From Rhizobium album (lineage in GTDB: Bacteria; Pseudomonadota; Alphaproteobacteria; Rhizobiales; Rhizobiaceae), in assembly GCF_003122325.1 (NCBI RefSeq), contig NZ_QFBC01000017.1, positions 62,001 to 126,000 of the forward strand: a stretch of DNA of 64,000 nucleotides, given 5' to 3'. Under the pieces are notes generated by a model. The model was not told the origin of the DNA and did not search any database. It saw only the letters and a list, made by a program, of their open reading frames with translations. Shown here in pieces: positions 1 to 64,000 of this stretch. The translations under genes and the position numbers were made by a program. Positions within the stretch are counted from its first letter, which is position 1, and each line of letters opens with the position of its first letter.

Positions 1-615
1 GGCGAAGTCCTTGGTGCCGAGCGGCACCCACTGGCGTTCGGTGATCTCGCCGCCCGCCTGGCAGAAACCGAGCGCGAAGCCGAGGAAGTTCGTGTAACCG
101 AAAGAATAGTCTTCGGCGACCGATGCCACTTTCTTCCAGCCCTTGTCGTTGTAGACATATTCGCCAAGGCCGGCACCCCACTGCGCGCCGTCCATGTTGA
201 AACGGAAGAAATTTTCCGCCGGATCGACATAGGTTGCTTCCTGGGCGCCCGACAGACCGTTGATGATGGTGATGTTCGGGTTCTGCTTGGCGAAGTCGCG
301 CAGCGCAATGCCTTCCGAACCGGAAAGCGGACCGACGATCACGGTGACGCCATCCTGCTCGACAAGCTTGCGGGCGGCGCGCACAGCGCTATCCGGCGTC
401 GTGTCGGTCGAAGCGATGATATGGTTGATCTTCTTGCCGTCGATCTCGCCGATTTCCTTCAGAGCGACCTCAACGCCGCGAAGCGCATCTTCGCCGAGCA
501 CCGTATAGGTGCCTTCCAGCGTGGCAAGCACGCCGATCTTGATATCCTCGGCCAGCGCCGAGCCCGCTGAAAGCATGGCGGCGGCAGCCACCGTGGTCAA
601 CAACCACTTCTTCAT
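1..615 (-). CDS. Periplasmic ABC-transporter substrate-binding protein, LivK type (3' end missing)
   Basis: The gene starts at 615 on the minus strand and runs off the left edge, so only the first 205 residues are visible. A GGGAGG ribosome binding site precedes the ATG. Residues 1-22 form a Sec signal peptide ending in ALA. The mature part (starting near EDIKIGV, then GEDALRGVEVALKEI and VGPLSGSEG) has the Leu/Ile/Val-binding fold (Peripla_BP_6). Proteins of this family capture amino acids, amides or aromatic acids for ABC import. The substrate cannot be told from the sequence, and the matching permease genes would lie outside the window to the left. Confidence 0.9.
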   Translation of the reverse strand, partial: MKKWLLTTVAAAAMLSAGSALAEDIKIGVLATLEGTYTVLGEDALRGVEVALKEIGEIDGKKINHIIASTDTTPDSAVRAARKLVEQDGVTVIVGPLSGSEGIALRDFAKQNPNITIINGLSGAQEATYVDPAENFFRFNMDGAQWGAGLGEYVYNDKGWKKVASVAEDYSFGYTNFLGFALGFCQAGGEITERQWVPLGTKDFA

Positions 616-761
616 TTTCGTTCCTCCCATGGCCCGTTCCTCAACGGGGGTTCTCCACCAACGAGAGCGAGAGTATGGGAGAGGCGGCGGAACCCGATTT
701 CCCGAAGTTCCCTCTTATATCTTTAAGTCTGATTTTTCGGCCGAACCATTGGTTCCCGGGA

Positions 762-1859
762 CTAGACCACACCCCAGGCCTGGAAACGCCGCCGCCCGGT
801 CATCTCGCGCAGGTTGAGGTCGGCAACCATGTTGAGGGCTCCCTGTTGCGTCACCTTCAACTCCTGCTCGATCATCGTCGACGACACCATCGGCCGCGAC
901 AGGACGAGATCGACAAGCTGCGGCAGCTTGGAATTCGACCGCCGCCCCTTCAGCCGCCGCTCCATCTGTGCCTTTGCCTGCATCAGCCGGTCATGCTCCT
1001 TCATGCCGAGCGTCGCCGCCTCTTCCATCGCCTGTAGCAGGGCAACCAGTCGTGTCGTCCGGTCGGGCGCATGGCGCAGTTCGCGCGGCACGGCGCGAAG
1101 GCCGCTGTTGAGGGCGGCGAGGTGCGCGGTAACAAGCCCGGCCTGCCGCAGCAATGCCGCGACCAGCAACCGCCCGAGCCACGGCACATGCTGCAGCACG
1201 TCGATCGTACGCCACACATCGAGCAACAACGCGGCCCGCAGCACCGGCGGCAGGTGCTGGGAGGCCTCGGCGAGCCGGTGCCACTCGTCCAGCCGGCCGT
1301 CCTCGTCCCAGTCGAGATCGTAGGCCAACGGGTCGCGCTCGCGCAGAGCCGCGGCGGGGCCGTCGTTGCGCAGCCGTGCCATGGTTTCGCCGGAGCGCTT
1401 CAGCACGGCGTCGATTGCTGCCAGTTCCTCGTCGAGACGGTGCTCGTCGCTCGGCTCGTCCTGCCTCTGTTCCGGCGAGGGATCGGTCGCCGGGAGCGGC
1501 GGGGGTTCCGCGGAGCCGCGACCGGCCAGATGGCGCAAGCCTGCGGGCGAAAGCGCCCAGTCCGGCGGATGTGAAAAGATCTGGCGACGGGCGCGCAAAA
1601 CGGCATGGGCGCGCACCAGTTCGTGCGTCGGTGCACGAATATCCATGTGGTTGTCGTGCAGCACGAGATCTTCGAGGTGGACGAGTTCGCCGTCGATCCA
1701 GAGGCTCGACACGGCATCCTGGAAATGTGTCCGCTCGATCCAGCCCGCTCCGATCGGCGAGCGGGCGATGCGTTCGTCCAGCCGCGCCAGCATCGCCGTG
1801 GCGCGGGCGACCGGTGTTATCAGCCGGTCGAGGGGAATCGTGTCGAGGCGATAGACCAT
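762..1859 (-). CDS. DUF1612 / RHE_PE00001-family helix-turn-helix protein
   Basis: A 365-residue protein. The N-terminal segment (residues about 50-90, with SSLWIDGELVHLEDLVLHD and IRAPTHELVRAH) is the hallmark of the DUF1612 family common on rhizobial plasmids. The C-terminal 70 residues contain a probable winged helix-turn-helix (SSTMIEQELKVTQQGALNM). The centre is acidic and poorly conserved. The family is annotated only as a DNA-binding protein of unknown function and tends to be carried on secondary replicons. It is monocistronic here; no target site could be inferred. Confidence 0.85.
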   Translation of the reverse strand: MVYRLDTIPLDRLITPVARATAMLARLDERIARSPIGAGWIERTHFQDAVSSLWIDGELVHLEDLVLHDNHMDIRAPTHELVRAHAVLRARRQIFSHPPDWALSPAGLRHLAGRGSAEPPPLPATDPSPEQRQDEPSDEHRLDEELAAIDAVLKRSGETMARLRNDGPAAALRERDPLAYDLDWDEDGRLDEWHRLAEASQHLPPVLRAALLLDVWRTIDVLQHVPWLGRLLVAALLRQAGLVTAHLAALNSGLRAVPRELRHAPDRTTRLVALLQAMEEAATLGMKEHDRLMQAKAQMERRLKGRRSNSKLPQLVDLVLSRPMVSSTMIEQELKVTQQGALNMVADLNLREMTGRRRFQAWGVV

Positions 1860-1904
1860 CGGTCTTTGTCTAGCACAGCCGCCTGTCCTGCGCGCCCCAG
1901 CTTT

Positions 1905-3008
1905 TCAGAGACGCAGGCCTGCCTGGCGCAGCAGGGGCAGCACGCGGTCGCAGAAGAACGGCAGTTCATGCGTATAGTTGACGAAGGACAACGCGATGCC
2001 GGCATATCCCTCAGCCGAAATCGCCTGCATGTCCGCGACGATTTTTTCCGGCGTGCCGACCAGCGGATAGCTGCCGGCACCGCCGGCAAAACGCTGGCGG
2101 TAGCGAGCATAAGCCTGCTGGTCGTGCGATTGAGAAAATTCCTTCTTACCGGCCATATGCGTATCCACGGCGACATGATCGGCCAACGTCACGGCATAAC
2201 GGCGGTAATAATCCTCCGCCTCCTGCTGCGTCTCGCGGCAGACGACATGGCAGACGGTGTAGACGCCGACATCGCGTCCCGCCGCCTCGGCGCGGCTGCG
2301 AATGTCGGCGACGTGGCTTCCGGATTCGGCAATCTCGGTAAAAGTGGTGAAGAGGTAATCGCAGTTTTTCGCCGCGAAATCCCGGCCAGGCCCGCCGAAG
2401 GCGGCGTTCATCGTCACCGGCCGCGGCGCCTGCAGGCTGGCAGGGCGGCTGACGGCGTCCTTGAGCGTGTAATAGCTGCCGGAAAAATCGAAGGGGTCCT
2501 CGGAGATATAGGCGCGTTCGACGATCTCCAGCCATTCGGTGGCCTGGTCATAGCCCTTTTCCACCAGCGGCACGCCGAACATGGCGAATTCCTTGGGGTT
2601 CCAGCCGCAGACGATGTTGAGGCCGGCCCGACCGTGACTGACATGATCGACCGTCGCCAGCGCCTTGGCCGCATAGAGCGGATGCACCAGCGGCACATGC
2701 ACCGTCATGAACAGCCCGATGTCCTGCGTGGCCGCCGCCAGCGCTGCCGCCCAGGTGAAAGTCTCGAAACTCCACTCGCGCACATGGTTCTTGCCGCCAA
2801 ATCCCTTCCAGCGGGCGATGGGCAGGAAAAATTCCAGGCCGGCGCGGTCGGCGATCTGGGCCGCCGAGAGATTGTCGTCCCATCCCGCCTTCCAGCGCTC
2901 CGGCACGTCGGTGATCGCAAGCCCCCCGTCGGCATTGGCGGAAAAGACGCCGAGTTTCAGCGTGTTGGGGCCTTTCAGGGGATGCGGCTTGATCATGGAG
3001 CTTCTCAT
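1905..3008 (-). CDS. LLM-class flavin-dependent oxidoreductase
   Basis: A 367-residue protein of the bacterial luciferase-like monooxygenase family (SsuD/RutA-like TIM barrel). Supporting segments are LKLGVFSANADGG at the start of strand 1, HVPLVHPLYAAKALATVDHVSHGR and NIVCGWNPKEFAMFG, which form the FMN site and resemble SsuD/RutA. Members use reduced FMN and O2 to oxidise sulfonates, pyrimidines or other small organic compounds. A second in-frame ATG at 2998-2996 could be the true start; neither start has a strong ribosome binding site. The substrate is unknown. It lies beside fpr, in the same direction. Confidence 0.85.
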   Translation of the reverse strand: MRSSMIKPHPLKGPNTLKLGVFSANADGGLAITDVPERWKAGWDDNLSAAQIADRAGLEFFLPIARWKGFGGKNHVREWSFETFTWAAALAAATQDIGLFMTVHVPLVHPLYAAKALATVDHVSHGRAGLNIVCGWNPKEFAMFGVPLVEKGYDQATEWLEIVERAYISEDPFDFSGSYYTLKDAVSRPASLQAPRPVTMNAAFGGPGRDFAAKNCDYLFTTFTEIAESGSHVADIRSRAEAAGRDVGVYTVCHVVCRETQQEAEDYYRRYAVTLADHVAVDTHMAGKKEFSQSHDQQAYARYRQRFAGGAGSYPLVGTPEKIVADMQAISAEGYAGIALSFVNYTHELPFFCDRVLPLLRQAGLRL

Positions 3009-3109
3009 CGGCAGGAGGCGGAAATAGCGGATACTCTATCCGCCACGCCGTCCGTGACAAGAATTATTTCAGGCTTAAAATTTTGCGCTGCAACAGGCCG
3101 GCCGCCGGA

Positions 3110-3940
3110 TCAGCCGACGAAGGCGCGCTCGACGACGAAGCTGGCCGGCGCGTTGTTGGCGCCTTCCACGAGGCCGAAACCTTCCAGCATCGCCTTGCAA
3201 TCCTTGAGCATCGCCATGGAGCCGCAGATCATGCCGCGGTCGGTGGCCGGATCGATCGGCGGCAGGCCGGTATCTTCGAAAAACTTGCCGCTCGCCATCA
3301 GGTCGGTGATGCGACCCATGTGGCCGGACGGCTCGCGCGTCGTCGTCAGGTAAAGACGCAGGCGGTCGGCGTATTCCCCGACCAGCGGATCGTCTGCAAG
3401 GCCGGCCGCCAGCTCGCGGGCATAGTCCAGTTCAGCGACATCCCGGCACGTCTGGATCAGCACGACCTCCTCGAATTTTTCGTAGGTCTCCGGGTCACGG
3501 ATCAGGCTGGCGAAGGGCGCAACACCGGTACCGGTGGAGAGCAGGTACAGCCGCTTGCCCGGCAGCAGTGCATCGAGCACCAGCGTGCCCGTCGGCTTCT
3601 TGCGCATCAGCACGGTATCGCCGACCTTGATTTTCTGCAGGTGCTCGGTCAGCGGCCCGCCCGGCACCTTGATCGAGAAGAATTCGATCTCTTCGTCCCA
3701 GGAGGGGCTGGCGATGGAGTAGGCGCGGAACACCGGCTTTTCCGCATTCGGCAGGCCGATCATCACGAACTCGCCGGAGCGGAACCGAAAACTGGCCGGC
3801 CGGGTGATGCGGAAACGGAAAAGCCGTTCCGTGTAATGCTTCACCATCGTCACCGTCTCGGCAAAGACATTGTCGGGGATGGCATAGGTAACGGCCTTCG
3901 GGCTTTCCAGCAATTCTCCATCGGCGGTCGTCATCGACAA
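3110..3940 (-). CDS. fpr: Ferredoxin--NADP(+) reductase
   Basis: A 276-residue bacterial subclass FNR. The FAD-binding RAYSIAS motif lies near residue 75, the NADP-binding STGTGVAPFAS near residue 135, and the chain ends in VERAFVG, the typical C-terminus of alphaproteobacterial Fpr. It moves electrons between NADPH and ferredoxin or flavodoxin, and can feed oxidative-stress defence or monooxygenases. It is transcribed away from the enamidase-like gene across a 195-bp promoter region. The start at 3940 is adopted; an ATG two codons later is equally possible. Confidence 0.93.
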   Translation of the reverse strand: MSMTTADGELLESPKAVTYAIPDNVFAETVTMVKHYTERLFRFRITRPASFRFRSGEFVMIGLPNAEKPVFRAYSIASPSWDEEIEFFSIKVPGGPLTEHLQKIKVGDTVLMRKKPTGTLVLDALLPGKRLYLLSTGTGVAPFASLIRDPETYEKFEEVVLIQTCRDVAELDYARELAAGLADDPLVGEYADRLRLYLTTTREPSGHMGRITDLMASGKFFEDTGLPPIDPATDRGMICGSMAMLKDCKAMLEGFGLVEGANNAPASFVVERAFVG

Positions 3941-3967
3941 AATCCTCTCGAAGTGCGCGGTCTATTC

Positions 3968-4069
3968 ATTTGTACACGAATGAAAATCTTTCTCAATATC
4001 GCATTTCCGGCTTCGGTCTTTTTTTATGCTCGACAGGTTTGGGGGCCGCGATTAACATTCGTACACAAG
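3968..4069. promoter_or_regulatory. Divergent promoter region with two TTnGTACACnA motifs
   Basis: The region between fpr and the enamidase-like gene carries ATTTGTACACGAAT at 3968-3981 and ATTCGTACACAAG at 4057-4069, about 90 bp apart and sharing GTACAC with similar flanks. The surroundings are AT-rich relative to the coding sequence. The spacing and repetition suggest operator sites for a regulator acting on one or both genes; the regulator is unknown. Confidence 0.4.
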
Positions 4070-4135
4070 GGTTCGATCTGCCGCGTGAAACGACCGGAGA
4101 GGCCCCGCAAAAACACGGGAACGAAGGATTATATC

Positions 4136-5356
4136 ATGGCAGAAGCAGCGGGCGGCAACGAAAAGGCGGGCAAGCTGGTCATCCGGCACATCGGCCTCAT
4201 TCTCTCGGGAAAGATCGAGCAGCCGATCCTCGACGGCGATTGCATCATCTGCGACGACGGCAAGATCACCGCAATCGGTTATGAAAAGGATCTCGACACC
4301 GAAGGTGCGACGACCATCGTCGATGCGATGTGGACGACCGTTTCGCCCGGCCTGATCGACAGCCACGTCCACCCTGTCGTCGGCGACTACACACCGCGCC
4401 AGCAGCAGCTCAACTGGATCGATTCGACGCTGAACGGCGGCGTCACCACGATGATCTCGGCAGGCGAGGTCCACACGCCCGGCCGGCCACGCGACATCGT
4501 CGGTCTCAAGGCGCATGCGATCACGGCGCAGCGTTTCTACCAGAATTTCCGCCCCTCCGGCGTCAAGGTGCATGCGGGCGCCCTGGTCATCGAAAAGGGC
4601 ATGGAAGAGCAGGACTTCAAGGATCTCGCCGATGCCGGCGTAAAACTGCTCGGCGAAGTCGGCCTCGGCAGCGTCAAGGAGGCCGGCGACGCCAAGAAGA
4701 TGGTTGCCTGGGCGCGCAAATACGGCATCCAGAGCACCATCCACACCGGCGGCCCGTCGATCCCCGGCTCCGGCCTGATCGACAAGGACGTGGTGCTGGA
4801 AGCCGATACCGATGTCGTCGGCCACCTGAACGGCGGCCACACGGCGCTTCCCGACGACCAGATCGTCTGCATCTGCGAGCGCTGTTCGCGCGGCCTCGAA
4901 ATCGTCCACAACGGCAATGAGCGTGCCGCGATCCTCACCGTCAACACCGCACGCGAACTCAAGAAGCTCGACCAGGTGATTTTGGGCACGGACGGGCCGG
5001 CCGGCTCCGGCGTGCAGCCGCTCGGCATCCTGCGAATGATCTCGCTGGTCGCCAGCTTTACCGACCTGCCGGCGGAAGTCGCCTTCTGCCTTGGCACCGG
5101 CAACACGGCCCGCCAGCGCAACCTCGATTGCGGCATCATCGACGTCGGCCGCTCGGCGGATTTCGTCATCATGGACCGTGCCCAGCATGCGCCTGGCAAG
5201 ACCATTCTCGACTCGGTCAAGCAGGGCAATCTGCCGGGCATCGGCATGACGATCATCGACGGCATCGTCCGCACCCAGCGCAGCCGCAACACGCCGCCGG
5301 CCAATGCCCTGCCCGAAATCGTCTTCGGCCGTTATGATCGTTACGAGGCGAAGTGA
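4136..5356 (+). CDS. Enamidase-like metal-dependent amidohydrolase
   Basis: A 406-residue amidohydrolase. The reading frame is open far upstream, but the ATG at 4136 places the protein start as in its relatives. It closely resembles enamidase of Eubacterium barkeri, which hydrolyses 6-oxotetrahydronicotinate in nicotinate fermentation: shared blocks include TTMISAG, PGRP, LGEVGLG, IHTGGPSIPGS, LGTDGPAGSG and the C-terminal SRNTPPA. Metal ligands visible are H77 and H79 (SHVHP), the later HTGG and HLNGG histidines, and the Asp of GTDGP. A cyclic amide or enamide is the probable substrate; the exact compound is inferred. It is the only plus-strand gene between fpr and the MocR gene. Confidence 0.8.
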   Translation: MAEAAGGNEKAGKLVIRHIGLILSGKIEQPILDGDCIICDDGKITAIGYEKDLDTEGATTIVDAMWTTVSPGLIDSHVHPVVGDYTPRQQQLNWIDSTLNGGVTTMISAGEVHTPGRPRDIVGLKAHAITAQRFYQNFRPSGVKVHAGALVIEKGMEEQDFKDLADAGVKLLGEVGLGSVKEAGDAKKMVAWARKYGIQSTIHTGGPSIPGSGLIDKDVVLEADTDVVGHLNGGHTALPDDQIVCICERCSRGLEIVHNGNERAAILTVNTARELKKLDQVILGTDGPAGSGVQPLGILRMISLVASFTDLPAEVAFCLGTGNTARQRNLDCGIIDVGRSADFVIMDRAQHAPGKTILDSVKQGNLPGIGMTIIDGIVRTQRSRNTPPANALPEIVFGRYDRYEAK

Positions 5357-5365
5357 CCCCAGGCT

Positions 5366-6790
5366 TTAGTGGTGCAGTGCGGCCTCAAGGCTACGGAAAA
5401 CACGTTCGTCGGCCGATTGCGCGACGTTGAAGCGCATGAAGCTGCGGGCGGTCTGCGACAGGCTGAAGGCGTTGCCGGGTGCCAGGACCACGCCGTCATC
5501 GAGGCACCGACGCGCCAGTTCCGTCGCATCGGTTTCGCCGGGCAGACGGCACCATAAGAACATGCCGGCGCCGGGGCGCAGCCATGGCTCGATGCCGAGG
5601 CGGGCGAGCCGGGTCGCCGTCGTGGTTCTCGCTTCTCCGAGACGCCGCCGCACGGTCTCCATGTGCTTGCGATAACTGCCGTCGGTCAGTGCCAAAGCGA
5701 GGATGCTGGCCGCAAGGCGGGCGCCGCCGAAGCTGGTGGCGATCTTAAGGTCGGCGAGCTTGTCGATCCAGTCTTCCCGCGCCGCGATGTAGCCGCAACG
5801 GATCGCCGCCGACAGTGTCTTGGAAAAGCTGCCGATCTGGATGACCCGCGACAGGCCGTCGAACGCCGAAAGCCGCGGTGCCGGCGCTTCCTCGAAATCG
5901 GCAAAGATATCGTCCTCGACGATGAGGAGATCGGCTTCCTCGGCAAGTTTCAGCAGCCGGTGGGCGGTTACCGGCGAAAGCACGGCGCCGGTCGGATTGT
6001 GGATGGCGGAGTTGGTGATGTAGAGCCGCGGCTTGTGAAGCTGCAACGCTGTGGTAAAAGCATCGAGATCAGGACCGGAAGGCGTATAGTGCACGCCGAC
6101 CGCCTTGGCGCGGTGCGCCTTCAGCAGCGCATGGAAATTGAAATAGCAGGGATCGTCGACCAGCACGGTATCGCCGGGCTCCAAAAGCAGCCGGCAGACG
6201 AGATCGATGGCCTGCGTGCCGGATTCGGTCAGCAGCACCTGCCCGGTATGGACGTCGACCCCATGCGCCGCCAGTCGCCGCGCCAAAATCTGGCGCAGGC
6301 CGGCATGGCCGAGCGGCGTGCCGTAATCGGCAAGCTCGGCATTTTCGGCCCGCGAGAGCGTGCGCAAGGCACGGCGGATGCCGGTATCGAACATCCAGGA
6401 TGCCGGCAGCCAGCCGCATCCGGGCTTCAAGACATCCCCTTCCGCCTCCAGCGATTGCCGCGAAATCCAGAGCGGATCGACGTTGCGTTCACGTCGGGGA
6501 GCGATTTCGGCCAGCGCCAGCGGCGCAGCCGAACCGGAAACGTAGAAACCGGAACCGGGCCGCGAGCGGATGACGCCTTCGGCGGCAAGCCGCTCGTAAG
6601 CTTCCACGACGGTGGAAACGGACACGCCCATCGCTTTCGATTGCGCGCGCACCGAAGGCAACCGGCTGCCGGGCATCAGGCTGCGATCGACGATACGGCC
6701 GCGGATGGCCGTCATCACCCGGTCGATCCGGGTTGCCGGACTGATCGCGGCTTCGCCCTCCTCGGTCATCAAACCGTACTCCTCATGCAT
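5366..6790 (-). CDS. MocR-type transcriptional regulator (GntR helix-turn-helix fused to aminotransferase domain)
   Basis: A 474-residue fusion. Residues about 20-85 are a GntR winged helix (SRLPSVRAQSKAMGVSVSTVVEAYERLAAEG). Residues about 120-470 are a fold-type I aminotransferase domain with a PLP-binding lysine in IGSFSKTLSAAIRCGY and the NPTG motif. MocR proteins sense PLP-bound amino compounds and often control a divergent transporter or enzyme gene. Here the divergent neighbour is an EamA-type exporter, the likely target. It ends 9 bases from the enamidase-like gene (convergent). Confidence 0.9.
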   Translation of the reverse strand: MHEEYGLMTEEGEAAISPATRIDRVMTAIRGRIVDRSLMPGSRLPSVRAQSKAMGVSVSTVVEAYERLAAEGVIRSRPGSGFYVSGSAAPLALAEIAPRRERNVDPLWISRQSLEAEGDVLKPGCGWLPASWMFDTGIRRALRTLSRAENAELADYGTPLGHAGLRQILARRLAAHGVDVHTGQVLLTESGTQAIDLVCRLLLEPGDTVLVDDPCYFNFHALLKAHRAKAVGVHYTPSGPDLDAFTTALQLHKPRLYITNSAIHNPTGAVLSPVTAHRLLKLAEEADLLIVEDDIFADFEEAPAPRLSAFDGLSRVIQIGSFSKTLSAAIRCGYIAAREDWIDKLADLKIATSFGGARLAASILALALTDGSYRKHMETVRRRLGEARTTTATRLARLGIEPWLRPGAGMFLWCRLPGETDATELARRCLDDGVVLAPGNAFSLSQTARSFMRFNVAQSADERVFRSLEAALHH

Positions 6791-6823
6791 CCATAACAGT
6801 TTCTTTCAATTGTACTGTATCGT

Positions 6824-6840
6824 CTCTGGTCCTGCCAGAG
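6824..6840. promoter_or_regulatory. Inverted repeat in the MocR/EamA divergent promoter
   Basis: Perfect 6-bp arms CTCTGG (6824-6829) and CCAGAG (6835-6840) separated by 5 bp lie between the divergently transcribed regulator and transporter. It is a candidate operator; MocR proteins are also known to bind direct repeats, so the assignment is tentative. Confidence 0.3.
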
Positions 6841-6885
6841 GTCTCGCCCGATAGTCACGACAGAATTGCAATGGAGAATGACACG

Positions 6886-7779
6886 ATGGACAAATCGACG
6901 AGCGGCTTGATCAACGGCATGGTCGGCGTGGTGATCTTTTCCGCATCGCTGCCGGCAACGCGGCTGGCGGTGGCCGGTTTCGACCCGGTTTTCCTGACGG
7001 CAGCGCGCGCGGTGATCGCCGGTATTCTCGGCCTCGGCCTGCTCGTCGCCTTCCGCGAGCGCCGGCCAGAGCGTGGTGACATCCTCTCCCTGCTGATCGT
7101 TGCGCTCGGCGTGGTCGTCGGGTTTCCGCTGCTGACGGCACTGGCGCTGCAGCATGTCACCGCTGCCCATTCCATCGTCTTCATCGGCCTGCTGCCGCTG
7201 GCAACGGCTATTTTCGGCATGCTGCGGGCCGGCGAATATCCACATCCGGTTTTTTGGCTGTTTTCGGGCCTCGGCAGCGCTCTCGTCGTCGGTTTCGCTT
7301 TGTCGCAGGGCATCACGGTGTCGCCGCTGGGCGACCTGTTGATGCTGGCGGCCGTGCTTGTCTGCGGGCTTGGTTATGCCGAAGGGGCCAGGCTGTCCCG
7401 GCGGCTCGGCGGCTGGCAGGTGATTTCCTGGGCGCTGGTGCTGTCACTGCCGCTGATGCTCGGCATCGCCGTTTTCGACGTGCCGCCGTCGCTGTCGCAG
7501 GTGCCGGAGAGCGCCTGGGCGGGACTGGCCTATGTATCGCTGTTCAGCATGCTGATCGGCTTCATCTTCTGGTACCGCGGCCTGGCGCAGGGCGGTATCG
7601 CCGCCGTCGGCCAGTTGCAGTTGCTGCAGCCGTTCATGGGCCTGTTGCTGGCGGCGCTGCTCCTGGGCGAGGCGGTCAACGTCGCCATGCTGGTCGTGAC
7701 CACCGGCGTCGTTCTCTGCGTTTTCGGCGCGCGTCGCTTTGCGGTCCGTCCACAGCCGGCTTCGCCGCGTCCGACCTGA
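6886..7779 (+). CDS. EamA/DMT-superfamily transporter
   Basis: A 297-residue integral membrane protein with about ten hydrophobic segments arranged as two EamA repeats. The frame also has an ATG at 6871, but GGAG lies nine bases before the ATG at 6886, which is preferred. Family members (RhtA, YdcZ/RarD relatives) export amino acids or metabolites. The divergent MocR regulator suggests induction by an amino compound. It is convergent with the apnL gene. Confidence 0.88.
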   Translation: MDKSTSGLINGMVGVVIFSASLPATRLAVAGFDPVFLTAARAVIAGILGLGLLVAFRERRPERGDILSLLIVALGVVVGFPLLTALALQHVTAAHSIVFIGLLPLATAIFGMLRAGEYPHPVFWLFSGLGSALVVGFALSQGITVSPLGDLLMLAAVLVCGLGYAEGARLSRRLGGWQVISWALVLSLPLMLGIAVFDVPPSLSQVPESAWAGLAYVSLFSMLIGFIFWYRGLAQGGIAAVGQLQLLQPFMGLLLAALLLGEAVNVAMLVVTTGVVLCVFGARRFAVRPQPASPRPT

Positions 7780-7801
7780 GCGGCTGTCCGGGGCGCCGGT
7801 C

Positions 7802-9739
7802 CTACCAGCTCAGGCGCGCCACACCATAGGCGGCAAGTGTGAAGAGCGGCGTCGAGGCCGGCGTTTCGGGAATCTCTCCCGATGAAGCGGCAACCAGATT
7901 GGTCTCTTCCAGCACATGGAACGATGCGTTTCCCGGTACCCTCAATCCGGCAAGATCGATCGTCACCGGCTCGGTGGTGATGTTGGCGCACAGCAGGACG
8001 GTCTCCTTGCCCTTTCGACCGCAGAGCGCCAGCAGGCTGCCCGCCCGGGAACTGACAACCTCCTGCCATTCCCACCCCGCCATGCAGGCAAGAGCCCTGA
8101 CGACATGCGCCAGAGGCCGCAAGCCGCCCTGCGGCACGGGTTCGCCGGGACCGGCGATCAGGCCGAAAGGTCCGGTCGCCGCCGACAGCGTCAGACGCGT
8201 CAGGCCGGCATCGGCAACGGCCGCCGCATATCCGAGCGCAAAGGCCGCGCCGAAAAGGCCGTTGTGGCGCGGGTCGCGGTTGGCCATGGGAATGCGCTCG
8301 CCGTGCGGATTGTCCATCGTGCGGCTGCCGTAGGGATTTTGCCGCATGGCGATCGTCGATGGGCCGATACGGTAGTCCTTTGCGCCATAGATCGCCCGCA
8401 GCGAGCGGGTGATGAAGGGCAGCGCCTCCAGCGTTTCCATCACGCTCTGATCGTCGGCCGCATGCACGATCGGATTGGTGGCGTGCGAGACGAAGGCCAC
8501 CTGTTCTCCGGGGACACGCTTCCGGTTGATCTCGGTAAAATAGCTCAGCATGCCGCCGCCAAGCGCAATCGTCGGGAAAGCCGCTTTCGCCGCGGCATAC
8601 ACCTCTTCCAGCGGCGGGCAATCCGGCCACTGGCTGCCCGGCGGCGTCGATTGCCGATCGACGGACGGCGAGACCATGATCGCATCGAGCCGCAGGCGCG
8701 CCTCGCGGACCATGGTCGCGATCTCCTGCATTTCTTCATCAAGCGGCCTCTGGCACGGCACGGCGATTTCCATCGTCACCGTGCCCTTGTGACCGGCAGC
8801 GAGCGGAACGAAGGCGTCTATCGCTGCGCGTCCATGCCCGGCTGCGGGATCGAAATGCAGGAGCAGGTCCTGGAGGCCGAAACTGCCATGGGCTCTCAGC
8901 GCCACGGCCGTATCCGCCGCCTCTTCCGGCGTCACGACGATGCCGATCCGAGGCAGTTCGCCGTCCTGTTCACCCCACTGCAGAGTTACGGGGTTTGCCG
9001 GCGAGAGCAGCAGGCTGGCTTTAGGTTCTTCGTCACGGATGGTCAGCGTGATCGTCTGCGATACGGTTTCCCCGGCCGCGATCATGTAGGGCCAGGCCAG
9101 CGCCAGCGGCCGGACATAGGTCTTGTAGGAGGCATCCGACCAGTTTCGCTGGTCTTCCATCTCGAACGTATCGCCATCCATGCGGCACTCGGCGGTAATA
9201 CCGGGTAGCACGGTGTGCGTGATCGCACGCATATCCTTGAACGGTTGCCAGGGTTGGATCAGGTCGGGCAACCGTGTCGCCTCGAGACTGCCGTCGACAT
9301 GTTCGATCGACACATTCGTTCCCGCCAGGCCGCCGATGGGATGCAGGATGCAGAAACCGCAGCGGTTTGTTTCGAAACCTGTCGGCGACATTGCCGCGGC
9401 CGCAAACACCAGCATGCCTTCGGCCGTGCCGGTGATCGTGGCGGCGATGCTGAGTTGCATCATATCCGGCCCGTTGCAGCGTGTGCCGTAACGCACGGTA
9501 AACTGCTCCTCCGTCTCCTCGACGCTCAAATCGAAAAGCTCCGGATCATAGGTGCCCCAATCGCGGTCGCGCACCAGGAAAGAGATGGCGCGCAGCACGT
9601 CGACGCCTTCGTAGCGGATGTCGCGCAGGTTGCCGCCGACCAGTTTGGCTGTCAGTCGGCCGGCCTTCAGTTCCGTCGGCGCCGGTTCGGTTCTGGTGGT
9701 GCCGTAGAGAAGGAAAGCGCGGTCGGCCGGTATCGTCAT
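7802..9739 (-). CDS. apnL: Probable D-apionate lactonase
   Basis: A 645-residue cytoplasmic protein without a signal peptide. I recognise no common catalytic motif in it; the call rests on its size, character and position. It follows the D-apiose dehydrogenase gene with a 4-bp ATGA overlap, inside a locus that contains every other step of the oxidative D-apiose pathway. ApnL hydrolyses D-apionolactone to D-apionate. It is the last gene of the importer/dehydrogenase operon. The alternative is an uncharacterised sugar-lactone or glycoside-processing enzyme. Confidence 0.75.
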   Translation of the reverse strand: MTIPADRAFLLYGTTRTEPAPTELKAGRLTAKLVGGNLRDIRYEGVDVLRAISFLVRDRDWGTYDPELFDLSVEETEEQFTVRYGTRCNGPDMMQLSIAATITGTAEGMLVFAAAAMSPTGFETNRCGFCILHPIGGLAGTNVSIEHVDGSLEATRLPDLIQPWQPFKDMRAITHTVLPGITAECRMDGDTFEMEDQRNWSDASYKTYVRPLALAWPYMIAAGETVSQTITLTIRDEEPKASLLLSPANPVTLQWGEQDGELPRIGIVVTPEEAADTAVALRAHGSFGLQDLLLHFDPAAGHGRAAIDAFVPLAAGHKGTVTMEIAVPCQRPLDEEMQEIATMVREARLRLDAIMVSPSVDRQSTPPGSQWPDCPPLEEVYAAAKAAFPTIALGGGMLSYFTEINRKRVPGEQVAFVSHATNPIVHAADDQSVMETLEALPFITRSLRAIYGAKDYRIGPSTIAMRQNPYGSRTMDNPHGERIPMANRDPRHNGLFGAAFALGYAAAVADAGLTRLTLSAATGPFGLIAGPGEPVPQGGLRPLAHVVRALACMAGWEWQEVVSSRAGSLLALCGRKGKETVLLCANITTEPVTIDLAGLRVPGNASFHVLEETNLVAASSGEIPETPASTPLFTLAAYGVARLSW

Positions 9740-10770
9740 GCAAGCAGAACTCCGATTTCGACTGGCTTGCCGCTGGCCGCACTTTCATAAGCGGCCTCGA
9801 CCAGCGCGAAGGTCTTCAGGTTGTCGTCGCCGGAGGTGGATGTCTCCTCTCCGGCCGCGAGCCGGTCGGCCCAATGCTGCTGGATAGCATAGACGCTTTC
9901 CTGGATGTTATGCCAGGGGCGCGACGCCCAGGACAGCAAGGCCGGCGACGCATCGACGATTTCCGTGCCCTTGGCATTGGTGATTTCAAGCTTGTAACCC
10001 TGGCTGAGCCGGATCGTGCCTTCCGTACCATCCAGTTCGATCAAGGTTTCCGGGAAGGGCTCGATACCCAGCTTCGTCGCATAGCTGACATCGACGATGG
10101 AGGTGGCGCCGCGCTCATGGTCCAGCAGGATGGTGGCCACGTCCTCGCCCTTGATCGCCGGATTGACGCGTTTCGTCCGTGCGGTCAGCGAAGACACGTC
10201 GCCGAGGATGAAGCGGGCGATGTCCAGCGTGTGGATGCCGAGATCCTCGATAATAAAACGCGACCCTTCCGCCAGGTAGGGTTGGGGGGCAAAGACATCG
10301 AAGCCGGAGCGGAACGAGAAACGACCCCAGAAGGGCGTACCGATGGCGCCGGCATCGAGTGCCTTGCGCACGGCCTGGATCGGCGTCTGCCAGCGAAAAT
10401 TCTCGTGCACCATCAAGGGCACGCCGGCATCGCGGCAAGCCTTCACCATTGCCTTGGCATCGGCAAGCGTTGGAGCGAAGGGTTTCTGGCAGATCGCCGG
10501 AATTTTGTGGGCGGCTGCCATCTCGACCAGCGGGCGATGGCTCTGCACGGTGGTGGCGATATCGACGAAATCGAAGCCGCCATCGGCAAACATCTGTGCC
10601 GCATCGCTATAACGGCGTTCGATGCCGAACTGGTCGCCGACAATCTTCAGCCGCTCGGGATCGCGGTCGCAGATTGCGACGATCCCGGCGCCTTTGACAT
10701 CCCTCCAGCCAAACATCTGGTTGACGGCGAAAAAGCCGCAACCGATCAGGGCGCCACGAAGCTCGCTCAT
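9736..10770 (-). CDS. apsD: D-apiose dehydrogenase (Gfo/Idh/MocA family)
   Basis: A 344-residue Gfo/Idh/MocA oxidoreductase. The Rossmann motif GALIGCGFFA is at residues 6-15, the catalytic lysine motif appears as CQKPFAP near residue 95, and the C-terminal half has the sugar-binding fold with IEDLGIHTLDIARF. The family oxidises cyclic sugars to lactones with NAD(P). The assignment to D-apiose comes from the gene neighbourhood (lactonase, oxidoisomerase, kinase and RuBisCO-like protein). It lies 5 bp downstream of the permease gene and is translationally coupled to apnL. Confidence 0.85.
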   Translation of the reverse strand: MSELRGALIGCGFFAVNQMFGWRDVKGAGIVAICDRDPERLKIVGDQFGIERRYSDAAQMFADGGFDFVDIATTVQSHRPLVEMAAAHKIPAICQKPFAPTLADAKAMVKACRDAGVPLMVHENFRWQTPIQAVRKALDAGAIGTPFWGRFSFRSGFDVFAPQPYLAEGSRFIIEDLGIHTLDIARFILGDVSSLTARTKRVNPAIKGEDVATILLDHERGATSIVDVSYATKLGIEPFPETLIELDGTEGTIRLSQGYKLEITNAKGTEIVDASPALLSWASRPWHNIQESVYAIQQHWADRLAAGEETSTSGDDNLKTFALVEAAYESAASGKPVEIGVLLA

Positions 10771-10775
10771 CTGTC

Positions 10776-11837
10776 TTATCCCTGCTTTGCCATCTGCATC
10801 AGCGTGACGCGGGCCTGCATCTTGCGCTGCGCCTGGTCGACGACGACGGCGATGATGATGACCAGACCCTTGATGACCATCTGCCAGAAGGATGATACGC
10901 CCATCATGACAAGGCCATCGGAGAGGATGCCGATGACGAAGGCGCCGACGATGGTGCCGCCGATCGTGCCGCGTCCGCCCGACATCGAGGTGCCGCCGAG
11001 AACGGCTGCGGCGATGGCGTTGAGTTCGAGGTTCGTGCCGGTCGCCGGATGCGACGCCATCAGTTCCGAAGAGACGATCAGGCCCACCAGCGCGGCACAG
11101 AAGCCGGAGAACATGTAGACGAACATTTTTACCCGGCTGACGCGGATGCCGGACATGCGGGCAGCGCGCTCATTACCGCCGACGGCAAAGATATGACGGC
11201 CGAGCGGCACGAAACGGGCGAAGTAGGCCGCGCCGAGTGCGACGATGACCAGCATCCACACCGAGACCGGCAGGCCGATGATGGTACCGGAACCAAAGTA
11301 GGAAAAACCCTGGTTGCCGAGGTCTTCTCGACCGACGAGGTTCGGCAGAGTCTGGCCATCGGAATAGAGCAGCGCGGCGCCGCGGGCGACATAGAGCGTG
11401 CCGAGCGTGGCGATGAATGGCGCGACGTTCAGCCTGGTGATCAGCAGGCCGTTGACGGCACCAATGAGTACGCCGACGACGGCGACGATGACGGCCACTT
11501 CGAGAATGTTGAAATAGACGGTATAGCCGATCGGCAGGTCGATGCCGTAGATGATCAGGCCGCCGGCGATCATGCCGCACAGGCCGACGATCGAGCCGAC
11601 CGAGAGGTCGATGCCGCCGGTGATGATGACGAAGGTCATGCCGATCGCCAGGAAGGCATTCTGCGTCGCATGCTTCGACATCAGGATCATGTTCGCGGTC
11701 GACAGGAAGTTCGGCGCGAAGATTGAGAAGAAGATGATGACGGCGAAGAGGGCGATGAAGGTGCGAAGCTTCATCAGCGTCAGCAGCAATGAGCCGCTAT
11801 TGGCCGATCCGGCGGCAGTTTGGGTGGCTGTCGTCAT
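10776..11837 (-). CDS. Sugar ABC transporter permease (RbsC/XylH family), probable D-apiose importer
   Basis: A 353-residue permease with about ten membrane segments and the family loop GGNERAARMSGIRVSRVKMFVY near residue 240. The open frame continues upstream inside the ATPase gene, but the ATG at 11837-11835 overlaps the ATPase stop codon by one base (TGATG), so coupled translation fixes the start. It would work as a homodimer with the ATPase at 11837-13381 and the binding protein at 14091-15032. Confidence 0.92.
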   Translation of the reverse strand: MTTATQTAAGSANSGSLLLTLMKLRTFIALFAVIIFFSIFAPNFLSTANMILMSKHATQNAFLAIGMTFVIITGGIDLSVGSIVGLCGMIAGGLIIYGIDLPIGYTVYFNILEVAVIVAVVGVLIGAVNGLLITRLNVAPFIATLGTLYVARGAALLYSDGQTLPNLVGREDLGNQGFSYFGSGTIIGLPVSVWMLVIVALGAAYFARFVPLGRHIFAVGGNERAARMSGIRVSRVKMFVYMFSGFCAALVGLIVSSELMASHPATGTNLELNAIAAAVLGGTSMSGGRGTIGGTIVGAFVIGILSDGLVMMGVSSFWQMVIKGLVIIIAVVVDQAQRKMQARVTLMQMAKQG

Positions 11838-13381
11838 CACGCATGCATCCTTTTTGTCGTGTGTCCCTCTGCGGAGGCCTTTACGATCGCCTCTTCGGTC
11901 GCCTGGTTGCGGTCGATGACCATCACCAGCCGGCCGTTGCTCATCACCGCGATACGGTCGGACAATGCCATGACCTCTTCGAGGTCGGAGGTGGAAAAGA
12001 GAATGGCCAGGCCTTCGCTCGCCAGCCGGCGCATGGTGCGGAAGACGTCCGCCTTGGCGCCGACGTCGATGCCGCGCGAAGGCTCGTCCATCAACAGCAC
12101 CTTCGGGCCGGTCATCAGCGCCTTGCCGATCACCACCTTCTGCTGGTTGCCGCCCGACATCGAGGTGACCTCGAAATCCGGATTGCGCGCCTTGATCGAC
12201 AGGCTGCGGATGGCATCCGCCACCGCCTGCTTTTCCTTGCCGGTGATGATGTGGAAACCGAAGCGCAGAAACTGGCCAAGGCTTGCCAGCGACAGGTTTT
12301 CGGCAATCGACAGGCATTGCACCAGCCCTTCGCGCTGCCGGTCCTCCGGGATCAGCGCAATGCCGCGCTCGATACGGCCGGTGGTATCGCGCTCCAGAAG
12401 CTCCTGGCCGTCGATGAACACCTTGCCGGTATCGTGCTCATGCCGGCCCATGATGCATTCGAAAAGTTCGCTGCGCCCGGCGCCCATCAACCCGTAGATG
12501 CCGAGGATCTCGCCCTTGCGGACGGACAGCGAAACGTGATCGACGGCATAACCGCCCTGCGAGCGCGGCAGGGTGATATTGTCGAGCCGGATCACCTCGC
12601 CGCCGAGTTCGTGATCGACCTCCTTGGCGAAATCCTTGGCGTCCGAGCCGATCATCGAGCGGACGATCCAGCGGGTGTCGATATCCTTGACCAGCGCATG
12701 GCCGGTGATCTGCCCGTCCTTGAGCACGGTAATGTAGTCGCCGATGCGCATCAGCTCTTCCAGCCGGTGCGAGATGTAGACGATCGCCACGCCTTGCGCC
12801 TTCAGTTCGGCGATGACGCGGAACAAGACGTCGACTTCCGCCGCGCTCAAGGCCGAGGTCGGTTCGTCCATGATCAGGATGCGGGTATTCAGCGATACGG
12901 CGCGGGCGATCTCGACGAGCTGTTGCTGGCCGATCGGCAGGTCTTCCGTCAGCGTCTCGGCGGAAATGCCTGATTCCAGCCGGTCGAGGAAGGCGTTCGC
13001 CTTTTCGACCTGCGCCTTGTGATCGATGCCCAGCACGCCGCGGGTGATCTCGCGGGTCGCAAAAATGTTTTCGGCCACCGTCATGTTACCGAACAGATTG
13101 AGTTCCTGGAAAACGATGCCGATGCCGTGGCGCACCGCGTCCGCCGGCGAGGAAAGATGGATGCGTTCGCCTTCCATCCAGATCTCGCCGATGGTCGGCT
13201 GCTCGACTCCGGCGATGATGCGCATCATCGTCGACTTGCCGGCGCCGTTTTCGCCGACGAGCACGTTGACCGCGCCGCGGCGCAGCTTGAGATTGGCCTT
13301 CTTCAGCGCCACGATGCCGGAATAGGCCTTGGTGATGTCCTTCAGCTCGAGGATCACGTCGCCGTCGTCGATCTCCGTCAT
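11837..13381 (-). CDS. Sugar ABC transporter ATP-binding protein (two ABC domains), probable D-apiose importer
   Basis: A 514-residue RbsA/XylG-type protein. The first ABC domain has Walker A GENGAGKST, a signature-like LPIGQQQ and Walker B LIMDEPTSALS. The second has a degenerate P-loop GLMGAGRSE, the signature MSGGNQQK and LLMDEPSRGIDVG. The uneven pair of nucleotide sites is normal for this class. It powers import through the permease encoded immediately downstream. It is separated by 4 bp from the DUF2291 gene upstream. Confidence 0.94.
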   Translation of the reverse strand: MTEIDDGDVILELKDITKAYSGIVALKKANLKLRRGAVNVLVGENGAGKSTMMRIIAGVEQPTIGEIWMEGERIHLSSPADAVRHGIGIVFQELNLFGNMTVAENIFATREITRGVLGIDHKAQVEKANAFLDRLESGISAETLTEDLPIGQQQLVEIARAVSLNTRILIMDEPTSALSAAEVDVLFRVIAELKAQGVAIVYISHRLEELMRIGDYITVLKDGQITGHALVKDIDTRWIVRSMIGSDAKDFAKEVDHELGGEVIRLDNITLPRSQGGYAVDHVSLSVRKGEILGIYGLMGAGRSELFECIMGRHEHDTGKVFIDGQELLERDTTGRIERGIALIPEDRQREGLVQCLSIAENLSLASLGQFLRFGFHIITGKEKQAVADAIRSLSIKARNPDFEVTSMSGGNQQKVVIGKALMTGPKVLLMDEPSRGIDVGAKADVFRTMRRLASEGLAILFSTSDLEEVMALSDRIAVMSNGRLVMVIDRNQATEEAIVKASAEGHTTKRMHA

Positions 13382-13385
13382 CGCC

Positions 13386-14021
13386 TCAGCCTCCGATGGT
13401 GATCGTGGCGGGAACCAGCTGCGGCAGCTGGCCCGATGCGGGAAGCGGATAGGCGCCGAGCGCCTGCACCTTCTTACCAGTCAGGTTTTCGCGCGGCAGC
13501 TTCGAGAGCAGCGTGTCGTTGACGCGGGTATTGAACGACTTGCCGAATTGCGCCCACTCGATCTGGTTCTTGAAGGAGTTGAAGTCGATGAAATCGAGGC
13601 TGTCGCGCAGCGCCGTGCCACGGATCGCCGGGCCGATAGAAACGCGAACATCCGCCTTGGCATCACCATCGACGTCGACGTCGACATAGGCGGCGCGCGA
13701 CTTGGTTTCTTCCGCGACAACCACGCCGTCGACCTTGGCGATGAAGGTCCAGGGCGCATTGCCCTGCTTGGCCTTGTAGCCATACTTCTGGCCGGCTCCA
13801 TCCACGTCGATGGCAGCCAGCGCCAGCACGTCCTTGATCGGGGCGCCGCGCGTTTCGAGATAAGGAACGACCTTCGAATCCCAGATATCGGCCACCGCCT
13901 TGTCGGGATCGAAGGCATTGGCCGCAGCATTCCTGGCTTGATCGGCCGTCTTGACAAATTTGCAGCCCGGCAACGCAAAGGCGGCTGCGAGCAGGATCAT
14001 GGCGACAGCCCTGATGTGCAT
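13386..14021 (-). CDS. DUF2291 family lipoprotein
   Basis: A 211-residue protein with a lipoprotein signal peptide: hydrophobic residues 5-17 followed by the lipobox LPGC with Cys20. The body matches DUF2291 (segments FDPDKAVADIWDSKVVPYLE and FIDFNSFKNQIEWAQFG). DUF2291 proteins occur in sugar ABC operons between binding protein and ATPase genes; their function is not established. The position suggests an envelope accessory of the importer. A second ATG six codons downstream would shorten the signal peptide and is less likely. Confidence 0.85.
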   Translation of the reverse strand: MHIRAVAMILLAAAFALPGCKFVKTADQARNAAANAFDPDKAVADIWDSKVVPYLETRGAPIKDVLALAAIDVDGAGQKYGYKAKQGNAPWTFIAKVDGVVVAEETKSRAAYVDVDVDGDAKADVRVSIGPAIRGTALRDSLDFIDFNSFKNQIEWAQFGKSFNTRVNDTLLSKLPRENLTGKKVQALGAYPLPASGQLPQLVPATITIGG

Positions 14022-14046
14022 GGGATAAGCTCCGGCGACAATGAAG

Positions 14047-14074
14047 GACGCGGAGGAGCAAGCCCCTCCGCGTC
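14047..14074. terminator. Intercistronic hairpin after the binding-protein gene
   Basis: Perfect 10-bp arms GACGCGGAGG (14047-14056) and CCTCCGCGTC (14065-14074) with an 8-base loop lie between the binding-protein stop and the DUF2291 start. There is no clear T-run, so it is more likely an attenuator or a 3' mRNA stabiliser that keeps binding-protein message in excess than a full terminator. Confidence 0.6.
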
Positions 14075-14090
14075 GTCAGCTTGGGAGATG

Positions 14091-15116
<1,026 letters not shown>

Positions 15117-15944
15117 TCAGGTAATACGGCGGATGCTTTCGGCGATTTCCGCCGGTTCGAAAACATTCTTCCAGTCGTCGCGCATCAGCGCGGGGATGCC
15201 GAATTCGATCGCCTTGTTGCAGGCATCGGAGAACACGCCGTCGACTTCCTTGAAGATCACGGCACCGAGAACGTTCATGTGGCCGAGCAGGAAGTCGCGG
15301 GCAGCTTCCGCCGGTACACCGCGGGCGACGCATTCATCCATGGCCTGGCGCATGACGACGAGCAGCGAGGCGCAGACGGTTTCCGAAAGGCCGGGCTCCA
15401 GCATCGCCATCTGCTCGACGGTAACACGGTGCGACCGCATGACCGGCGCCCAGATAACCTTGGCGATTTCTTCGCCGAGCCCATAGGCCTCCTCGGGACC
15501 CTGCATCAGCGCAGAGACGATGTGCTGCTTGGCGAACAGGCCACCGAAATGGTCCTTCTTCGCCTGCATGTCCGTTTCGTCGTTGAAGATCGGCGGATGG
15601 CACGGATGCGTCACGAAATAGGTGAGATCGCCGCGGACAGGCAGATGACCGGCAAACGGTGCTGCCGCATCGAGGGCCACGACCATGGTGCCGGCCGGCA
15701 GCTTGTCGACGATGCCGGCCGCAACCTTGCCGATGGCCGTATCCGGAACGGCGAGGATCACCACGTCGGCACCGTTGAGGGCTTCATCCACCGGCACGCA
15801 GGACAGGCCGAGATCGTTCTGAAGCCTTGCCTTGCCGGCATCGCTGACCTCGACGTGGCGCACGTCGAAACGCGAGCTCTTGAGATTCTTGGCCAGCCGA
15901 TAGCCCATCTTGCCGCCGGCGCCAAACAACGCGATCGAAGTCAT
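15117..15944 (-). CDS. apnO: D-apionate oxidoisomerase
   Basis: A 275-residue NAD-binding protein of the 6-phosphogluconate/3-hydroxyisobutyrate dehydrogenase superfamily. The Rossmann motif ALFGAGGKMG is at residues 5-14; VILAVPDTAIG and THPCHPPIFND mark the cofactor and active-site regions. In the apiose pathway ApnO oxidises and rearranges D-apionate to 3-oxo-isoapionate. It is the first gene of the leftward transcription unit, with a conserved 15-bp motif upstream. Without the neighbourhood the call would be only a generic dehydrogenase. Confidence 0.85.
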   Translation of the reverse strand: MTSIALFGAGGKMGYRLAKNLKSSRFDVRHVEVSDAGKARLQNDLGLSCVPVDEALNGADVVILAVPDTAIGKVAAGIVDKLPAGTMVVALDAAAPFAGHLPVRGDLTYFVTHPCHPPIFNDETDMQAKKDHFGGLFAKQHIVSALMQGPEEAYGLGEEIAKVIWAPVMRSHRVTVEQMAMLEPGLSETVCASLLVVMRQAMDECVARGVPAEAARDFLLGHMNVLGAVIFKEVDGVFSDACNKAIEFGIPALMRDDWKNVFEPAEIAESIRRIT

Positions 15945-15982
15945 GTTTCCTCACCTGTATTTGTTTTGGGGAACTATAATCA

Positions 15983-15997
15983 ACTGGTATAATGAGT
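15983..15997. promoter_or_regulatory. Putative apiose-regulon operator 1 (upstream of apnO)
   Basis: The sequence ACTGGTATAATGAGT is identical to 18702-18716 in front of oiaX. Both copies are followed within 20 bases by ATATCAT. It sits 39 bases upstream of the apnO start, where a repressor or activator would act. Confidence 0.6.
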
Positions 15998-16008
15998 CAA
16001 TCAGCATA

Positions 16009-17376
16009 TCATGATGTGGTCGACTTTTTCACCGCATCCACGCATGAAGCCGCGAGCCCATCGCGGATCTGCGCAAAATATCCATCGGAGCCGACTTGCC
16101 CGCCCTTCAAGGCGATCTGCAGCCCGTTGGTGGCGGCGAAATCGCCGTGGGCGGTGCAGAGCGGCGATCCCGGTGTCTGCGGCAGCGGAAGGAGCGTCGT
16201 CAGGGCATCGACATGCAATTCCTTGAGCGCGTGGCTCGACGTGTCGCCGCCGGCAATGACGGCCCGTTTCAACTGCGCCTGCTCGACCATGCGGCAGAGC
16301 ATCGTGCCGAGCAGGCGGCCCAGCGCATGCCGGCTGCCGGGGATGCGGTCGATCTCGCCGCCCCGGTCAGCCGACGGGCCGAGCGCCGTGTAGAGGATAG
16401 GGCTGAGACCACGAGCCAGAACATCGAGGCCGGCGGCAACGGCACGCTCGACGGCTGTCCCGGCGTTTTCGCCCAGCAGGTCCAACGGATCGACGGCGAC
16501 GGGCTCGAAACCCGACTGCGCGGCCGTGCGGATCTGCCGTTCCGTCGTCGGGGAAACGCTGCCGGAGACCACGGCGATGCGGTCCGCCTTGCCGGGTAGC
16601 GGGAACTCTGTTGCGCCAGCCGTCAGGCCCTCCTGTCTCCAGGCGGACAGCAAGGCATATTCAACGCCGGAGGAACCGGCGACGAACCAGCCGTCCGGGC
16701 GCCGCAGCTGCCACAACAGGCGGCCGGCGCTGGCCTGCGTTTCGGGACCGTCGACATCGAACAGCACCATGCCGCGCTGCCCGGCGCAGAATTGCGCCAC
16801 GCGCGTCGCGGCGTCCGGCAAGGCCTGGGTAACCCGGTCGACAACGCCGGTCGGCAGCGCCGTCTGCTCGGAAAGATGCCGGCCGAGATCCGCCTCCCGC
16901 ATCGGCGTAACCGGATGGCGGCTCATCACCGGATGCCGGTCGATACGATGGATCTCGCCCTGATAGGCGGCGAACAGGTTGCCGAATGCCGTGTAGCGCT
17001 TCAGCTGCGGCGCACCGACGACCAGCGGCACATAGGGCTGGTCGAAGATCGCCTTGCCGATTTCCACCGCCCTGCCGATATTGCCGATGGCCGGGCTGGA
17101 ATCGAAGGTGGAGCAGACCTTGTAATGGCAGATCGCGGCATCGCGCGATTTCAGCCAGCGAAAGACCGGCGTCAGCCGCGCCTCCATCCATTCCGGCGTC
17201 TCGCTGCGGCTGGTTCCGGCGATGCCGATGGCGCGACAATGGGAAAAGCGCTGGAGAAGGTCGTCGCCCGGAATGCCGAGGAACAGCACGGTCTCGACGC
17301 CATTGGCGGAGAGCGCCTCCATGACATCGGTGGAGCCGGTGAAATCGTCGCCATAATAGGTCAGAAGAGGGGCCAT
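16009..17376 (-). CDS. oiaK: 3-oxo-isoapionate kinase (DUF1537 / four-carbon acid sugar kinase family)
   Basis: A 455-residue DUF1537 kinase. The N-terminal substrate-binding domain starts with TYYGDDFTGSTDVMEAL, containing the catalytic Asp region. The C-terminal nucleotide-binding domain has VVSGSVSPTTERQI, VIAGGDTSSHAL and GSPLC. In the apiose pathway OiaK phosphorylates 3-oxo-isoapionate to the 4-phosphate used by the RuBisCO-like enzyme encoded 5 bp upstream. The start at 17376 is chosen because the frame upstream lies within oiaX and the family begins with this motif. Confidence 0.88.
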   Translation of the reverse strand: MAPLLTYYGDDFTGSTDVMEALSANGVETVLFLGIPGDDLLQRFSHCRAIGIAGTSRSETPEWMEARLTPVFRWLKSRDAAICHYKVCSTFDSSPAIGNIGRAVEIGKAIFDQPYVPLVVGAPQLKRYTAFGNLFAAYQGEIHRIDRHPVMSRHPVTPMREADLGRHLSEQTALPTGVVDRVTQALPDAATRVAQFCAGQRGMVLFDVDGPETQASAGRLLWQLRRPDGWFVAGSSGVEYALLSAWRQEGLTAGATEFPLPGKADRIAVVSGSVSPTTERQIRTAAQSGFEPVAVDPLDLLGENAGTAVERAVAAGLDVLARGLSPILYTALGPSADRGGEIDRIPGSRHALGRLLGTMLCRMVEQAQLKRAVIAGGDTSSHALKELHVDALTTLLPLPQTPGSPLCTAHGDFAATNGLQIALKGGQVGSDGYFAQIRDGLAASCVDAVKKSTTS

Positions 17377-17381
17377 GGCGT

Positions 17382-18638
17382 TTACGACTCCTTGCTGCCG
17401 CCGAATTTTTTCAGCGAGGCGGCCAGTTCGGGATGGTCCTTGGCATAGGTTTCCAGCGGGATGTCGGCGACGGCCGCCTCCCATGCCTGGGTCACGGCCC
17501 GCACGCCGGCAGCCGGACCTTGCGGATGGCTGACGATGCCGCCGCCGCAGAGATACAGCAGGTCGGTGGTGCGTCCGGTGCGACGATAGGTTTCCGGCGC
17601 CTGGCCGCCCCATTGGCCGGAGCCGGCGACCGGCAGGGCGCAATCGCTCTTGTCGAACAGCGGCGTCGTCACAGCCTCGAAGGAGGAGACGAAACTGTCG
17701 TCCGGCTCCCAATATTTGACGCCGATGCCGTTGATCTGGAACTGGTCGACGCCGAGCAGGCGCCAGAACTGCTGCCAGACGCGGAAATCGAAGCCGATGC
17801 CAGGATGGCGGGTCAGCACGTCCCAGCCGTTGCGATGCGCATGCAGGACGAGGCGCGACCGCTTGCGGAGAAAAGCCACGCCGCCCATTCCGATCGAGTT
17901 GATGTTGATCACGGCGCAATTGCCGCCGGCTTCCGCCACCAGATCGTGGTTGCGCATCATTTCATCCGGATCGGTGTGGGAGATGCCGAAGGCATACATG
18001 ACCTTCTTGCCGGTCTTCTGTTCGTGATCGAGGATTTTCGGCATGATGGCGGCCACCCGCTCTTTTAGTGGCGAATAGGCCGGGCTCATCAGCTTTTCGT
18101 CATCCTTGATGAAATCGACGCCTGATGAGATCAGTTCGCCGACCAGTTCGGCGGTCTCGTGCGGCCGCAGTCCGAGCGCCGGCTTGACGATGGTGCCAAT
18201 GATCGGCCGACCTTCGACGCCGGTCAGCCGCCGGCTGCCCGGCATGCCGAATTGCGGGCCGGGATAGGCACCGCGAAAGGCTTCCGGCAGTTTCAGGTCA
18301 ACGATGCGCAGCCCTGTAAAACCGCGAATGGAAAAGATGCCGCCAACGGCAATCGTCATCAACGCCGAGAGATCCGTACCGATCGCTTCCAGCGGAAAGC
18401 CGATATCGACATCGGCGCGGCAGAGCGGTCGTTGATCATCCGCAGCTTCCGGCCAGGACGGGCACTCGGCATCGGCCAGCGGGCGGATGTCCAGCACGCG
18501 GGCGGCGACGCGCGCTTTCAGTTCCGGCGTCTCCCCCGGCACCGGCACGAAGGTGCCCGTGGACTGGTCGCTGGCGATCTTCTCCGCCATGGCCTCGATG
18601 CTGCCGGGTGTCTCGATCCGATAGGTGACGACGATCAT
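17382..18638 (-). CDS. oiaX: RuBisCO-like protein: 3-oxo-isoapionate-4-phosphate transcarboxylase/hydrolase
   Basis: A 418-residue RuBisCO large-subunit-like protein. The start at 18638 has AGAGG nine bases upstream; a longer frame to 18701 would run into the operator. The active-site lysine appears in IVKPALGL (K152), and the metal site is kept as DFIKDDE (K178, D180, E181), equivalent to the carbamylated lysine of RuBisCO. The GKLEG loop-6 motif of true RuBisCO is absent, so it should not fix CO2. OiaX cleaves 3-oxo-isoapionate 4-phosphate to 3-phosphoglycerate and glycolate. It is the first gene of the oiaX-oiaK unit. Confidence 0.9.
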   Translation of the reverse strand: MIVVTYRIETPGSIEAMAEKIASDQSTGTFVPVPGETPELKARVAARVLDIRPLADAECPSWPEAADDQRPLCRADVDIGFPLEAIGTDLSALMTIAVGGIFSIRGFTGLRIVDLKLPEAFRGAYPGPQFGMPGSRRLTGVEGRPIIGTIVKPALGLRPHETAELVGELISSGVDFIKDDEKLMSPAYSPLKERVAAIMPKILDHEQKTGKKVMYAFGISHTDPDEMMRNHDLVAEAGGNCAVININSIGMGGVAFLRKRSRLVLHAHRNGWDVLTRHPGIGFDFRVWQQFWRLLGVDQFQINGIGVKYWEPDDSFVSSFEAVTTPLFDKSDCALPVAGSGQWGGQAPETYRRTGRTTDLLYLCGGGIVSHPQGPAAGVRAVTQAWEAAVADIPLETYAKDHPELAASLKKFGGSKES

Positions 18639-18701
18639 GCCGACGGTTCCTCTCCGCTGGTATTCTGCGCCGGCGGCATGTGTCACCGGCGAAATCGGCA
18701 T

Positions 18702-18716
18702 ACTGGTATAATGAGT
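18702..18716. promoter_or_regulatory. Putative apiose-regulon operator 2 (between oiaX and the Pta-like gene)
   Basis: A second exact copy of ACTGGTATAATGAGT, continuing as ATATCA. The core reads TGGTATA-ATGAG-TATATCA, a near-palindrome with one mismatched pair, typical of a dimeric regulator. It lies between two divergent genes, so it may control oiaX-oiaK and the phosphotransacetylase-like gene. Confidence 0.6.
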
Positions 18717-18901
18717 ATATCATTGATGCAAGCCCCTCCCCACCCATTCCGGATGATCGAAACGATCGAAAGACATCACGGTAAACCGGCATACCCGTCT
18801 CTGGATTTTCATGATTCGCTGCCTATAGTCCGTCCGGCCCGACGCCTGCTTCCCTAGACAGGCGTCTCGACCCCTAGGAAACCGGAGCGACAGAACCACC
18901 G

Positions 18902-19831
18902 ATGAGCCAACAGACCGACGCGATCCTCGCACTCTGCCAGACCCTTTCCCCGACGCGGACGGCAATCGTTCACCCCGTGAAAGCCAATGTCATCGAGGCC
19001 GCCGCGGAGTCGGTTCGGGAAAAGCTGATCGTACCGGTGCTGATCGGCCCCGTGGCAAAAATTGTCGCCGCAGCGCAGGAGGCATCGATCGATATCGCCG
19101 GCTGGGACATCGTCGATGTCGAGCACAGCCATGCCGCAGCCGCCAAGGCGGCGGAACTGGCCGCAGGCCGCCAGGTCGATGTCATCATGAAGGGATCGCT
19201 GCATACGGACGAACTGCTCGGCGCCATCGTGAAGGCCGATGCCGGGCTGCGCACGGAGCGGCGCATCTCGCATTCCTACCTGATGAGCATCGCCTCCTAC
19301 CCGAAACCCTTCATCATCACCGATGCGGCCGTCAACATATTGCCCGACCTGCAGGTGAAGGCCGATATCGTGCAGAACGCCGTCGATCTCTGGCGCATCG
19401 TTTTCGGCGAGGCTACGCCGCCGAAGGTGGCGGTTCTGGCGGCCGTCGAAACCGTCAACCCGAAAATGCAAGCGACGCTGGATGCCGCGGCACTCTGCAA
19501 GATGGCGGAGCGCGGGCAGATCACCGGCTGCCTCATCGACGGCCCGCTGGCCTTCGACAATGCCATCAGCCCCGAAGCCGCCAGGGAAAAAGGCATCGTT
19601 TCCGTGGTCGCCGGCCATGCCGACATTCTCGTCGTGCCGGATATCGAGGCCGGCAACATGCTGGCCAAACAACTGACCTTCCTCGGTGGCGCCGAGGCGG
19701 CCGGCATCGTGCTCGGTGCCCGGGTGCCGGTGATCCTGACGAGCCGCGCCGACAGCGAGCGGACACGGCTGCTCTCCTGCGCGCTCGCTGCGCTGGTTGC
19801 CGATGCCCGTGCGAACGGACGCCTGCGGTAA
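18902..19831 (+). CDS. Phosphate acetyl/butyryltransferase-family protein
   Basis: A 309-residue PTA/PTB-family protein without an N-terminal regulatory domain. Family segments include VIMKGSLHTDELLGAI, RISHSYLMS, ITDAAVNI and LVVPDIEAGNMLAKQLTFLGGA. Members exchange acyl groups between CoA and phosphate (acetyl-CoA to acetyl phosphate). No acetate kinase gene adjoins it. It is divergent from oiaX with a shared operator-like site between them, which suggests co-regulation with apiose use; what it contributes is unclear. An ATG at 18902 fits the family start. Confidence 0.85.
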   Translation: MSQQTDAILALCQTLSPTRTAIVHPVKANVIEAAAESVREKLIVPVLIGPVAKIVAAAQEASIDIAGWDIVDVEHSHAAAAKAAELAAGRQVDVIMKGSLHTDELLGAIVKADAGLRTERRISHSYLMSIASYPKPFIITDAAVNILPDLQVKADIVQNAVDLWRIVFGEATPPKVAVLAAVETVNPKMQATLDAAALCKMAERGQITGCLIDGPLAFDNAISPEAAREKGIVSVVAGHADILVVPDIEAGNMLAKQLTFLGGAEAAGIVLGARVPVILTSRADSERTRLLSCALAALVADARANGRLR

Positions 19832-19845
19832 GGCTGGCTCCTTCC

Positions 19846-19933
19846 CCTTCTCCCCCGTGGGGGAGAAGGTGGCCCGAAGGGTCGGATGAGGGGGCGAGAC
19901 AAGGTGAGGTTTTGCCGTGTGGCGCCCCCTCAT
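19846..19933. repeat. Rhizobial palindromic intergenic element (RIME-like)
   Basis: Two hairpins lie between convergent genes. The first has 11-bp arms CCTTCTCCCCC (19846-19856) and GGGGGAGAAGG (19859-19869). The second has arms ATGAGGGGGCG (19886-19896) and CGCCCCCTCAT (19923-19933). The sequence between, with GGCCCGAAGGGTCGGATGAG, is the typical wording of short intergenic palindromes dispersed in Rhizobium and relatives. Here it may also serve as a bidirectional terminator. Confidence 0.75.
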
Positions 19934-19952
19934 TCCGCAAGCATGAGTCCCA

Positions 19953-22223
19953 CTACCGGATCGGCCGCAGCAGCCGGAGCGCGTTCATCGTCACCAGCAC
20001 CGTGGCGCCCGTATCGGCGAGGATGGCCGGCCACAGGCCGGTGATGCCGGCAATCGTCGTGACCAGGAACACCGCCTTGAGGCCGAGCGACATGGTGATG
20101 TTCTGGACGATGTTGCGCATGGTGCGCTTCGACAGGTCCACCATCAACGCCACGTCCCCCACCCGGCCGTGAAGCACGGCGGCATCGGCGGTTTCCAGCG
20201 CCACATCCGTGCCGCCGCCCATGGCGATGCCGATGTCGGCTGCCGCCAGCGCCGGCGCATCGTTGATGCCGTCGCCCACCTTGCCGACGACAAGACCCTG
20301 TTTCTGCAGTTCGCCGACGATGCGCTGCTTGTCCTCGGGCATCAGTTCGGCGCGGACGTCGATGCCGAGCGTCTTGCCGATGGCCGTTGCCGTCCGCTTG
20401 TTGTCGCCCGTCAGCATCACGGTGCGGATGCCGGCATCGGTGAGCGCCTTCAGGCCCGAAACCGCGTCTGCCCGCGGTTCGTCGCGCATGGCGATCGCGC
20501 CGGCCAGCACGCCGCCGGTTATCAGCAGCGATACGGTCTTGCCCTCGTCATTGAGCGCAGCGATGGTTGCGGCCTGTTCTGCCGAGACCGCCACCTGTTC
20601 CGCCGCAGCCTTGGGCGAGCCGAGGAACACCGCCTCGCCCTCGACCGTCGCCGTCACGCCCTTGCCACCCAGGGCCTTGGCATCGGTGGAAGGCGGAATG
20701 TCGATGCCCCGGTTTTTCGCCTCGGTGAAGATTGCCATCGCCAGCGGATGGCTGGAGCCGACTTCCAGCGCTGCGGCCAGGCGAAGCGTCGAGGGCGCAT
20801 CCTTGCCGAAAGCGATGATGTCGGTGACTTTCGGCTGGCCTTCGGTCAGCGTGCCGGTCTTGTCGAGCGCGATTGCCGTGAGCTTGCCGAGGCCTTCGAG
20901 CACGGCGCCGCCCTTGACCAGTAACCCGCGGCGCGCCCCGGCCGACAATGCCGCGGCAATCGCCGCCGGCGTCGAGATCACCAGAGCGCAGGGGCAGCCG
21001 ATCAGCAGGATCGCCAGGCCCTTGTAGACCCATTCGGACCACGAAGCACCGGCGACCAGCGGCGGAAGGACCGCCACCAGAGCGGCGACGACCACGACGC
21101 CCGGCGTATAATATTTCGAGAACCGGTCGATGAACCGCTCCGTCGGCGCCTTGGATTCCTGCGCTTCCTCGACGAGACGGACGACACGGGCGATGGTGTT
21201 GTCCTCGGCGGCGGCGGTGACGCGGATGCGAAGGGCGGCATCGCCGTTCACAGTCCCGGCGAAGACAGTGTCACCGGTCTCCTTGCGGACAGGCACGCTT
21301 TCGCCGGTGACGGGCGCCTCGTTGATGGCGCTGTCGCCTGAAACGATTACCCCGTCGGCGGAAATGCGGTCGCCGGGGCGCATCAGGATCACCGCGCCGA
21401 CGGCGAGTTTTTCCGCCGGGACCTCGCTGACCTTGCCATCTTCCTCGACGAGGGCGGTTTTCGGCACCAATTTTGTCAATGCCTTGATGCTCTCGCGGGC
21501 CTTGCCGGCGGCCACGCCTTCCAGCAATTCGCCGACGAGAAACAGGAAGACCACCATGGCCGCCTCTTCCGTGGCATTGATGAGGAGCGCGCCGACGGCG
21601 GCGATCGTCATCAGCATCTCGATGGAAAACGGCGTGCCGGCCATGGCCGCCATGATCGCCCGCCTGGCGATCGGCAGCAGGCCGACCAGCATGGCCGCGG
21701 CAAAAGCATAAGGACCGATCGCCGGGAAAAGATGGCCGATGCCGTAAGCGACGGCGACCGCCGCACCGGCCATGATCGTCAGCCGGCCCTTGCGGCTCTT
21801 CCACCACGGGCCTTCGCTCGGACCGTGGTCGTGACCATGCAATCCCTCGATCTCGGCGACGGCCTGCCTCGCAGCCGGAGGAGTGTGATCATGATCGTGA
21901 CGATGCAATTCACCATGCGCGTGATCGTGGGCGTGCGCATCGTGATCATGGTTACAGGACGGACCGTGGGCGTGCGCCTCCTGCGGCTGACCAACCTCCC
22001 GTGGCGCCAATCGGGCCACGTCGTAACCGAGCCCAGACACCTTCTTGCCGATGGCCTCGAGGTCGCTGGCTTCGTCGTGGCTGACCGTCATCGTCCCTGA
22101 CGTCACCGACACGGAGACGTCGGCGACGCCGGGCATACGCCGCACCGCCGTGTCGATCTTGCTGGCGCAAGACGCGCAATCCATGCCGTCAACCCGGAAA
22201 CGTGTCTGCAAAGGCGTGGTCAT
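19953..22223 (-). CDS. zntA: Heavy-metal efflux P1B-type ATPase (Zn/Cd/Pb)
   Basis: A 756-residue P-type ATPase. An N-terminal heavy-metal-associated domain carries GMDCASC (C16, C19). It is followed by a histidine-rich linker (residues about 75-125). The membrane metal motif is CPC in IGCPCALVIST, as in Zn/Cd/Pb pumps (Cu pumps share CPC, but the His-rich linker and the MerR-type promoter fit Zn/Cd). The phosphorylation site is DKTGTLTEG, the hinge GDGINDAP. It exports divalent soft metals from the cytoplasm. No regulator gene is adjacent. Confidence 0.93.
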   Translation of the reverse strand: MTTPLQTRFRVDGMDCASCASKIDTAVRRMPGVADVSVSVTSGTMTVSHDEASDLEAIGKKVSGLGYDVARLAPREVGQPQEAHAHGPSCNHDHDAHAHDHAHGELHRHDHDHTPPAARQAVAEIEGLHGHDHGPSEGPWWKSRKGRLTIMAGAAVAVAYGIGHLFPAIGPYAFAAAMLVGLLPIARRAIMAAMAGTPFSIEMLMTIAAVGALLINATEEAAMVVFLFLVGELLEGVAAGKARESIKALTKLVPKTALVEEDGKVSEVPAEKLAVGAVILMRPGDRISADGVIVSGDSAINEAPVTGESVPVRKETGDTVFAGTVNGDAALRIRVTAAAEDNTIARVVRLVEEAQESKAPTERFIDRFSKYYTPGVVVVAALVAVLPPLVAGASWSEWVYKGLAILLIGCPCALVISTPAAIAAALSAGARRGLLVKGGAVLEGLGKLTAIALDKTGTLTEGQPKVTDIIAFGKDAPSTLRLAAALEVGSSHPLAMAIFTEAKNRGIDIPPSTDAKALGGKGVTATVEGEAVFLGSPKAAAEQVAVSAEQAATIAALNDEGKTVSLLITGGVLAGAIAMRDEPRADAVSGLKALTDAGIRTVMLTGDNKRTATAIGKTLGIDVRAELMPEDKQRIVGELQKQGLVVGKVGDGINDAPALAAADIGIAMGGGTDVALETADAAVLHGRVGDVALMVDLSKRTMRNIVQNITMSLGLKAVFLVTTIAGITGLWPAILADTGATVLVTMNALRLLRPIR

Positions 22224-22234
22224 CGGTCGGTTCT

Positions 22235-22251
22235 CCTGTTTACAAAACAGG
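22235..22251 (-). promoter_or_regulatory. Leader hairpin overlapping the zntA ribosome binding site
   Basis: Arms CCTGTTT (22235-22241) and AAACAGG (22245-22251) form a 7-bp stem in the zntA leader. The stem adjoins and partly includes the AGGAGAA ribosome binding site, so it could lower translation. The effect is an inference. Confidence 0.35.
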
Positions 22252-22281
22252 TTCTACGACCTCTAGCCACTAGAGGAACAA
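22251..22281 (-). promoter_or_regulatory. MerR-type promoter and operator of zntA
   Basis: Reading on the minus strand, a -35 box TTGTTC (22281-22276) and a -10 box TAGAAC (22256-22251) are separated by 19 bp rather than 17. The dyad CCTCTAG-CCA-CTAGAGG (22260-22276) lies largely in the spacer. A long spacer with a centred dyad is the signature of MerR-family metal regulators (ZntR/CadR/PbrR), which twist the DNA when metal binds. Confidence 0.7.
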
Positions 22282-22318
22282 GAGGTATTTTTCGATTTTT
22301 CAGTTTGCGCCCCTGTCC

Positions 22319-23248
22319 TCAGCGGCTGCCTTCAGCGTCGCGGATCGCCTCGACGACATCGATAAAGGTCACGTCTTCCCGTGTCATCGACCGGGCGGGG
22401 TTGGTGATGAGATAGGTCCGCACGGTCGGCAGGTCTTCGTAGGGTGGCAGCTGCCAGAGCCGCCCTTCCCTGGCATACAAGGCCCCCATTGACACGTTCA
22501 GCGGCCCGAAACCAATGCCCGCCTCGATCAGCCGCAGGACCTCCTCGTCATTGGCCGAACTGGCGATCCGGTTGTCGCGAAAGCGATTGCCGATGCCGAC
22601 CCGCGCCACCGCATCAAGGCCCGCTTCCAGATGGTCGCTTTCGAACGAAATGTAGTTGTGCGCATCGAGATCGTCGAGCGTCAGCGCCTCGTGGCCGAAC
22701 AGCGGGTGGCGGCGGCCGCAATAGAAGGCCATGCGGCTGGAGCCGAGGTAACGGCAGGCAAGATCGGGCAGCGCCCGGTTGAGGATGCACAGGCCGATGG
22801 CGGCATCGGCGGCCCGAACCCGTTCGACGACGACACCGGAAGGCGCCGTCTCGATCTCGATTTTTACGCCCGGCTGGCGCGTGTTGAATGTCTGCAGCGC
22901 CCGGTCGAAGGTGGCGGAGTCGATATGGTTGGCGACGAGCAGGCGCAGGTAACGGTTGGGTTCGGCCGCATCGGAGGCAAGGTCGGCGATCCGTTCGACG
23001 CCGTGCACGACACGCAACGTCTCCTCATGGAAAAGCTGGCCGTATTCGGTGAGCCGGAAGGTGCCGCGGGCGCGATGGATCAGCCGGTGCCCGACCGCCG
23101 CTTCCAGCCGGCCGAGCGCATTGGAAACGCTGGGTTGCGTTCGTAAAAGCCGTTCCGCGGCGGCGGTGATACCGCCGGCCTCGACGATGACCTGAAAGAT
23201 GAAGATCAGGTTCCAGTCGAGATCCCTCAAGAACCGTTCGTTTCGCAT
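22319..23248 (-). CDS. LysR-family transcriptional regulator
   Basis: A 309-residue LysR-type regulator. The winged helix-turn-helix is at residues about 20-80 (GGITAAAERLLRTQPSVSNALGRLEAAVG), followed by a periplasmic-binding-like effector domain (LACRYLGSSRMAFYCGRRHPL). It lies 33 bp downstream of, and in the same direction as, the D-amino-acid oxidase gene, so it probably regulates the binding protein/oxidase unit upstream of it rather than a divergent target. Confidence 0.9.
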   Translation of the reverse strand: MRNERFLRDLDWNLIFIFQVIVEAGGITAAAERLLRTQPSVSNALGRLEAAVGHRLIHRARGTFRLTEYGQLFHEETLRVVHGVERIADLASDAAEPNRYLRLLVANHIDSATFDRALQTFNTRQPGVKIEIETAPSGVVVERVRAADAAIGLCILNRALPDLACRYLGSSRMAFYCGRRHPLFGHEALTLDDLDAHNYISFESDHLEAGLDAVARVGIGNRFRDNRIASSANDEEVLRLIEAGIGFGPLNVSMGALYAREGRLWQLPPYEDLPTVRTYLITNPARSMTREDVTFIDVVEAIRDAEGSR

Positions 23249-23281
23249 GCCGACATCCCGCTGATACGGCTATGGCACCTA

Positions 23282-24526
23282 TCAGAGAAACCGGGCGATG
23301 TCGAAAGGCGAAGGATCGGCGAAGGGTGTCTCGCCCGTCATCAGTTCGGCCAGCAGGCGGCCGGTCGCCGGGCCGAGCGTCAGGCCGTGATGCGCATGGC
23401 CGAAGGCAAGCCAGAGACCCGGATGCCGGCGTGCCGGGCCGATCACCGGTTTCATGTCCGGCGTGGCGGGACGCAGGCCGATCCACGGCTTGTCTTCGAC
23501 AGGCTTACCAAGCGGGAAGATTTCGCGCGCCCGTCGCTCGGCGCGATCCAGCTGGACGCGGTTTGCCGGCGCGTCCGGCGCGGCAAGCTCGACGCCGGTC
23601 GTCAGGCGGATGCCCGCCGCCATCGGCGACATGACGTAGCCGATCTCCTCGTCGAGAACGGCGTGGCGCAACGTCGCCTCGCCTTCCGGGCGAAAATGCA
23701 TGTGGTATCCCCGCTTGCCGACGAGGGGAACGCGATATCCGAGCGGTGAAAGCAGTGTGTTCGAATGGACGCCGAGTGCTACCACCACCGCGCCGGAGCG
23801 ATGGGAAGCATTCTCCGTGACGATCCGCCAGCCGGCACGATCCGGCGCGATGCGACTGACGGCTTCGCGCCGGATCGTGCCGCCACGCATTTCGAACAGC
23901 GTTGCATATCCCTTCGTCAGGGCGCCGGGATCGGAAACGGTAAACGGATCGCGCCAATGGATGCCGCCGACCGCAGCCGGGAGCAGGGCGGGCTCCAGGC
24001 GTGCAAGTGCCTGCCGGTCGAGCACATCGGAGACGAGGCCATAACCGGAGCGCATCTCGGACGACCGGCGGCCGGCCTCGTCCAGCGTCGCGGCGCTGCG
24101 GACGACTTCGATCCAGCCGTCACGGCGCAGCAGGTGCGACAGGCCGGCAGCCTCGACCAGCCGTTCATGCTCGCCAAGACAGGCTTCGATCAACGGCAGA
24201 AGTTCGCCGGCGATCGTCGCCAGCCGGTCGGGATGCGAGGCGCGCCAGTAGCCGAGCAGCCATGGCGCGATCCGCGGCAGGAAGGCGGGGTCGTAGCGAA
24301 CCGCTGCATTCCGGTTCGAGGCGTGACCGAGCAGGGCTCTCCAGTCGCGCGGGATGGCATAAGGAATGACGCTCGCTCGCTCGATCAGGCCGGCATTGCC
24401 GAAACTTGCGCCTTCACCGGGCGCATTGCGGTCGACGAGAACGACATCGCGGCCGCGTTGCTGCAGATGCAATGCCACGCTGACGCCGACAATGCCGGCG
24501 CCGAGCACGAAGATTTCCGATGTCAT
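23282..24526 (-). CDS. FAD-dependent D-amino-acid dehydrogenase-like oxidoreductase (DAO family)
   Basis: A 414-residue DadA-like protein. The dinucleotide-binding motif VLGAGIVGVSVALHLQQRG is at the N-terminus with VVLVDRN ending the second strand. The C-terminus has WIGLRPATPDMKPVIGPARRHPGLWLAFGHAHHGLTLGPATG, typical of DadA relatives. It would deaminate a D-amino acid or imino acid, passing electrons to the respiratory chain. It follows an amino-acid binding-protein gene by 66 bp and precedes the LysR gene, forming a likely operon. Confidence 0.88.
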   Translation of the reverse strand: MTSEIFVLGAGIVGVSVALHLQQRGRDVVLVDRNAPGEGASFGNAGLIERASVIPYAIPRDWRALLGHASNRNAAVRYDPAFLPRIAPWLLGYWRASHPDRLATIAGELLPLIEACLGEHERLVEAAGLSHLLRRDGWIEVVRSAATLDEAGRRSSEMRSGYGLVSDVLDRQALARLEPALLPAAVGGIHWRDPFTVSDPGALTKGYATLFEMRGGTIRREAVSRIAPDRAGWRIVTENASHRSGAVVVALGVHSNTLLSPLGYRVPLVGKRGYHMHFRPEGEATLRHAVLDEEIGYVMSPMAAGIRLTTGVELAAPDAPANRVQLDRAERRAREIFPLGKPVEDKPWIGLRPATPDMKPVIGPARRHPGLWLAFGHAHHGLTLGPATGRLLAELMTGETPFADPSPFDIARFL

Positions 24527-24592
24527 GGGGATCGATCCGTCAAGGAGAACCTGCCCCGGACGGCGATCCGCCGCCCGGAACCGGGAAAGGCA

Positions 24593-25384
24593 TCACTCCA
24601 TCTTGTAGATATCGAGCGAGAAATACTTGTCGTTGATCGACTTGTAGACGCCGTTGGCGACGATGGCGTCAAGGGCACCGTTCAGCTTTTCCTTGAGGGC
24701 ACCGTCCTCCTTGCGGATCGCCATGCCGACGCCTTCGCCGACATATTTCGGATCGGTGATCGGCTTGCCCGTCAGGACGCAGCACTTGCCGTCCTCGGTC
24801 TTTTCCGTCCATTCGAGCATCGGCACGAGATCGCCGACCTGCATGTCGAGGCGGCCACCAGCAAGGTCGAGGTTGACTTCGTCCTGGGTCGGATACTGCT
24901 TGATGTCGGCATCCGGATGCGCGGCTTCCACGAAAGCGGCCTGCGTCGTTCCCGCCTGCACACCGACCGACTTGCCGCCGAGATCGGGCTTGTCGAGAAC
25001 GGAGGCGTCGTCGCCCTTCTTCATGACGTAGGTCATGGCCGCCTTGTAATAAGGCTTGGTGAAATCGACGCTCTGCTTGCGCTCCTCGGTGATGAACATC
25101 GAGGCGATGATCACGTCGTATTTCTTGGCCAGCAGGCCGGGGATGATGCCGTCCCAATCCTGCGCCACGAGTTCGCATTCGGCCTTCAGCTCGGCGCACA
25201 GCGCGTTGGCGATATCGACGTCGAAGCCGATGAGCTTGCCGGCCGTATCGACGGAGTTGAAGGGCGGATAGGCGCCCTCGGTCGCAATCTTGATCTTCAG
25301 CGGCTCTTCGGCCTTGGCCGGCGATACCGCCACGAGCGTGGCGAGAACGAGGTTGGCGGCAATCGCCGCAATCTTGATCGACAT
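24593..25384 (-). CDS. Polar amino-acid ABC transporter substrate-binding protein
   Basis: A 263-residue family-3 solute-binding protein. The start at 25384 is chosen because it begins a signal peptide (residues 1-25, ending AKA) and has AGAGGG close upstream; the frame is open further upstream. Family segments: KIATEGAYPPFNSVDTAGKLIGFDVDIANAL and ECELVAQDWDGIIPGLLAKKYD. It resembles lysine/arginine/ornithine or opine-type binding proteins. No permease or ATPase gene is adjacent, so it must share a transporter encoded elsewhere. Confidence 0.9.
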   Translation of the reverse strand: MSIKIAAIAANLVLATLVAVSPAKAEEPLKIKIATEGAYPPFNSVDTAGKLIGFDVDIANALCAELKAECELVAQDWDGIIPGLLAKKYDVIIASMFITEERKQSVDFTKPYYKAAMTYVMKKGDDASVLDKPDLGGKSVGVQAGTTQAAFVEAAHPDADIKQYPTQDEVNLDLAGGRLDMQVGDLVPMLEWTEKTEDGKCCVLTGKPITDPKYVGEGVGMAIRKEDGALKEKLNGALDAIVANGVYKSINDKYFSLDIYKME

Positions 25385-25521
25385 GGGAAGCCCTCTGGCG
25401 CGTTTCTTTATGACGGCCCACATTACGCGCCGCTCAACAGCAAGCAAATTTATATATCGCATTATTTTCATAAATCTGGTGAATGTATTTTCACGCAATG
25501 CATTGGTGAGGAAACAGGCGC

Positions 25522-26256
25522 ATGAGCGTTTTTGCCTTTGGTGTGCGGCCCGATCACTGTATGACAGGCGTGCGCCTTCCTCCAGTCCGGGAGACATGCT
25601 TGCAGCCGGTTTTCCTTTTCGATGGTCCCGACGACGCCGAAGTGACCGTGCTTTTGGCGCACGGCGCCGGCGCGCCGATGGATTCGGCGTCGATGACGGC
25701 GGCCACGGCTGCCTTGGCAGCGGCAGGCATGCGCGTCGCCCGTTTCGAATTCGGTTACATGGCGGCGCGCCGGGAATCATCCTCGCGCAAGCCGCCGCCG
25801 AAGGCGGAACTGCTGATACCGGAATACCGGCACGCAGTCTCCGCCCTGCCGGTCAAGGGAAAACTGATCATCGGTGGAAAGTCCATGGGCGGCCGTGTCG
25901 CCAGCATGGTGGCCGATCCCCTGTACGCGGAAGGCGTCATCGCCGGCCTCGTCTGCCTGGGTTATCCCTTTCATCCGCCCGGCAAGCCGGCGCAATTGCG
26001 CACGGCCCATCTGGAGCCCCTGAAAACACCCGCCCTCATCATCCAGGGCACGCTTGACGAATTCGGGACGCGCGACGAGGTCGGCGCCTATAGGCTGTCG
26101 CCATCGATCTCATTGCTCTGGCTGGAGGACGGCGACCACGATCTGAAACCGCGCAAGAGTGTTTCCGGATATACGGCCGCCCAGCATCTTGCCCGCATGG
26201 CGCAGGAGACGCGCGATTGGACGCGGCGCCTGCCGCCGGGAAAACCGGATCGCTGA
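25522..26256 (+). CDS. Alpha/beta hydrolase of the KANL3/Tex30 family
   Basis: A 244-residue protein with the alpha/beta-hydrolase nucleophile elbow GGKSMGG (S121), an oxyanion-region motif LLAHGAGAPMDS near residue 45, and later Asp and His in DEFGTRDEV and EDGDHDLKP. Bacterial members are uncharacterised. The ATG at 25522 has AGGAAACAGG upstream; an ATG at 25561 is an alternative since relatives begin near FLFDGP. It diverges from the amino-acid binding-protein gene. Confidence 0.8.
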   Translation: MSVFAFGVRPDHCMTGVRLPPVRETCLQPVFLFDGPDDAEVTVLLAHGAGAPMDSASMTAATAALAAAGMRVARFEFGYMAARRESSSRKPPPKAELLIPEYRHAVSALPVKGKLIIGGKSMGGRVASMVADPLYAEGVIAGLVCLGYPFHPPGKPAQLRTAHLEPLKTPALIIQGTLDEFGTRDEVGAYRLSPSISLLWLEDGDHDLKPRKSVSGYTAAQHLARMAQETRDWTRRLPPGKPDR

Positions 26257-26340
26257 ACAGACCGTTCAACGCTCTTATCATGGCGGATGTCGCTTCCCAT
26301 CTTGTAGGCTCCCGGGCCAAACGAACATCAAGGCTGTCTC

Positions 26341-27363
26341 ATGAAGAAAATCGGTTTCCTTTCCTTCGGCCACTGGACACCCTCGCCGCAATCGCAGACC
26401 CGCTCTGCCGGCGATACGTTGCTCCAGTCGATCGATCTTGCCGTCGCCGTCGAAGAACTCGGCGCGGACGGCGCCTATTTCCGTGTCCACCATTTCGCCC
26501 GCCAGCTTGCTTCGCCCTTCCCGCTTCTGGCGGCGGTCGGGGCGAAGACGAAAACCATCGAGATCGGCACCGCCGTGATCGACATGCGCTACGAAAACCC
26601 ATTCTACATGGCAGAAGACGCCGGCGCCGCCGACCTGATCGCCGGCGGACGCCTGCAGCTTGGCATCAGCCGCGGCTCGCCCGAACAGGTCATCGACGGC
26701 TGGCGTTATTTCGGCTTCCAGCCACAGGAAGGCACGAGCGATGCCGACATGGGCCGGAGCCATGCGGAAGTCCTGCTGCAGCTCCTGAAGGGCGAGGGTT
26801 TTGCCAAGCCCAACCCGCATCCGATGTTCCCCAACCCGCCGGGCCTGCTGCGCCTCGAACCGCATTCCGAAGGATTGCGCGAGCGGATCTGGTGGGGCGC
26901 AAGCTCGAATGCGACGGCCGTCTGGGCCGCCAGGCTCGGCATGAACCTTCAAAGCTCGACCTTGAAGAACGACGAGACCGGCGAACCCTTCCATATCCAG
27001 CAGGCGGCGCAGATCCGCGCCTATCGTGATGCCTGGAAGGAGGCAGGCCACAGCCGCGCGCCGCGCGTCTCGGTCAGCCGCAGCATCTTTGCGCTGGTCA
27101 ACGACCTCGACCGCGCCTATTTCGGCCGCGGCGGCAAGGAACAGGATTCGATAGGCTATATCGACGAAAACACCCGCGCGATCTTCGGGCGCTCCTATGC
27201 GGAAGAACCCGACATATTGATCAAGCAGCTTGCAGAGGATGAAGCCATCGCCGAAGCCGATACGCTGCTTCTGACCGTGCCGAACCAGCTTGGCGTCGAA
27301 TACAACGCCCATGTGATCGAGTCGATTCTCACACACATCGCCCCGGCGCTCGGCTGGCGGTAG
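26341..27363 (+). CDS. LLM-class flavin-dependent oxidoreductase
   Basis: A 340-residue luciferase-like monooxygenase, shorter than and not closely similar to the one at 1905-3008. Family segments include MKKIGFLSFGHWTP, GADGAYFRVHHFARQLASPFPLL, IEIGTAVIDMRYENP and LIAGGRLQLGISRGSPEQVIDGW. It resembles a group of single-component LLM proteins with no known substrate. It is probably monocistronic and followed by a strong hairpin. Confidence 0.87.
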   Translation: MKKIGFLSFGHWTPSPQSQTRSAGDTLLQSIDLAVAVEELGADGAYFRVHHFARQLASPFPLLAAVGAKTKTIEIGTAVIDMRYENPFYMAEDAGAADLIAGGRLQLGISRGSPEQVIDGWRYFGFQPQEGTSDADMGRSHAEVLLQLLKGEGFAKPNPHPMFPNPPGLLRLEPHSEGLRERIWWGASSNATAVWAARLGMNLQSSTLKNDETGEPFHIQQAAQIRAYRDAWKEAGHSRAPRVSVSRSIFALVNDLDRAYFGRGGKEQDSIGYIDENTRAIFGRSYAEEPDILIKQLAEDEAIAEADTLLLTVPNQLGVEYNAHVIESILTHIAPALGWR

Positions 27364-27408
27364 AGCAAGCCCTGCAGACCATGAGGCAGCAAAGCCTTGC
27401 CTGCTGCC

Positions 27409-27436
27409 ATCGCAAGCGGTTTTTTCCGCTTGCGAT
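27409..27436. terminator. Hairpin terminator between convergent genes
   Basis: Perfect 11-bp arms ATCGCAAGCGG (27409-27419) and CCGCTTGCGAT (27426-27436) enclose a TTTTTT loop. It lies between the LLM gene and the convergent diguanylate cyclase gene and could serve both. Confidence 0.7.
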
Positions 27437-27470
27437 ATCGGTCGCGCCTAACCTTCTCGGATCGCCCGGT

Positions 27471-28934
27471 TCACGAAACGCGGCGCGTCATCGGGCCGGT
27501 GTCGATCCGCCTGGTTTCGTAATAGACCTTTTTCTGCTCGTACATCAGCAGGTCGGCCCGCCTGACGAGGGATTCCATGCTTTCACCGGGTTCGTTCGTC
27601 GCGACACCGAATGACGCGCTGAGCGGCGCACTCGAATAGAACTGGTTGTTGATCTTCAGCAGTTCGTTGATGGTTTCCATCATGGCATTTGCCGCCTTGG
27701 CGTCCGTCCCGGGCATCAGCACCGCGAACTCGTCGCCGCCGATCCGCGCGGCGCAATTCGGCCTCGAAACCGCGCCGTTGAGGATTTCCCCGAAGCGCCG
27801 CAACAGGGCGTCGCCGGCATCGTGGCCGAGCTGGTCGTTGGCGTCCTTCAGTCCGTTCAGGTCGATCATGATCGCCGAGACCGGGCGAAGCGACTTCCGC
27901 TCCAGCCGGTTGATCTCGTCGACATAGAAGGCGCGGTTGTAAAGCTTGGTCAAAACATCGTGCTTGCCGAGATATTCGAGATAGGCTTCGGCCTTTTTCC
28001 GGGCGGTGATGTCGGTCAGAGCGACCTGGACGCGGGACCAGCTGTCCTCGTAGCCGGGAAACACCGAGAAATGTAAGAGGAGATGGCGCACCGCCCCGTC
28101 CAGCGCGTAGTTGATGACCTCGCGATGATGATAGAGGTTGTTGTTCCAAAGCTCCATCAACTGCTCGCGGAACGGCTTCTCCATGTCGTCACGGAAAATC
28201 TCGCCGATGCGCTGGAGCAGGCTCAGTTGATCCGGCGCGCAGAACAGGTCGAGCGTCGCTTGGTTGACGTCGATCACATGGATTTCGCTCATGCACTGCC
28301 GGACGAACTCCGGATGCACATCCATGAATGTGCGGAAATCGCTAATGCCACGGTCGCGGACTGTTTCGATCAACACCTTGACGCCGCTGAAATCCTCGAT
28401 CCACAGCGATACCGGCGAATATTCGAAAATGCCTTCGGCATAAAGCCTCTGTGCGATCTCCGCCCGGCGCGCATCTTCACGCACCGTGATGTCTTCGGTG
28501 GTCAACAGAAGTTTGCCCAGCGTATCTTCATGGCCCGGCAGCACCGCGCCCCGCAGCTGGATATCCAGACGCCGGCCCGAAAGGGTGTAGTTGACGGTGG
28601 TGCTGGAAAACGTCTGCTTTCCGTCGAAGAGATCGGCCAGTTCGTTGACATGCGTTTCCAGCATATCGTCCCGGAAGACCTGGTGCAAATTGTTCCGGAG
28701 ATGATCGAGATCGGTGGCTTCGAAAAGTTCGAGCGTCTTGGCGTTGACGTTCAACAGCCGGATCCGCGCCGAACATTGGGTGATGCGAGCGGTATCTTCG
28801 CACAGGAAAGCGCGGATATCCGTTACTCCTTGCGAACGCCAGAGATCGAAGAGGACTTTGACATCACTGAAATCCTCCATCCACATCGCGATTGGCGAGA
28901 GGTTGAAGACGTCTGAATCGAATGTCTCGGACAT
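27471..28934 (-). CDS. Diguanylate cyclase with two PAS domains
   Basis: A 487-residue cytoplasmic protein. Two related PAS-like modules (residues about 10-150 and 165-310) share wording such as SPIAMWMEDFSDVKVL and SPVSLWIEDFSGVKVL, showing an internal duplication. The C-terminal GGDEF domain carries an intact GGDEF active site (residues 399-403) and should make cyclic di-GMP. The usual RxxD inhibitory site is absent (RPNC instead), so product feedback may be weak. No EAL domain is present. No signal peptide or membrane segment is visible. Confidence 0.9.
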   Translation of the reverse strand: MSETFDSDVFNLSPIAMWMEDFSDVKVLFDLWRSQGVTDIRAFLCEDTARITQCSARIRLLNVNAKTLELFEATDLDHLRNNLHQVFRDDMLETHVNELADLFDGKQTFSSTTVNYTLSGRRLDIQLRGAVLPGHEDTLGKLLLTTEDITVREDARRAEIAQRLYAEGIFEYSPVSLWIEDFSGVKVLIETVRDRGISDFRTFMDVHPEFVRQCMSEIHVIDVNQATLDLFCAPDQLSLLQRIGEIFRDDMEKPFREQLMELWNNNLYHHREVINYALDGAVRHLLLHFSVFPGYEDSWSRVQVALTDITARKKAEAYLEYLGKHDVLTKLYNRAFYVDEINRLERKSLRPVSAIMIDLNGLKDANDQLGHDAGDALLRRFGEILNGAVSRPNCAARIGGDEFAVLMPGTDAKAANAMMETINELLKINNQFYSSAPLSASFGVATNEPGESMESLVRRADLLMYEQKKVYYETRRIDTGPMTRRVS

Positions 28935-29113
28935 TTATCCACCTGAAAACGAGTTAAGTGTGCGCGCCGGCAGCGCAAAAACCCAGCGTATCCTTACTAT
29001 TAGCTGCGAAAGGTAAACCGCTGCTTGACTGTTCCGGGGATCGCGTCGTCAATCGTGCGGCCACGCGACGAGCATGTTTTGCGACCGGACGTAACGCCGA
29101 TGGGGCCTGCGCC

Positions 29114-29539
29114 TTATTGAACCTCGCCGGACGCGTGTTTTTGAGCCAGCCGGCTCATCTTGTGCTCCAGGTGGTTGTCAGGCTCGCTGTCGGCCGCTTC
29201 CTTGAGCATATGTGTCAGGCGCCGCAATTCGCTCTCATCGAGTTTTTCGATGCCCATGAAGCGGTTTTCGGCCGAACTGGTCAGAATCAACTCGTCCAGC
29301 TTCGCCTGCAACGCCTTGCCGTCCCGGTTCTGGGAATTTTGCAGGATGAACACCATCAGGAAGGTGACGATCGTGGTGCCGGTGTTGACCACCAGTTGCC
29401 ACGTCTCCGAAAATCCGAAAATCGGGCCTGCGACGGCCCAGGCAAGGATCACCGCGAGGGCGAGGACGAATGTCGCGGGCTTGCCGCTGGCATCGGCGAC
29501 CACATTGGAGAAACGGCAAAAGAAATCAGAAATGCGCAT
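29114..29539 (-). CDS. Small membrane protein of the low-affinity iron permease family
   Basis: A 141-residue protein with two membrane segments (FVLALAVILAWAVAGPIFGF and NTGTTIVTFLMVFILQN) and an amphipathic C-terminus, matching the Iron_permease family (Pfam low-affinity iron permease). The ATG at 29539 with GGAG nine bases upstream is preferred over a longer frame. Bacterial members have no proven iron transport role. About 180 bp separate it from the diguanylate cyclase gene upstream. Confidence 0.8.
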   Translation of the reverse strand: MRISDFFCRFSNVVADASGKPATFVLALAVILAWAVAGPIFGFSETWQLVVNTGTTIVTFLMVFILQNSQNRDGKALQAKLDELILTSSAENRFMGIEKLDESELRRLTHMLKEAADSEPDNHLEHKMSRLAQKHASGEVQ

Positions 29540-30117
29540 GAAACTGCTCCGCTTGAGTGCCACGATCGACAGCCAGAACGCTTTCGAAGCCCAACAGTTG
29601 CGTCGGCCATTTACCGATCGAATACGCGCGGGGATGGGCACCCCGGACGGCGTGCGACGACAGGCGCCGAACCTGTATCGTGCCTGCGCCCGCAGGTGGT
29701 GTCATTTTTGATAGCGGCCAGCTACGGGATCCATGTGAACAAGTCAAATCCATTGATTCCTCGGCTCAGGCCAAGCATAGGTTTGCCGACGTGTCCGTCC
29801 AGAATGATGATGCCCATCTCCTGCAGGCCGCCGAAAACAGCTCCGACCGTGCAGCCGACGGGTTCACACCCTTCTGGGAAAGGGGATCGGCATCCCCGTG
29901 CTGTACACCACCCGATATACGCGCAATGCAATCACAACGGCATCCTGGAACCGGACACGCACCTGCTCGCCAAGCCCTTCACGGTCGAAGACCTGGCGAA
30001 CAAGGTGCGGTCGGTTATGGATATACAATCGTCGAAAAAAGGTGCATAGAGGCGAAGCGGCCGCGGTTAGGCTGCCTGCCGGCTCGAAAGTCCGCAGAAA
30101 GCGGGCTTTCGAGCACC
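29540..30117. other. 578-bp intergenic region holding a decayed receiver-domain fragment
   Basis: No intact gene is visible. The right part contains a frameshifted response-regulator C-terminus (given separately). The left part has no recognisable coding pattern on the plus strand. On the minus strand 29722-29870 reads GCEPVG and IIILDGHVGKP, faintly like a second receiver domain; I regard this as too weak to call. Confidence 0.5.
29885..30049 (+). pseudogene. Response-regulator receiver domain remnant (frameshifted)
   Basis: In one frame 29883-29933 reads IPVLYTTRYTRNAI, and in a second frame 29933-30046 reads HNGILEPDTHLLAKPFTVED and then LANKVRSVMD before a stop. Joined, these make the C-terminal third of a CheY-like receiver of the type found at the end of rhizobial hybrid sensor kinases (consensus VLYTTGYTRNAI.HNG...KPFT.EDLA.KVR). 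The frame changes near 29931, and the N-terminal part with the phosphorylated Asp is missing. The gene is dead. Confidence 0.7.
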
Positions 30118-30300
30118 TCAATGCTTTTTGGTGTCCTTCTTCGCGGCGGCATTCACATGATGCTCGTTTGTGCCGCCATGTACGCCGGACGCATTGCCGG
30201 TATTGTTGGGCTTGCTGCCCGAAGCCTTCTTTTCGGGATTTGCGCCCTTGGGATTATTCTGGCCTGCCTTGGCCTGCGGTGAACCGGCGTTGGTCGCCAT
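30118..30300 (-). CDS. Small hydrophilic low-complexity protein
   Basis: A 60-residue polypeptide, rich in Asn, Gly, Lys and Ala, ending in DTKKH, with no hydrophobic segment. GGAG lies seven bases before the ATG at 30300, which is chosen over the ATG at 30306 (too close). Composition resembles small desiccation/stress-type rhizobial proteins, but I recognise no family. A function cannot be given. Confidence 0.55.
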   Translation of the reverse strand: MATNAGSPQAKAGQNNPKGANPEKKASGSKPNNTGNASGVHGGTNEHHVNAAAKKDTKKH

Positions 30301-30417
30301 ATCCATTCTCCTTGGTCGTTGGGTGCACGAGACCGGCTTTGCCGATCCGCTGCCTCAACGGCGAAGCGGCGCCACTTGTTCCCGGCCACGGAGAATTGCG
30401 ATCCCCGGCGGACATCA

Positions 30418-31206
30418 TCAGCGCTTGCGGACCCGGTCAAGGACGCTTTCGAGCGCCGTGGTCAAGGCGTCCGTGCCGCCATGCGCGTGGAAACGGACGA
30501 ACATCTGCTCGTTCAAGCCGCCCTTGGTGGAATATTCGTGGCGAAGATCCTCCAGCGAACGCGACGGTGCGTTCACAGCGACCGCGGATAGGCTGGAAAA
30601 CAGCGGCGCGAGATAAGCCCTTGCCTGTTCCGTCGGCATGCCTTTTTCCCCCAGCCAGCCGACGACGTGGTCCATGATGCCGAAATAGGACCCCATCAGC
30701 GTACTCGCCGTTGTCAGCAACGCGAACTCCTCGACCGACCGGCACGGTACTGCCGTGCCAAGGGCGGCGAAGAAGGCTTCGACAGCCGGTGCCGGCGGGA
30801 AAACGACGGTGACGCCGCTGCGCGTCGCGACGAAGGGCAAGGGCACGGCGCGCACGATCTCCACCGGCGCATCGATCCATTGACGCAGGCTTTCGTGGTC
30901 GGCTGTCGCCACAAGACTGACGACCAGTTGTCCCGGCCGGAAATGCAGGGCACGCACGACCTCTTCCGCCACATCCGGCCGGATCGCCAGGAAAACCATG
31001 TCCGCCTCGTCGACGACCTGCCGGTTGTCGCCGGCGATGCGCACCTTCGGCGAACGGGCGGCAAGCCTGCCGGCTGTCGCAGCCGAGCGCGGCGAGACGA
31101 TGATGTCGGGCAGATCCTCTCCATCGGACAAGATGCCGGTGACGATCGCTTCCGTGATCGTGCCGGTGCCGATGAAACCGAGCCGCGTGGATGCGGGGAG
31201 CGCCAT
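30418..31206 (-). CDS. Pyrroline-5-carboxylate reductase-like (ProC family) oxidoreductase
   Basis: A 262-residue protein of the ProC family. Rossmann motif LGFIGTGTITEAIVTG at residues 9-24, then VFLAIRPDVAEEVV, and a dimerisation domain with LLTTASTLMGSYFG. True ProC reduces pyrroline-5-carboxylate to proline with NAD(P)H. Housekeeping ProC normally has the substrate motif TPA near residue 235 (for example GGTT...); here the segment reads STKGGLNEQ, so it is probably a paralogue acting on a related imino acid or imine. It follows a small ORF by 3 bp. Confidence 0.8.
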   Translation of the reverse strand: MALPASTRLGFIGTGTITEAIVTGILSDGEDLPDIIVSPRSAATAGRLAARSPKVRIAGDNRQVVDEADMVFLAIRPDVAEEVVRALHFRPGQLVVSLVATADHESLRQWIDAPVEIVRAVPLPFVATRSGVTVVFPPAPAVEAFFAALGTAVPCRSVEEFALLTTASTLMGSYFGIMDHVVGWLGEKGMPTEQARAYLAPLFSSLSAVAVNAPSRSLEDLRHEYSTKGGLNEQMFVRFHAHGGTDALTTALESVLDRVRKR

Positions 31207-31209
31207 CGT

Positions 31210-31410
31210 TCAATCCTCCACGATGGTATGGAAGCCTGCCGGCAGGAGCGCGGTCATGGCGGGCGAAGGGTCCGGCGACAACTGGATGTCAACGCGCGGG
31301 ATCATGGCATGGGCGGCCAGGACGGAGCGGATTGCGACCGGCCGGTAGTAACTAACCGGGTCCGGTGCGGCTTCGGCGCTCTGCTGCGGCTTATCGTCTA
31401 TGCCGGTCAT
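31210..31410 (-). CDS. Small hypothetical protein upstream of the ProC-like gene
   Basis: A 66-residue open frame ending 3 bp before the ProC-like start, so it could be cotranslated. It has no membrane segment or known motif; the segment DPVSYYRPVAIRSVLAAHAM is its only distinctive part. I do not recognise the family and cannot exclude a chance frame. Confidence 0.45.
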   Translation of the reverse strand: MTGIDDKPQQSAEAAPDPVSYYRPVAIRSVLAAHAMIPRVDIQLSPDPSPAMTALLPAGFHTIVED

Positions 31411-31485
31411 CGACTTCTTCCCGATCCAGTTTTGTTGCGCCGCATTGTCCGACGCCGAAGCGACGCCGCTTCGGCCGGAAATGCC

Positions 31486-32226
31486 CTATGCCTCGAATTT
31501 TACCATCGTGCCACCGCCGGTCGCCTGATCGGTCGGGAACACCTCGATGCGGGCGACGTCGACATGCACGGGAAGCACGATCACGTCATGGACGATCTGG
31601 GCGATGTTTTCCGGCTGGATCGGCCGATAGCCGTCGTAGAGCACCGCATTCGCCTGGTTGCCGGGAATGGAGGTGCGGTAGAGCGCCGTCTGCACCCGGC
31701 CGGGCACGATCTCGCTGACCCGCACGGAACTGCCGAGAAGGTCGCAGCGCAGGTTGTCGCAAAACAGGCTGAGGCCGGCCTTGGAGGCACCATAGACGCT
31801 CATCGACGGATAGGGCGCCTGCCCGCCGCTGGAACCGATATAGATGAGATGGCCGCGCTTGCGCGCCACCATGCCGGGCAGCACCATCCGCGTCAGGTGC
31901 ATCGGCGCCTTGAGGTTGATGTCGATCATCGCGTCGATTTCCGCCGGGTCCATGTCCGGAAAGGCAGCACGGGTCGAGAGGATGCCGGCATTGTTGACGA
32001 GAACGTCGACCGCGACGCCATCGAGCGCTTCGGCGATGCGCGCCGTGTCGCGCACATCCGCCTGAACGGCGATCGCGCCGGTCGATGCGGCAAGGGCGGC
32101 GAGTTCCGCCTCGTTGCGGCCGACGGCATAGACGGTGAGGCCCCGGTTGCGCAGCATCGGCACGATGGCCTTGCCGATACCGCTGGTGGCGCCGGTGACC
32201 ACGGCGACGCGATAGGCGTCAGACAT
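31486..32226 (-). CDS. Short-chain dehydrogenase/reductase (SDR)
   Basis: A 246-residue classical SDR. Cofactor motif TGATSGIG at residues 11-18, NNAG near 87, and the catalytic Ser (GSSGG) with Tyr-x-x-x-Lys (YGASK). It overlaps the upstream SDR gene by 8 bp, so the two are translationally coupled. The pair starts from a promoter carrying the GntR-type site at 33006-33031. Acting in sequence on a polyol or hydroxy acid is a reasonable inference; the substrate is unknown. Confidence 0.88.
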
Positions 32227-32968
32227 AGATGTAGCCTCCGCTGATCACGACGTTTTCGCCGGTGGCATAGGTGTTGCGGCCCGATGCCATCATGACGATC
32301 CATTCGGCCATTTCGGCCGGCTCGGCGGCGCGGCCGAGCGCGCTGGCCTTTGCGAGTTCCGGCAGGAAACCAAGCTCCTTGGCGCGATCGGTGGCAAACC
32401 CTGCAGGCGCCACCGAATTGACGAGGATCTGGTCCCTGGCGCATTCCTGGGCGAAGGATTTCGTCAGGCTGACGACGGCGGCCTTCGTCGCGGCATAATG
32501 CGCGTTCTGCGGATGCGCCTTGAAGGCATCGACCGAGGTGATGTTGACGATGCGGCCGGTTACCTCAGGCAGGGTGACGAACTGGCGCATATGGCGCACC
32601 GCCGCCACCATCATATGATAGGTGCCCTTGATGTTGATGGCGTTTTCCAGGTCCCAGTCCTCGTCGGTGATGTCCAGGATGGCCTTGCGGGGATAGATCG
32701 CAGCACTGTTAACCAGCGCAGTGATACGGCCGAGCTTGCCGGCAACCGCGTCGAAGCCTGCGTGCGCCGTCTCGGCCCGGGAGATATCGGCAACCGCGGT
32801 TGCCACTTCCGCGCCGAGTGCCTGCAGGTCCGCTGCGGCGGAGGCGAGCAACACCTCGTTGCGGTCGATGAGGCCGATTTTTGTCGCGCCGTGGGCGATC
32901 ATCAGCTTCGCCGTCACAAGGCCGAGGCCCGAAGCGCCGCCGACGATGACAACAGACTGGTTCTTCAC
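32219..32968 (-). CDS. Short-chain dehydrogenase/reductase (SDR)
   Basis: A 249-residue SDR with VGGASGLG at the cofactor site, NSAA in place of NNAG, the catalytic Ser in NITSVDAF and YAATK. The GTG at 32968 with AGGAAAC just upstream is preferred; an in-frame ATG at 33004 would overlap the operator. It is the first gene of the leftward SDR pair and diverges from the YdiJ-like gene. The NSAA change is seen in some SDR subgroups and need not abolish activity. Confidence 0.87.
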
Positions 32969-33005
32969 GTTTCCTACCTCGCGATTTTCAGGTTGCGCCA
33001 CCATA

Positions 33006-33031
33006 TTGGTATGTTATCACTTATATGCCAA
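33006..33031. promoter_or_regulatory. GntR-type operator, site 1 (SDR pair / ydiJ)
   Basis: A partial dyad of 26 bp begins TTGGTAT and ends ATGCCAA, with core TATCACTTAT at 33015-33024. The same 10-bp core occurs exactly at 45784-45793, and a one-base variant at the gntR promoter. It lies between the divergent SDR and YdiJ-like genes. Confidence 0.65.
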
Positions 33032-33068
33032 CTTGAATGAAGCGCAAGCCGTTTTTGGAACTCTGCCC

Positions 33069-36000
33069 ATGATTCCCCGCCTCGAGACAACAAGGCGCGC
33101 GCCGTTGCGCAGCGCGGGATTCCTCCGGTATCTTGCCGCAGCCGGCCTGGAAGGCGATATCGTCGCGACAGCGGCGGACCGCACGGTATTCTCCACCGAC
33201 AACTCGATCTACCAGGTCGAACCACAGGCCATCGTCTTCCCGAAGACCATCGACGATCTGAAGCGGATTACCAAGGCGCTTGCCCGGCCGGAATTTGCCG
33301 ATAGCGCCATTGCCCCGCGCGGCGGCGGTACGGGCACGAACGGCCAGTCGCTGACGAACGGCATCGTCGTCGACTGCTCGCGCCACATGAACCGCATCCT
33401 GGAGATCGACCCGGTTCGGCGCATCGCCCGGGTCGAGGCCGGCGTCGTCAAGGACCAGCTGAACAAGGCGCTCGCTCCTTACGGACTGTTCTTCGCCCCC
33501 GAACTTTCGACCTCGAACCGCGCCACCATCGGCGGCATGATCTCCACCGATGCCTGCGGACAGGGCTCCTGCCTCTACGGCAAGACGAGCAATCACGTGC
33601 TCGGCCTGCGGATCGTGCTGGCAGACGGTACCGACTTCGTCTCCCGCCCGGTTGCGGACGATGAATTGCGGGTTCTGCAGGCGCGGCAGGACCGTATCGG
33701 CGATATTCACCGCACGCTGGCCCGCATCGCCGCCGAAGACAGCAAGGAGATCGAAAGGATCTTCCCGAAGCTCAATCGTTTCATGACGGGTTACGACCTC
33801 GCCCATATCAGGGACAGGGAGGGGCGCTTCGATCTCAACGCCGTGCTCTGCGGCTCCGAGGGAACGCTGGCGATGATCGCCGAGGCCGAACTCAACCTGT
33901 TGCCCATTCCCGCCTGTGCCGCACTCATCAATATCCGCTACGACGATTTTCAGGCGGCCCTGCAGGATGCGCGCAACCTTGTCAGCCTGTCTGTCGCTTC
34001 GGTGGAGACGGTGGACGAAACGGTGCTGCATCTCGCCAAAGGCGATATCATCTGGCCGCGCATCGCCTCCTTCTTCCCCGACGATGCGGACGGCCAGGCG
34101 AACGGCATCAACATCGCCGAAGTTTTGGCCGACACACCGGAGGAGCTATCGTTGCGGCTTTCCGCCGTTACCGCAGCGCTGGAAGGCAGCCCCTTCCCCG
34201 GCAGGAAGGGATTTACGATCACCCGCGCAAAAGCCGATATCGAGGCCGTCTGGACGATGCGCAAACGAGCTGTCGGCCTGCTCGGCAATGTCGACGGCCC
34301 GATGCGACCGGTGCCCTTCGTCGAGGATACCGCCGTTCCACCGGAAAACCTCGCCGACTACATCGCGGAATTCCGCGCCTTGCTCGATGCGGAGGGACTG
34401 ACCTACGGCATGTTCGGTCATGTGGACGCCGGCGTGCTGCATGTCCGGCCGGCGCTCGACCTGACCCGCCCCGATCACGCAGCACTGGTCCGGCGCATCA
34501 GCGACGCGGTGGTCTCCCTGACGCAAAAATACGGCGGCGTGCTCTGGGGCGAGCATGGCAAGGGGGTGCGGTCGGAGTATGTGCCCGCCTTTTTCGGCCC
34601 GCTCTATCCGCGCCTCCAAGAGATAAAAAAGGCTTTCGATCCGCTCAACCAGCTGAACCCCGGCAAGATCGTCGCGCCGGCAGGCTCGACCTTGCCGAAG
34701 ATCGACGACATCCCGCTGCGGGGCGCCTCCGACCGCATCATCGGCAACGACATCCGCGCCGCCTTCGACAACGCCGCCTATTGCAACGGCAACGGCGCCT
34801 GTTTCGATTTCGATCTCGACGGGCTGATGTGTCCCTCCTACAAGGCGACGGGCGATCGCCGTTTTTCGCCGAAGGGCCGGGCGTCGCTGATGCGCGAATG
34901 GTTGCGGCGGCTGGCAGAAAAAGGTGTCCGGCCGCATGAGGAGGCGGCACGACAGCGGCGGCTGAAAACACCGCTGCAGTTTGCCCGGCGGGTGTGGAAC
35001 ACGCTGAACCCGGTCAATCGCGACGATTTTTCCCACGAGGTTCGTGCGGCGATGGATACCTGTCTCGCCTGCAAGGCCTGCGCCGGGCAATGTCCCGTCA
35101 AGTTCAACGTGCCCGCCTTCCGGGCAAAATTCCTGGAGCTTTATTACGGCCGGTACCTGCGACCGCTGAAAGATCCGCTCATCGCCACCATCGAGACCAT
35201 GTTGCCGCTGATGGCGCGGCTGCGGCCGCTCTACAACCTCTTCGTCACATCGACGCCCGGAAAGGCGGCAATGCGGTTTGCCGGCCTGACGGCCTTGCCC
35301 GCCCTGCCCCCGCTGTCGCTGCGCCGTGCGTTGACCGAGGCCCGGATACCGGTCGCCACGCCGCAGGCATTGGCGGCGTTGAGCCCCGACCAACGGGCGA
35401 GGTCCGTGATTTTCGTGCCGGATGCCTTTACCGAGCATTTCGATCCGCAGATCCTGCTGGATGCCGTGGATATCGCCAGCCGCCTCGGATTTCACGCCTT
35501 CGTCCCGCCGCCGCTGGTCAACGGTAAAGCATTGCATGTGCACGGTTATCTCGGCGCCTTCGAGGTGGCGGCAGGGCGATCCGCCCGGCTGCTCGGCCGT
35601 CTCGCGGAGACCGGCGTGCCGCTGGTCGGCATCGATCCGTCGATGACGCTGACCTATCGCAGCGAATATGCCGGCAGTGCTGCGACCCGGACCGGAGCGC
35701 ATGTCCAGCTTCCCCAGGAATGGCTGGTCACGGCTCTGGAACGCTTCCATGCTCCCGCACCTTCTACCGACCGGCCACCGCATCGGTTGATGGCCCATTG
35801 CACAGAGCGCACCAATGCGCCGGCATCCGCCAATCAATGGAAGGCCGTCTTCGCGAAACTGGGTGTCGACCTTTCCCTCGTCGAGACCGGCTGCTGCGGC
35901 ATGGCCGGCACCTTCGGCCATGAGGTGCGCAATCGCGGCCTTTCCGAAAAACTCTACGGCATGAGCTGGCGGCCGGCGCTGGCTGAGGCGCAGCAGGACG

Positions 36001-36149
36001 ACGTGCTGATGGCGACGGGGTATTCCTGCCGGTCACAGGTCAAGCTGATGGAGAAGCGCCAGATGCCGCATCCCCTGCAGATCATCCGGGCAATTCTTCA
36101 GGAAGAAGCGGCGCTTCCCCTGGAAGAACACGTCATGTATGATATGTGA
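33069..36149 (+). CDS. ydiJ: YdiJ-type FAD- and Fe-S-containing 2-hydroxyacid dehydrogenase
   Basis: A 1026-residue protein, the size of E. coli YdiJ. Residues about 50-260 form an FAD-binding PCMH domain (APRGGGTGTNGQSLTNG), then the FAD-oxidase C-terminal domain (GHVDAGVLHVRP, WGEHGKG). A ferredoxin-like segment has the cysteine motif CLACKACAGQCPVKFNVPAF near residue 660. A C-terminal CCG-type region contains ETGCCGMAGTFGHEV. Relatives oxidise D-2-hydroxyglutarate or D-lactate and reduce quinone. The ATG at 33069 begins the alignable region. The gene ends just before gntR. Confidence 0.88.
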   Translation: MIPRLETTRRAPLRSAGFLRYLAAAGLEGDIVATAADRTVFSTDNSIYQVEPQAIVFPKTIDDLKRITKALARPEFADSAIAPRGGGTGTNGQSLTNGIVVDCSRHMNRILEIDPVRRIARVEAGVVKDQLNKALAPYGLFFAPELSTSNRATIGGMISTDACGQGSCLYGKTSNHVLGLRIVLADGTDFVSRPVADDELRVLQARQDRIGDIHRTLARIAAEDSKEIERIFPKLNRFMTGYDLAHIRDREGRFDLNAVLCGSEGTLAMIAEAELNLLPIPACAALINIRYDDFQAALQDARNLVSLSVASVETVDETVLHLAKGDIIWPRIASFFPDDADGQANGINIAEVLADTPEELSLRLSAVTAALEGSPFPGRKGFTITRAKADIEAVWTMRKRAVGLLGNVDGPMRPVPFVEDTAVPPENLADYIAEFRALLDAEGLTYGMFGHVDAGVLHVRPALDLTRPDHAALVRRISDAVVSLTQKYGGVLWGEHGKGVRSEYVPAFFGPLYPRLQEIKKAFDPLNQLNPGKIVAPAGSTLPKIDDIPLRGASDRIIGNDIRAAFDNAAYCNGNGACFDFDLDGLMCPSYKATGDRRFSPKGRASLMREWLRRLAEKGVRPHEEAARQRRLKTPLQFARRVWNTLNPVNRDDFSHEVRAAMDTCLACKACAGQCPVKFNVPAFRAKFLELYYGRYLRPLKDPLIATIETMLPLMARLRPLYNLFVTSTPGKAAMRFAGLTALPALPPLSLRRALTEARIPVATPQALAALSPDQRARSVIFVPDAFTEHFDPQILLDAVDIASRLGFHAFVPPPLVNGKALHVHGYLGAFEVAAGRSARLLGRLAETGVPLVGIDPSMTLTYRSEYAGSAATRTGAHVQLPQEWLVTALERFHAPAPSTDRPPHRLMAHCTERTNAPASANQWKAVFAKLGVDLSLVETGCCGMAGTFGHEVRNRGLSEKLYGMSWRPALAEAQQDDVLMATGYSCRSQVKLMEKRQMPHPLQIIRAILQEEAALPLEEHVMYDM

Positions 36150-36153
36150 TAAA
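36134..36153. promoter_or_regulatory. GntR-type operator, site 2 (gntR promoter)
   Basis: CATGTATGATATGTGATAAA lies at the end of the ydiJ frame and 31 bases before the gntR start. Its reverse complement carries TATCACATAT. It matches the reverse complement of 45782-45801 at 18 of 20 positions, which suggests autoregulation by the adjacent GntR protein. Confidence 0.7.
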
Positions 36154-36184
36154 TGCAAACTACCGGACAAAGGGCTGTATCGGC

Positions 36185-36916
36185 ATGTCGATCATAACAC
36201 AGCGGGGCAATCTCGCGGAAATCGTCGTCGCCAAGCTTGCCGAACGCATCGACTCCGGACTTTATGCGCCAGGCGAGAAGATACCGTCAAGTGCGCAATT
36301 GTGCGAGGAGTTCGGCGTTTCCCGCACCGTCATCCGCGAGGCGCTGACCTCGCTGAAGGTCGCCGGACGTGTCATCGCCCGGCAGGGCGCTGGCGTCTAT
36401 GTCACAGAAAAGGATGTCAAGACGCTGAATTTCGAGATCAGCCGCATCGACGACATCCGTTCTGCGATGCAGATCCTAGAATTGCGGCTTGGCGTGGAGA
36501 TACAATCGGTGGCGCTTGCCGCCCAGCGCCGCACGCCGGAAGCGCTCGCGGAGATCGCCCGCGCCTTCGATTACATCGAAAACCTCGATACCAACGATGC
36601 GGAGATCGAGGCCCGCGCCGATTTCGAATTCCATCTCGCCATCGCCAAGGCGACACGCAACCCGCATTTCCCGAGCTTTCTGGACGCGGTCATGGGCGAG
36701 ATCAATTTCGACCTGGTGCTGAAACATCGCCAGTCTGGCCGCACCTACAATGCCTATCTCAAGAAGATCAACAAGGAGCATGCCGCCATCCTCGCCGCGA
36801 TCACCCAGGGTGATCCCAAGGCCGCCAAGCAGGCACTGATCGCCCATCTGGAAGAAAGCCTCAACCGCTACCGGCTGATGCTGGACGAGCCGGCGGGCAG
36901 CCAGGCGGAAGACTGA
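36185..36916 (+). CDS. GntR-family (FadR subfamily) transcriptional regulator
   Basis: A 243-residue regulator. The winged helix-turn-helix covers residues about 10-75 (PGEKIPSSAQLCEEFGVSRTVIREALTSLKVAGRV). The all-helical FCD ligand domain follows (RADFEFHLAIAKATRNPHF and NKEHAAILAAITQGDPKAA), with metal-binding His candidates in these segments. The ATG at 36185 starts the aligned region. It sits centrally among the genes whose promoters carry the same site and is the probable local regulator of the 31.5-51 kb catabolic block. Confidence 0.92.
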   Translation: MSIITQRGNLAEIVVAKLAERIDSGLYAPGEKIPSSAQLCEEFGVSRTVIREALTSLKVAGRVIARQGAGVYVTEKDVKTLNFEISRIDDIRSAMQILELRLGVEIQSVALAAQRRTPEALAEIARAFDYIENLDTNDAEIEARADFEFHLAIAKATRNPHFPSFLDAVMGEINFDLVLKHRQSGRTYNAYLKKINKEHAAILAAITQGDPKAAKQALIAHLEESLNRYRLMLDEPAGSQAED

Positions 36917-36939
36917 TCGCCGCGTTTAACGCGGCGATC
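36915..36939. terminator. Hairpin terminator between gntR and the ThDP enzyme gene
   Basis: A perfect 25-bp palindrome: arms GATCGCCGCGTT (36915-36926) and AACGCGGCGATC (36928-36939) around one T. It begins in the gntR stop codon and lies between convergent genes, so it can end transcription from both sides. Confidence 0.75.
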
Positions 36940-36959
36940 TATGAAGTCGAAGCCCAATC

Positions 36960-38645
36960 TTACGCCCGTTGCCGCAACGCCTGCTCACGGATCTGCGTCA
37001 GGCTCATCTTCACCGTCAAAGCCTCCGGGTCGATGCGGATCTCGATCAGCGCCGGCTTGCCCGAGGCCTCCGAACGGCGGAAGGCATCGGCAAACTGCGC
37101 CGTCGTCTCCACCGTTTCGCCATGCAGGCCGTAGGAGCGAGCAAGCGCGGCAAAATCCGGATTGGTGAGTTTCGTTCCGGCGACACGGCCGGGATAGCTG
37201 CGCTCCTGGTGCATGCGGATGGTGCCGTACATGCCGTTGTTGATGACGAGGAAAATGACGCGGGCGTCATATTGCATCGCCGTCGCCAGTTCCTGGCCGT
37301 TCATTAGGAAGCAGCCGTCGCCGGCAAACGCTACCACCGACCGGCCGGGCTCGGTGATCTTGGCGGCGATTGCCGCCGGGACGCCGTATCCCATCGAGCC
37401 GTTGGTCGGCCCGAGCTGGGTACGGAAGGTGCGGTACTGGTAGAATCGGTGCGCCCAGGCGGAATAGTTGCCGGCGCCCGTCGTCAGAATGGCGTCCGCA
37501 GGCAGATGGCCGCGCAGCCACTCCATGATGTCGCCCATCTGCACCGGCCCCGGTGTCTGCGGATGTTTGAGATTTTCCAGGTAGTCGGCATGCGCAGCCT
37601 TCGTCCATTCAGACCAGGCCGGCGCCGCGGCGGGCTTGAGCTTCGCCGCTTGCGAGAGAAAACCGCCGACGCTGGCATTGATCGGCAGGCTGGCATGGTA
37701 GACGCGGCCCAGTTCCTCCGCCCCGGCATGGATATGGACGAGGGTCTGCTTCGGCACGGGAATATCGATCATCGTGTAGGCGCCGGTGGTCATTTCGCCG
37801 AGACGGGCGCCGACACAGAGCAGGAGATCGCAATCCCTGACGCGCTGGACAAGCTTCGGGCCGGCAGCAAGGCCGAGGTCGCCGGCATAATTCGCATGGC
37901 TGTTGTCGAACAGGTCCTGGCAGCGGAAGGACGCGGCGACCGGCAGCGAGAATGCCTCAGAGAAGGCTTTAAGATCGGCCACCGCCTTTTGCGTCCATCC
38001 GCCACCGCCGGCGACCAGGATCGGCCGCTGTGCCGTTGCCAGCAGGGCGATAAGCTCGTCGAGCTGCGGCTGGCCGGCATAGGTTTCAACCCGCTTGTAG
38101 GCGGGGGTATCAGCGACGGCTACCCTGTCGGTCAGCATGTCTTCCGGCAGCGCCACCACCACAGGCCCCGGCCGGCCGTTGACGGCACGATGGAAGGCCT
38201 GGGAAATCAGTTCGGGAATGCGTGCGGCATCCTCGATCTCCACCACCCACTTCGCCATCTGGCCGAACATGCGGCGGTAGTCGATTTCCTGGAAGGCCTC
38301 GCGCTCCACCTGGTCACGCGCCACCTGGCCGATGAACAGGATCATCGGCGTCGAATCCTGAAACGCCGTGTGCACGCCGACGGAGGCATTGGTCGCGCCC
38401 GGTCCGCGAGTGACGAAGCAGATGCCCGGCTTGCCGGTCAGCTTTCCGTAGGCTTCCGCCATATAGGCCGCCCCACCCTCCTGCCGGCAGATGACGAATT
38501 GGATCGCCTCCTCGGCATCGTGGAAGGCATCGAGGGCCGCCAGATAACTCTCGCCCGGCACGCCGAACACACGCTCCACGCCATGGATCTTCAGGGCGTC
38601 GACCAGGACCTGGCCGCCGCTGCGGGTCTCATATTCGGTTGTCAT
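36960..38645 (-). CDS. Thiamine-diphosphate enzyme, acetolactate-synthase-like
   Basis: A 561-residue ThDP enzyme. The catalytic glutamate is in ICRQEGGAAYMAEAYG (residue about 55). The C-terminal ThDP motif is AGDGCFLMNGQELATAMQY with INNGMYG. It resembles the acetolactate synthase large subunit, glyoxylate carboligase and oxalyl-CoA decarboxylase group, but no regulatory subunit gene is present. It is the last gene of the operon that begins with the hydantoinase A gene. It probably acts on a 2-oxo acid made by the upstream aminotransferase or oxidase. Confidence 0.88.
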   Translation of the reverse strand: MTTEYETRSGGQVLVDALKIHGVERVFGVPGESYLAALDAFHDAEEAIQFVICRQEGGAAYMAEAYGKLTGKPGICFVTRGPGATNASVGVHTAFQDSTPMILFIGQVARDQVEREAFQEIDYRRMFGQMAKWVVEIEDAARIPELISQAFHRAVNGRPGPVVVALPEDMLTDRVAVADTPAYKRVETYAGQPQLDELIALLATAQRPILVAGGGGWTQKAVADLKAFSEAFSLPVAASFRCQDLFDNSHANYAGDLGLAAGPKLVQRVRDCDLLLCVGARLGEMTTGAYTMIDIPVPKQTLVHIHAGAEELGRVYHASLPINASVGGFLSQAAKLKPAAAPAWSEWTKAAHADYLENLKHPQTPGPVQMGDIMEWLRGHLPADAILTTGAGNYSAWAHRFYQYRTFRTQLGPTNGSMGYGVPAAIAAKITEPGRSVVAFAGDGCFLMNGQELATAMQYDARVIFLVINNGMYGTIRMHQERSYPGRVAGTKLTNPDFAALARSYGLHGETVETTAQFADAFRRSEASGKPALIEIRIDPEALTVKMSLTQIREQALRQRA

Positions 38646-38662
38646 GTCAGTCTCCTCAGCCG

Positions 38663-39868
38663 TTAAATGACGGCATCCTCTAGGAACGGCCGGTTCGCGA
38701 CGACGCGCTCATAGCCGAAGGGCGAAAGGTCGAGCGTCTTGAAGCCGCCATAGGTGATCAGTTCGGAAAGCCCTCGCCCCATCGCCGGCGATTGCTGCAG
38801 GCCGTGGCCTGAAAAGCCGTTGGCGAACAGGAAATTCTTCACCGCGCCGTGCGGGCCAAGAATGACGTTGTGGTCGAGCGTGCAATAGTCGTAGTGCCCG
38901 GCCCAGCTGTTGACCACCTTGATCGCCTCGAAGGCCGGTACCCGGCCGGCCAGCGTCGGCCAGATTTCGTCCTCGAACTCGTCATGCATCACGGCGAAAT
39001 CGGTGGGATCGACCTCCGGATCGTGCTTTGGATAGGTGCCCATCAGGTAGAACTTGCCTTCCGGGCGGAAGAATACGCCGGTTGGATCGATAGTCAGGCC
39101 GACGCCGGGACCGAGCGGTGTGCGGCAATCGACGACGAACAGCGAGCGGCGGCGCGGTTCGACGGGAATGTCGAGGCCGGCCATGCGGGCAACCTTCTTG
39201 CCGTTGGTGCCGGAGGTGTTGACGAGCGTGCCGCAGGCGATCGTCTGGCCGCCCTTCGTTGTTACCGAGACGATACGATCACCCTCGCGGTGTACGGCGA
39301 CGACCTCGTCCTCGATATATTCGACGCCGAGCGTGCGGGCCTTCTTGCGGAAACCCTGGAGCAGGCCGACGCTATCGAACCAGCCCTCGCCGCGTTCGCC
39401 GGCGCTGCCGAGCGTCAGGCCTTCGGTGTTGAGCCATGGGAAGCGCTTCCCCAGCCCTTCCGGGTCGAGCAGCGACACTTCGGCACCACAGGCGATCTGC
39501 GTATCATGGTTGCGGCGCAGCACATCCGCGCCGCGCTCGTCGCCGGCGAGGAACAGGTAGCCGTTCTCGTGGAAACCGATCTCGGGCGTATCGTCATCGA
39601 CGGCGACGTTTTCCTTGAAATTGCGGATGAACTCGGTGCCGAATTGCGAAACCTGCACGTTGATCGCATTGGAGAACTGGTGGCGGATCGAACTGGAGGA
39701 CAGCGCCGTCGCCGAACGCTGGTAGGTCCAGTCCTTCTCGATGACCAGCACCGAGCCGGTGAAATCGGGATTGGTCGCCAGGAAATAGGCCGTGGCACTG
39801 CCGACCACGGCACCACCGACGATGATCACGTCATACGAAGTCTTCGAAGCCTGCATCGCCGCGCTCAC
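38663..39868 (-). CDS. DAO-family FAD-dependent oxidoreductase (FOXRED1/sarcosine-oxidase-like)
   Basis: A 401-residue FAD oxidoreductase. Dinucleotide motif VIIVGGAVVGSATAYFLA at residues 14-31, then RRSLFVVDCRTPLG and a C-terminal HYDYCTLDHNVILGPHG with NGFSGHGLQQSPAMGRGLSE, which match the FOXRED1/sarcosine oxidase beta group. Such enzymes oxidise secondary or N-methyl amines such as sarcosine. Its start overlaps the end of the uronate-dehydrogenase-like gene by 4 bp (ATGA). The substrate is not established. Confidence 0.88.
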   Translation of the reverse strand: MSAAMQASKTSYDVIIVGGAVVGSATAYFLATNPDFTGSVLVIEKDWTYQRSATALSSSSIRHQFSNAINVQVSQFGTEFIRNFKENVAVDDDTPEIGFHENGYLFLAGDERGADVLRRNHDTQIACGAEVSLLDPEGLGKRFPWLNTEGLTLGSAGERGEGWFDSVGLLQGFRKKARTLGVEYIEDEVVAVHREGDRIVSVTTKGGQTIACGTLVNTSGTNGKKVARMAGLDIPVEPRRRSLFVVDCRTPLGPGVGLTIDPTGVFFRPEGKFYLMGTYPKHDPEVDPTDFAVMHDEFEDEIWPTLAGRVPAFEAIKVVNSWAGHYDYCTLDHNVILGPHGAVKNFLFANGFSGHGLQQSPAMGRGLSELITYGGFKTLDLSPFGYERVVANRPFLEDAVI

Positions 39869-40677
39869 TTCTTGTCGTCTTCGAAATGGCCGGCGGCGCA
39901 GAAGCTGCCGCCCTGGAAGCGGACAGCGGGATCGTTCGGGTCCCCCTGCTGCGTCTTGGCGAAGACCTTGTCTGCATAGTCATCGGCGCTGTCTTCCGGC
40001 TTGTAGCCGAGCGAGGCGGCCGTCCGGTTGTCCCAGAAGGCACGGCTATTGTGCGACATGCCGTAAGCGACCATGAAACCGACGCGTTCCGCCGACAGGC
40101 TCTTTTCGACGAGCTGACGGCAGTCGCGATAGGAAAGCCAGGTGATCAGGTGCCGCCGGTCGGTCGGCTCCGGAAAACAGGAGCCGATGCGGATCGAGAC
40201 GGTCTCGATGCCGAACTTGTCGAAATAATAGCGGCCGAGGTTTTCGACGAAGGTCTTGGAGACGCCGTAGAGGCTGTCCGGCCGGGTCGGCACGCTGCCG
40301 TCGATGGTTTCGGTGCGTTCGTAATAGCCGATGGCGTGCACGGAGCTGGCGTAAACGATGCGCCTGACGCCGTGGCGGCGGGCTGCCTCGTAGATGTGGT
40401 AACCGCCGGAAATGTTGCTATCGAGGATCGTTTTCCATTCGGCTTCGAGCGGCTGCCCGCCCAGGTGCACGATGGCATCGCATCCCTTCACCGCCTCCGA
40501 GACTGCATCGAAATCGGCCAGGTCGAGCGTGGCATCCTCCTCATGGGGGCCAAGGTTTTCGCAGGGCTTGCGGTCGGACAGGCGGACGATCTTGCCCAGC
40601 CGGGTGCCCGACTGGCGAAGCGCCGTGCCGACGGCGCCGGAGGCGCCCGTCAAAAGAACTCTCTGGAAATGGGACAT
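39865..40677 (-). CDS. Uronate-dehydrogenase-like NAD-dependent epimerase/dehydratase
   Basis: A 270-residue extended SDR. Cofactor motif LLTGASGAVG, catalytic YGVSK, and blocks LYGVSKTFVENLGRYYFDKFG, VSIRIGSCFPEP and DPNDPAVRFQGG that match Agrobacterium uronate dehydrogenase (which oxidises glucuronate and galacturonate to aldaric lactones). The ATG at 40677 aligns with that family; an ATG 12 codons upstream is unlikely. Its presence with hydantoinase-type genes is unusual. It lies between the aminotransferase and DAO-oxidase genes. Confidence 0.85.
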   Translation of the reverse strand: MSHFQRVLLTGASGAVGTALRQSGTRLGKIVRLSDRKPCENLGPHEEDATLDLADFDAVSEAVKGCDAIVHLGGQPLEAEWKTILDSNISGGYHIYEAARRHGVRRIVYASSVHAIGYYERTETIDGSVPTRPDSLYGVSKTFVENLGRYYFDKFGIETVSIRIGSCFPEPTDRRHLITWLSYRDCRQLVEKSLSAERVGFMVAYGMSHNSRAFWDNRTAASLGYKPEDSADDYADKVFAKTQQGDPNDPAVRFQGGSFCAAGHFEDDKK

Positions 40678-40690
40678 GGTGTTTCCCTCT

Positions 40691-41902
40691 TTAGCGCAGC
40701 CGGGCCAAGGCATCGGCGATGCGCTCGATGGCCAATGTCAGATTATCGCGGGATGTCGCAAAGGAAAGACGGATATAGGGCTCGACGCCGAAGGCCGCGC
40801 CCGGCACGGTCGCAACCTTGCCTTCCGTCAGCAGGTAGGAGGCGAGCTCGGTGTCGTTGGCGATTGCCGTTCCGTCGGGCGCCGTCCTGCCGATATAGGG
40901 CGCACATTTCGGGAAGAGGTAGAAGGCACCTTCCGGCGCACGCACGCCAAGGCCCGGAATGGCGCCAAAACCCCTGGCGACCAGGTCACCGCGCGCCCGG
41001 TATTCGGCTACCGCCGTGGCGACGAAATCCTGCGGGCCGTTCAGCGCTGCCGCCGCTGCCACCTGGGTGATCGACGATGGGCAGGTGGTGCTCTGCGACT
41101 GCATCTTGTTCAGCACCGCCGTCAGGCTCTTCGGCCCGGCGGCGTAACCGAGCCGCCAGCCGGTCATGGCATAGGCTTTCGAGACGCCGTTGATGAGCAG
41201 CGTGCGGTCGCGCAGCTCCGGGCAGGCATTGGCGAAGGAGGTGAAGGGCACGTCGCCGCAGACGATGTGCTCGTAGATTTCGTCCGACATGATGGCGACG
41301 CGGGGATGGCGGGCCAGCACCTCGCCCAGCGCCCGCAGCTCGTCCGCCGTATAGATCGCCCCTGTCGGATTGGAGGGCGAATTGAACAGGAACCAGCGCG
41401 TCTTCGGCGTGATCGCCGCCTCCAGCCGCTCCGGCGTGATCTTGAAGGCATCCTCGACGCCGCAGGCAACGATCTTCGGCTGGCCGCCATGCAGGATGAC
41501 GATGTCCGTGTAGGAAACCCAGTAGGGTGCCGGCACCACCACCTCGTCACCCGGTTCCAGCGTGCCTAGGAAGGCGTTGAACAGGATCTGCTTGGCGCCG
41601 TTGCCGATGGAAATCTCGTCCATGGCATAATCGAGGCGGTTTTCGCGCTTGAATTTCTTCACGATCGCATCGCGCAGTTCCGGCAGGCCGTCAGGAGCGG
41701 TGTAGCGGGTAATGCCGCGCTTCATCGCATCGACGGCGGCGTCGACGATGTGGGCTGGCGTGTCGAAATCCGGCTCGCCGAGCGACAGGTCGATCACCTG
41801 CTCGCCCTTCGCCCGCATCGCCTTGGCCGCCATGGAAACGGCCATGGAGGGCGACGATTTGATGGTGGATGCCCTGTGGCTTTCGAATGCGATCATGTTC
41901 AT
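40691..41902 (-). CDS. Class I/II pyridoxal-phosphate aminotransferase (aspartate aminotransferase-like)
   Basis: A 403-residue fold-type I aminotransferase. Motifs: SLGEPDFDTPAHI at the N-terminus, NSPSNPTGAIY, SDEIYEHIVC, PLP lysine in INGVSKAYAMTGWRLGY, and the carboxylate-binding Arg in RLSFATS. This is the Iγ aspartate aminotransferase group (AatA). It is coupled to the hydantoinase B gene by a 4-bp overlap. It presumably deaminates an amino acid produced in the pathway. Confidence 0.92.
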   Translation of the reverse strand: MNMIAFESHRASTIKSSPSMAVSMAAKAMRAKGEQVIDLSLGEPDFDTPAHIVDAAVDAMKRGITRYTAPDGLPELRDAIVKKFKRENRLDYAMDEISIGNGAKQILFNAFLGTLEPGDEVVVPAPYWVSYTDIVILHGGQPKIVACGVEDAFKITPERLEAAITPKTRWFLFNSPSNPTGAIYTADELRALGEVLARHPRVAIMSDEIYEHIVCGDVPFTSFANACPELRDRTLLINGVSKAYAMTGWRLGYAAGPKSLTAVLNKMQSQSTTCPSSITQVAAAAALNGPQDFVATAVAEYRARGDLVARGFGAIPGLGVRAPEGAFYLFPKCAPYIGRTAPDGTAIANDTELASYLLTEGKVATVPGAAFGVEPYIRLSFATSRDNLTLAIERIADALARLR

Positions 41903-43557
41903 GCCTTTTCTCCCGCCTTGCCGTAGAGTGCAGCCTGTTCCGCGGTGATATATCCGTGCTTGACGTCATGGGCGACCGCGTCCGCCGGGCGTGTGGCCGG
42001 ATCGCCGTATCCGCCGCCGCCGGGCAAGGAGAGGACGAGCCGCCGGCCTTCCGGCACGAATTGCAGGCCCTTGCCCTTCAGCACCGTACCGTCGTCGAGC
42101 GCCACGCAGCCCGCGGCGCCGTCGAGACCGCCGTCGCGGCCGCGGGCCGGATGGTTCAGGCGGTCGAACATGGCGGAGAAGCGGAACGAGAAGCCTTCGG
42201 CCGCTTCGATCTCGATCATCTGGCCGAGACCGCCGCGTTGCGCGCCGGCGCCGCCGGAGCCTTCGCGCAGTTCCTTGCGCCAGACGATGACCGGGCCGAC
42301 ATTCTCCGTCGCCTCGATCGGCATGGTATGCACGCCGCTCGGAAAAGCCGTGGCATTCAGGCCGTCGAGCGATGCGCGCGCGCCGGAACCACCGGAATTG
42401 AACATCAGGATTTCGGCACCTTTTCCGCCGATCTGGTCGGAGACGGGGCGAACGCTCATATGCAGGTTCCACAAGGCGCTGGCGCCTTCCGCCGGCACCT
42501 GGCCGGGCAGCGCCTGATGCAGGGCGCCGAGCACCAGGTCGGGGACGAAATGGCCGAGCACATGGCGCACGGCAACAGGTGCCGGGCGTTTGGCGTTCAG
42601 GATGCAGCCTTCCGGCGCGGCGACGTCGAAGGGTGCGAGCGAAGCGGCATTGTTGGGAATGTCCGGCGCGAGGACACATTTGATGCCGTAGCAGGCATAG
42701 GCCTTGGCATAAACGAGCGGCACGTTGATACCGAACTTGCTCATGCCCGAGGTGCCATCGAAATCGACCAGCACGCCGTCGGCGCCGATGGTGAGTTTTG
42801 CCGCCAGATGCACTGGTTCGTCGTAGCCGTCGAGGTCGAGGCTGTAGGACCAACTGCCGTGCGGAAGATTGTGAAGGCGCTCCAGCGTCGCCTCGCGGCT
42901 GTGCTTGAGGATGAAGCCGCCGATCATCGAGAGATCGTCTAGATTGAACTCCGTCAGCATGTCGATCAGGCGGCGGTGGCCGGTCTCGTTGCAGGCCGCC
43001 AGCGCGTGGAAATCGCCGACCACCTTGTCGTTTTCGCGCACATTGTTGCGCACGATATGGATGAGCGTGCGGTTCAGTTCGCCGCGCTCGAAGAACTTCA
43101 TGATCGGGATGAAGAGGCCTTCTTCATAGACTTCCCGCGCATCCGGCCCGAAACCGCGCCCGCCGACATCGACGACATGGGCGGTGGAGGCAAAATAACC
43201 GACCAGCCTGCCATGGTGGAAGGACGGCGTGACGACGGTGATGTCGTGCAGGTGACCGGTGCCCTTCCAGGGATCGTTGGTGATGTAGACATCGCCTTCG
43301 AAGATGTTTTCCGGGCCTATGTCGCGGATGAAATGCGCGACCGACTCGGCCATGGCGTTGACGTGGCCCGGCGTGCCGGTGACGGCCTGCGCCAGCATGC
43401 GGCCTTCGAGGTCGAAGACGCCGGCGGACAGGTCGCCCGCCTCGCGGACCGAGGTGGAGAAGGCGGTGCGGATCAGCGTCTGGGCCTGCTCTTCCACCAC
43501 GGAGATCAGGCGGTTCCACATGACCTGCATGTGGATATCGATCATCGATTGAGTCAT
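41899..43557 (-). CDS. hyuB: Hydantoinase B/oxoprolinase-family subunit
   Basis: A 552-residue HyuB protein: EAGDLSAGVFDLEGRMLAQ, HVNAMAESVAHF, TNDPWKGTGHLHDI, TAHVVDVGG and the C-terminal LSLPGGGGYGDP. The ATG at 43557 has GAGG upstream and replaces a longer frame. HyuB with HyuA forms ATP-dependent cyclic-amide hydrolases (5-oxoprolinase, N-methylhydantoinase) or acetone-carboxylase-like carboxylases. It is the second gene of the operon, 11 bp after hyuA, and its end overlaps the aminotransferase start. Confidence 0.9.
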   Translation of the reverse strand: MTQSMIDIHMQVMWNRLISVVEEQAQTLIRTAFSTSVREAGDLSAGVFDLEGRMLAQAVTGTPGHVNAMAESVAHFIRDIGPENIFEGDVYITNDPWKGTGHLHDITVVTPSFHHGRLVGYFASTAHVVDVGGRGFGPDAREVYEEGLFIPIMKFFERGELNRTLIHIVRNNVRENDKVVGDFHALAACNETGHRRLIDMLTEFNLDDLSMIGGFILKHSREATLERLHNLPHGSWSYSLDLDGYDEPVHLAAKLTIGADGVLVDFDGTSGMSKFGINVPLVYAKAYACYGIKCVLAPDIPNNAASLAPFDVAAPEGCILNAKRPAPVAVRHVLGHFVPDLVLGALHQALPGQVPAEGASALWNLHMSVRPVSDQIGGKGAEILMFNSGGSGARASLDGLNATAFPSGVHTMPIEATENVGPVIVWRKELREGSGGAGAQRGGLGQMIEIEAAEGFSFRFSAMFDRLNHPARGRDGGLDGAAGCVALDDGTVLKGKGLQFVPEGRRLVLSLPGGGGYGDPATRPADAVAHDVKHGYITAEQAALYGKAGEKA

Positions 43558-43568
43558 CGGTCCAATCC

Positions 43569-45650
43569 TCAAATCCGGGTGACGAGCAGGCAACCGTCGT
43601 TCTGGACGACGGCCTTGAAGGAAGCGGTGAGCGCGGCGGACGTCTCGCGCTCGACGATGACGGCGGGGCCTTTCACCACGTCGCCGGGCTTCAGGCCATC
43701 GCGCTCATGGATGCCGGCATCGAGGAAGGCACCCTGCGCGGCTTCGAACAGCCGCCGGGTCTTGGCCGGCGTCACGACATCGCCCTCGGCGACGGCAGCG
43801 ACACGGGCGACCGGCGGCAGAGGCGAGCTTGCCTTGACCGACCAGCTGACGATCTCGACATCAAGGCCTTCGATGGCGCGGCCGAAGAAGCGCTCATATT
43901 CCGCTTCGAACTGGGCGGCGATCTTTTCCGCGCTGCGGGCGTCGAATGTTTCCGTTTCGAGCGGAACGGGGATATCCCAGCCCTGGCCGGCATACCGCAT
44001 GAACAGCGTCCGCTCGATCACCGGCTCGGCAGCATCGAGCCCGCCCTCGACGAAACCGAGCGCTTCCGCCTGCATGGCCGCGACCAGCCGGTTGGCCTCG
44101 GCAAAATCGAAATCGGAAAGGTTGAAGACCGCGCTGCGCACGGACTCGTAGCCGAACGGCGCGCGCAAGAAGCCGATGGCGGAGCCGACGCCGGCGCCCG
44201 CGGGCACGAGGAATTTGGAAATGCCCATCTTCTCGCAGAGACGGGCGGCATGCAATGGCCCGGCGCCACCGAAGGTGATCATGGTGAAATCGGCGATGTT
44301 CTTGCCGTTCTCGACCGTATGGACGCGGCCGGCATTGGCCATGTTTTCATCCACCATCTCGCAGGTGCCGTAGGCGGCACCATCCGCATCGAGACCGATT
44401 GCGGCACCGATCTCGTCCTGCATGGCGGTCCGGCTGGCCTCGACCGACAGCGGAATTGCGCCGCCGGCAAAATTGTCGGGATCGAGCTTGCCGAGGATCA
44501 GGTCAGCGTCGGTGACGGTCGGATGCTTGCCGCCGCGCTGGTAGCAGGCAGGTCCGGGTTCGGACGCTGCCGAATGTGGTCCAACGCGGATCTGGCGCAT
44601 GCCGTCGATCGAGGCGATGGAGCCGCCGCCGGCGCCGATTTCCACCATTTCCACCACCGGAATGGAGATCGGCATGCCGGAGCCCTTGCGGAAACGATAG
44701 GTGCGGGCAACCTCGAAGGTCTTGGCCGTCTTCGGCACCTGGTTTTCGATCAGGCAGATCTTCGCCGTCGTGCCGCCCATGTCGAAGGACAGGACCGTGT
44801 CGAGACCGTGGCGGCGGGCGATGTCGGCGGCAAAGATCGCGCCGCCCGCCGGGCCGGATTCGACGAGCCGCACCGGGAATTCCGAAGCGCTTTCGACCGA
44901 GACGATGCCCCCGCCGGAGTGGATCATGAAGACCGGACAACCGACGCCGATCTCTTTCAGCGAGACGACGAGGCGGTCGAGATAAGACTTGATCGCCGGC
45001 TTGACGTAGGCATTGGCGCAGACGGTGTTGAAGCGTTCGAATTCGCGCATCTGCGGAGAAACTTCCGAGGAAATCGACACGGAGACATGCGGCAGGCGCT
45101 TCAGGATGGCATCGCGGACCGCCGCCTCATGCGCGCCGTTGGTATAGGCATGGATGAAGCCGATGGCGACGCTCTCATACCCGCCTTCGCTTATGGCGGC
45201 GACGACGGCAGCCACGGAAGCCTCGTCCAGCGGCAACAGCACCTTGCCGGCCGCATTCATCCGCTCGCGCACGGTAAAGCGGTCGGCACGGGCGATCAGC
45301 GCCGCCGGCAGGACGATGTTGAGGTCGTATTGCTCGAAGCGGTTTTCGGTGCGCATCTCCAGAACGTCGCGAAAACCTTCGGTCGTGACGAAGGCGGTTC
45401 TGGCGCCGCGGCGCTCGATCAGTGCATTGGTGGCAAGCGTCGTGCCGTGGATGAGCAGGTCGATCTGCGAAAGCGCGATCCCCGCCATCTCTGCCACGTC
45501 CGCGACACCCTTGAGGATGGCCCGTTCCGGGGCCTTGTAGTCGGTCAGGACCTTGGTCGAATGGAGCGCGCCATCCAGATCGAGGGCGATATCCGTGAAG
45601 GTGCCGCCGATATCGACGCCCACCCTGCAGTTCCGTGGCGTATTAGTCAC
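43569..45650 (-). CDS. hyuA: Hydantoinase A/oxoprolinase-family ATP-binding subunit
   Basis: A 693-residue HyuA protein. The nucleotide motif VGVDIGGTFTD is at residues 10-20, then HGTTLATNALIERRGARTAFVTTEGF, SFDMGGTTAKI and GAGGGSIA. The GTG at 45650 with GGGGA upstream is the likely start; longer frames add a stretch unlike the family. HyuA phosphorylates the amide or keto group. As first gene of a six-gene leftward operon it diverges from the LivK-type gene, with the shared operator between. The ring substrate is unknown. Confidence 0.9.
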   Translation of the reverse strand: MTNTPRNCRVGVDIGGTFTDIALDLDGALHSTKVLTDYKAPERAILKGVADVAEMAGIALSQIDLLIHGTTLATNALIERRGARTAFVTTEGFRDVLEMRTENRFEQYDLNIVLPAALIARADRFTVRERMNAAGKVLLPLDEASVAAVVAAISEGGYESVAIGFIHAYTNGAHEAAVRDAILKRLPHVSVSISSEVSPQMREFERFNTVCANAYVKPAIKSYLDRLVVSLKEIGVGCPVFMIHSGGGIVSVESASEFPVRLVESGPAGGAIFAADIARRHGLDTVLSFDMGGTTAKICLIENQVPKTAKTFEVARTYRFRKGSGMPISIPVVEMVEIGAGGGSIASIDGMRQIRVGPHSAASEPGPACYQRGGKHPTVTDADLILGKLDPDNFAGGAIPLSVEASRTAMQDEIGAAIGLDADGAAYGTCEMVDENMANAGRVHTVENGKNIADFTMITFGGAGPLHAARLCEKMGISKFLVPAGAGVGSAIGFLRAPFGYESVRSAVFNLSDFDFAEANRLVAAMQAEALGFVEGGLDAAEPVIERTLFMRYAGQGWDIPVPLETETFDARSAEKIAAQFEAEYERFFGRAIEGLDVEIVSWSVKASSPLPPVARVAAVAEGDVVTPAKTRRLFEAAQGAFLDAGIHERDGLKPGDVVKGPAVIVERETSAALTASFKAVVQNDGCLLVTRI

Positions 45651-45976
45651 CGTTTCGTTCCCCACATGCACGCGCCGTTCGGCGCCTGACCTCATCCGGC
45701 GCGGTAGCCGGCGAAGCTTCTGGCGCACCAGTTTTCACAGCCGGCGCGCCGAAGCAAGATTTCTGCTTGACGGATTTTGGATATATCACTTATCATACAT
45801 GTGTCAACTTAATTTATGGCCCGATTGCGACGGATTAAACGTCTCAATCGCGACATGAGATCGGCTGCCGGACGACCGGAAACGGTGCCGTTCCATGCCC
45901 AAGAAACAAGCCGAACGCGGATCAACCGCGCGCCACATGAAAGAAGATCAACGGCTTAACCAGAGGGAAGCCCTTC
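45651..45976. other. 326-bp divergent promoter region between hyuA and the LivK-type gene
   Basis: The region carries the GntR-type site at 45782-45801 within an AT-rich stretch (about 45770-45840), and the LivK-side leader with a purine-rich segment before 45977. No gene of its own is evident. Confidence 0.6.
45782..45801. promoter_or_regulatory. GntR-type operator, site 3 (hyuA / LivK promoter)
   Basis: TATATCACTTATCATACATG contains the core TATCACTTAT shared exactly with site 1, and its reverse complement agrees with site 2 at 18 of 20 positions. It sits between the divergent catabolic operon and the importer operon and may control both. Confidence 0.7.
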
Positions 45977-47092
45977 ATGACTCATTTTTCGAAACTCCTT
46001 GCAGCAACGGCCATCGTTTCCTCCCTTCTCCTCTCCCCGACCTTTGCCGCCGACACCATCAAGATCGGGGTCGCCGGTCCGTTTACCGGCGCCAACGCCA
46101 CATTCGGCGAGCAGGTCTTCAACGGCGTCTCCGCCTATGTGAACGATGTGAACGCTGCCGGCGGCATCAACGGCAAGCAGATCGAGCTGGTGAAGGGCGA
46201 TGACGCCTGCGAACCCAAGCAGGCCGTCGCCGTCGCCAACCGCTTCGTCGACCAGGACAAGGTGCAGGCGGTGATCGGCCATTTCTGCTCGTCGAGCACG
46301 ATCCCCGCTTCCGAAATCTACAATGATGCCGGCATCCTGGAGATGACCCCGTCCTCGACCAACCCGACGGTGACCGACCGCGGCTTCGACAACCTGTTCC
46401 GCGGATGCGGCCGCGACGACCAGCAGGCCGTCGTCGCCGGTGGTTTCATCCTCGATACGCTGAAGCTCGACAAGATCGCCCTGATCCATGACAAGGACAC
46501 CTATGGCCAGGGCCTGGTGGATGCCGTCAAGAAGACCATCGAGGCTCGTGGCATCACGCCGGTTCTCTACGAAGGCCTGACGCGCGGCGAGCGCGACTTC
46601 AACGCGCTCGTCACCAAGATCAAGAGCACCGGCGCCAACGCCGTCTATTTCGGCGGCCTCATTCCTGAAGGCGGGCCGCTGGTTCGCCAGCTGAAGGAAC
46701 AGGGCGTCGACGTCGCTTTCGTCACCGGCGACGCCTTTGCCCAGGCGGAACTCGTGGCTGCCGCCGGCGGTGCCGCCAACCTGAAGAACGTCTATTATTC
46801 CGCCACTCCGGATCCGCTCGCCGACCCGTCGACCAAAGGTGTCCAGGATGCCCTGACCAAGGCCAACATCACGCCCGCAAACTACGTGCTCTACGGTTAC
46901 GCCAATGCGCAGGCGGTCGTCGCGGCGCTCAAGGCTGGCGAAGACCTGAAGGCGCAGGCCGATTGGCTGCGCGGCAACACGGTCGATTCCGCCATCGGCA
47001 AGATCACCTGGGATGAGAAGGGCGACATCAAGGACTTCAAGTTCGTCTTCTACACCTTCGACGACAAGGGAACCCCCGTTCTCGTCCAGTAA
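45977..47092 (+). CDS. Branched-chain amino-acid-type ABC transporter substrate-binding protein
   Basis: A 371-residue LivK-like periplasmic protein. Signal peptide residues 1-24 (ending TFA), mature start ADTIKIGVAGPFTGANATFGEQ, then AVIGHFCSSSTIPASEIYNDAG and LIHDKDTYGQGL. The family binds aliphatic or aromatic amino acids, amides and related compounds. Its ligand should be the substrate of the co-regulated pathway. It heads the importer operon LivK-H-M-G-F. Confidence 0.93.
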   Translation: MTHFSKLLAATAIVSSLLLSPTFAADTIKIGVAGPFTGANATFGEQVFNGVSAYVNDVNAAGGINGKQIELVKGDDACEPKQAVAVANRFVDQDKVQAVIGHFCSSSTIPASEIYNDAGILEMTPSSTNPTVTDRGFDNLFRGCGRDDQQAVVAGGFILDTLKLDKIALIHDKDTYGQGLVDAVKKTIEARGITPVLYEGLTRGERDFNALVTKIKSTGANAVYFGGLIPEGGPLVRQLKEQGVDVAFVTGDAFAQAELVAAAGGAANLKNVYYSATPDPLADPSTKGVQDALTKANITPANYVLYGYANAQAVVAALKAGEDLKAQADWLRGNTVDSAIGKITWDEKGDIKDFKFVFYTFDDKGTPVLVQ

Positions 47093-47173
47093 AGGCAGGC
47101 CTGCCCAGATCGGCCGGGCATGCGTGTCCGGCCGGCTTCTCCATGCCCGCAAAAAAATCAAGAGGGGTTCGCC

Positions 47174-48091
47174 ATGGACGTCTATATCCTGGCCCAGCAA
47201 TTGTTCAACGGCATCACGCTCGGCACCATCTACGGTCTGATCGCCGTCGGATACACCATGGTCTATGGTGTCATCCGCATGATCAACTTCGCCCATGGCG
47301 ACGTCTACATGGTCTCGGCCTATATCGCCGCGATCACCCTTGCCGTTCTCGCCTTCTTCGGCATCCAGTCCGTTCCCTTCGCCCTGGTCTCCGTATTGGT
47401 GATCAGCTGCGCGGTCACGGCGGTCTATGGCTGGGCGATCGAACGGGTGGCCTACCGGCCCTTGCGCGGTTCGACGAAACTCGCCCCGCTGATCTCCGCC
47501 ATCGGCATATCGCTGATGCTGCAGAGTTACGTGCAGATCTCGCAAGGCGCGCGTGACCAGGGCGTGCCGACGCTGATCCAGGGTGCATTCCGCTTCGGCG
47601 ATGCGGTTCATTTCGCCCAGATCACCTACATGCAGACGGTCATCCTGTTCGCCTCGCTGATCGCCATGGGCATCCTCACCTACGTGATCAATTACACCCG
47701 CATCGGCCGCCAATGCCGGGCGACGCAGCAGAACATCCGCATGTCGGCGGTGCTGGGGGTCAACACCGACCGCATCATCTCGACGGTCTTCGTCATCGGC
47801 GCCGCAACCGCCGCCGTCGGCGGCACGCTCGTCACCTTCAATTATGGCTCGTTCAATTTCTTCATCGGCTTCGTCATGGGCATCAAGGCCTTTACCGCCG
47901 CCGTTCTCGGCGGCATCGGCTCGCTACCCGGCGCCGTGCTGGGCGGCGTCCTGCTCGGGCTGACCGAAGCCCTGTTTGCCGGTTATGTCAGCACCGACTA
48001 CAAGGACGTCTTCGCTTTCGCCCTGCTGATCCTCCTGCTGTTCTTCCGTCCCTACGGCCTGCTCGGCCGGGCGGAAATCCAGAAAGTGTGA
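47174..48091 (+). CDS. livH: Branched-chain amino-acid-type ABC transporter permease, LivH
   Basis: A 305-residue permease with about eight membrane segments and the LivH family blocks QQLFNGITLGTIYGLIAVGYTM, INFAHGDVYM and GIKAFTAAVLGGIGSLPGAVLGG. The ATG at 47174 follows AGAGGGG. It pairs with the LivM subunit, whose gene starts 8 bp downstream. Confidence 0.93.
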   Translation: MDVYILAQQLFNGITLGTIYGLIAVGYTMVYGVIRMINFAHGDVYMVSAYIAAITLAVLAFFGIQSVPFALVSVLVISCAVTAVYGWAIERVAYRPLRGSTKLAPLISAIGISLMLQSYVQISQGARDQGVPTLIQGAFRFGDAVHFAQITYMQTVILFASLIAMGILTYVINYTRIGRQCRATQQNIRMSAVLGVNTDRIISTVFVIGAATAAVGGTLVTFNYGSFNFFIGFVMGIKAFTAAVLGGIGSLPGAVLGGVLLGLTEALFAGYVSTDYKDVFAFALLILLLFFRPYGLLGRAEIQKV

Positions 48092-48099
48092 GGGGCCGC

Positions 48100-49407
48100 A
48101 TGGAAACGAACCGCTTCCCGGCTTTGCTCAAGCAAGCCCTGCTCACCTTCACCGTTTCGCTCATCCTGTTCGGGCCGATTTCTGGCCTTGTTCTTGACGG
48201 TTTCAGCTTCCGCAACGAACTGATGCGCGCCGTCCTGCTCGCCGCCGTCGTCACTGCAGGGCGTGTGGCGATCTCGCTTGTGCAGATGACCGGTTTCGGC
48301 CAAAAGCTCTCAAGCCGGATGACCGACAGGGGCGCCGGCGTCACCGTGCTGACCGGCCAGGAAAAATCGCCGGTCCTGCTCCTGGTTCTCCTGTTCGTGG
48401 CGGGCCTCAGCCTGCCCTTCTTCACCGACAAATATTTCCTCGGCATCGCCATCCTGGCACTGATCTACTGCCTGCTCGGGCTGGGACTGAACATCGTCGT
48501 CGGCCTCGCCGGCCTGCTGGATCTCGGCTTCGTCGCCTTTTATGCCGTCGGCGCCTATCTGCTGGCACTCGGCGCGCAATATCTCGGCCTCGGCTTCTGG
48601 AGCGCGCTGGTCATCGCGCCGTTCGTTGCCGGGCTGTGCGGCATGATCCTCGCCTTCCCTGTCTTGAAGATGCATGGCGATTATCTCGCCATCGTCACGC
48701 TGGGTTTTGGCGAAATCATCCGCCTGGTGCTCAACAACTGGCTAGAATTCACCGGCGGCCCCAACGGCGCCCCGGTGCCGGCGCCGACCTTTCTCGGCCT
48801 GGAATTCACCCGCACCGCGAAGCAGGGCGGCGTGCCGATCCATGACTATTTCGGCATTGCCTACAGCGCCGACTACAAGTTCTGGTTCATCTATCTCGTG
48901 TTGTTCCTCGTCGTCTGCCTCGTCATCTATGCGGTCGAACGGCTACGGGTAATGCCGCTCGGCCGCATGTGGGAAGCCTTGCGCGAGGACGAGATCGCCT
49001 GCCGGTCGCTTGGCGTCAACCACGTCTTCACCAAGCTGACGGCCTTCATGCTCGGCGCCTCCACAGGCGGCCTTGCCGGCGTCTTCTTCGCCGTCCACCA
49101 GGGTTTCGTGAACCCGACGTCCTTCACCTTCTTCGAATCGGCCCTGATCCTCGCCATCGTCGTGCTCGGCGGTCTCGGCTCGACGGTCGGCGTCATCGCC
49201 GCTGCCCTCGTACTGACCATCCTGCCGGAACTGCTGCGCGACTTCGCCGAATACCGCGTGCTGATCTTCGGCATCATGATGGTGGTGATGATGATCTGGA
49301 AGCCGCGCGGCCTCGTTCGCATCCGGCGTCCGGCATTCTTCCCGAGTGCGGCGGCGGATGGCGGTGAAGCGTTGCCTGCGGCCGGCAAGGCGGAGGCGGC
49401 ACGATGA
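48100..49407 (+). CDS. livM: Branched-chain amino-acid-type ABC transporter permease, LivM
   Basis: A 435-residue permease, longer than LivH because of an N-terminal extension with two extra membrane segments, as in rhizobial LivM. Core blocks: YCLLGLGLNIVVGLAGLLDLGFVAFYAVGAY, FPVLKMHGDYLAIVTLGFGEI, ALREDEIACRSLGVN. The start at 48100 is the first ATG after the livH stop. Its last four bases overlap the livG start. Confidence 0.93.
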   Translation: METNRFPALLKQALLTFTVSLILFGPISGLVLDGFSFRNELMRAVLLAAVVTAGRVAISLVQMTGFGQKLSSRMTDRGAGVTVLTGQEKSPVLLLVLLFVAGLSLPFFTDKYFLGIAILALIYCLLGLGLNIVVGLAGLLDLGFVAFYAVGAYLLALGAQYLGLGFWSALVIAPFVAGLCGMILAFPVLKMHGDYLAIVTLGFGEIIRLVLNNWLEFTGGPNGAPVPAPTFLGLEFTRTAKQGGVPIHDYFGIAYSADYKFWFIYLVLFLVVCLVIYAVERLRVMPLGRMWEALREDEIACRSLGVNHVFTKLTAFMLGASTGGLAGVFFAVHQGFVNPTSFTFFESALILAIVVLGGLGSTVGVIAAALVLTILPELLRDFAEYRVLIFGIMMVVMMIWKPRGLVRIRRPAFFPSAAADGGEALPAAGKAEAAR

Positions 49408-50222
49408 GCCAGCCGCTTCTCGACGTCCGCAACGTCACCATGCGCTTCGGCGGCATCGTCGCCAACCGGGATGTCAGTTTTAGCGTCGAACGAGGCGCCG
49501 TCACCGCCCTCATCGGGCCGAACGGTGCCGGCAAGACGACGATGTTCAACTGCATCACCGGCTTCTACCGCGCCAGCGAGGGCCAGATCCTGCTCGACGG
49601 CGCGGACGGGCCGCAGGACCTCGGCGCCCTGATGATCCGGCCGATCACCGGCGGCTCGCATCTCGTCACCCGCGCCGGAATCGCCCGGACCTTCCAGAAC
49701 ACCCGGCTTTTCAAGGAAATGTCCGTGGTCGAGAACCTGCTGGTCGCCCAGCACAGGGTGACGGCCAACAATCTCCTGAGCGGCGTCTTCCAGACCTCCG
49801 CCTTCCGCCGCGCCGAACGCGAGGCCGTCGATCGGGCCTATTACTGGCTCCGGGAGATGAACCTCGCCGATGACGCCAACCGGCTGGCCGGAGAACTGCC
49901 CTACGGCCGGCAGCGACGCCTGGAAATCGCCCGCGCCATGTGCACCGGCCCGCGGCTGATCTGCCTCGACGAACCGGCGGCCGGCCTCAACCCGTCGGAA
50001 ACCCGGGAACTGTCCGAGGTGATAAAACGGCTCTGCATCGTGCATGGCCAGACGGTTCTCGTCATCGAGCACGACATGGGGCTGGTCATGCGCATTTCCA
50101 ACCATGTCGTCGTGCTCGACCACGGCGAGGTGATTTCGGACGGCACGCCCGAACATGTCGCCAACGATCCCGCCGTCATTGCCGCCTATCTGGGTGTGAG
50201 CGAAGAGGAGATGAAGGCATGA
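49404..50222 (+). CDS. livG: Branched-chain amino-acid-type ABC transporter ATP-binding protein, LivG
   Basis: A 272-residue ATPase. Walker A GPNGAGKTT, LivG-type Q-loop region IARTFQNTRLF, a signature region with YGRQRRLEIARA (in place of the standard LSGGQ), Walker B LICLDEPAAGLNPSE and a switch His in VIEHDMG. The ATGA overlap with livM and a 4-bp overlap with livF mark coupled translation. Confidence 0.94.
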   Translation: MSQPLLDVRNVTMRFGGIVANRDVSFSVERGAVTALIGPNGAGKTTMFNCITGFYRASEGQILLDGADGPQDLGALMIRPITGGSHLVTRAGIARTFQNTRLFKEMSVVENLLVAQHRVTANNLLSGVFQTSAFRRAEREAVDRAYYWLREMNLADDANRLAGELPYGRQRRLEIARAMCTGPRLICLDEPAAGLNPSETRELSEVIKRLCIVHGQTVLVIEHDMGLVMRISNHVVVLDHGEVISDGTPEHVANDPAVIAAYLGVSEEEMKA

Positions 50223-50953
50223 GCGAAGCGTCCGAAAACACCGTTCCGCTTCTGGAATTTTCCGACGTCCATGCCCATTACGGCCCGGTGGAAGCGCTGA
50301 AAAGCGTCAATGTCCATATTCACAAGGGCGAGATCGTCAGCCTGATCGGCGCCAACGGCGCCGGCAAGACGACGCTCCTCTCCTCGATCTTCGGCGCGCC
50401 GCGCGCTTCGGCGGGGAGAATCCTGCACAAGGGTGAAGACATTTCCCGTCTTCCGACCAACCGGATTTCCCGCCGCGGCATCGCGCTGGTGCCCGAAGGC
50501 CGGCAGATCTACCAGGACATGACGGTCGAGGAGAACATGATGATGGGCACCACGGCGATCGGCATGGAACATTTTGCCGAAGACCGCACCGCCATGTTCG
50601 AGCTCTTCCCACGCCTCAAGGAACGGCGCAGCCAGACCGCCGGCACCATGTCGGGCGGCGAACAGCAGATGCTCGCCATCGCCCGTGCGATGATGGCCCG
50701 GCCGGAACTCATCCTGTTCGACGAGCCGTCGCTCGGCCTTGCTCCGCTGGTGGTCAAGCGCGTCTTCGAAGTACTGCGGGAGATCGCCGCCATGGGCAAG
50801 ACCATCTTCCTCGTCGAGCAGAACGCCAACCACGCGCTGAAACTGTCGCAGCGCGCCTATGTCATGGTCAACGGCCGGATCCATCTCTCCGGCGAAAGCG
50901 CCGCTCTTCTCGACAATGAAGAGGTTCGCAAGGCCTATCTCGGCCTGCACTGA
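50219..50953 (+). CDS. livF: Branched-chain amino-acid-type ABC transporter ATP-binding protein, LivF
   Basis: A 244-residue ATPase. Walker A GANGAGKTT, LivF-type blocks RGIALVPEGRQIYQDMTVEENM, signature SGGEQQMLAIARA and Walker B LILFDEPSLGLAP. It completes the five-gene importer. Its start at 50219 overlaps livG by 4 bp. Confidence 0.94.
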   Translation: MSEASENTVPLLEFSDVHAHYGPVEALKSVNVHIHKGEIVSLIGANGAGKTTLLSSIFGAPRASAGRILHKGEDISRLPTNRISRRGIALVPEGRQIYQDMTVEENMMMGTTAIGMEHFAEDRTAMFELFPRLKERRSQTAGTMSGGEQQMLAIARAMMARPELILFDEPSLGLAPLVVKRVFEVLREIAAMGKTIFLVEQNANHALKLSQRAYVMVNGRIHLSGESAALLDNEEVRKAYLGLH

Positions 50954-51109
50954 CGGGTGATGGCTTTGGCGAATGACACGCGGCCGCGCAGTTGTGCGAT
51001 CGGGGTGAGTTCGTCAGGCATTGAGTTTGCAATCGCTTGGAATGCGGAACATTGAGCGGCAAACAGCGTTGGGGACGGATGCACGAACAACCGACAACTG
51101 GAGGCCGGC

Positions 51110-51964
51110 ATGCATCACCCCCAACCACCCTTCCCCGCCCAAAAACAACCGATGCCCGGCATCACCGCCGCGATGGATCCGGTTCCGGATCACGGCGAAA
51201 CCTCCTATCGCGGGTCCGGACGGCTCAAGGGCCGCAAGGCGATCATTACCGGCGGCGATAGCGGCATCGGCCGCGCCGTCGCCATCGCCTATGCCCGCGA
51301 AGGCGCCGACCTGCTCATCTCCTACCTCAACGAAGAGGAAGATGCCAAGGAAACCAGGCGCTACGTCGAGGACGCCGGCCGCAAGGCCGTGCTCGTTCCG
51401 GGCGATATCAAGACATCCGCCCATTGCCGCGCCCTCGTCGACAAGGCCGTCGCCGAATTGGGCGGGATTGACATCCTCGTCAACAATGCCGCCCACCAGG
51501 CAAGCTTCAAAAGCATCGAGGACATTTCCGACGAGGAGTGGGACCTGACCTTCCGGGTCAACATCCATGCGATGTTCTACCTGACCAAGGCAGCCGTGCC
51601 GCATATGAAACCCGGCAGCGCCATTATCAATACCGCGTCGATCAACGCCGACGTGCCGAATCCGACACTGCTCGCTTATGCGACGACAAAGGGCGCCATC
51701 CAGAATTTCACCGCGGGACTGGCGCAGTTGCTGGCGGAAAAAGGCATTCGCGCCAATGCCATCGCCCCCGGCCCGATCTGGACACCGCTGATTCCCTCGA
51801 CCCTTCCGGAAGATGCCGTCAGCAAATTCGGCAAGCAGGTGCCGATGAAACGGCCCGGGCAGCCGGCGGAACTGGCAACCGCCTATGTCATGCTCGCCGA
51901 TCCGCTCTCGAGCTACGTTTCCGGCGCGACGATCGCCGTCACGGGTGGCAAGCCCATCCTCTGA
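51110..51964 (+). CDS. SDR oxidoreductase of the YghA/YdaD general-stress group
   Basis: A 284-residue extended-N-terminus SDR. The leader KQPMPGITAAMDPVPDHGE and GRLKGRKAIITGGDSGIGRA match E. coli YghA. NNAA replaces NNAG, and the catalytic Ser (NTASINA) and YATTK are present. YghA-type enzymes are aldehyde/ketone reductases tied to stress. It is probably monocistronic, downstream of livF by 156 bp, and not obviously part of the pathway. Confidence 0.87.
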   Translation: MHHPQPPFPAQKQPMPGITAAMDPVPDHGETSYRGSGRLKGRKAIITGGDSGIGRAVAIAYAREGADLLISYLNEEEDAKETRRYVEDAGRKAVLVPGDIKTSAHCRALVDKAVAELGGIDILVNNAAHQASFKSIEDISDEEWDLTFRVNIHAMFYLTKAAVPHMKPGSAIINTASINADVPNPTLLAYATTKGAIQNFTAGLAQLLAEKGIRANAIAPGPIWTPLIPSTLPEDAVSKFGKQVPMKRPGQPAELATAYVMLADPLSSYVSGATIAVTGGKPIL

Positions 51965-52108
51965 CCCATCGATCCATATGGCATCGCCTGACCGAGCCGG
52001 GTCGGGCGATGCCGCTTCGGGTATCCTGCCCTCTGCTGCGTGGCAGTGATCCATCTTCCTGCGTCCATGCGGCCACCTTCCGCGCATTGAATACTCTATG
52101 TGTTTGAT

Positions 52109-52130
52109 ATATCAGTTCTATAACTGATAT
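52109..52130. promoter_or_regulatory. 22-bp palindrome upstream of the imino-acid reductase gene
   Basis: Perfect 9-bp arms ATATCAGTT (52109-52117) and AACTGATAT (52122-52130) flank CTAT. It ends 17 bases before the start codon, so a bound regulator would block transcription or translation initiation. It is not the same motif as TGTCGACA or TATCACTTAT. Confidence 0.55.
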
Positions 52131-52147
52131 TGGCCGAAGGAACAGAG

Positions 52148-53185
52148 ATGACCGAAGAGACTGTCGTAACCCTTGCCGCGCTGAAGGAGCGTGTCGAGGC
52201 GATTTTCCGGAAAGCCGGGCTCAACGACACGCAGGCGACGGCCATTTCCAGGGTCATCATTGCCGGTGAACGCGACGGCTGCAAGTCGCACGGCATCTAC
52301 CGCATCGAAGGCGCGCTACGCACCGTGAAGGCCGGCAAGGTCAAGCCGGATGCGACACCTGAATTGCTCATCGAGGAAGGGTCGGCGATCGTCAAGGTGA
52401 ATGCCGGTGGCGGGTTTGCCAATGCAGCCTTCGAGTTGGGCATTGCGGAATTGGCCAGGCGCGCCGCCAAGCTCGGCCTTGCCGCGATGGTCATCAACGA
52501 TTGCACGCATTTTTCCGCCCTCTGGCCGGAGGTCGAGGCGCTCACCGAGCGCGGCCTGGCCGGCATCGTGATGTGCCCGAGTTATGCGACCGTGGCGCCG
52601 ACCGGCGGCAACAAGCCGCTGCTCGGCACCAACCCCTTCGCCTTCGGCTGGCCGCGGCAGGGCGGTTCGCCCTATGTCTTCGATTTCGCCACCTCGGTTG
52701 CCGCACGCGGCGAGATCGAGCTGCACCGCCGCGCCGGCAAACAACTGCCCGAAGGCTGGGCCATCGATGCCGATGGCAAGCCGACGACCGATCCGGAAGC
52801 GGCGCTGGCCGGCGCGATGCTGCCTTTCGGCGGCCACAAGGGATCGGCGATTGCCACGATGGTGGAACTGCTGGCCGGCATCATGATCGGCGACCTCACC
52901 AGCCCGGAAGTGCTGGATTATCTCGGCACCACGACGCTGGCACCGTTCCATGGCGAACTGATCCTTGCCTTTTCGCCCGAAGCCTTCGCCAAGGGTCGGC
53001 CCGGCGATCCGTTTGCGCGGGCGGAAGTGCTGTTCGAAGCCATTGTCGGCCAGGGCGCCCGCCTGCCCTCGCAACGCCGCTTCGCCGCACGGCGAACGTC
53101 GGAAAGCGAAGGCGTCACGCTTTCCGCCGCCGAAATCCAGCAGTTGGAACGGCTGCTCGACAAGGGGCTGGACGCGGTCTCCTGA
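52148..53185 (+). CDS. Ldh-family imino-acid reductase (DpkA-like, piperideine/pyrroline-2-carboxylate reductase)
   Basis: A 345-residue malate/L-lactate dehydrogenase-family protein. Blocks GERDGCKSHGIYRIEG, INDCTHFSALWPEVE, GTNPFAFGWPR and LPFGGHKGSAIA are close to Pseudomonas DpkA, which reduces delta-1-piperideine-2-carboxylate and delta-1-pyrroline-2-carboxylate with NADPH. The ATG at 52148 follows AAGGAA. It is convergent with the DapA-type gene for a hydroxyproline intermediate; the two are likely functionally linked, though transcribed separately. Confidence 0.85.
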   Translation: MTEETVVTLAALKERVEAIFRKAGLNDTQATAISRVIIAGERDGCKSHGIYRIEGALRTVKAGKVKPDATPELLIEEGSAIVKVNAGGGFANAAFELGIAELARRAAKLGLAAMVINDCTHFSALWPEVEALTERGLAGIVMCPSYATVAPTGGNKPLLGTNPFAFGWPRQGGSPYVFDFATSVAARGEIELHRRAGKQLPEGWAIDADGKPTTDPEAALAGAMLPFGGHKGSAIATMVELLAGIMIGDLTSPEVLDYLGTTTLAPFHGELILAFSPEAFAKGRPGDPFARAEVLFEAIVGQGARLPSQRRFAARRTSESEGVTLSAAEIQQLERLLDKGLDAVS

Positions 53186-53201
53186 CGCTGCAGCCATACA
53201 A

Positions 53202-53228
53202 AAAGACCCTCCGCAGGGAAGGGTCTTT
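53202..53228. terminator. Bidirectional terminator
   Basis: Arms AAAGACCCT (53202-53210) and AGGGTCTTT (53220-53228) with a 9-base loop. The A-tract before and T-tract within the arm make it a terminator for both the reductase gene and the convergent DapA-type gene. Confidence 0.8.
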
Positions 53229-53251
53229 CATAACCGAATGATCCGGAAGGC

Positions 53252-54211
53252 TTATGCCTTGTAGGTCTGGACCGCACCCGGAAGCTGGCTCCACTGCGCA
53301 TACCAGGCATCGAACAGCTTGAGCTGGGCCTCGACATAACCGCGCTGGCTGTCGGACAGCGTATCGGTCTCGTTGAAATGCAGGGTGTATTCCTTGTCGC
53401 CCTTCAACACCATCATGTGCTTGAAGAACAGCACGAGGTCCGGACCTTCGTCGAACGAAGACAGCACGGCAAGCGCCGATTCCAGTTCCAGCGCCCGCCG
53501 GCGGGCATCCGGGTCGCCGGCGGCGGCAGCGCGCGCCAGGTTGCACATATGGATGACTTCCTTCGGCAGCACGCAGCCGATGCCGGTGATCGCGCTGGTG
53601 GCGCCGCAATTGACGAAGCCGTGGAACACGCAGGTATCGACGCCGATCATCAGCGTCACCTCGTCATCGCGGCTGGTGATGTTTTCCGCCGCATACCGCA
53701 TGTCGTCGGCGCCGCCGAATTCCTTGAAGCCGACGAGATTGGGATGTTCGGCACGCAGCGCGAAAAACAGGTCGGCGCGGGTCGCAAAGCCGTAATACGG
53801 GCTGTTGTAGATGACCGCCGGCAGATCGGGCGCTGCAGACAGGATCGCCTTGAAATGGTTCTTCTGGGCGGCGATCACCGATCCGCGCGACAGGACGCGC
53901 GGGATGACCATCAAGCCTTTTGCACCGACCTTCTGGGCATGGGCGGCATGGGCAACGGCCAAGGCCGTGTTGACGGCGCCGGTGCCGACGATCACTGGTA
54001 CGCCGGCCTTGACGAGACGTTCGACACCTTCCATGCGCTGCGCGTCCGTGAGAAGCGGCCAGTCGCCCATCGAGCCGCAATAGACGACGGCAGACATGCC
54101 CTTGGCGATCAGTTCCTTGCCCTTGCGCACCAGCGCATCGAAATCCGGGCTGCGATCGTCGTTGCACGGCGTCATCAGCGCGGGAATTACACCTGAGAAA
54201 ATATTGGCCAT
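53252..54211 (-). CDS. DapA-family delta-1-pyrroline-4-hydroxy-2-carboxylate deaminase (probable)
   Basis: A 319-residue dihydrodipicolinate-synthase-family aldolase. It has the Schiff-base Lys (GFKEFGG), Tyr (YNSPYYG) and the subgroup blocks GMSAVVYCGSMGDWPLL, MVIPRVLSRG and FFKHMMVLKGDKEYTLHFNETD that mark deaminases of the hydroxyproline pathway, which convert pyrroline-4-hydroxy-2-carboxylate to 2-oxoglutarate semialdehyde. GAGGAG precedes the ATG at 54211. The reductase across the terminator and the divergent GntR gene support a hydroxy-imino-acid role. Confidence 0.83.
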   Translation of the reverse strand: MANIFSGVIPALMTPCNDDRSPDFDALVRKGKELIAKGMSAVVYCGSMGDWPLLTDAQRMEGVERLVKAGVPVIVGTGAVNTALAVAHAAHAQKVGAKGLMVIPRVLSRGSVIAAQKNHFKAILSAAPDLPAVIYNSPYYGFATRADLFFALRAEHPNLVGFKEFGGADDMRYAAENITSRDDEVTLMIGVDTCVFHGFVNCGATSAITGIGCVLPKEVIHMCNLARAAAAGDPDARRRALELESALAVLSSFDEGPDLVLFFKHMMVLKGDKEYTLHFNETDTLSDSQRGYVEAQLKLFDAWYAQWSQLPGAVQTYKA

Positions 54212-54286
54212 TCTTTCACACTCCTCTTGCGAGCAAGCGCCCCTGCGCCGCCGTGTCCGCGATTATAAATACACGATAAATTTTAT

Positions 54287-54296
54287 TTGTCGACAA
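54287..54296. promoter_or_regulatory. GntR-type operator (DapA-type gene promoter)
   Basis: TTGTCGACAA is a perfect 10-bp palindrome, 76 bases upstream of the DapA-type start in an AT-rich promoter. It shares TGTCGACA with the site just upstream of the GntR gene (55022-55031). Confidence 0.55.
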
Positions 54297-54311
54297 GAAA
54301 AATACAAAACT

Positions 54312-55016
54312 TCATAAATCGATATCCAGCTGGCCGCGCCGGCTGAAAAGTTTCTGGATCTGCGAGACGATCTGCTCGGCATGGAGCTTGCCCAGGCGGT
54401 CGGCTTCCGTCAGATCCCGCGCCGCAATGGCCGCGATGATCTCTTCATGCTCATCGACGAAACGCGGCGGCAGCCGATCCTCGTAGGATTGGTAATAGAG
54501 CCGCAGGATGCGCCGGCCCTCATCCAGCAGCCGGTTGAAGAGGCTGATGAAATATGGGTTACGGCCGGCCTCGGCGATGGCTGCGTGGAAGGCGGCGTTG
54601 GTGGCGATCATGGCGAGCGCATCCTGCGCCTGCACCGCCGCGGCAAATTCCGCCTGCCGGGCATGGATGATCTCCAGGTCCGCCTCGCGGTGATATTCGG
54701 CAGCCAGACGCGTGGTGACGCGGTACATCAGCACCAGCGCATCGAAGAACGTATGCATGTTGATGAAATCGATGGTGGAAACCCGCGTCGACCGGTTGGG
54801 CAGGGTTTCGATCAACCCCTCGCTGGCAAGCCGCACAAGCGCCTCGCGGATCGGCGTGCGGGAAATGCCGAAGCGTTCGGCGAGATACACCTCGTCGATC
54901 GGACTTCCCGGGGCCATTTCCAGGTCGAGGATCTCGTCGCGCAGGACGTCGTAGACCATTTTTACACCGGAACCGCGTTTGCGCTCCGGTCCGGAACCTG
55001 CTTCAGCCATTGGCAC
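54312..55016 (-). CDS. GntR-family (FCD) transcriptional regulator
   Basis: A 234-residue regulator: winged helix at residues about 15-80 (GSPIDEVYLAERFGISRTPIREALVRLASEGLIE) and FCD domain (FHAAIAEAGRNPYFISLFNRLLDEGRRI, DEHEEIIAAIAARD). It is transcribed in the same direction as the DapA-type gene and ends in that gene's promoter region. It probably represses itself and the imino-acid genes through TGTCGACA sites. An ATG two codons downstream is an equal alternative start. Confidence 0.9.
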   Translation of the reverse strand: MPMAEAGSGPERKRGSGVKMVYDVLRDEILDLEMAPGSPIDEVYLAERFGISRTPIREALVRLASEGLIETLPNRSTRVSTIDFINMHTFFDALVLMYRVTTRLAAEYHREADLEIIHARQAEFAAAVQAQDALAMIATNAAFHAAIAEAGRNPYFISLFNRLLDEGRRILRLYYQSYEDRLPPRFVDEHEEIIAAIAARDLTEADRLGKLHAEQIVSQIQKLFSRRGQLDIDL

Positions 55017-55021
55017 CCCCT

Positions 55022-55031
55022 ATGTCGACAT
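55022..55031. promoter_or_regulatory. GntR-type operator (regulator promoter)
   Basis: ATGTCGACAT is a perfect 10-bp palindrome directly upstream of the GntR start, with the core TGTCGACA shared with 54287-54296. Autoregulation is inferred. Confidence 0.5.
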
Positions 55032-55089
55032 CAGGGATACATGAGTGGCCAATCATCGGCAATCGCGCGGGCTGCTTCTGCCAGATCGG

Positions 55090-56592
55090 CTACGAATCCG
55101 CAAAGGGGTAGGTCGGTGGAAACATGTCCTTGACGGCCGGATGACCCCAAGTGCGTTCCGGATATTTGGCAACCAGACCTTCGAACTGCCGTTGGGCCTG
55201 TCTGCGGGCTTCATGCACATCGAAGCCTGGGACGTCTCCATCGCGCATCGACAGGCGGCCATCGACAAAAACCGCCCGCGTCACCCGGCCCGTCGCCCCG
55301 AAGATCAGCGACTGAACGGGGTCGACCGTCGGCACAAAGCCGCTGTCGCCCAGGTCGAAAATGGCGATATCCGCTTTTGAACCGGCCTGCAGACGGCCGA
55401 GATCGCTGCGGCCAAGCGCTTCGGCACCGCCGATCGTGGCCGCGTCGAACACCTCCGATGTCGCAAGCCCCTGTTCGTCGCCCTCGGCGAGGCGGCCCAT
55501 CATCAGTGCCACGGCCATGTTCAGCACCATGTCCGGCGGTGCGGTATCCGTGCCCATGCCGATGCGGATGCCGAGGTCGCGGCAGCGGCGGAACGAGCGC
55601 AACAACTCGCCGCCCCGCGCATAAACCAGCGGGCAGTGGGCGATGGTGACACCGTGGCGGGCATAGAGGTCGAGATCCTCCGGCTCGGCCTCGACCGCAT
55701 GCGGCGCGATCAGCCGCTCGTGCAGCAGGCCGTGCCGGGCGAGCCATTGTGGTGCCGTCGCGCCGTGCAGGCGTTGCACGGTTCGCCGCTCCATCTTGCC
55801 CTGCGCCATGTGCAACCGCACCGGCAGCCCCATCTCCGCCGACGCCGCCATGGTGCGCTTCAGGAGCGGCAGCGTGCAGGTCTCCACCCGGTCCGGCGCC
55901 AGCATTGCCTGCACCAGCCCTTCGTATTTCCCGGAGATCCGCCCGGCAAAACCGATGGCGTCCTCGAGCCCGCGAAGGCCACGGGCTTCGTCGAAGACAG
56001 GCTCCAGCACGCCGGGTGCCTCGCAGACCATGCCGCCGGAGCGATAGGCCGGCCCCAGCCAGACACGCAGCCCCAGATCGCCGGCTGCCGTCGCAGCCGC
56101 ATCGAATTCGGCAACCGTTTCCGCCCATTCGCGATAGAACAGCGAGGCGATCGGTAGTGCCGTGGTGATGCCGTTGCGCAGCAGCTGGCTGAAGGCGTAA
56201 CGCTTCTGGAACGCCAGTTCCTCCGGCGAATACATCTCGTACGGGCCACGATCGACATAGCTGCGCGGCCAGACACGGCCCGTCGCCCAGCCGGGACCGT
56301 AGTCCACCGTGAGGAGCGTCGTATCGAGATCGGAGAGCGCGTCGAGATCGATGAAGCCGGGCGACACGAGCATGTCGCCCAGATCGATCCGTCGCGCCAC
56401 CTCGCCGGGAAAACGCGGGCCGACATAAACGACATCCGCCCCCTCGATGACGATTTCGCCGTCGCGCAACAGCCGGTGGCGACCATCGGCATGGGCGACG
56501 ATCCATCGGGCCGATAGCGCCGTGCGTCCCTCGGGTCGCGCACCGAGCACAAGTTCGGACAGGCCTGTGGCAATCTCGCGGTCCGAACTCAT
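55090..56592 (-). CDS. Amidohydrolase-family protein (COG0402) with atypical first metal motif
   Basis: A 500-residue amidohydrolase. The fold is clear: beta-strand ADVVYVGP, PGFID, then histidines in VRLHMAQGK and IAPHAVEAEPE, the HCPLVYARGG block and the Asp in IGMGTDTAPPDM. But the normal HxH after PGFI is replaced by LDALSDLD, so the first metal pair is missing. The group otherwise resembles deaminases and chlorohydrolases of the TRZ/ATZ family. It is transcribed in the same direction as the GntR gene, 73 bp upstream of it. Function is unknown. Confidence 0.85.
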   Translation of the reverse strand: MSSDREIATGLSELVLGARPEGRTALSARWIVAHADGRHRLLRDGEIVIEGADVVYVGPRFPGEVARRIDLGDMLVSPGFIDLDALSDLDTTLLTVDYGPGWATGRVWPRSYVDRGPYEMYSPEELAFQKRYAFSQLLRNGITTALPIASLFYREWAETVAEFDAAATAAGDLGLRVWLGPAYRSGGMVCEAPGVLEPVFDEARGLRGLEDAIGFAGRISGKYEGLVQAMLAPDRVETCTLPLLKRTMAASAEMGLPVRLHMAQGKMERRTVQRLHGATAPQWLARHGLLHERLIAPHAVEAEPEDLDLYARHGVTIAHCPLVYARGGELLRSFRRCRDLGIRIGMGTDTAPPDMVLNMAVALMMGRLAEGDEQGLATSEVFDAATIGGAEALGRSDLGRLQAGSKADIAIFDLGDSGFVPTVDPVQSLIFGATGRVTRAVFVDGRLSMRDGDVPGFDVHEARRQAQRQFEGLVAKYPERTWGHPAVKDMFPPTYPFADS

Positions 56593-56983
56593 GCTGCCCC
56601 CGCCAGATCACCCGCCCTGTCGCACGCAAAGGCATAGGTTCCCGCCTTCGAGATGCGAAAACCGTCGGCCGGGCGCCCGCCGCTCGACTCGTCTGGCAGT
56701 TTCGTCCCGGCGACAGGAGCCTGTTCGAGCATGGCGCGCTTCAGAATGCGACGGATGGCATCGGATATGGAGAACGTGGATTTTCGGGTCTTGACCCGGG
56801 AAGTGCCTGCCATGATCGTCCTGATCCGGATTGCGACGTGCGTTGAGAGGCGCCCGGTGATGGATAGGACTTTTCACTGTCTTCGTCCATCGCCCCGGAG
56901 TATCGGCAACGGCAAGAAAGGCCGGCCTGCGTCTTCCAAATCGGCGCCGGATTGTTTGAAGTCGCGGGGATTCGGCTGTAAAC
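56593..56983. other. 391-bp region between the amidohydrolase and recX
   Basis: No conserved gene is evident. A 74-residue minus-strand open frame (56589-56813) ends in a 4-bp overlap with the amidohydrolase start, which could indicate a coupled small protein, but its sequence shows no known motif and I do not call it. The two flanking genes are divergent, so their promoters should lie here. Confidence 0.5.
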
Positions 56984-57598
56984 GTGGCCAAAATCGCGTC
57001 CGGTGAGTGCCGGACGATCCGAACGGGCTGGAGACACATCCTGGATTTCGAAGACGACACGCCATCCGATGCACCGACGCCGCGCATGTTCTCCTGGGCG
57101 CGCAACTCGACCATCTATCGCATCGAAAAGCGTATGCACACGCAAAAGCAGCTTTTCGAGGCGATAAGTCGCAAAGCCAGGGAGAAATTCGAAGGCATCA
57201 GCGCCGCACAGGTCAAGGCACTGGCGGATTCGGCCGTCCAGTTCGCCTACGACAACAAGGCGCTCGACGACACCGCCTTTGCCGAAATCAGCACCCGTTC
57301 CGGCACGCGAAGCGGCAAGTCGAAACGCGCCATCGCTCAAAAACTATCGCAGAAGGGCGTTGCGAAAGAGACGATCGCGATAGCCGTCGCCGAGGCGGAC
57401 GACCTCCAGGCGGCCATCGCGCTTGCGCGCAAGCGGGCGTTCGGGCCGTTCCGCAAGGGTGACCTCGACGAGAAACGCAAGGCGAAGGAACTCTCGGCCT
57501 TCGCCCGGGCGGGTTTCAGCTTCGACATCGGCAAGCGCGTGTTCGAGATGTCGCTCGACGATGCCGAAGAGGCCTTGGATGCGGGTCGCGGCCTCTAG
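56984..57598 (+). CDS. recX: Regulatory protein RecX
   Basis: A 204-residue RecX-family protein (three-helix repeats). Blocks TPRMFSWARNSTIYRIEKRMHT, FEGISAAQVKALADSAVQFAYDNKALDDTAFAE and RSGTRSGKSKRAIAQKLSQKGV match rhizobial RecX, a modulator of RecA filaments. A GTG at 56984 opens the frame; the true start may be nearer the TPRM segment. The usual partner recA is not nearby, so it is either a secondary copy or a relocated gene. It diverges from the amidohydrolase gene. Confidence 0.85.
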   Translation: MAKIASGECRTIRTGWRHILDFEDDTPSDAPTPRMFSWARNSTIYRIEKRMHTQKQLFEAISRKAREKFEGISAAQVKALADSAVQFAYDNKALDDTAFAEISTRSGTRSGKSKRAIAQKLSQKGVAKETIAIAVAEADDLQAAIALARKRAFGPFRKGDLDEKRKAKELSAFARAGFSFDIGKRVFEMSLDDAEEALDAGRGL

Positions 57599-57644
57599 AA
57601 AAGTTTCGGCTCAAAGCCTGGGCGTCAGGGCGCAGCGCAGCCTC

Positions 57645-57845
57645 AGCCCGGGTTACGTCTGGATCGGCCAGGCGACGATCGGCGGCTGGCCGCGGATGCC
57701 GCTGGTGTTCCTCGTCGCCATCATCGGCATGTATGTGCTCTTGCGCCACACCTTGCTCGGCCGCTCGATCTTTGCCGTCGGCGGCAACCAGGTGGCATCG
57801 AATTCCGCCAGCAACCGGGTCCATCGCGTCAAGATATTGTCCTGA
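57645..57845 (+). pseudogene. Truncated sugar ABC transporter permease (RbsC family)
   Basis: A plus-strand fragment reads WIGQATIGGWPRMPLVFLV, then a membrane segment and GRSIFAVGGNQVASNSASNRVHRVKILS before a stop. This is the inner part of an RbsC/XylH-type permease around the conserved loop GRxIxAVGGN. The N-terminal membrane segments and the C-terminal third are gone. It is a deletion remnant lying in the recX tail. Confidence 0.7.
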
Positions 57846-57851
57846 GGGAAA

Positions 57852-57877
57852 GCGCCGGGCCCATCTCTGCCCGGCGC
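57852..57877. terminator. Hairpin terminator after pcaF
   Basis: Arms GCGCCGGGC (57852-57860) and GCCCGGCGC (57869-57877) form a 9-bp stem with an 8-base loop, beginning 10 bases past the pcaF stop. On the minus strand it is followed by TTTCCC, so it can end the pcaIJF transcript. Confidence 0.7.
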
Positions 57878-57886
57878 CTGCGTTTC

Positions 57887-59092
57887 TCAGACGCGCTCGA
57901 AGGCGACGGCGATGCCCTGGCCGACGCCGATGCACATGGTGGCGAGCGCGTATTTGCCCTTGCGCAGCGACAGTTCCAGCGCTGCCGTGCCGGAAATCCG
58001 GGCGCCGGACATGCCAAGCGGATGGCCGAGCGCGATGGCGCCGCCATTGACGTTGACGCGGGAATCGTCGTCGGAAATCCCCAGTTCGCGCAGCGTCGCC
58101 AGCCCCTGGGAAGCAAAAGCCTCGTTCAGTTCGATGACGTCGAGCTGATCGACGCCAAGGCCGAGGCGGGCCGTGAGCCTTCTGGATGCCTGCACCGGGC
58201 CGATGCCCATGATGCGCGGCGGAACGCCGGCCGCCGCGCCGCCCATGATCCGGGCAATCGGCGTGAGGCCGTATTTCTTCGCCGCCGCCTCGGACGCGAT
58301 GATCAGCGCCGCCGCGCCGTCGTTGACGCCGGACGCATTGCCGGCGGTCACCGTGGCTCCCTCGATCCTGTTGACCGGTTTCAGCCTGGCCAGCGCCTCG
58401 ATGCTGGTGGCACGCGGATGTTCGTCCCGCGATACGACGACCGGATCGCCCTTGCGCTGCGGCACGCTGACGGGGGTGATTTCCCGGGCAAGGCGACCGT
58501 TTTCCTGCGCCGCGGCGGCCTTCGCCTGCGAGCGGACGGCAAAGGCGTCCTGATCCTCGCGCGACACCTTGTAATCGATCGCGACATTGTCGCCGGTCTC
58601 GGGCATGGAATCGACGCCGTACTGTTTTTTCATCAACGGGTTGACGAAGCGCCAGCCGATGGTGGTGTCGTAGATCTCGGCATTGCGCGAAAAGGCGCTT
58701 TCCGCCTTCGGCATCACGAACGGAGCGCGGCTCATGCTTTCCACGCCGCCGGCGATCATCAGCTCCGCCTCGCCGGCCTTGATGACGCGGGCAGCGGTGA
58801 TGACGGCATCCATGCCCGAGCCGCACAGGCGGTTCATCGTCGTGCCGGGCAGGGACACCGGCAGGCCGGCGAGAAGCGTCACCATGCGGGCAACGTTGCG
58901 GTTGTCTTCGCCGGCCTGGTTGGCGCAGCCATAGATCACGTCGCCGGCCGCTTCCCAATCGACGCCGCCATTGCGCTCGATCAGCGCCTTCAGCGGGATG
59001 GCGCCGAGATCGTCGGCGCGAACGGCGGACAACGATCCGCCGAAGCGGCCGATCGGCGTGCGGATATAGTCGCAGATGAAGGCTTCAGTCAC
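57887..59092 (-). CDS. pcaF: 3-oxoadipyl-CoA thiolase (beta-ketoadipyl-CoA thiolase)
   Basis: A 401-residue thiolase. The nucleophilic Cys is in [12 protein letters not shown], with [14 protein letters not shown] (His) and CIGVGQG (second Cys). It splits beta-ketoadipyl-CoA to acetyl-CoA and succinyl-CoA, the last step of protocatechuate degradation. The GTG at 59092, with GGGAGAG upstream, gives the family length; the longer ATG frame does not. It overlaps the end of pcaJ by 8 bp. Confidence 0.92.
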
Positions 59093-59792
59093 TTTTCTCT
59101 CCCTGGAGCGCCGGCACGATAAGATCGGCGACCGGACCATCGATATGCAGCCTGGCGCCCGTCATCGCCTGCAATTCGTCAAAACTCATGGCGGCCAGTT
59201 TTTCGCGCAGCACGAAACGCCTGTCCTTGATGTCGATGACGGCGTGGCTGGTATAGACTCGGGTGATGCAGGCGACACCGGTCAGCGGAAACGTGCATTT
59301 TTCCACCAGCTTCGGCTCGCCCTTCTTGGTGACGTGTTCGGTGATCACCGAAACCTGCTTCGCGCCGTGTACGAGGTCCATCGCGCCGCCGACGGCCGGA
59401 ACACCCTTCGTGCCGACCCGCCAGTTGGCGAGATCGCCGTTTTCGGCAACCTGCAGCGCGCCGAGGATGGCGACGTCGAGATGGCCGCCGCGGACCATGG
59501 CAAAGCTGTCGGCATGGTGGAAGAAGGCGGCGCCTGGCTTCAACGTCACCGCCTTCTTGCCGGCATTGATCAGGTCCCAGTCCTCCTCGCCGGCGGGCGG
59601 CGCCTCGCCGAAATTCAGGATGCCGTTTTCGGTGTGGAAAATCGCCTGCCGGCCGGGCGGCTGGTAGCGGGCAACCATCTCGGGAAAGCCGATGCCGAGG
59701 TTCACATAGGCGCCGTCGCGGATGTCCTGGGCGGCCCGCCAGGCGATCTGGGCGTTGGAAAGCTTGATGTCTTCGCAGGTATCGACGGTCAT
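59085..59792 (-). CDS. pcaJ: 3-oxoadipate CoA-transferase, subunit B
   Basis: A 235-residue subunit. The catalytic glutamate is in FHTENGILNFGEAP, followed by VGGAMDLVHGAKQV and VEKCTFPLTGVACI. The start at 59792 overlaps the pcaI stop by 4 bp (ATGA). PcaIJ transfers CoA from succinyl-CoA to 3-oxoadipate. It is the middle gene of pcaIJF. Confidence 0.92.
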   Translation of the reverse strand: MTVDTCEDIKLSNAQIAWRAAQDIRDGAYVNLGIGFPEMVARYQPPGRQAIFHTENGILNFGEAPPAGEEDWDLINAGKKAVTLKPGAAFFHHADSFAMVRGGHLDVAILGALQVAENGDLANWRVGTKGVPAVGGAMDLVHGAKQVSVITEHVTKKGEPKLVEKCTFPLTGVACITRVYTSHAVIDIKDRRFVLREKLAAMSFDELQAMTGARLHIDGPVADLIVPALQGEKSD

Positions 59793-60496
59793 ACGTAGGC
59801 CACTCCGGCGCGGATGAGCGCTTCTTCCTGTTGCGGGTCGGCAACCTCGACGAGACGGTCGACGAAGATGCCGGGCGTCACCACATGCTCCGGATCGATC
59901 TCGCCGGCCGGCACGATGCGGGAAACCTGCACGATGGTCTGGGCGGCGGCCATGCACATCAGCGGACTGAAGTTGCGGGCGGCCTTGTTGTAGGTGAGGT
60001 TGCCGTAGGTATCGCCGAGTTCGGCCTTGACGATGGCGAAGTCGGCTTTCAGCCAGCGTTCCTGCACATAGGGACGACCGTCGAATTCGGCGATCACCTT
60101 GCCGGCCGCCAGTTCCGTACCGTAGGCCGTCGGGGTGTAAAACGCCGGAATGCCTGCGCCGCCGGCGCGGATGCGCTCGGCAAGCGTACCCTGCGGCACC
60201 AGTTCCAGCTCGATTTCGCCAGCGAGGTACTTGTCGGTGAAGGCGCGCGGATCCGACGATTTCGGAAACGAGCAGATCATCTTGCGGACCCGCCCGGCGT
60301 CGATCATCGCGGCGATGCCGATGCGGCCGTTGCCGGCATTGTTGTTGATGATGGTGAGGTCTTTCGATCCCTTGTCGATCAGCGCGTGAATAAGCTCGAT
60401 CGGCGCCCCGGACCCGCCGAAACCGCCGATCATGACCGTCGCGCCATCGCCGATATCGGCAACCGCCTGCGCCAGGCTTTCATTCGTTTTGTCCAT
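59789..60496 (-). CDS. pcaI: 3-oxoadipate CoA-transferase, subunit A
   Basis: A 235-residue subunit with GGFGGSGAPIELIHAL (oxyanion loop) and INNNAGNGRIGIAAMIDAG. The ATG at 60496 has GGAG eight bases upstream and replaces a longer frame. It is the first gene of the operon, divergent from pcaR, with the PcaR site between. Confidence 0.92.
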   Translation of the reverse strand: MDKTNESLAQAVADIGDGATVMIGGFGGSGAPIELIHALIDKGSKDLTIINNNAGNGRIGIAAMIDAGRVRKMICSFPKSSDPRAFTDKYLAGEIELELVPQGTLAERIRAGGAGIPAFYTPTAYGTELAAGKVIAEFDGRPYVQERWLKADFAIVKAELGDTYGNLTYNKAARNFSPLMCMAAAQTIVQVSRIVPAGEIDPEHVVTPGIFVDRLVEVADPQQEEALIRAGVAYV

Positions 60497-60587
60497 AAGC
60501 AAGCTCCATTGCCCACCATTTCTACGAGTTTGGAGATACGCCCCGAAGACATGGACCGCAATGCGTTTGTGCGCTATGTCGATATTT

Positions 60588-60602
60588 GTTCGATTATCGC
60601 AC
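60588..60602. promoter_or_regulatory. PcaR operator
   Basis: GTTCGATTATCGCAC differs at one central base from the GTTCGATAATCGCAC sequence known to be bound by PcaR in Pseudomonas. It lies in the divergent pcaI/pcaR promoter. Confidence 0.75.
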
Positions 60603-60617
60603 ATACGGAGGCCCGCA

Positions 60618-61379
60618 ATGGCAGTCAAGGAAAGGGACATGATGGGCAGCCTGGCCAAGGGGCTGAAGGTCGTCGAAGCCTTCACGGCGGAGAACCCGCG
60701 GCTCAGCATTGCGCAGGCTGCCGAAATCGCCGGCCTCGACCGCGCCACCACGCGCCGATGCCTGCTGACGCTGGCGGAACTCGGCTACTGTGCCTATGAC
60801 GGCAAGTTCTTCACTGTGACACCAAGGGTTCTCCGGCTCGGCACAGGGTGCCTTGCGACCATGCCGCTGCCCCGGATCGTGCAGCCGTTCCTCGACGTGC
60901 TGTCGGAACAGATCGGCCAGAGCACCTCGGTTTCCATCCTCGACGAAACCGAGATCGTCTACATCGCCCGCGCAGCGCAGCGGCGTGTGATGTCGATCGC
61001 CCTCATGCCCGGCTCGCGCCTGCCGGCCTATTGTACATCCATGGGGCGCGTTTTGCTCGCCGCCGCCGGCGAGGAGACGACACTGCGGCTGCTCAAGGCC
61101 TCGCCGCTCGTGGCCCGGACGGAGTACACGGTCACCGACATCGACACGCTGATGGCGGAGATCGCCAAGGTGAAGGAGCGCGGTTTTGCAGCGATCAATC
61201 AGGAGGTCGAGATGGGGCTGTGCTCGATCGCCGTTCCGCTGAAGGCAGCCAACGGCAGGACGGTCGCCGCGCTCAATGTCGGGCTGGCGGCGGGCAAGGC
61301 AAGCATGGAGGATATCGAGCATATGTTCCTGCTGCCCCTGCTGCGCATGCAGGCGGAGTTGCGGCAATCGCTCATCTGA
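60618..61379 (+). CDS. pcaR: IclR-family beta-ketoadipate pathway regulator PcaR
   Basis: A 253-residue IclR-family activator. The helix-turn-helix is in residues about 20-75 (SIAQAAEIAGLDRATTRRCLLTLAELGY), followed by the ligand domain (RRVMSIALMPGSRLPAYCTSMGRVLLAA). The ATG at 60618 follows GGAGG. In relatives PcaR activates pcaIJF when bound to beta-ketoadipate. It is divergent from pcaI. Confidence 0.92.
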   Translation: MAVKERDMMGSLAKGLKVVEAFTAENPRLSIAQAAEIAGLDRATTRRCLLTLAELGYCAYDGKFFTVTPRVLRLGTGCLATMPLPRIVQPFLDVLSEQIGQSTSVSILDETEIVYIARAAQRRVMSIALMPGSRLPAYCTSMGRVLLAAAGEETTLRLLKASPLVARTEYTVTDIDTLMAEIAKVKERGFAAINQEVEMGLCSIAVPLKAANGRTVAALNVGLAAGKASMEDIEHMFLLPLLRMQAELRQSLI

Positions 61380-61423
61380 TAGCAGCCACGAGTGTCTTGA
61401 TCAGGGTTGGCGGCCGGATACGA

Positions 61424-62362
61424 TCATTGCCGTGACCGCCCGCTGGGCGCGCCGCCCTTCGAGCGCATGCGCTTGCGGAAAGCAGTGGGTTTTTCGTTGA
61501 ACCGTTCGCTGAATGCTTCATAGAAACGCGAGGCGGAGCCGAAGCCGGACTCGAAAGCCACGTCCGTGATCGACAGATCCGTGGCGATCAGCAGCGATTG
61601 CGCCGTGTCGAGGCGATGGCGGACAATCGCCTGGTTGATGGTCAGCCCGACGGCACGCTTGAACAGCGTCATGGCATAATTCGGGTGCAGGCCGGCATCG
61701 CGCCCCACATCGTCGGCGGAAATGTCGTCGAGGGCGTTTTCCGCGATAAAACGCAGCATGCGCTCGACATTTTCGATGCGTTCGCCGTCATGATGGTCAA
61801 GACTGGCAATGGCCGAGCCTTCCTCGCGCAGATCACGCCAGCCGTCGCGCTCTATGCGCAGAACCCGCGCCGTCAGTTCGTTGCGGACGATCTCCGTCAA
61901 CCCTTCGTCTCCGGCCAGCAATTCCTCGCGCCAGCGCAAAAAGATGTCGTGGTCATACGGGCGAAGCTCCGTCGCCTCGATCATCGCGCCGCGAAACACC
62001 GCATCGCGAAAGCGCGTCAGGTTGGCAAGACCGAGGAAGAAGGACATCGGCACGTAGAGGCAGACGAAACGGGTTCCTTCCGCCCGGTCGATCACCTGAT
62101 GCGGGATCATCCCCCAGAAGAGGCAGAGACGGCCCTTGCCGACCGTCAGCTCGCGGCCGTCGAACCAATAGGTCATGTCGCCTTCCAGGACGAAATTCAG
62201 CTCGATCTGGCTGTGCATGTGTGGGCCGGGCATGCGCTGGACGAGCAGCGCCTCGCCGGCGCAAAACCGGTGATCGCCGAAGATCACCAGCGGGTGCCGC
62301 GGATTCTGATCCGGGTGAACAGGAACGGATTCGTCTTGCGAAACGAGACGTGGCGCGACCAT
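61424..62362 (-). CDS. AraC-family transcriptional regulator
   Basis: A 312-residue regulator. N-terminal cupin-type sensing domain (HMHSQIELNFVLEGDMTYWFDGREL) and a C-terminal double helix-turn-helix (residues about 210-310: DISADDVGRDAGLHPNYAMTLFKRAVGLTINQAIVRHRLD and ITDVAFESGFGSASRFYEAFSERF). It diverges from a sugar ABC importer, its probable target, and responds to some carbohydrate. Confidence 0.9.
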   Translation of the reverse strand: MVAPRLVSQDESVPVHPDQNPRHPLVIFGDHRFCAGEALLVQRMPGPHMHSQIELNFVLEGDMTYWFDGRELTVGKGRLCLFWGMIPHQVIDRAEGTRFVCLYVPMSFFLGLANLTRFRDAVFRGAMIEATELRPYDHDIFLRWREELLAGDEGLTEIVRNELTARVLRIERDGWRDLREEGSAIASLDHHDGERIENVERMLRFIAENALDDISADDVGRDAGLHPNYAMTLFKRAVGLTINQAIVRHRLDTAQSLLIATDLSITDVAFESGFGSASRFYEAFSERFNEKPTAFRKRMRSKGGAPSGRSRQ

Positions 62363-62513
62363 AACTTAGGATACCGGAGAAGTTAGCCGAAAAATCGGTA
62401 GATTATTACGGCTTTGCGCCAGATTATCAAGCTCAGCTGACGTGTGGATCCTGTGGGACCTGGATCAAGACCCGTTCTGCCATGCCAAGCATACCGGTCA
62501 TAGGGAGGAAAAC

Positions 62514-63746
62514 ATGACCCTTTTCAAAAGTTTGCGCCTGCTCGCGCTGTCTGCGACGCTCTTGTCGACCGCCGCATTTGCCGGCGAAATCACCATCAAT
62601 TCCGACCATTCCGACCCGGTGCCGAAGAAGGCCATGGAAGAGCTGATCGCCGACTTCCAGAAAGCCAATCCTGACGTCACCGTCAAGTGGAACAATTTCG
62701 ACCACGAGGGCTACAAGTCGGCCATCCGCAACTTCCTGACCGCCGATGCGCCCGACGTCGTTGCCTGGTACGCCGGTAACCGCATGGCGCCCTTCGTCAA
62801 GGCCGGCCTGTTCGAGGATGTCACCGATGTCTGGACGGCCAATGGCCTCGACGAGCAGCTGAAATCGTCGGCCCCGTCGATGACCATCGACGGCAAGAAG
62901 TGGGGCATGCCCTACACCTACTATCAGTGGGGCATCTACTACCGCAAGGACATCTTCGCCGAACAGGGCATCACCCCGCCGAAGACCTGGGCGGAGCTGC
63001 TCGCCGCCTCGGAAAAGCTGAAGGCCGCCGGCGTGACGCCGTTCACCATCGGCACCAAGGCGCTGTGGCCGACGGCCGGCTGGTTCGACTATCTCGACCT
63101 GCGCGTCAACGGCTACGAATTCCATATGGATCTCACCGCCGGCAAGATCCCCTACACCGACCCGCGCGTAAAAACCGTGTTCGAGAAGTGGGGCGAACTG
63201 GTCAAGGCCGATTACTTCATCGCAAACCATGCCGCCATCGACTGGCAGGATGCCGTTCCGCAGCTGGTGCAGGGCAAGGCGGCCATGTACCTCATGGGCA
63301 ATTTCGCCGTCGCGACCTTCAAGGATGGCGGCCTGAAGGAAGAGCAGATCGGCTTCCTGCAGTTCCCTGAAATCACCCCCGGTATTCCGGTGGCGGAAGA
63401 AGCGCCGACCGACACGTTTCACATCCCGTCGGGTGCCAAGAACAAGGAAGACGCCAAGAAATTCCTGGCCTATCTCGCCTCCCCGGCGGTTCAGGCCAAG
63501 ATGAACGCGACTCTCGGCCAGCTGCCGGTCAACAACACGACCCAGAAGCCGAAGGACGTCTTCCTGGACGCAGGCTTCACCATCCTGTCCAACGCCCACG
63601 GGCTGGCACAGTTCTATGACCGCGACGCCCAGGCCGAAATGGCCAAGGCCGGCATGGAAGGCTTCCAGGAGTTCATGGTCAAGCCGGACAATCTCGACCG
63701 TATCCTCGAGCGCCTCGAAAAGATCCGCGCCCGCGTCTACAAGTAG
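62514..63746 (+). CDS. Carbohydrate ABC transporter substrate-binding protein (family 1)
   Basis: A 410-residue extracellular solute-binding protein. Signal peptide residues 1-23 (ending AFA). The mature part has KAMEELIADFQKANPDVTVKW, WGMPYTYYQWGIYYRKDIF, KTWAELLAASEKLKAAGVTPF and MYLMGNFA typical of MalE/UgpB-type sugar binders. GGGAGG precedes the ATG at 62514. It is the first gene of an importer operon that continues past the right edge; the sugar is unknown. Confidence 0.92.
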   Translation: MTLFKSLRLLALSATLLSTAAFAGEITINSDHSDPVPKKAMEELIADFQKANPDVTVKWNNFDHEGYKSAIRNFLTADAPDVVAWYAGNRMAPFVKAGLFEDVTDVWTANGLDEQLKSSAPSMTIDGKKWGMPYTYYQWGIYYRKDIFAEQGITPPKTWAELLAASEKLKAAGVTPFTIGTKALWPTAGWFDYLDLRVNGYEFHMDLTAGKIPYTDPRVKTVFEKWGELVKADYFIANHAAIDWQDAVPQLVQGKAAMYLMGNFAVATFKDGGLKEEQIGFLQFPEITPGIPVAEEAPTDTFHIPSGAKNKEDAKKFLAYLASPAVQAKMNATLGQLPVNNTTQKPKDVFLDAGFTILSNAHGLAQFYDRDAQAEMAKAGMEGFQEFMVKPDNLDRILERLEKIRARVYK

Positions 63747-63833
63747 GACATCGTCCTTCCAGCATCGGGTGCCGCGGGCATGATCGTCCGCGGCATCTGA
63801 TGCTCTTTCCTTCCTTTTTCCAAAGGTGCAGCC

Positions 63834-64000
63834 GTGAGCAACACCGTTTCTCCTTCGTCCAGCTTCTGGAAGAAAAACCAGCAGAAGCTGGCGCCCTGGC
63901 TGTTTCTGGCACCGGGCATCCTGATGTTCGTCATCTATGTGCTGGTGCCGATCGTCCAGTCGATCTGGATCAGTTTCCACGACTGGGACGGGCTTGGAGA
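63834..64000 (+). CDS. Carbohydrate ABC transporter permease (MalF/UgpA type, 3' end missing)
   Basis: The visible 55 codons start at a GTG with AAAGG upstream and read as the first membrane segment of a family-1 sugar permease (KLAPWLFLAPGILMFVIYVL, IVQSIWISFHDWDG). The gene runs off the right edge. It should pair with another permease and an ATPase beyond the window. Confidence 0.88.
   Translation, partial: MSNTVSPSSSFWKKNQQKLAPWLFLAPGILMFVIYVLVPIVQSIWISFHDWDGLG

What the first reader, a model, noticed from the sequence alone, without database searches (positions are those of the whole stretch)
31486..50953. A GntR regulon around an unidentified catabolic pathway
Three promoter regions of this block (33006-33031, 36134-36153, 45782-45801) carry the same site, core TATCAC(T/A)TAT; two agree at 18 of 20 bases, and one is in front of the GntR gene itself. 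The sites bracket two SDRs, a YdiJ-type dehydrogenase, a six-gene hydantoinase-type operon and a complete LivKHMGF importer. A single regulator, one importer and about ten enzymes look like a full import-and-degradation system for one compound. I do not recognise the pathway.
Basis: partly seen in the sequence, partly recalled or inferred. Interest (0 to 1): 0.75.

Follow-up and report, generated by a model that had tools for sequence, protein, structure and literature searches.

The report
GntR regulon for cyclic amino-acid breakdown
A soil bacterium related to root-nodule rhizobia carries one regulator-linked gene set that probably imports a ring-shaped plant amino acid (best guess 5-hydroxypipecolate) and breaks it down to an ordinary cell metabolite by a lactam-forming route that I did not find described.

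Summary
TATCAC(T/A)TAT occurs three times in the 6.86-Mb genome, all in this block (1.8 expected; naive P 7e-9). The sites recur at the same promoters in 36 related loci. The third is present in all 26 loci holding the DAO-UDHl genes and in none of the 10 others, within the DNA held. Elsewhere in 14 relatives the motif is at background. In 9 of 36 loci the site is a clear inverted repeat, CACTTAT-CAT-ATAAGTG.

The pathway can be narrowed. The 'epimerase' is a uronate-dehydrogenase relative that keeps the carboxylate arginine but has changed a recalled sugar-contact residue. The oxidase has a 48% relative beside an L-piperidine-6-carboxylate dehydrogenase. Related clusters add an aldehyde dehydrogenase closest to 2,5-dioxovalerate dehydrogenases and a D-2-hydroxyglutarate-dehydrogenase-like enzyme where YdiJ is missing. 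Best reading: a hydroxylated pipecolate is oxidised to a cyclic imine, then a lactam, opened by HyuAB, transaminated, decarboxylated and oxidised through D-2-hydroxyglutarate to 2-oxoglutarate. The regulon is well supported by comparison; binding, reactions and substrate are untested; two SDRs remain unassigned.

The parts
33006..33031 (.). Site 1 between SDR2 and YdiJ; core 33015-33024, flanked by TTGGTAT/ATGCCAA arms
   Evidence: site scoring 25 bits or more at this place in 35 of 36 relatives
36134..36153 (-). Site 2 in front of gntR; core 36142-36151; overlaps the YdiJ stop codon
   Evidence: 20 bits or more in 23 of 36 relatives
45782..45807 (.). Site 3 in the hyuA/livK intergenic region; core 45784-45793
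   Evidence: 20 bits or more in 26 of 26 relatives with DAO and UDHl at 75% or more, 0 of 10 others; overlaps a promoter-like -10
31486..32226 (-). SDR1, short-chain dehydrogenase (distantly YdfG-like); role unassigned
32219..33004 (-). SDR2, short-chain dehydrogenase (FabG-like); role unassigned; true start possibly near 32971
33069..36149 (+). YdiJ-type D-2-hydroxyglutarate dehydrogenase
   Evidence: NF049975 1456 bits, cut-off 1350; only copy found in the genome at E 1e-40
36185..36916 (+). FadR/GntR (FCD) regulator, presumed repressor of all three sites
   Evidence: orthologues 81-96%
36960..38645 (-). TPP enzyme, acetolactate-synthase-like (PRK08199); proposed 2-oxo-acid decarboxylase
   Evidence: NF006052 922 bits, cut-off 539
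38663..39868 (-). DAO-family FAD oxidoreductase; proposed hydroxypipecolate oxidoreductase
   Evidence: 48% relative beside a P6C dehydrogenase
39865..40680 (-). UDHl, uronate-dehydrogenase-like; proposed cyclic-hemiaminal (imine) to lactam dehydrogenase
40691..41902 (-). AAT, class I aminotransferase closest to a solved aspartate aminotransferase B
   Evidence: 6f35, 463 bits
41899..43593 (-). HyuB, proposed lactamase subunit B
   Evidence: PF02538; 174 bits to caprolactamase beta, cut-off 1000
43569..45728 (-). HyuA, proposed ATP-dependent lactamase subunit A; start uncertain
   Evidence: PF05378/PF01968; 465 bits to caprolactamase alpha, cut-off 1000
45977..47092 (+). LivK-type substrate-binding protein, closest solved relative 3ip5
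47174..50953 (+). LivH, LivM, LivG, LivF: rest of the importer

Best explanation
A FadR/GntR repressor binds an imperfect inverted repeat, best seen as TGtCACTTAT-CAT-ATAAGTGtCA, at three promoters (SDR2/ydiJ, gntR, hyuA/livK) and is released by the substrate or an intermediate. The genes import and oxidise a hydroxylated six-membered imino acid, most likely trans-5-hydroxypipecolate. Proposed steps: (1) LivKHMGF imports it. (2) The DAO flavoprotein oxidises the ring N-CH2 to a hydroxy-piperideine-6-carboxylate, which hydrates to a cyclic hemiaminal. (3) UDHl oxidises the hemiaminal to the lactam, as uronate dehydrogenase oxidises a lactol to a 1,5-lactone. (4) HyuAB opens the lactam with ATP to 5-hydroxy-2-aminoadipate. 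(5) AAT makes 5-hydroxy-2-oxoadipate. (6) The TPP enzyme decarboxylates it to 2-hydroxy-5-oxopentanoate. (7) An aldehyde dehydrogenase (in related clusters; two 81%-identical copies lie elsewhere in this genome) makes D-2-hydroxyglutarate. (8) YdiJ makes 2-oxoglutarate. Shown by comparison: the conserved sites, cluster architecture and family assignments. Inferred: that this GntR binds them, repression, the inducer, every reaction and the substrate. SDR1 and SDR2 are unassigned (perhaps inverting or oxidising ring hydroxyls).
For: Regulon. DAO: its 48%-identical relative in Burkholderia vietnamiensis pBVIE01 lies next to an aldehyde dehydrogenase over the NCBIfam cut-off for L-piperidine-6-carboxylate dehydrogenase (808 vs 730 bits), with ETF genes about 1.6 kb away and no UDHl or HyuAB found in the 25-kb stretch. 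UDHl: the catalytic Tyr and Lys and the Arg174 position are kept in 37 of 37 cluster-linked rows (the window's own copy included); the Asn112 position is Val in 36 of 37 cluster-linked but 2 of 28 other rows. AAT: closest solved relative is an aspartate aminotransferase, fitting a dicarboxylic amino acid. C5 semialdehyde: the five aldehyde dehydrogenases scanned from related clusters (three Rhizobium, one Paracoccus, one Paraburkholderia) are each closest to 2-oxoglutarate-semialdehyde/2,5-dioxovalerate dehydrogenases (480-536 bits against 348-373 for succinate-semialdehyde dehydrogenase; cut-offs 750-770 not reached). D-2-hydroxyglutarate: YdiJ passes its cut-off and the E. coli enzyme is reported strict for it (PMC9504171, passages); in Paracoccus a GlcD-type enzyme stands in the cluster whose best named solved relative is human D-2-hydroxyglutarate dehydrogenase (238 bits; D-lactate dehydrogenase 146), and Paraburkholderia has its 66% relative in the run ALDH-FAD-TPP-AAT. 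Stereochemistry (reasoning): the 5R carbon of trans-5-hydroxypipecolate becomes R, i.e. D-2-hydroxyglutarate. LivK: closest to 3ip5 (that this is Atu2422, binding GABA and proline, is recalled).
Against: No reaction or binding was tested. The two SDRs, present in 34 of 36 loci, have no role in the scheme. YdiJ is not found beside 7 of 36 loci, and Paracoccus seriniphilus has no D-2-hydroxyglutarate-dehydrogenase-like gene at the expected place. No aldehyde dehydrogenase lies in the window's own block, and the two candidate copies are not under the motif (one search finds only three sites). HyuAB falls far below the caprolactamase cut-offs and names no lactam. Residue roles in uronate dehydrogenase are recalled; Parkkinen 2011 is not held. 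The recalled Ser75 position is mixed in the cluster set (P 14, G 13, A 5, S 5), and one cluster-linked row (L095) keeps Asn112. The rows are mostly close relatives, not independent, and the 'outside' rows have only about 1.5 kb of flank, so some may belong to unseen clusters. Pseudomonas fluorescens is said to degrade 5-hydroxylysine by ordinary lysine pathways (PMC12930750, passage), so a lactam route is not the only way to handle such compounds.
Confidence: 0.5

Rival explanations
1. Same lactam route but for a five-membered ring (trans-4-hydroxyproline or a relative), ending in D-malate.
For: The chemistry is identical; the closest solved DAO relative is 1y56_B (recalled as an L-proline dehydrogenase subunit); a P5C-reductase-family gene lies beside SDR1.
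Against: E. coli YdiJ showed no activity on D-malate (PMC9504171, passages), although other D-2-hydroxyglutarate dehydrogenases do act on it (same passages); the cluster aldehyde dehydrogenases resemble C5 (2,5-dioxovalerate) rather than C4 enzymes; the DAO relative neighbours a P6C dehydrogenase.
Confidence: 0.15
2. The substrate is plain L-pipecolate (or lysine via pipecolate), giving 2-aminoadipate, 2-oxoadipate and glutarate.
For: Burkholderia DAO context.
Against: It leaves no use for the D-2-hydroxyglutarate dehydrogenases found in two different architectures; this genome has its own P6C dehydrogenase elsewhere, so an ATP-costly lactam route would be redundant.
Confidence: 0.12
3. A polyhydroxylated imino-sugar acid or other uronate-like lactam-forming compound.
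For: UDHl belongs with uronate dehydrogenases; two SDRs could oxidise extra hydroxyls; importers differ between clusters: a dipeptide/nickel-type one is the neighbour in Shinella HZN7, a TRAP type lies about 3 kb off in Pararhizobium A13, and none is beside the cluster in R. jaguaris or Haematobacter.
Against: The Asn112 position is Val in 36 of 37 cluster-linked rows; importers of amino-acid type lie beside the clusters of Paraburkholderia, three Paracoccus, Pseudochrobactrum, R. anhuiense and Shinella PSBB067.
Confidence: 0.1
4. A classical hydantoin or N-carbamoyl amino acid pathway.
For: HyuA's closest solved relative is an N-methylhydantoinase (7hk5).
Against: No carbamoylase among the genes identified in the block; a hydantoin route needs neither DAO nor UDHl; this family also opens lactams (caprolactamase, PMC6061476, passages).
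Confidence: 0.06
5. The motif is bound by another regulator, or marks conserved promoters rather than a GntR operator.
For: No binding data; in Paraburkholderia (GntR 44% identical) only a weak look-alike is seen upstream of hyuA (9.6 bits, CACTCATCATATG).
Against: The sites track orthologous GntR loci and one lies in front of gntR; no site is seen in the cluster promoters of L083 and L084, which have a LysR-type gene beside them (L083 also has a 40% GntR relative, and L084 has an AT-rich 21.7-bit hit at 3584, about 3 kb from its cluster).
Confidence: 0.07

Closest known systems
Pseudomonas pipecolate branch of lysine catabolism (AmaA, AmaB)
   Same: Conversion of a pipecolate to piperideine-6-carboxylate and on to an aminoadipate (described in PMC12930750, passages); a DAO relative lies beside a P6C dehydrogenase in Burkholderia.
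   Different: Here the P6C dehydrogenase step would be replaced by UDHl (lactam formation) plus HyuAB (ATP hydrolysis), and the end is D-2-hydroxyglutarate.
Caprolactam pathway (CapAB caprolactamase plus aminotransferase)
   Same: HyuAB-family ATP-dependent lactam opening followed by transamination (PMC6061476, passages).
   Different: HyuA/HyuB score 465 and 174 bits against cut-offs of 1000; the aminotransferase is of the aspartate type; the lactam would be made in the cell by UDHl.
Uronate dehydrogenase of the oxidative hexuronate pathway
   Same: Family, catalytic Tyr/Lys and the Arg174 position; oxidation of a ring carbon next to the ring heteroatom, with the 1,5-lactone bound in the enzyme (PMC6353982, passages).
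   Different: Sugar-contact position changed (role recalled); linked to DAO, HyuAB and AAT.
YdiJ D-2-hydroxyglutarate dehydrogenase
   Same: Full-length match over the equivalog cut-off.
   Different: Embedded in a catabolic gene set; described in E. coli and Pantoea in connection with D-2-hydroxyglutarate made by SerA (PMC9504171, start of abstract in listing and passages).
FadR/GntR (FCD) catabolic repressors such as LldR
   Same: Domain make-up, site in front of its own gene, divergent promoters.
   Different: No equivalog cut-off reached (LldR 121 vs 311 bits); I did not compare the operator with a library of known ones.

Membership tests
FadR/GntR (FCD) regulators | GntR winged-helix domain plus FCD domain | tested here: met
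   PF00392 and PF07729 over cut-off
FadR/GntR (FCD) regulators | binds an inverted repeat in its target promoters | not testable with these tools
   inverted repeat seen in sequence; no binding data
YdiJ D-2-hydroxyglutarate dehydrogenase | match over NF049975 equivalog cut-off | tested here: met
   1456 vs 1350 bits
Uronate dehydrogenase | catalytic Ser/Tyr/Lys and carboxylate-binding Arg174 position | tested here: met
   37 of 37 cluster-linked rows at each; roles recalled
Uronate dehydrogenase | sugar-contact position Asn112 | tested here: not met
   Val in 36 of 37 cluster-linked rows; Asn in 22 of 28 others; role recalled
Caprolactamase CapAB | NCBIfam equivalog cut-offs | tested here: not met
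   465 and 174 bits vs 1000
Hydantoinase/oxoprolinase superfamily | Hydantoinase_A, Hydant_A_N, Hydantoinase_B domains | tested here: met
L-pipecolate oxidoreductase | activity on L-pipecolate | not testable with these tools
   48% relative beside a P6C dehydrogenase only
2-oxoglutarate-semialdehyde dehydrogenase (cluster ALDH of relatives) | NCBIfam equivalog cut-off | tested here: not met
   best family in 5 of 5 scanned, but 480-536 bits vs 750-770
High-affinity LivKHMGF importer | all five subunits in order | tested here: met
   specificity untested

The most novel reading that the evidence does not exclude
A catabolic route, not described in the papers I could search, in which a hydroxylated pipecolate is converted to 2-oxoglutarate by way of a lactam: an oxidase makes the cyclic imine, a re-purposed uronate dehydrogenase oxidises its hydrate to the lactam, and an ATP-dependent lactamase opens it. 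It would be spread on plasmids of legume symbionts, Shinella, Paracoccus and Paraburkholderia, with interchangeable regulators, importers and D-2-hydroxyglutarate dehydrogenases.
Probability: 0.45. Interest if true: 0.7.

Novelty: new variant of a known kind. Interest (0 to 1): 0.55.

Why it matters
If right, it assigns a substrate and step order to a gene set common on rhizobial plasmids: the regulator alone is found in 61 of 72,556 plasmid records at E 1e-60, in 60 of them at 80% identity or more, many isolated from legume nodules. It gives a use for a uronate-dehydrogenase relative on nitrogen rings, and makes D-2-hydroxyglutarate a catabolic intermediate rather than a by-product. A 2026 paper calls information on hydroxylysine catabolism scarce (PMC12930750, passage); 5-hydroxypipecolate is a related compound. 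The operator would also make a simple sensor if the inducer is found.

Tried and rejected
Structure route: the AlphaFold2 model of DAO from 15 orthologues was poor (mean pLDDT 46), so no fold search was run. Deoxynojirimycin in Shinella: no paper held both terms. Nine further literature searches showed no paper on this cluster or on rhizobial hydroxypipecolate catabolism among the rows listed (several lists were cut: 12 of 1,439, 25 of 52, 15 of 21, 12 of 38); most hits were seen as listings only, and the library is open-licence PMC. Read as passages: PMC5442039 (nothing usable), PMC6353982, PMC9504171, PMC12930750, PMC6061476. A fourth site at 52120-52129 was rejected as background. The Mesorhizobium ciceri DAO relative (44%) sits in an oxoprolinase/proline-racemase neighbourhood and the Haematobacter one has no annotated aminotransferase, TPP enzyme or SDR pair in the stretch; neither adds to the scheme. 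Azospirillum was unannotated and, apart from a Liv-type importer, no other window gene was matched near its DAO. The B. vietnamiensis stretch also holds a YdiJ-like protein, but far below the YdiJ cut-off (493 vs 1350). Classical hydantoin degradation was set aside (see rivals). The promoter scan supports an overlap only at site 3, so blocking of the promoter is inferred for sites 1 and 2. In the recount L056 showed one extra 21-bit hit at 9555; it is the opposite-strand reading of its site 1 and was dropped from the third-site count.
Full report
1. The observation. The three sites exist as described. The exact core TATCAC(T/A)TAT occurs three times in the 6.86-Mb genome and all three are in this 13-kb block; the backwards control occurs once. 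A Markov estimate from the window gives 1.8 expected genome-wide and a naive Poisson chance of 6.5e-9 for three in 12.8 kb; the motif was picked after being seen, so the figure is a guide only.

2. Conservation. One scan of GTDB contigs returned 48 loci; 36 (L034-L069) are GntR orthologues at 81-96% identity in the best segment (that of L069 is broken) and 12 are distant and were set aside. With a matrix built from the sites, 35 of 36 loci have the SDR2/YdiJ site at 25 bits or more, 23 of 36 the gntR site at 20 or more, and 26 of 36 a third site at 20 or more. The highest score in 20 shuffled windows was 18.2 (mononucleotide shuffles). The matrix was built from these loci, so scores are not independent; the exact-core matches are the plainer evidence. 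The 26 loci with the third site are exactly the 26 that hold DAO and UDHl at 75% or more; in the other 10 the operon may lie beyond the roughly 20 kb held. In 14 relatives' genomes the core occurs 55 times; 29 are in the fetched loci, leaving 26 elsewhere against 31 for the backwards control, i.e. background. Negative control: in two related clusters with a LysR-type gene beside them (L083, L084) no site lies in the cluster promoters. In Paraburkholderia (L082, GntR 44%) only a weak look-alike is seen upstream of hyuA (9.6 bits).

3. The operator. In 9 of 36 loci the third site holds the perfect repeat CACTTAT-CAT-ATAAGTG, extending to TGTCACTTAT-CAT-ATAAGTGTCA with 9 of 10 arm pairs in L046 and L055. 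In the window's own site 3 the right arm has decayed; in site 1 a different pair of arms (TTGGTAT/ATGCCAA) surrounds the core. A sigma-70-like pair reading toward LivK overlaps site 3; the scan found none at sites 1 and 2. Repression is therefore the natural but untested reading. Site 2 overlaps the YdiJ stop codon, but is kept in 4 of 7 loci without YdiJ.

4. Gene families. YdiJ passes its equivalog cut-off; the TPP enzyme passes the PRK08199 subfamily cut-off; the aminotransferase, oxidase, epimerase-like protein and HyuAB reach none. Closest solved relatives: uronate dehydrogenases for the epimerase-like protein, 1y56_B for DAO, aspartate aminotransferase B for AAT, N-methylhydantoinase and 5-oxoprolinase for HyuA, 3ip5 for LivK. 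The genome shows one UDHl (E 1e-10), one YdiJ (E 1e-40) and one such DAO (E 1e-30).

5. Modular clusters elsewhere. Core enzymes recur in Paraburkholderia, Paracoccus, Pseudochrobactrum and, in part, Haematobacter with other regulators and importers. Within Rhizobiaceae, the Liv operon of R. anhuiense and Rhizobium SL42 runs on into an aldehyde dehydrogenase and electron-transfer flavoprotein genes, and an aldehyde dehydrogenase follows LivF in L038, L039, L042 and L066; R. leguminosarum RCAM1365 has neither beside LivF. In Paracoccus yeei and Paracoccus MA, and in Paraburkholderia, an aldehyde dehydrogenase and a GlcD-type enzyme precede the TPP gene; Paracoccus seriniphilus has the aldehyde dehydrogenase but no GlcD-type enzyme at that place (an FAD-linked oxidase lies about 9 kb beyond its DAO). 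The five aldehyde dehydrogenases scanned (those of L121 and L128 were not) are each closest to 2-oxoglutarate-semialdehyde or 2,5-dioxovalerate dehydrogenases, below cut-off. The Paracoccus yeei GlcD-type enzyme's best solved relative is an unnamed oxidoreductase (3pm9, 341 bits), then human D-2-hydroxyglutarate dehydrogenase (238), then D-lactate dehydrogenase (146). It is only 27% identical to YdiJ over the shared domain.

6. The oxidase. In B. vietnamiensis the 48%-identical DAO stands next to a protein over the L-piperidine-6-carboxylate dehydrogenase cut-off (808 vs 730 bits), with electron-transfer flavoprotein genes nearby and no UDHl or HyuAB found in the 25-kb stretch. That suggests pipecolate chemistry for this oxidase branch; it is one neighbourhood, not a test.

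7. The uronate-dehydrogenase relative. Uronate dehydrogenase makes a 1,5-lactone from a uronate (PMC6353982, passages). The hydrate of piperideine-6-carboxylate is the nitrogen analogue of a pyranuronate: the carbon to be oxidised and the carboxylated carbon both flank the ring heteroatom. In 65 aligned rows (37 with DAO, AAT or HyuAB nearby, the window's own copy among them, and 28 without), the Arg174 position is kept in 37 of 37 and 27 of 28, while the Asn112 position is Val in 36 of 37 and 2 of 28. Roles of these residues are recalled, and the rows are related to each other.

8. Mechanism and confidence. Putting these together gives the eight-step route in Best explanation. My confidence is about 0.93 that a cluster-specific regulon exists, 0.85 that this GntR protein is its regulator, 0.65 that the chemistry is cyclic imine to lactam to amino dicarboxylate, and 0.45-0.5 that the substrate is a 5-hydroxypipecolate. 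The weakest points are the two unassigned SDRs and the aldehyde dehydrogenase missing from this block (two 81% copies exist elsewhere, outside the motif's reach).

9. Novelty. The parts are known kinds; the combination and the lactam route for a pipecolate were not found in my searches (open-licence papers only, long lists seen in part). Hydantoinase-family lactam opening has a precedent in caprolactam degradation (PMC6061476, passages), and pipecolate oxidation in lysine degradation; 5-hydroxylysine is said to pass through those lysine pathways in P. fluorescens (PMC12930750, passages; the 1976 original is not held).

Noticed in passing
30418-31206 (-): A pyrroline-5-carboxylate-reductase-family gene (NF005063, 335 bits, cut-off 254) lies beside SDR1 here and is found in 7 of 36 relatives, plus L120 and L124: a cyclic-imine reductase next to a proposed cyclic-imine pathway.
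   Followed up: partly
51110-55016: An SDR, an Ldh-type dehydrogenase, a DapA-type aldolase and a second GntR regulator follow the block; one relative (L057) has GntR2 and DapA relatives directly after LivF.
   Followed up: no
L124 and L040: Some Shinella keep GntR-SDR-SDR-YdiJ-Liv but carry a different version of the catabolic operon (DAO 60%) within about 8 kb; in L124 it has its own LysR-type gene, as if modules had been swapped.
   Followed up: partly
G680:C22:58813-58845: In the genome of L043 two TATCACATAT sites on opposite strands start 23 bases apart, on another contig than the cluster.
   Followed up: no
57890-60751 (-): beta-Ketoadipate genes: 3-oxoadipyl-CoA thiolase and 3-oxoacid CoA-transferase subunits.
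   Followed up: no
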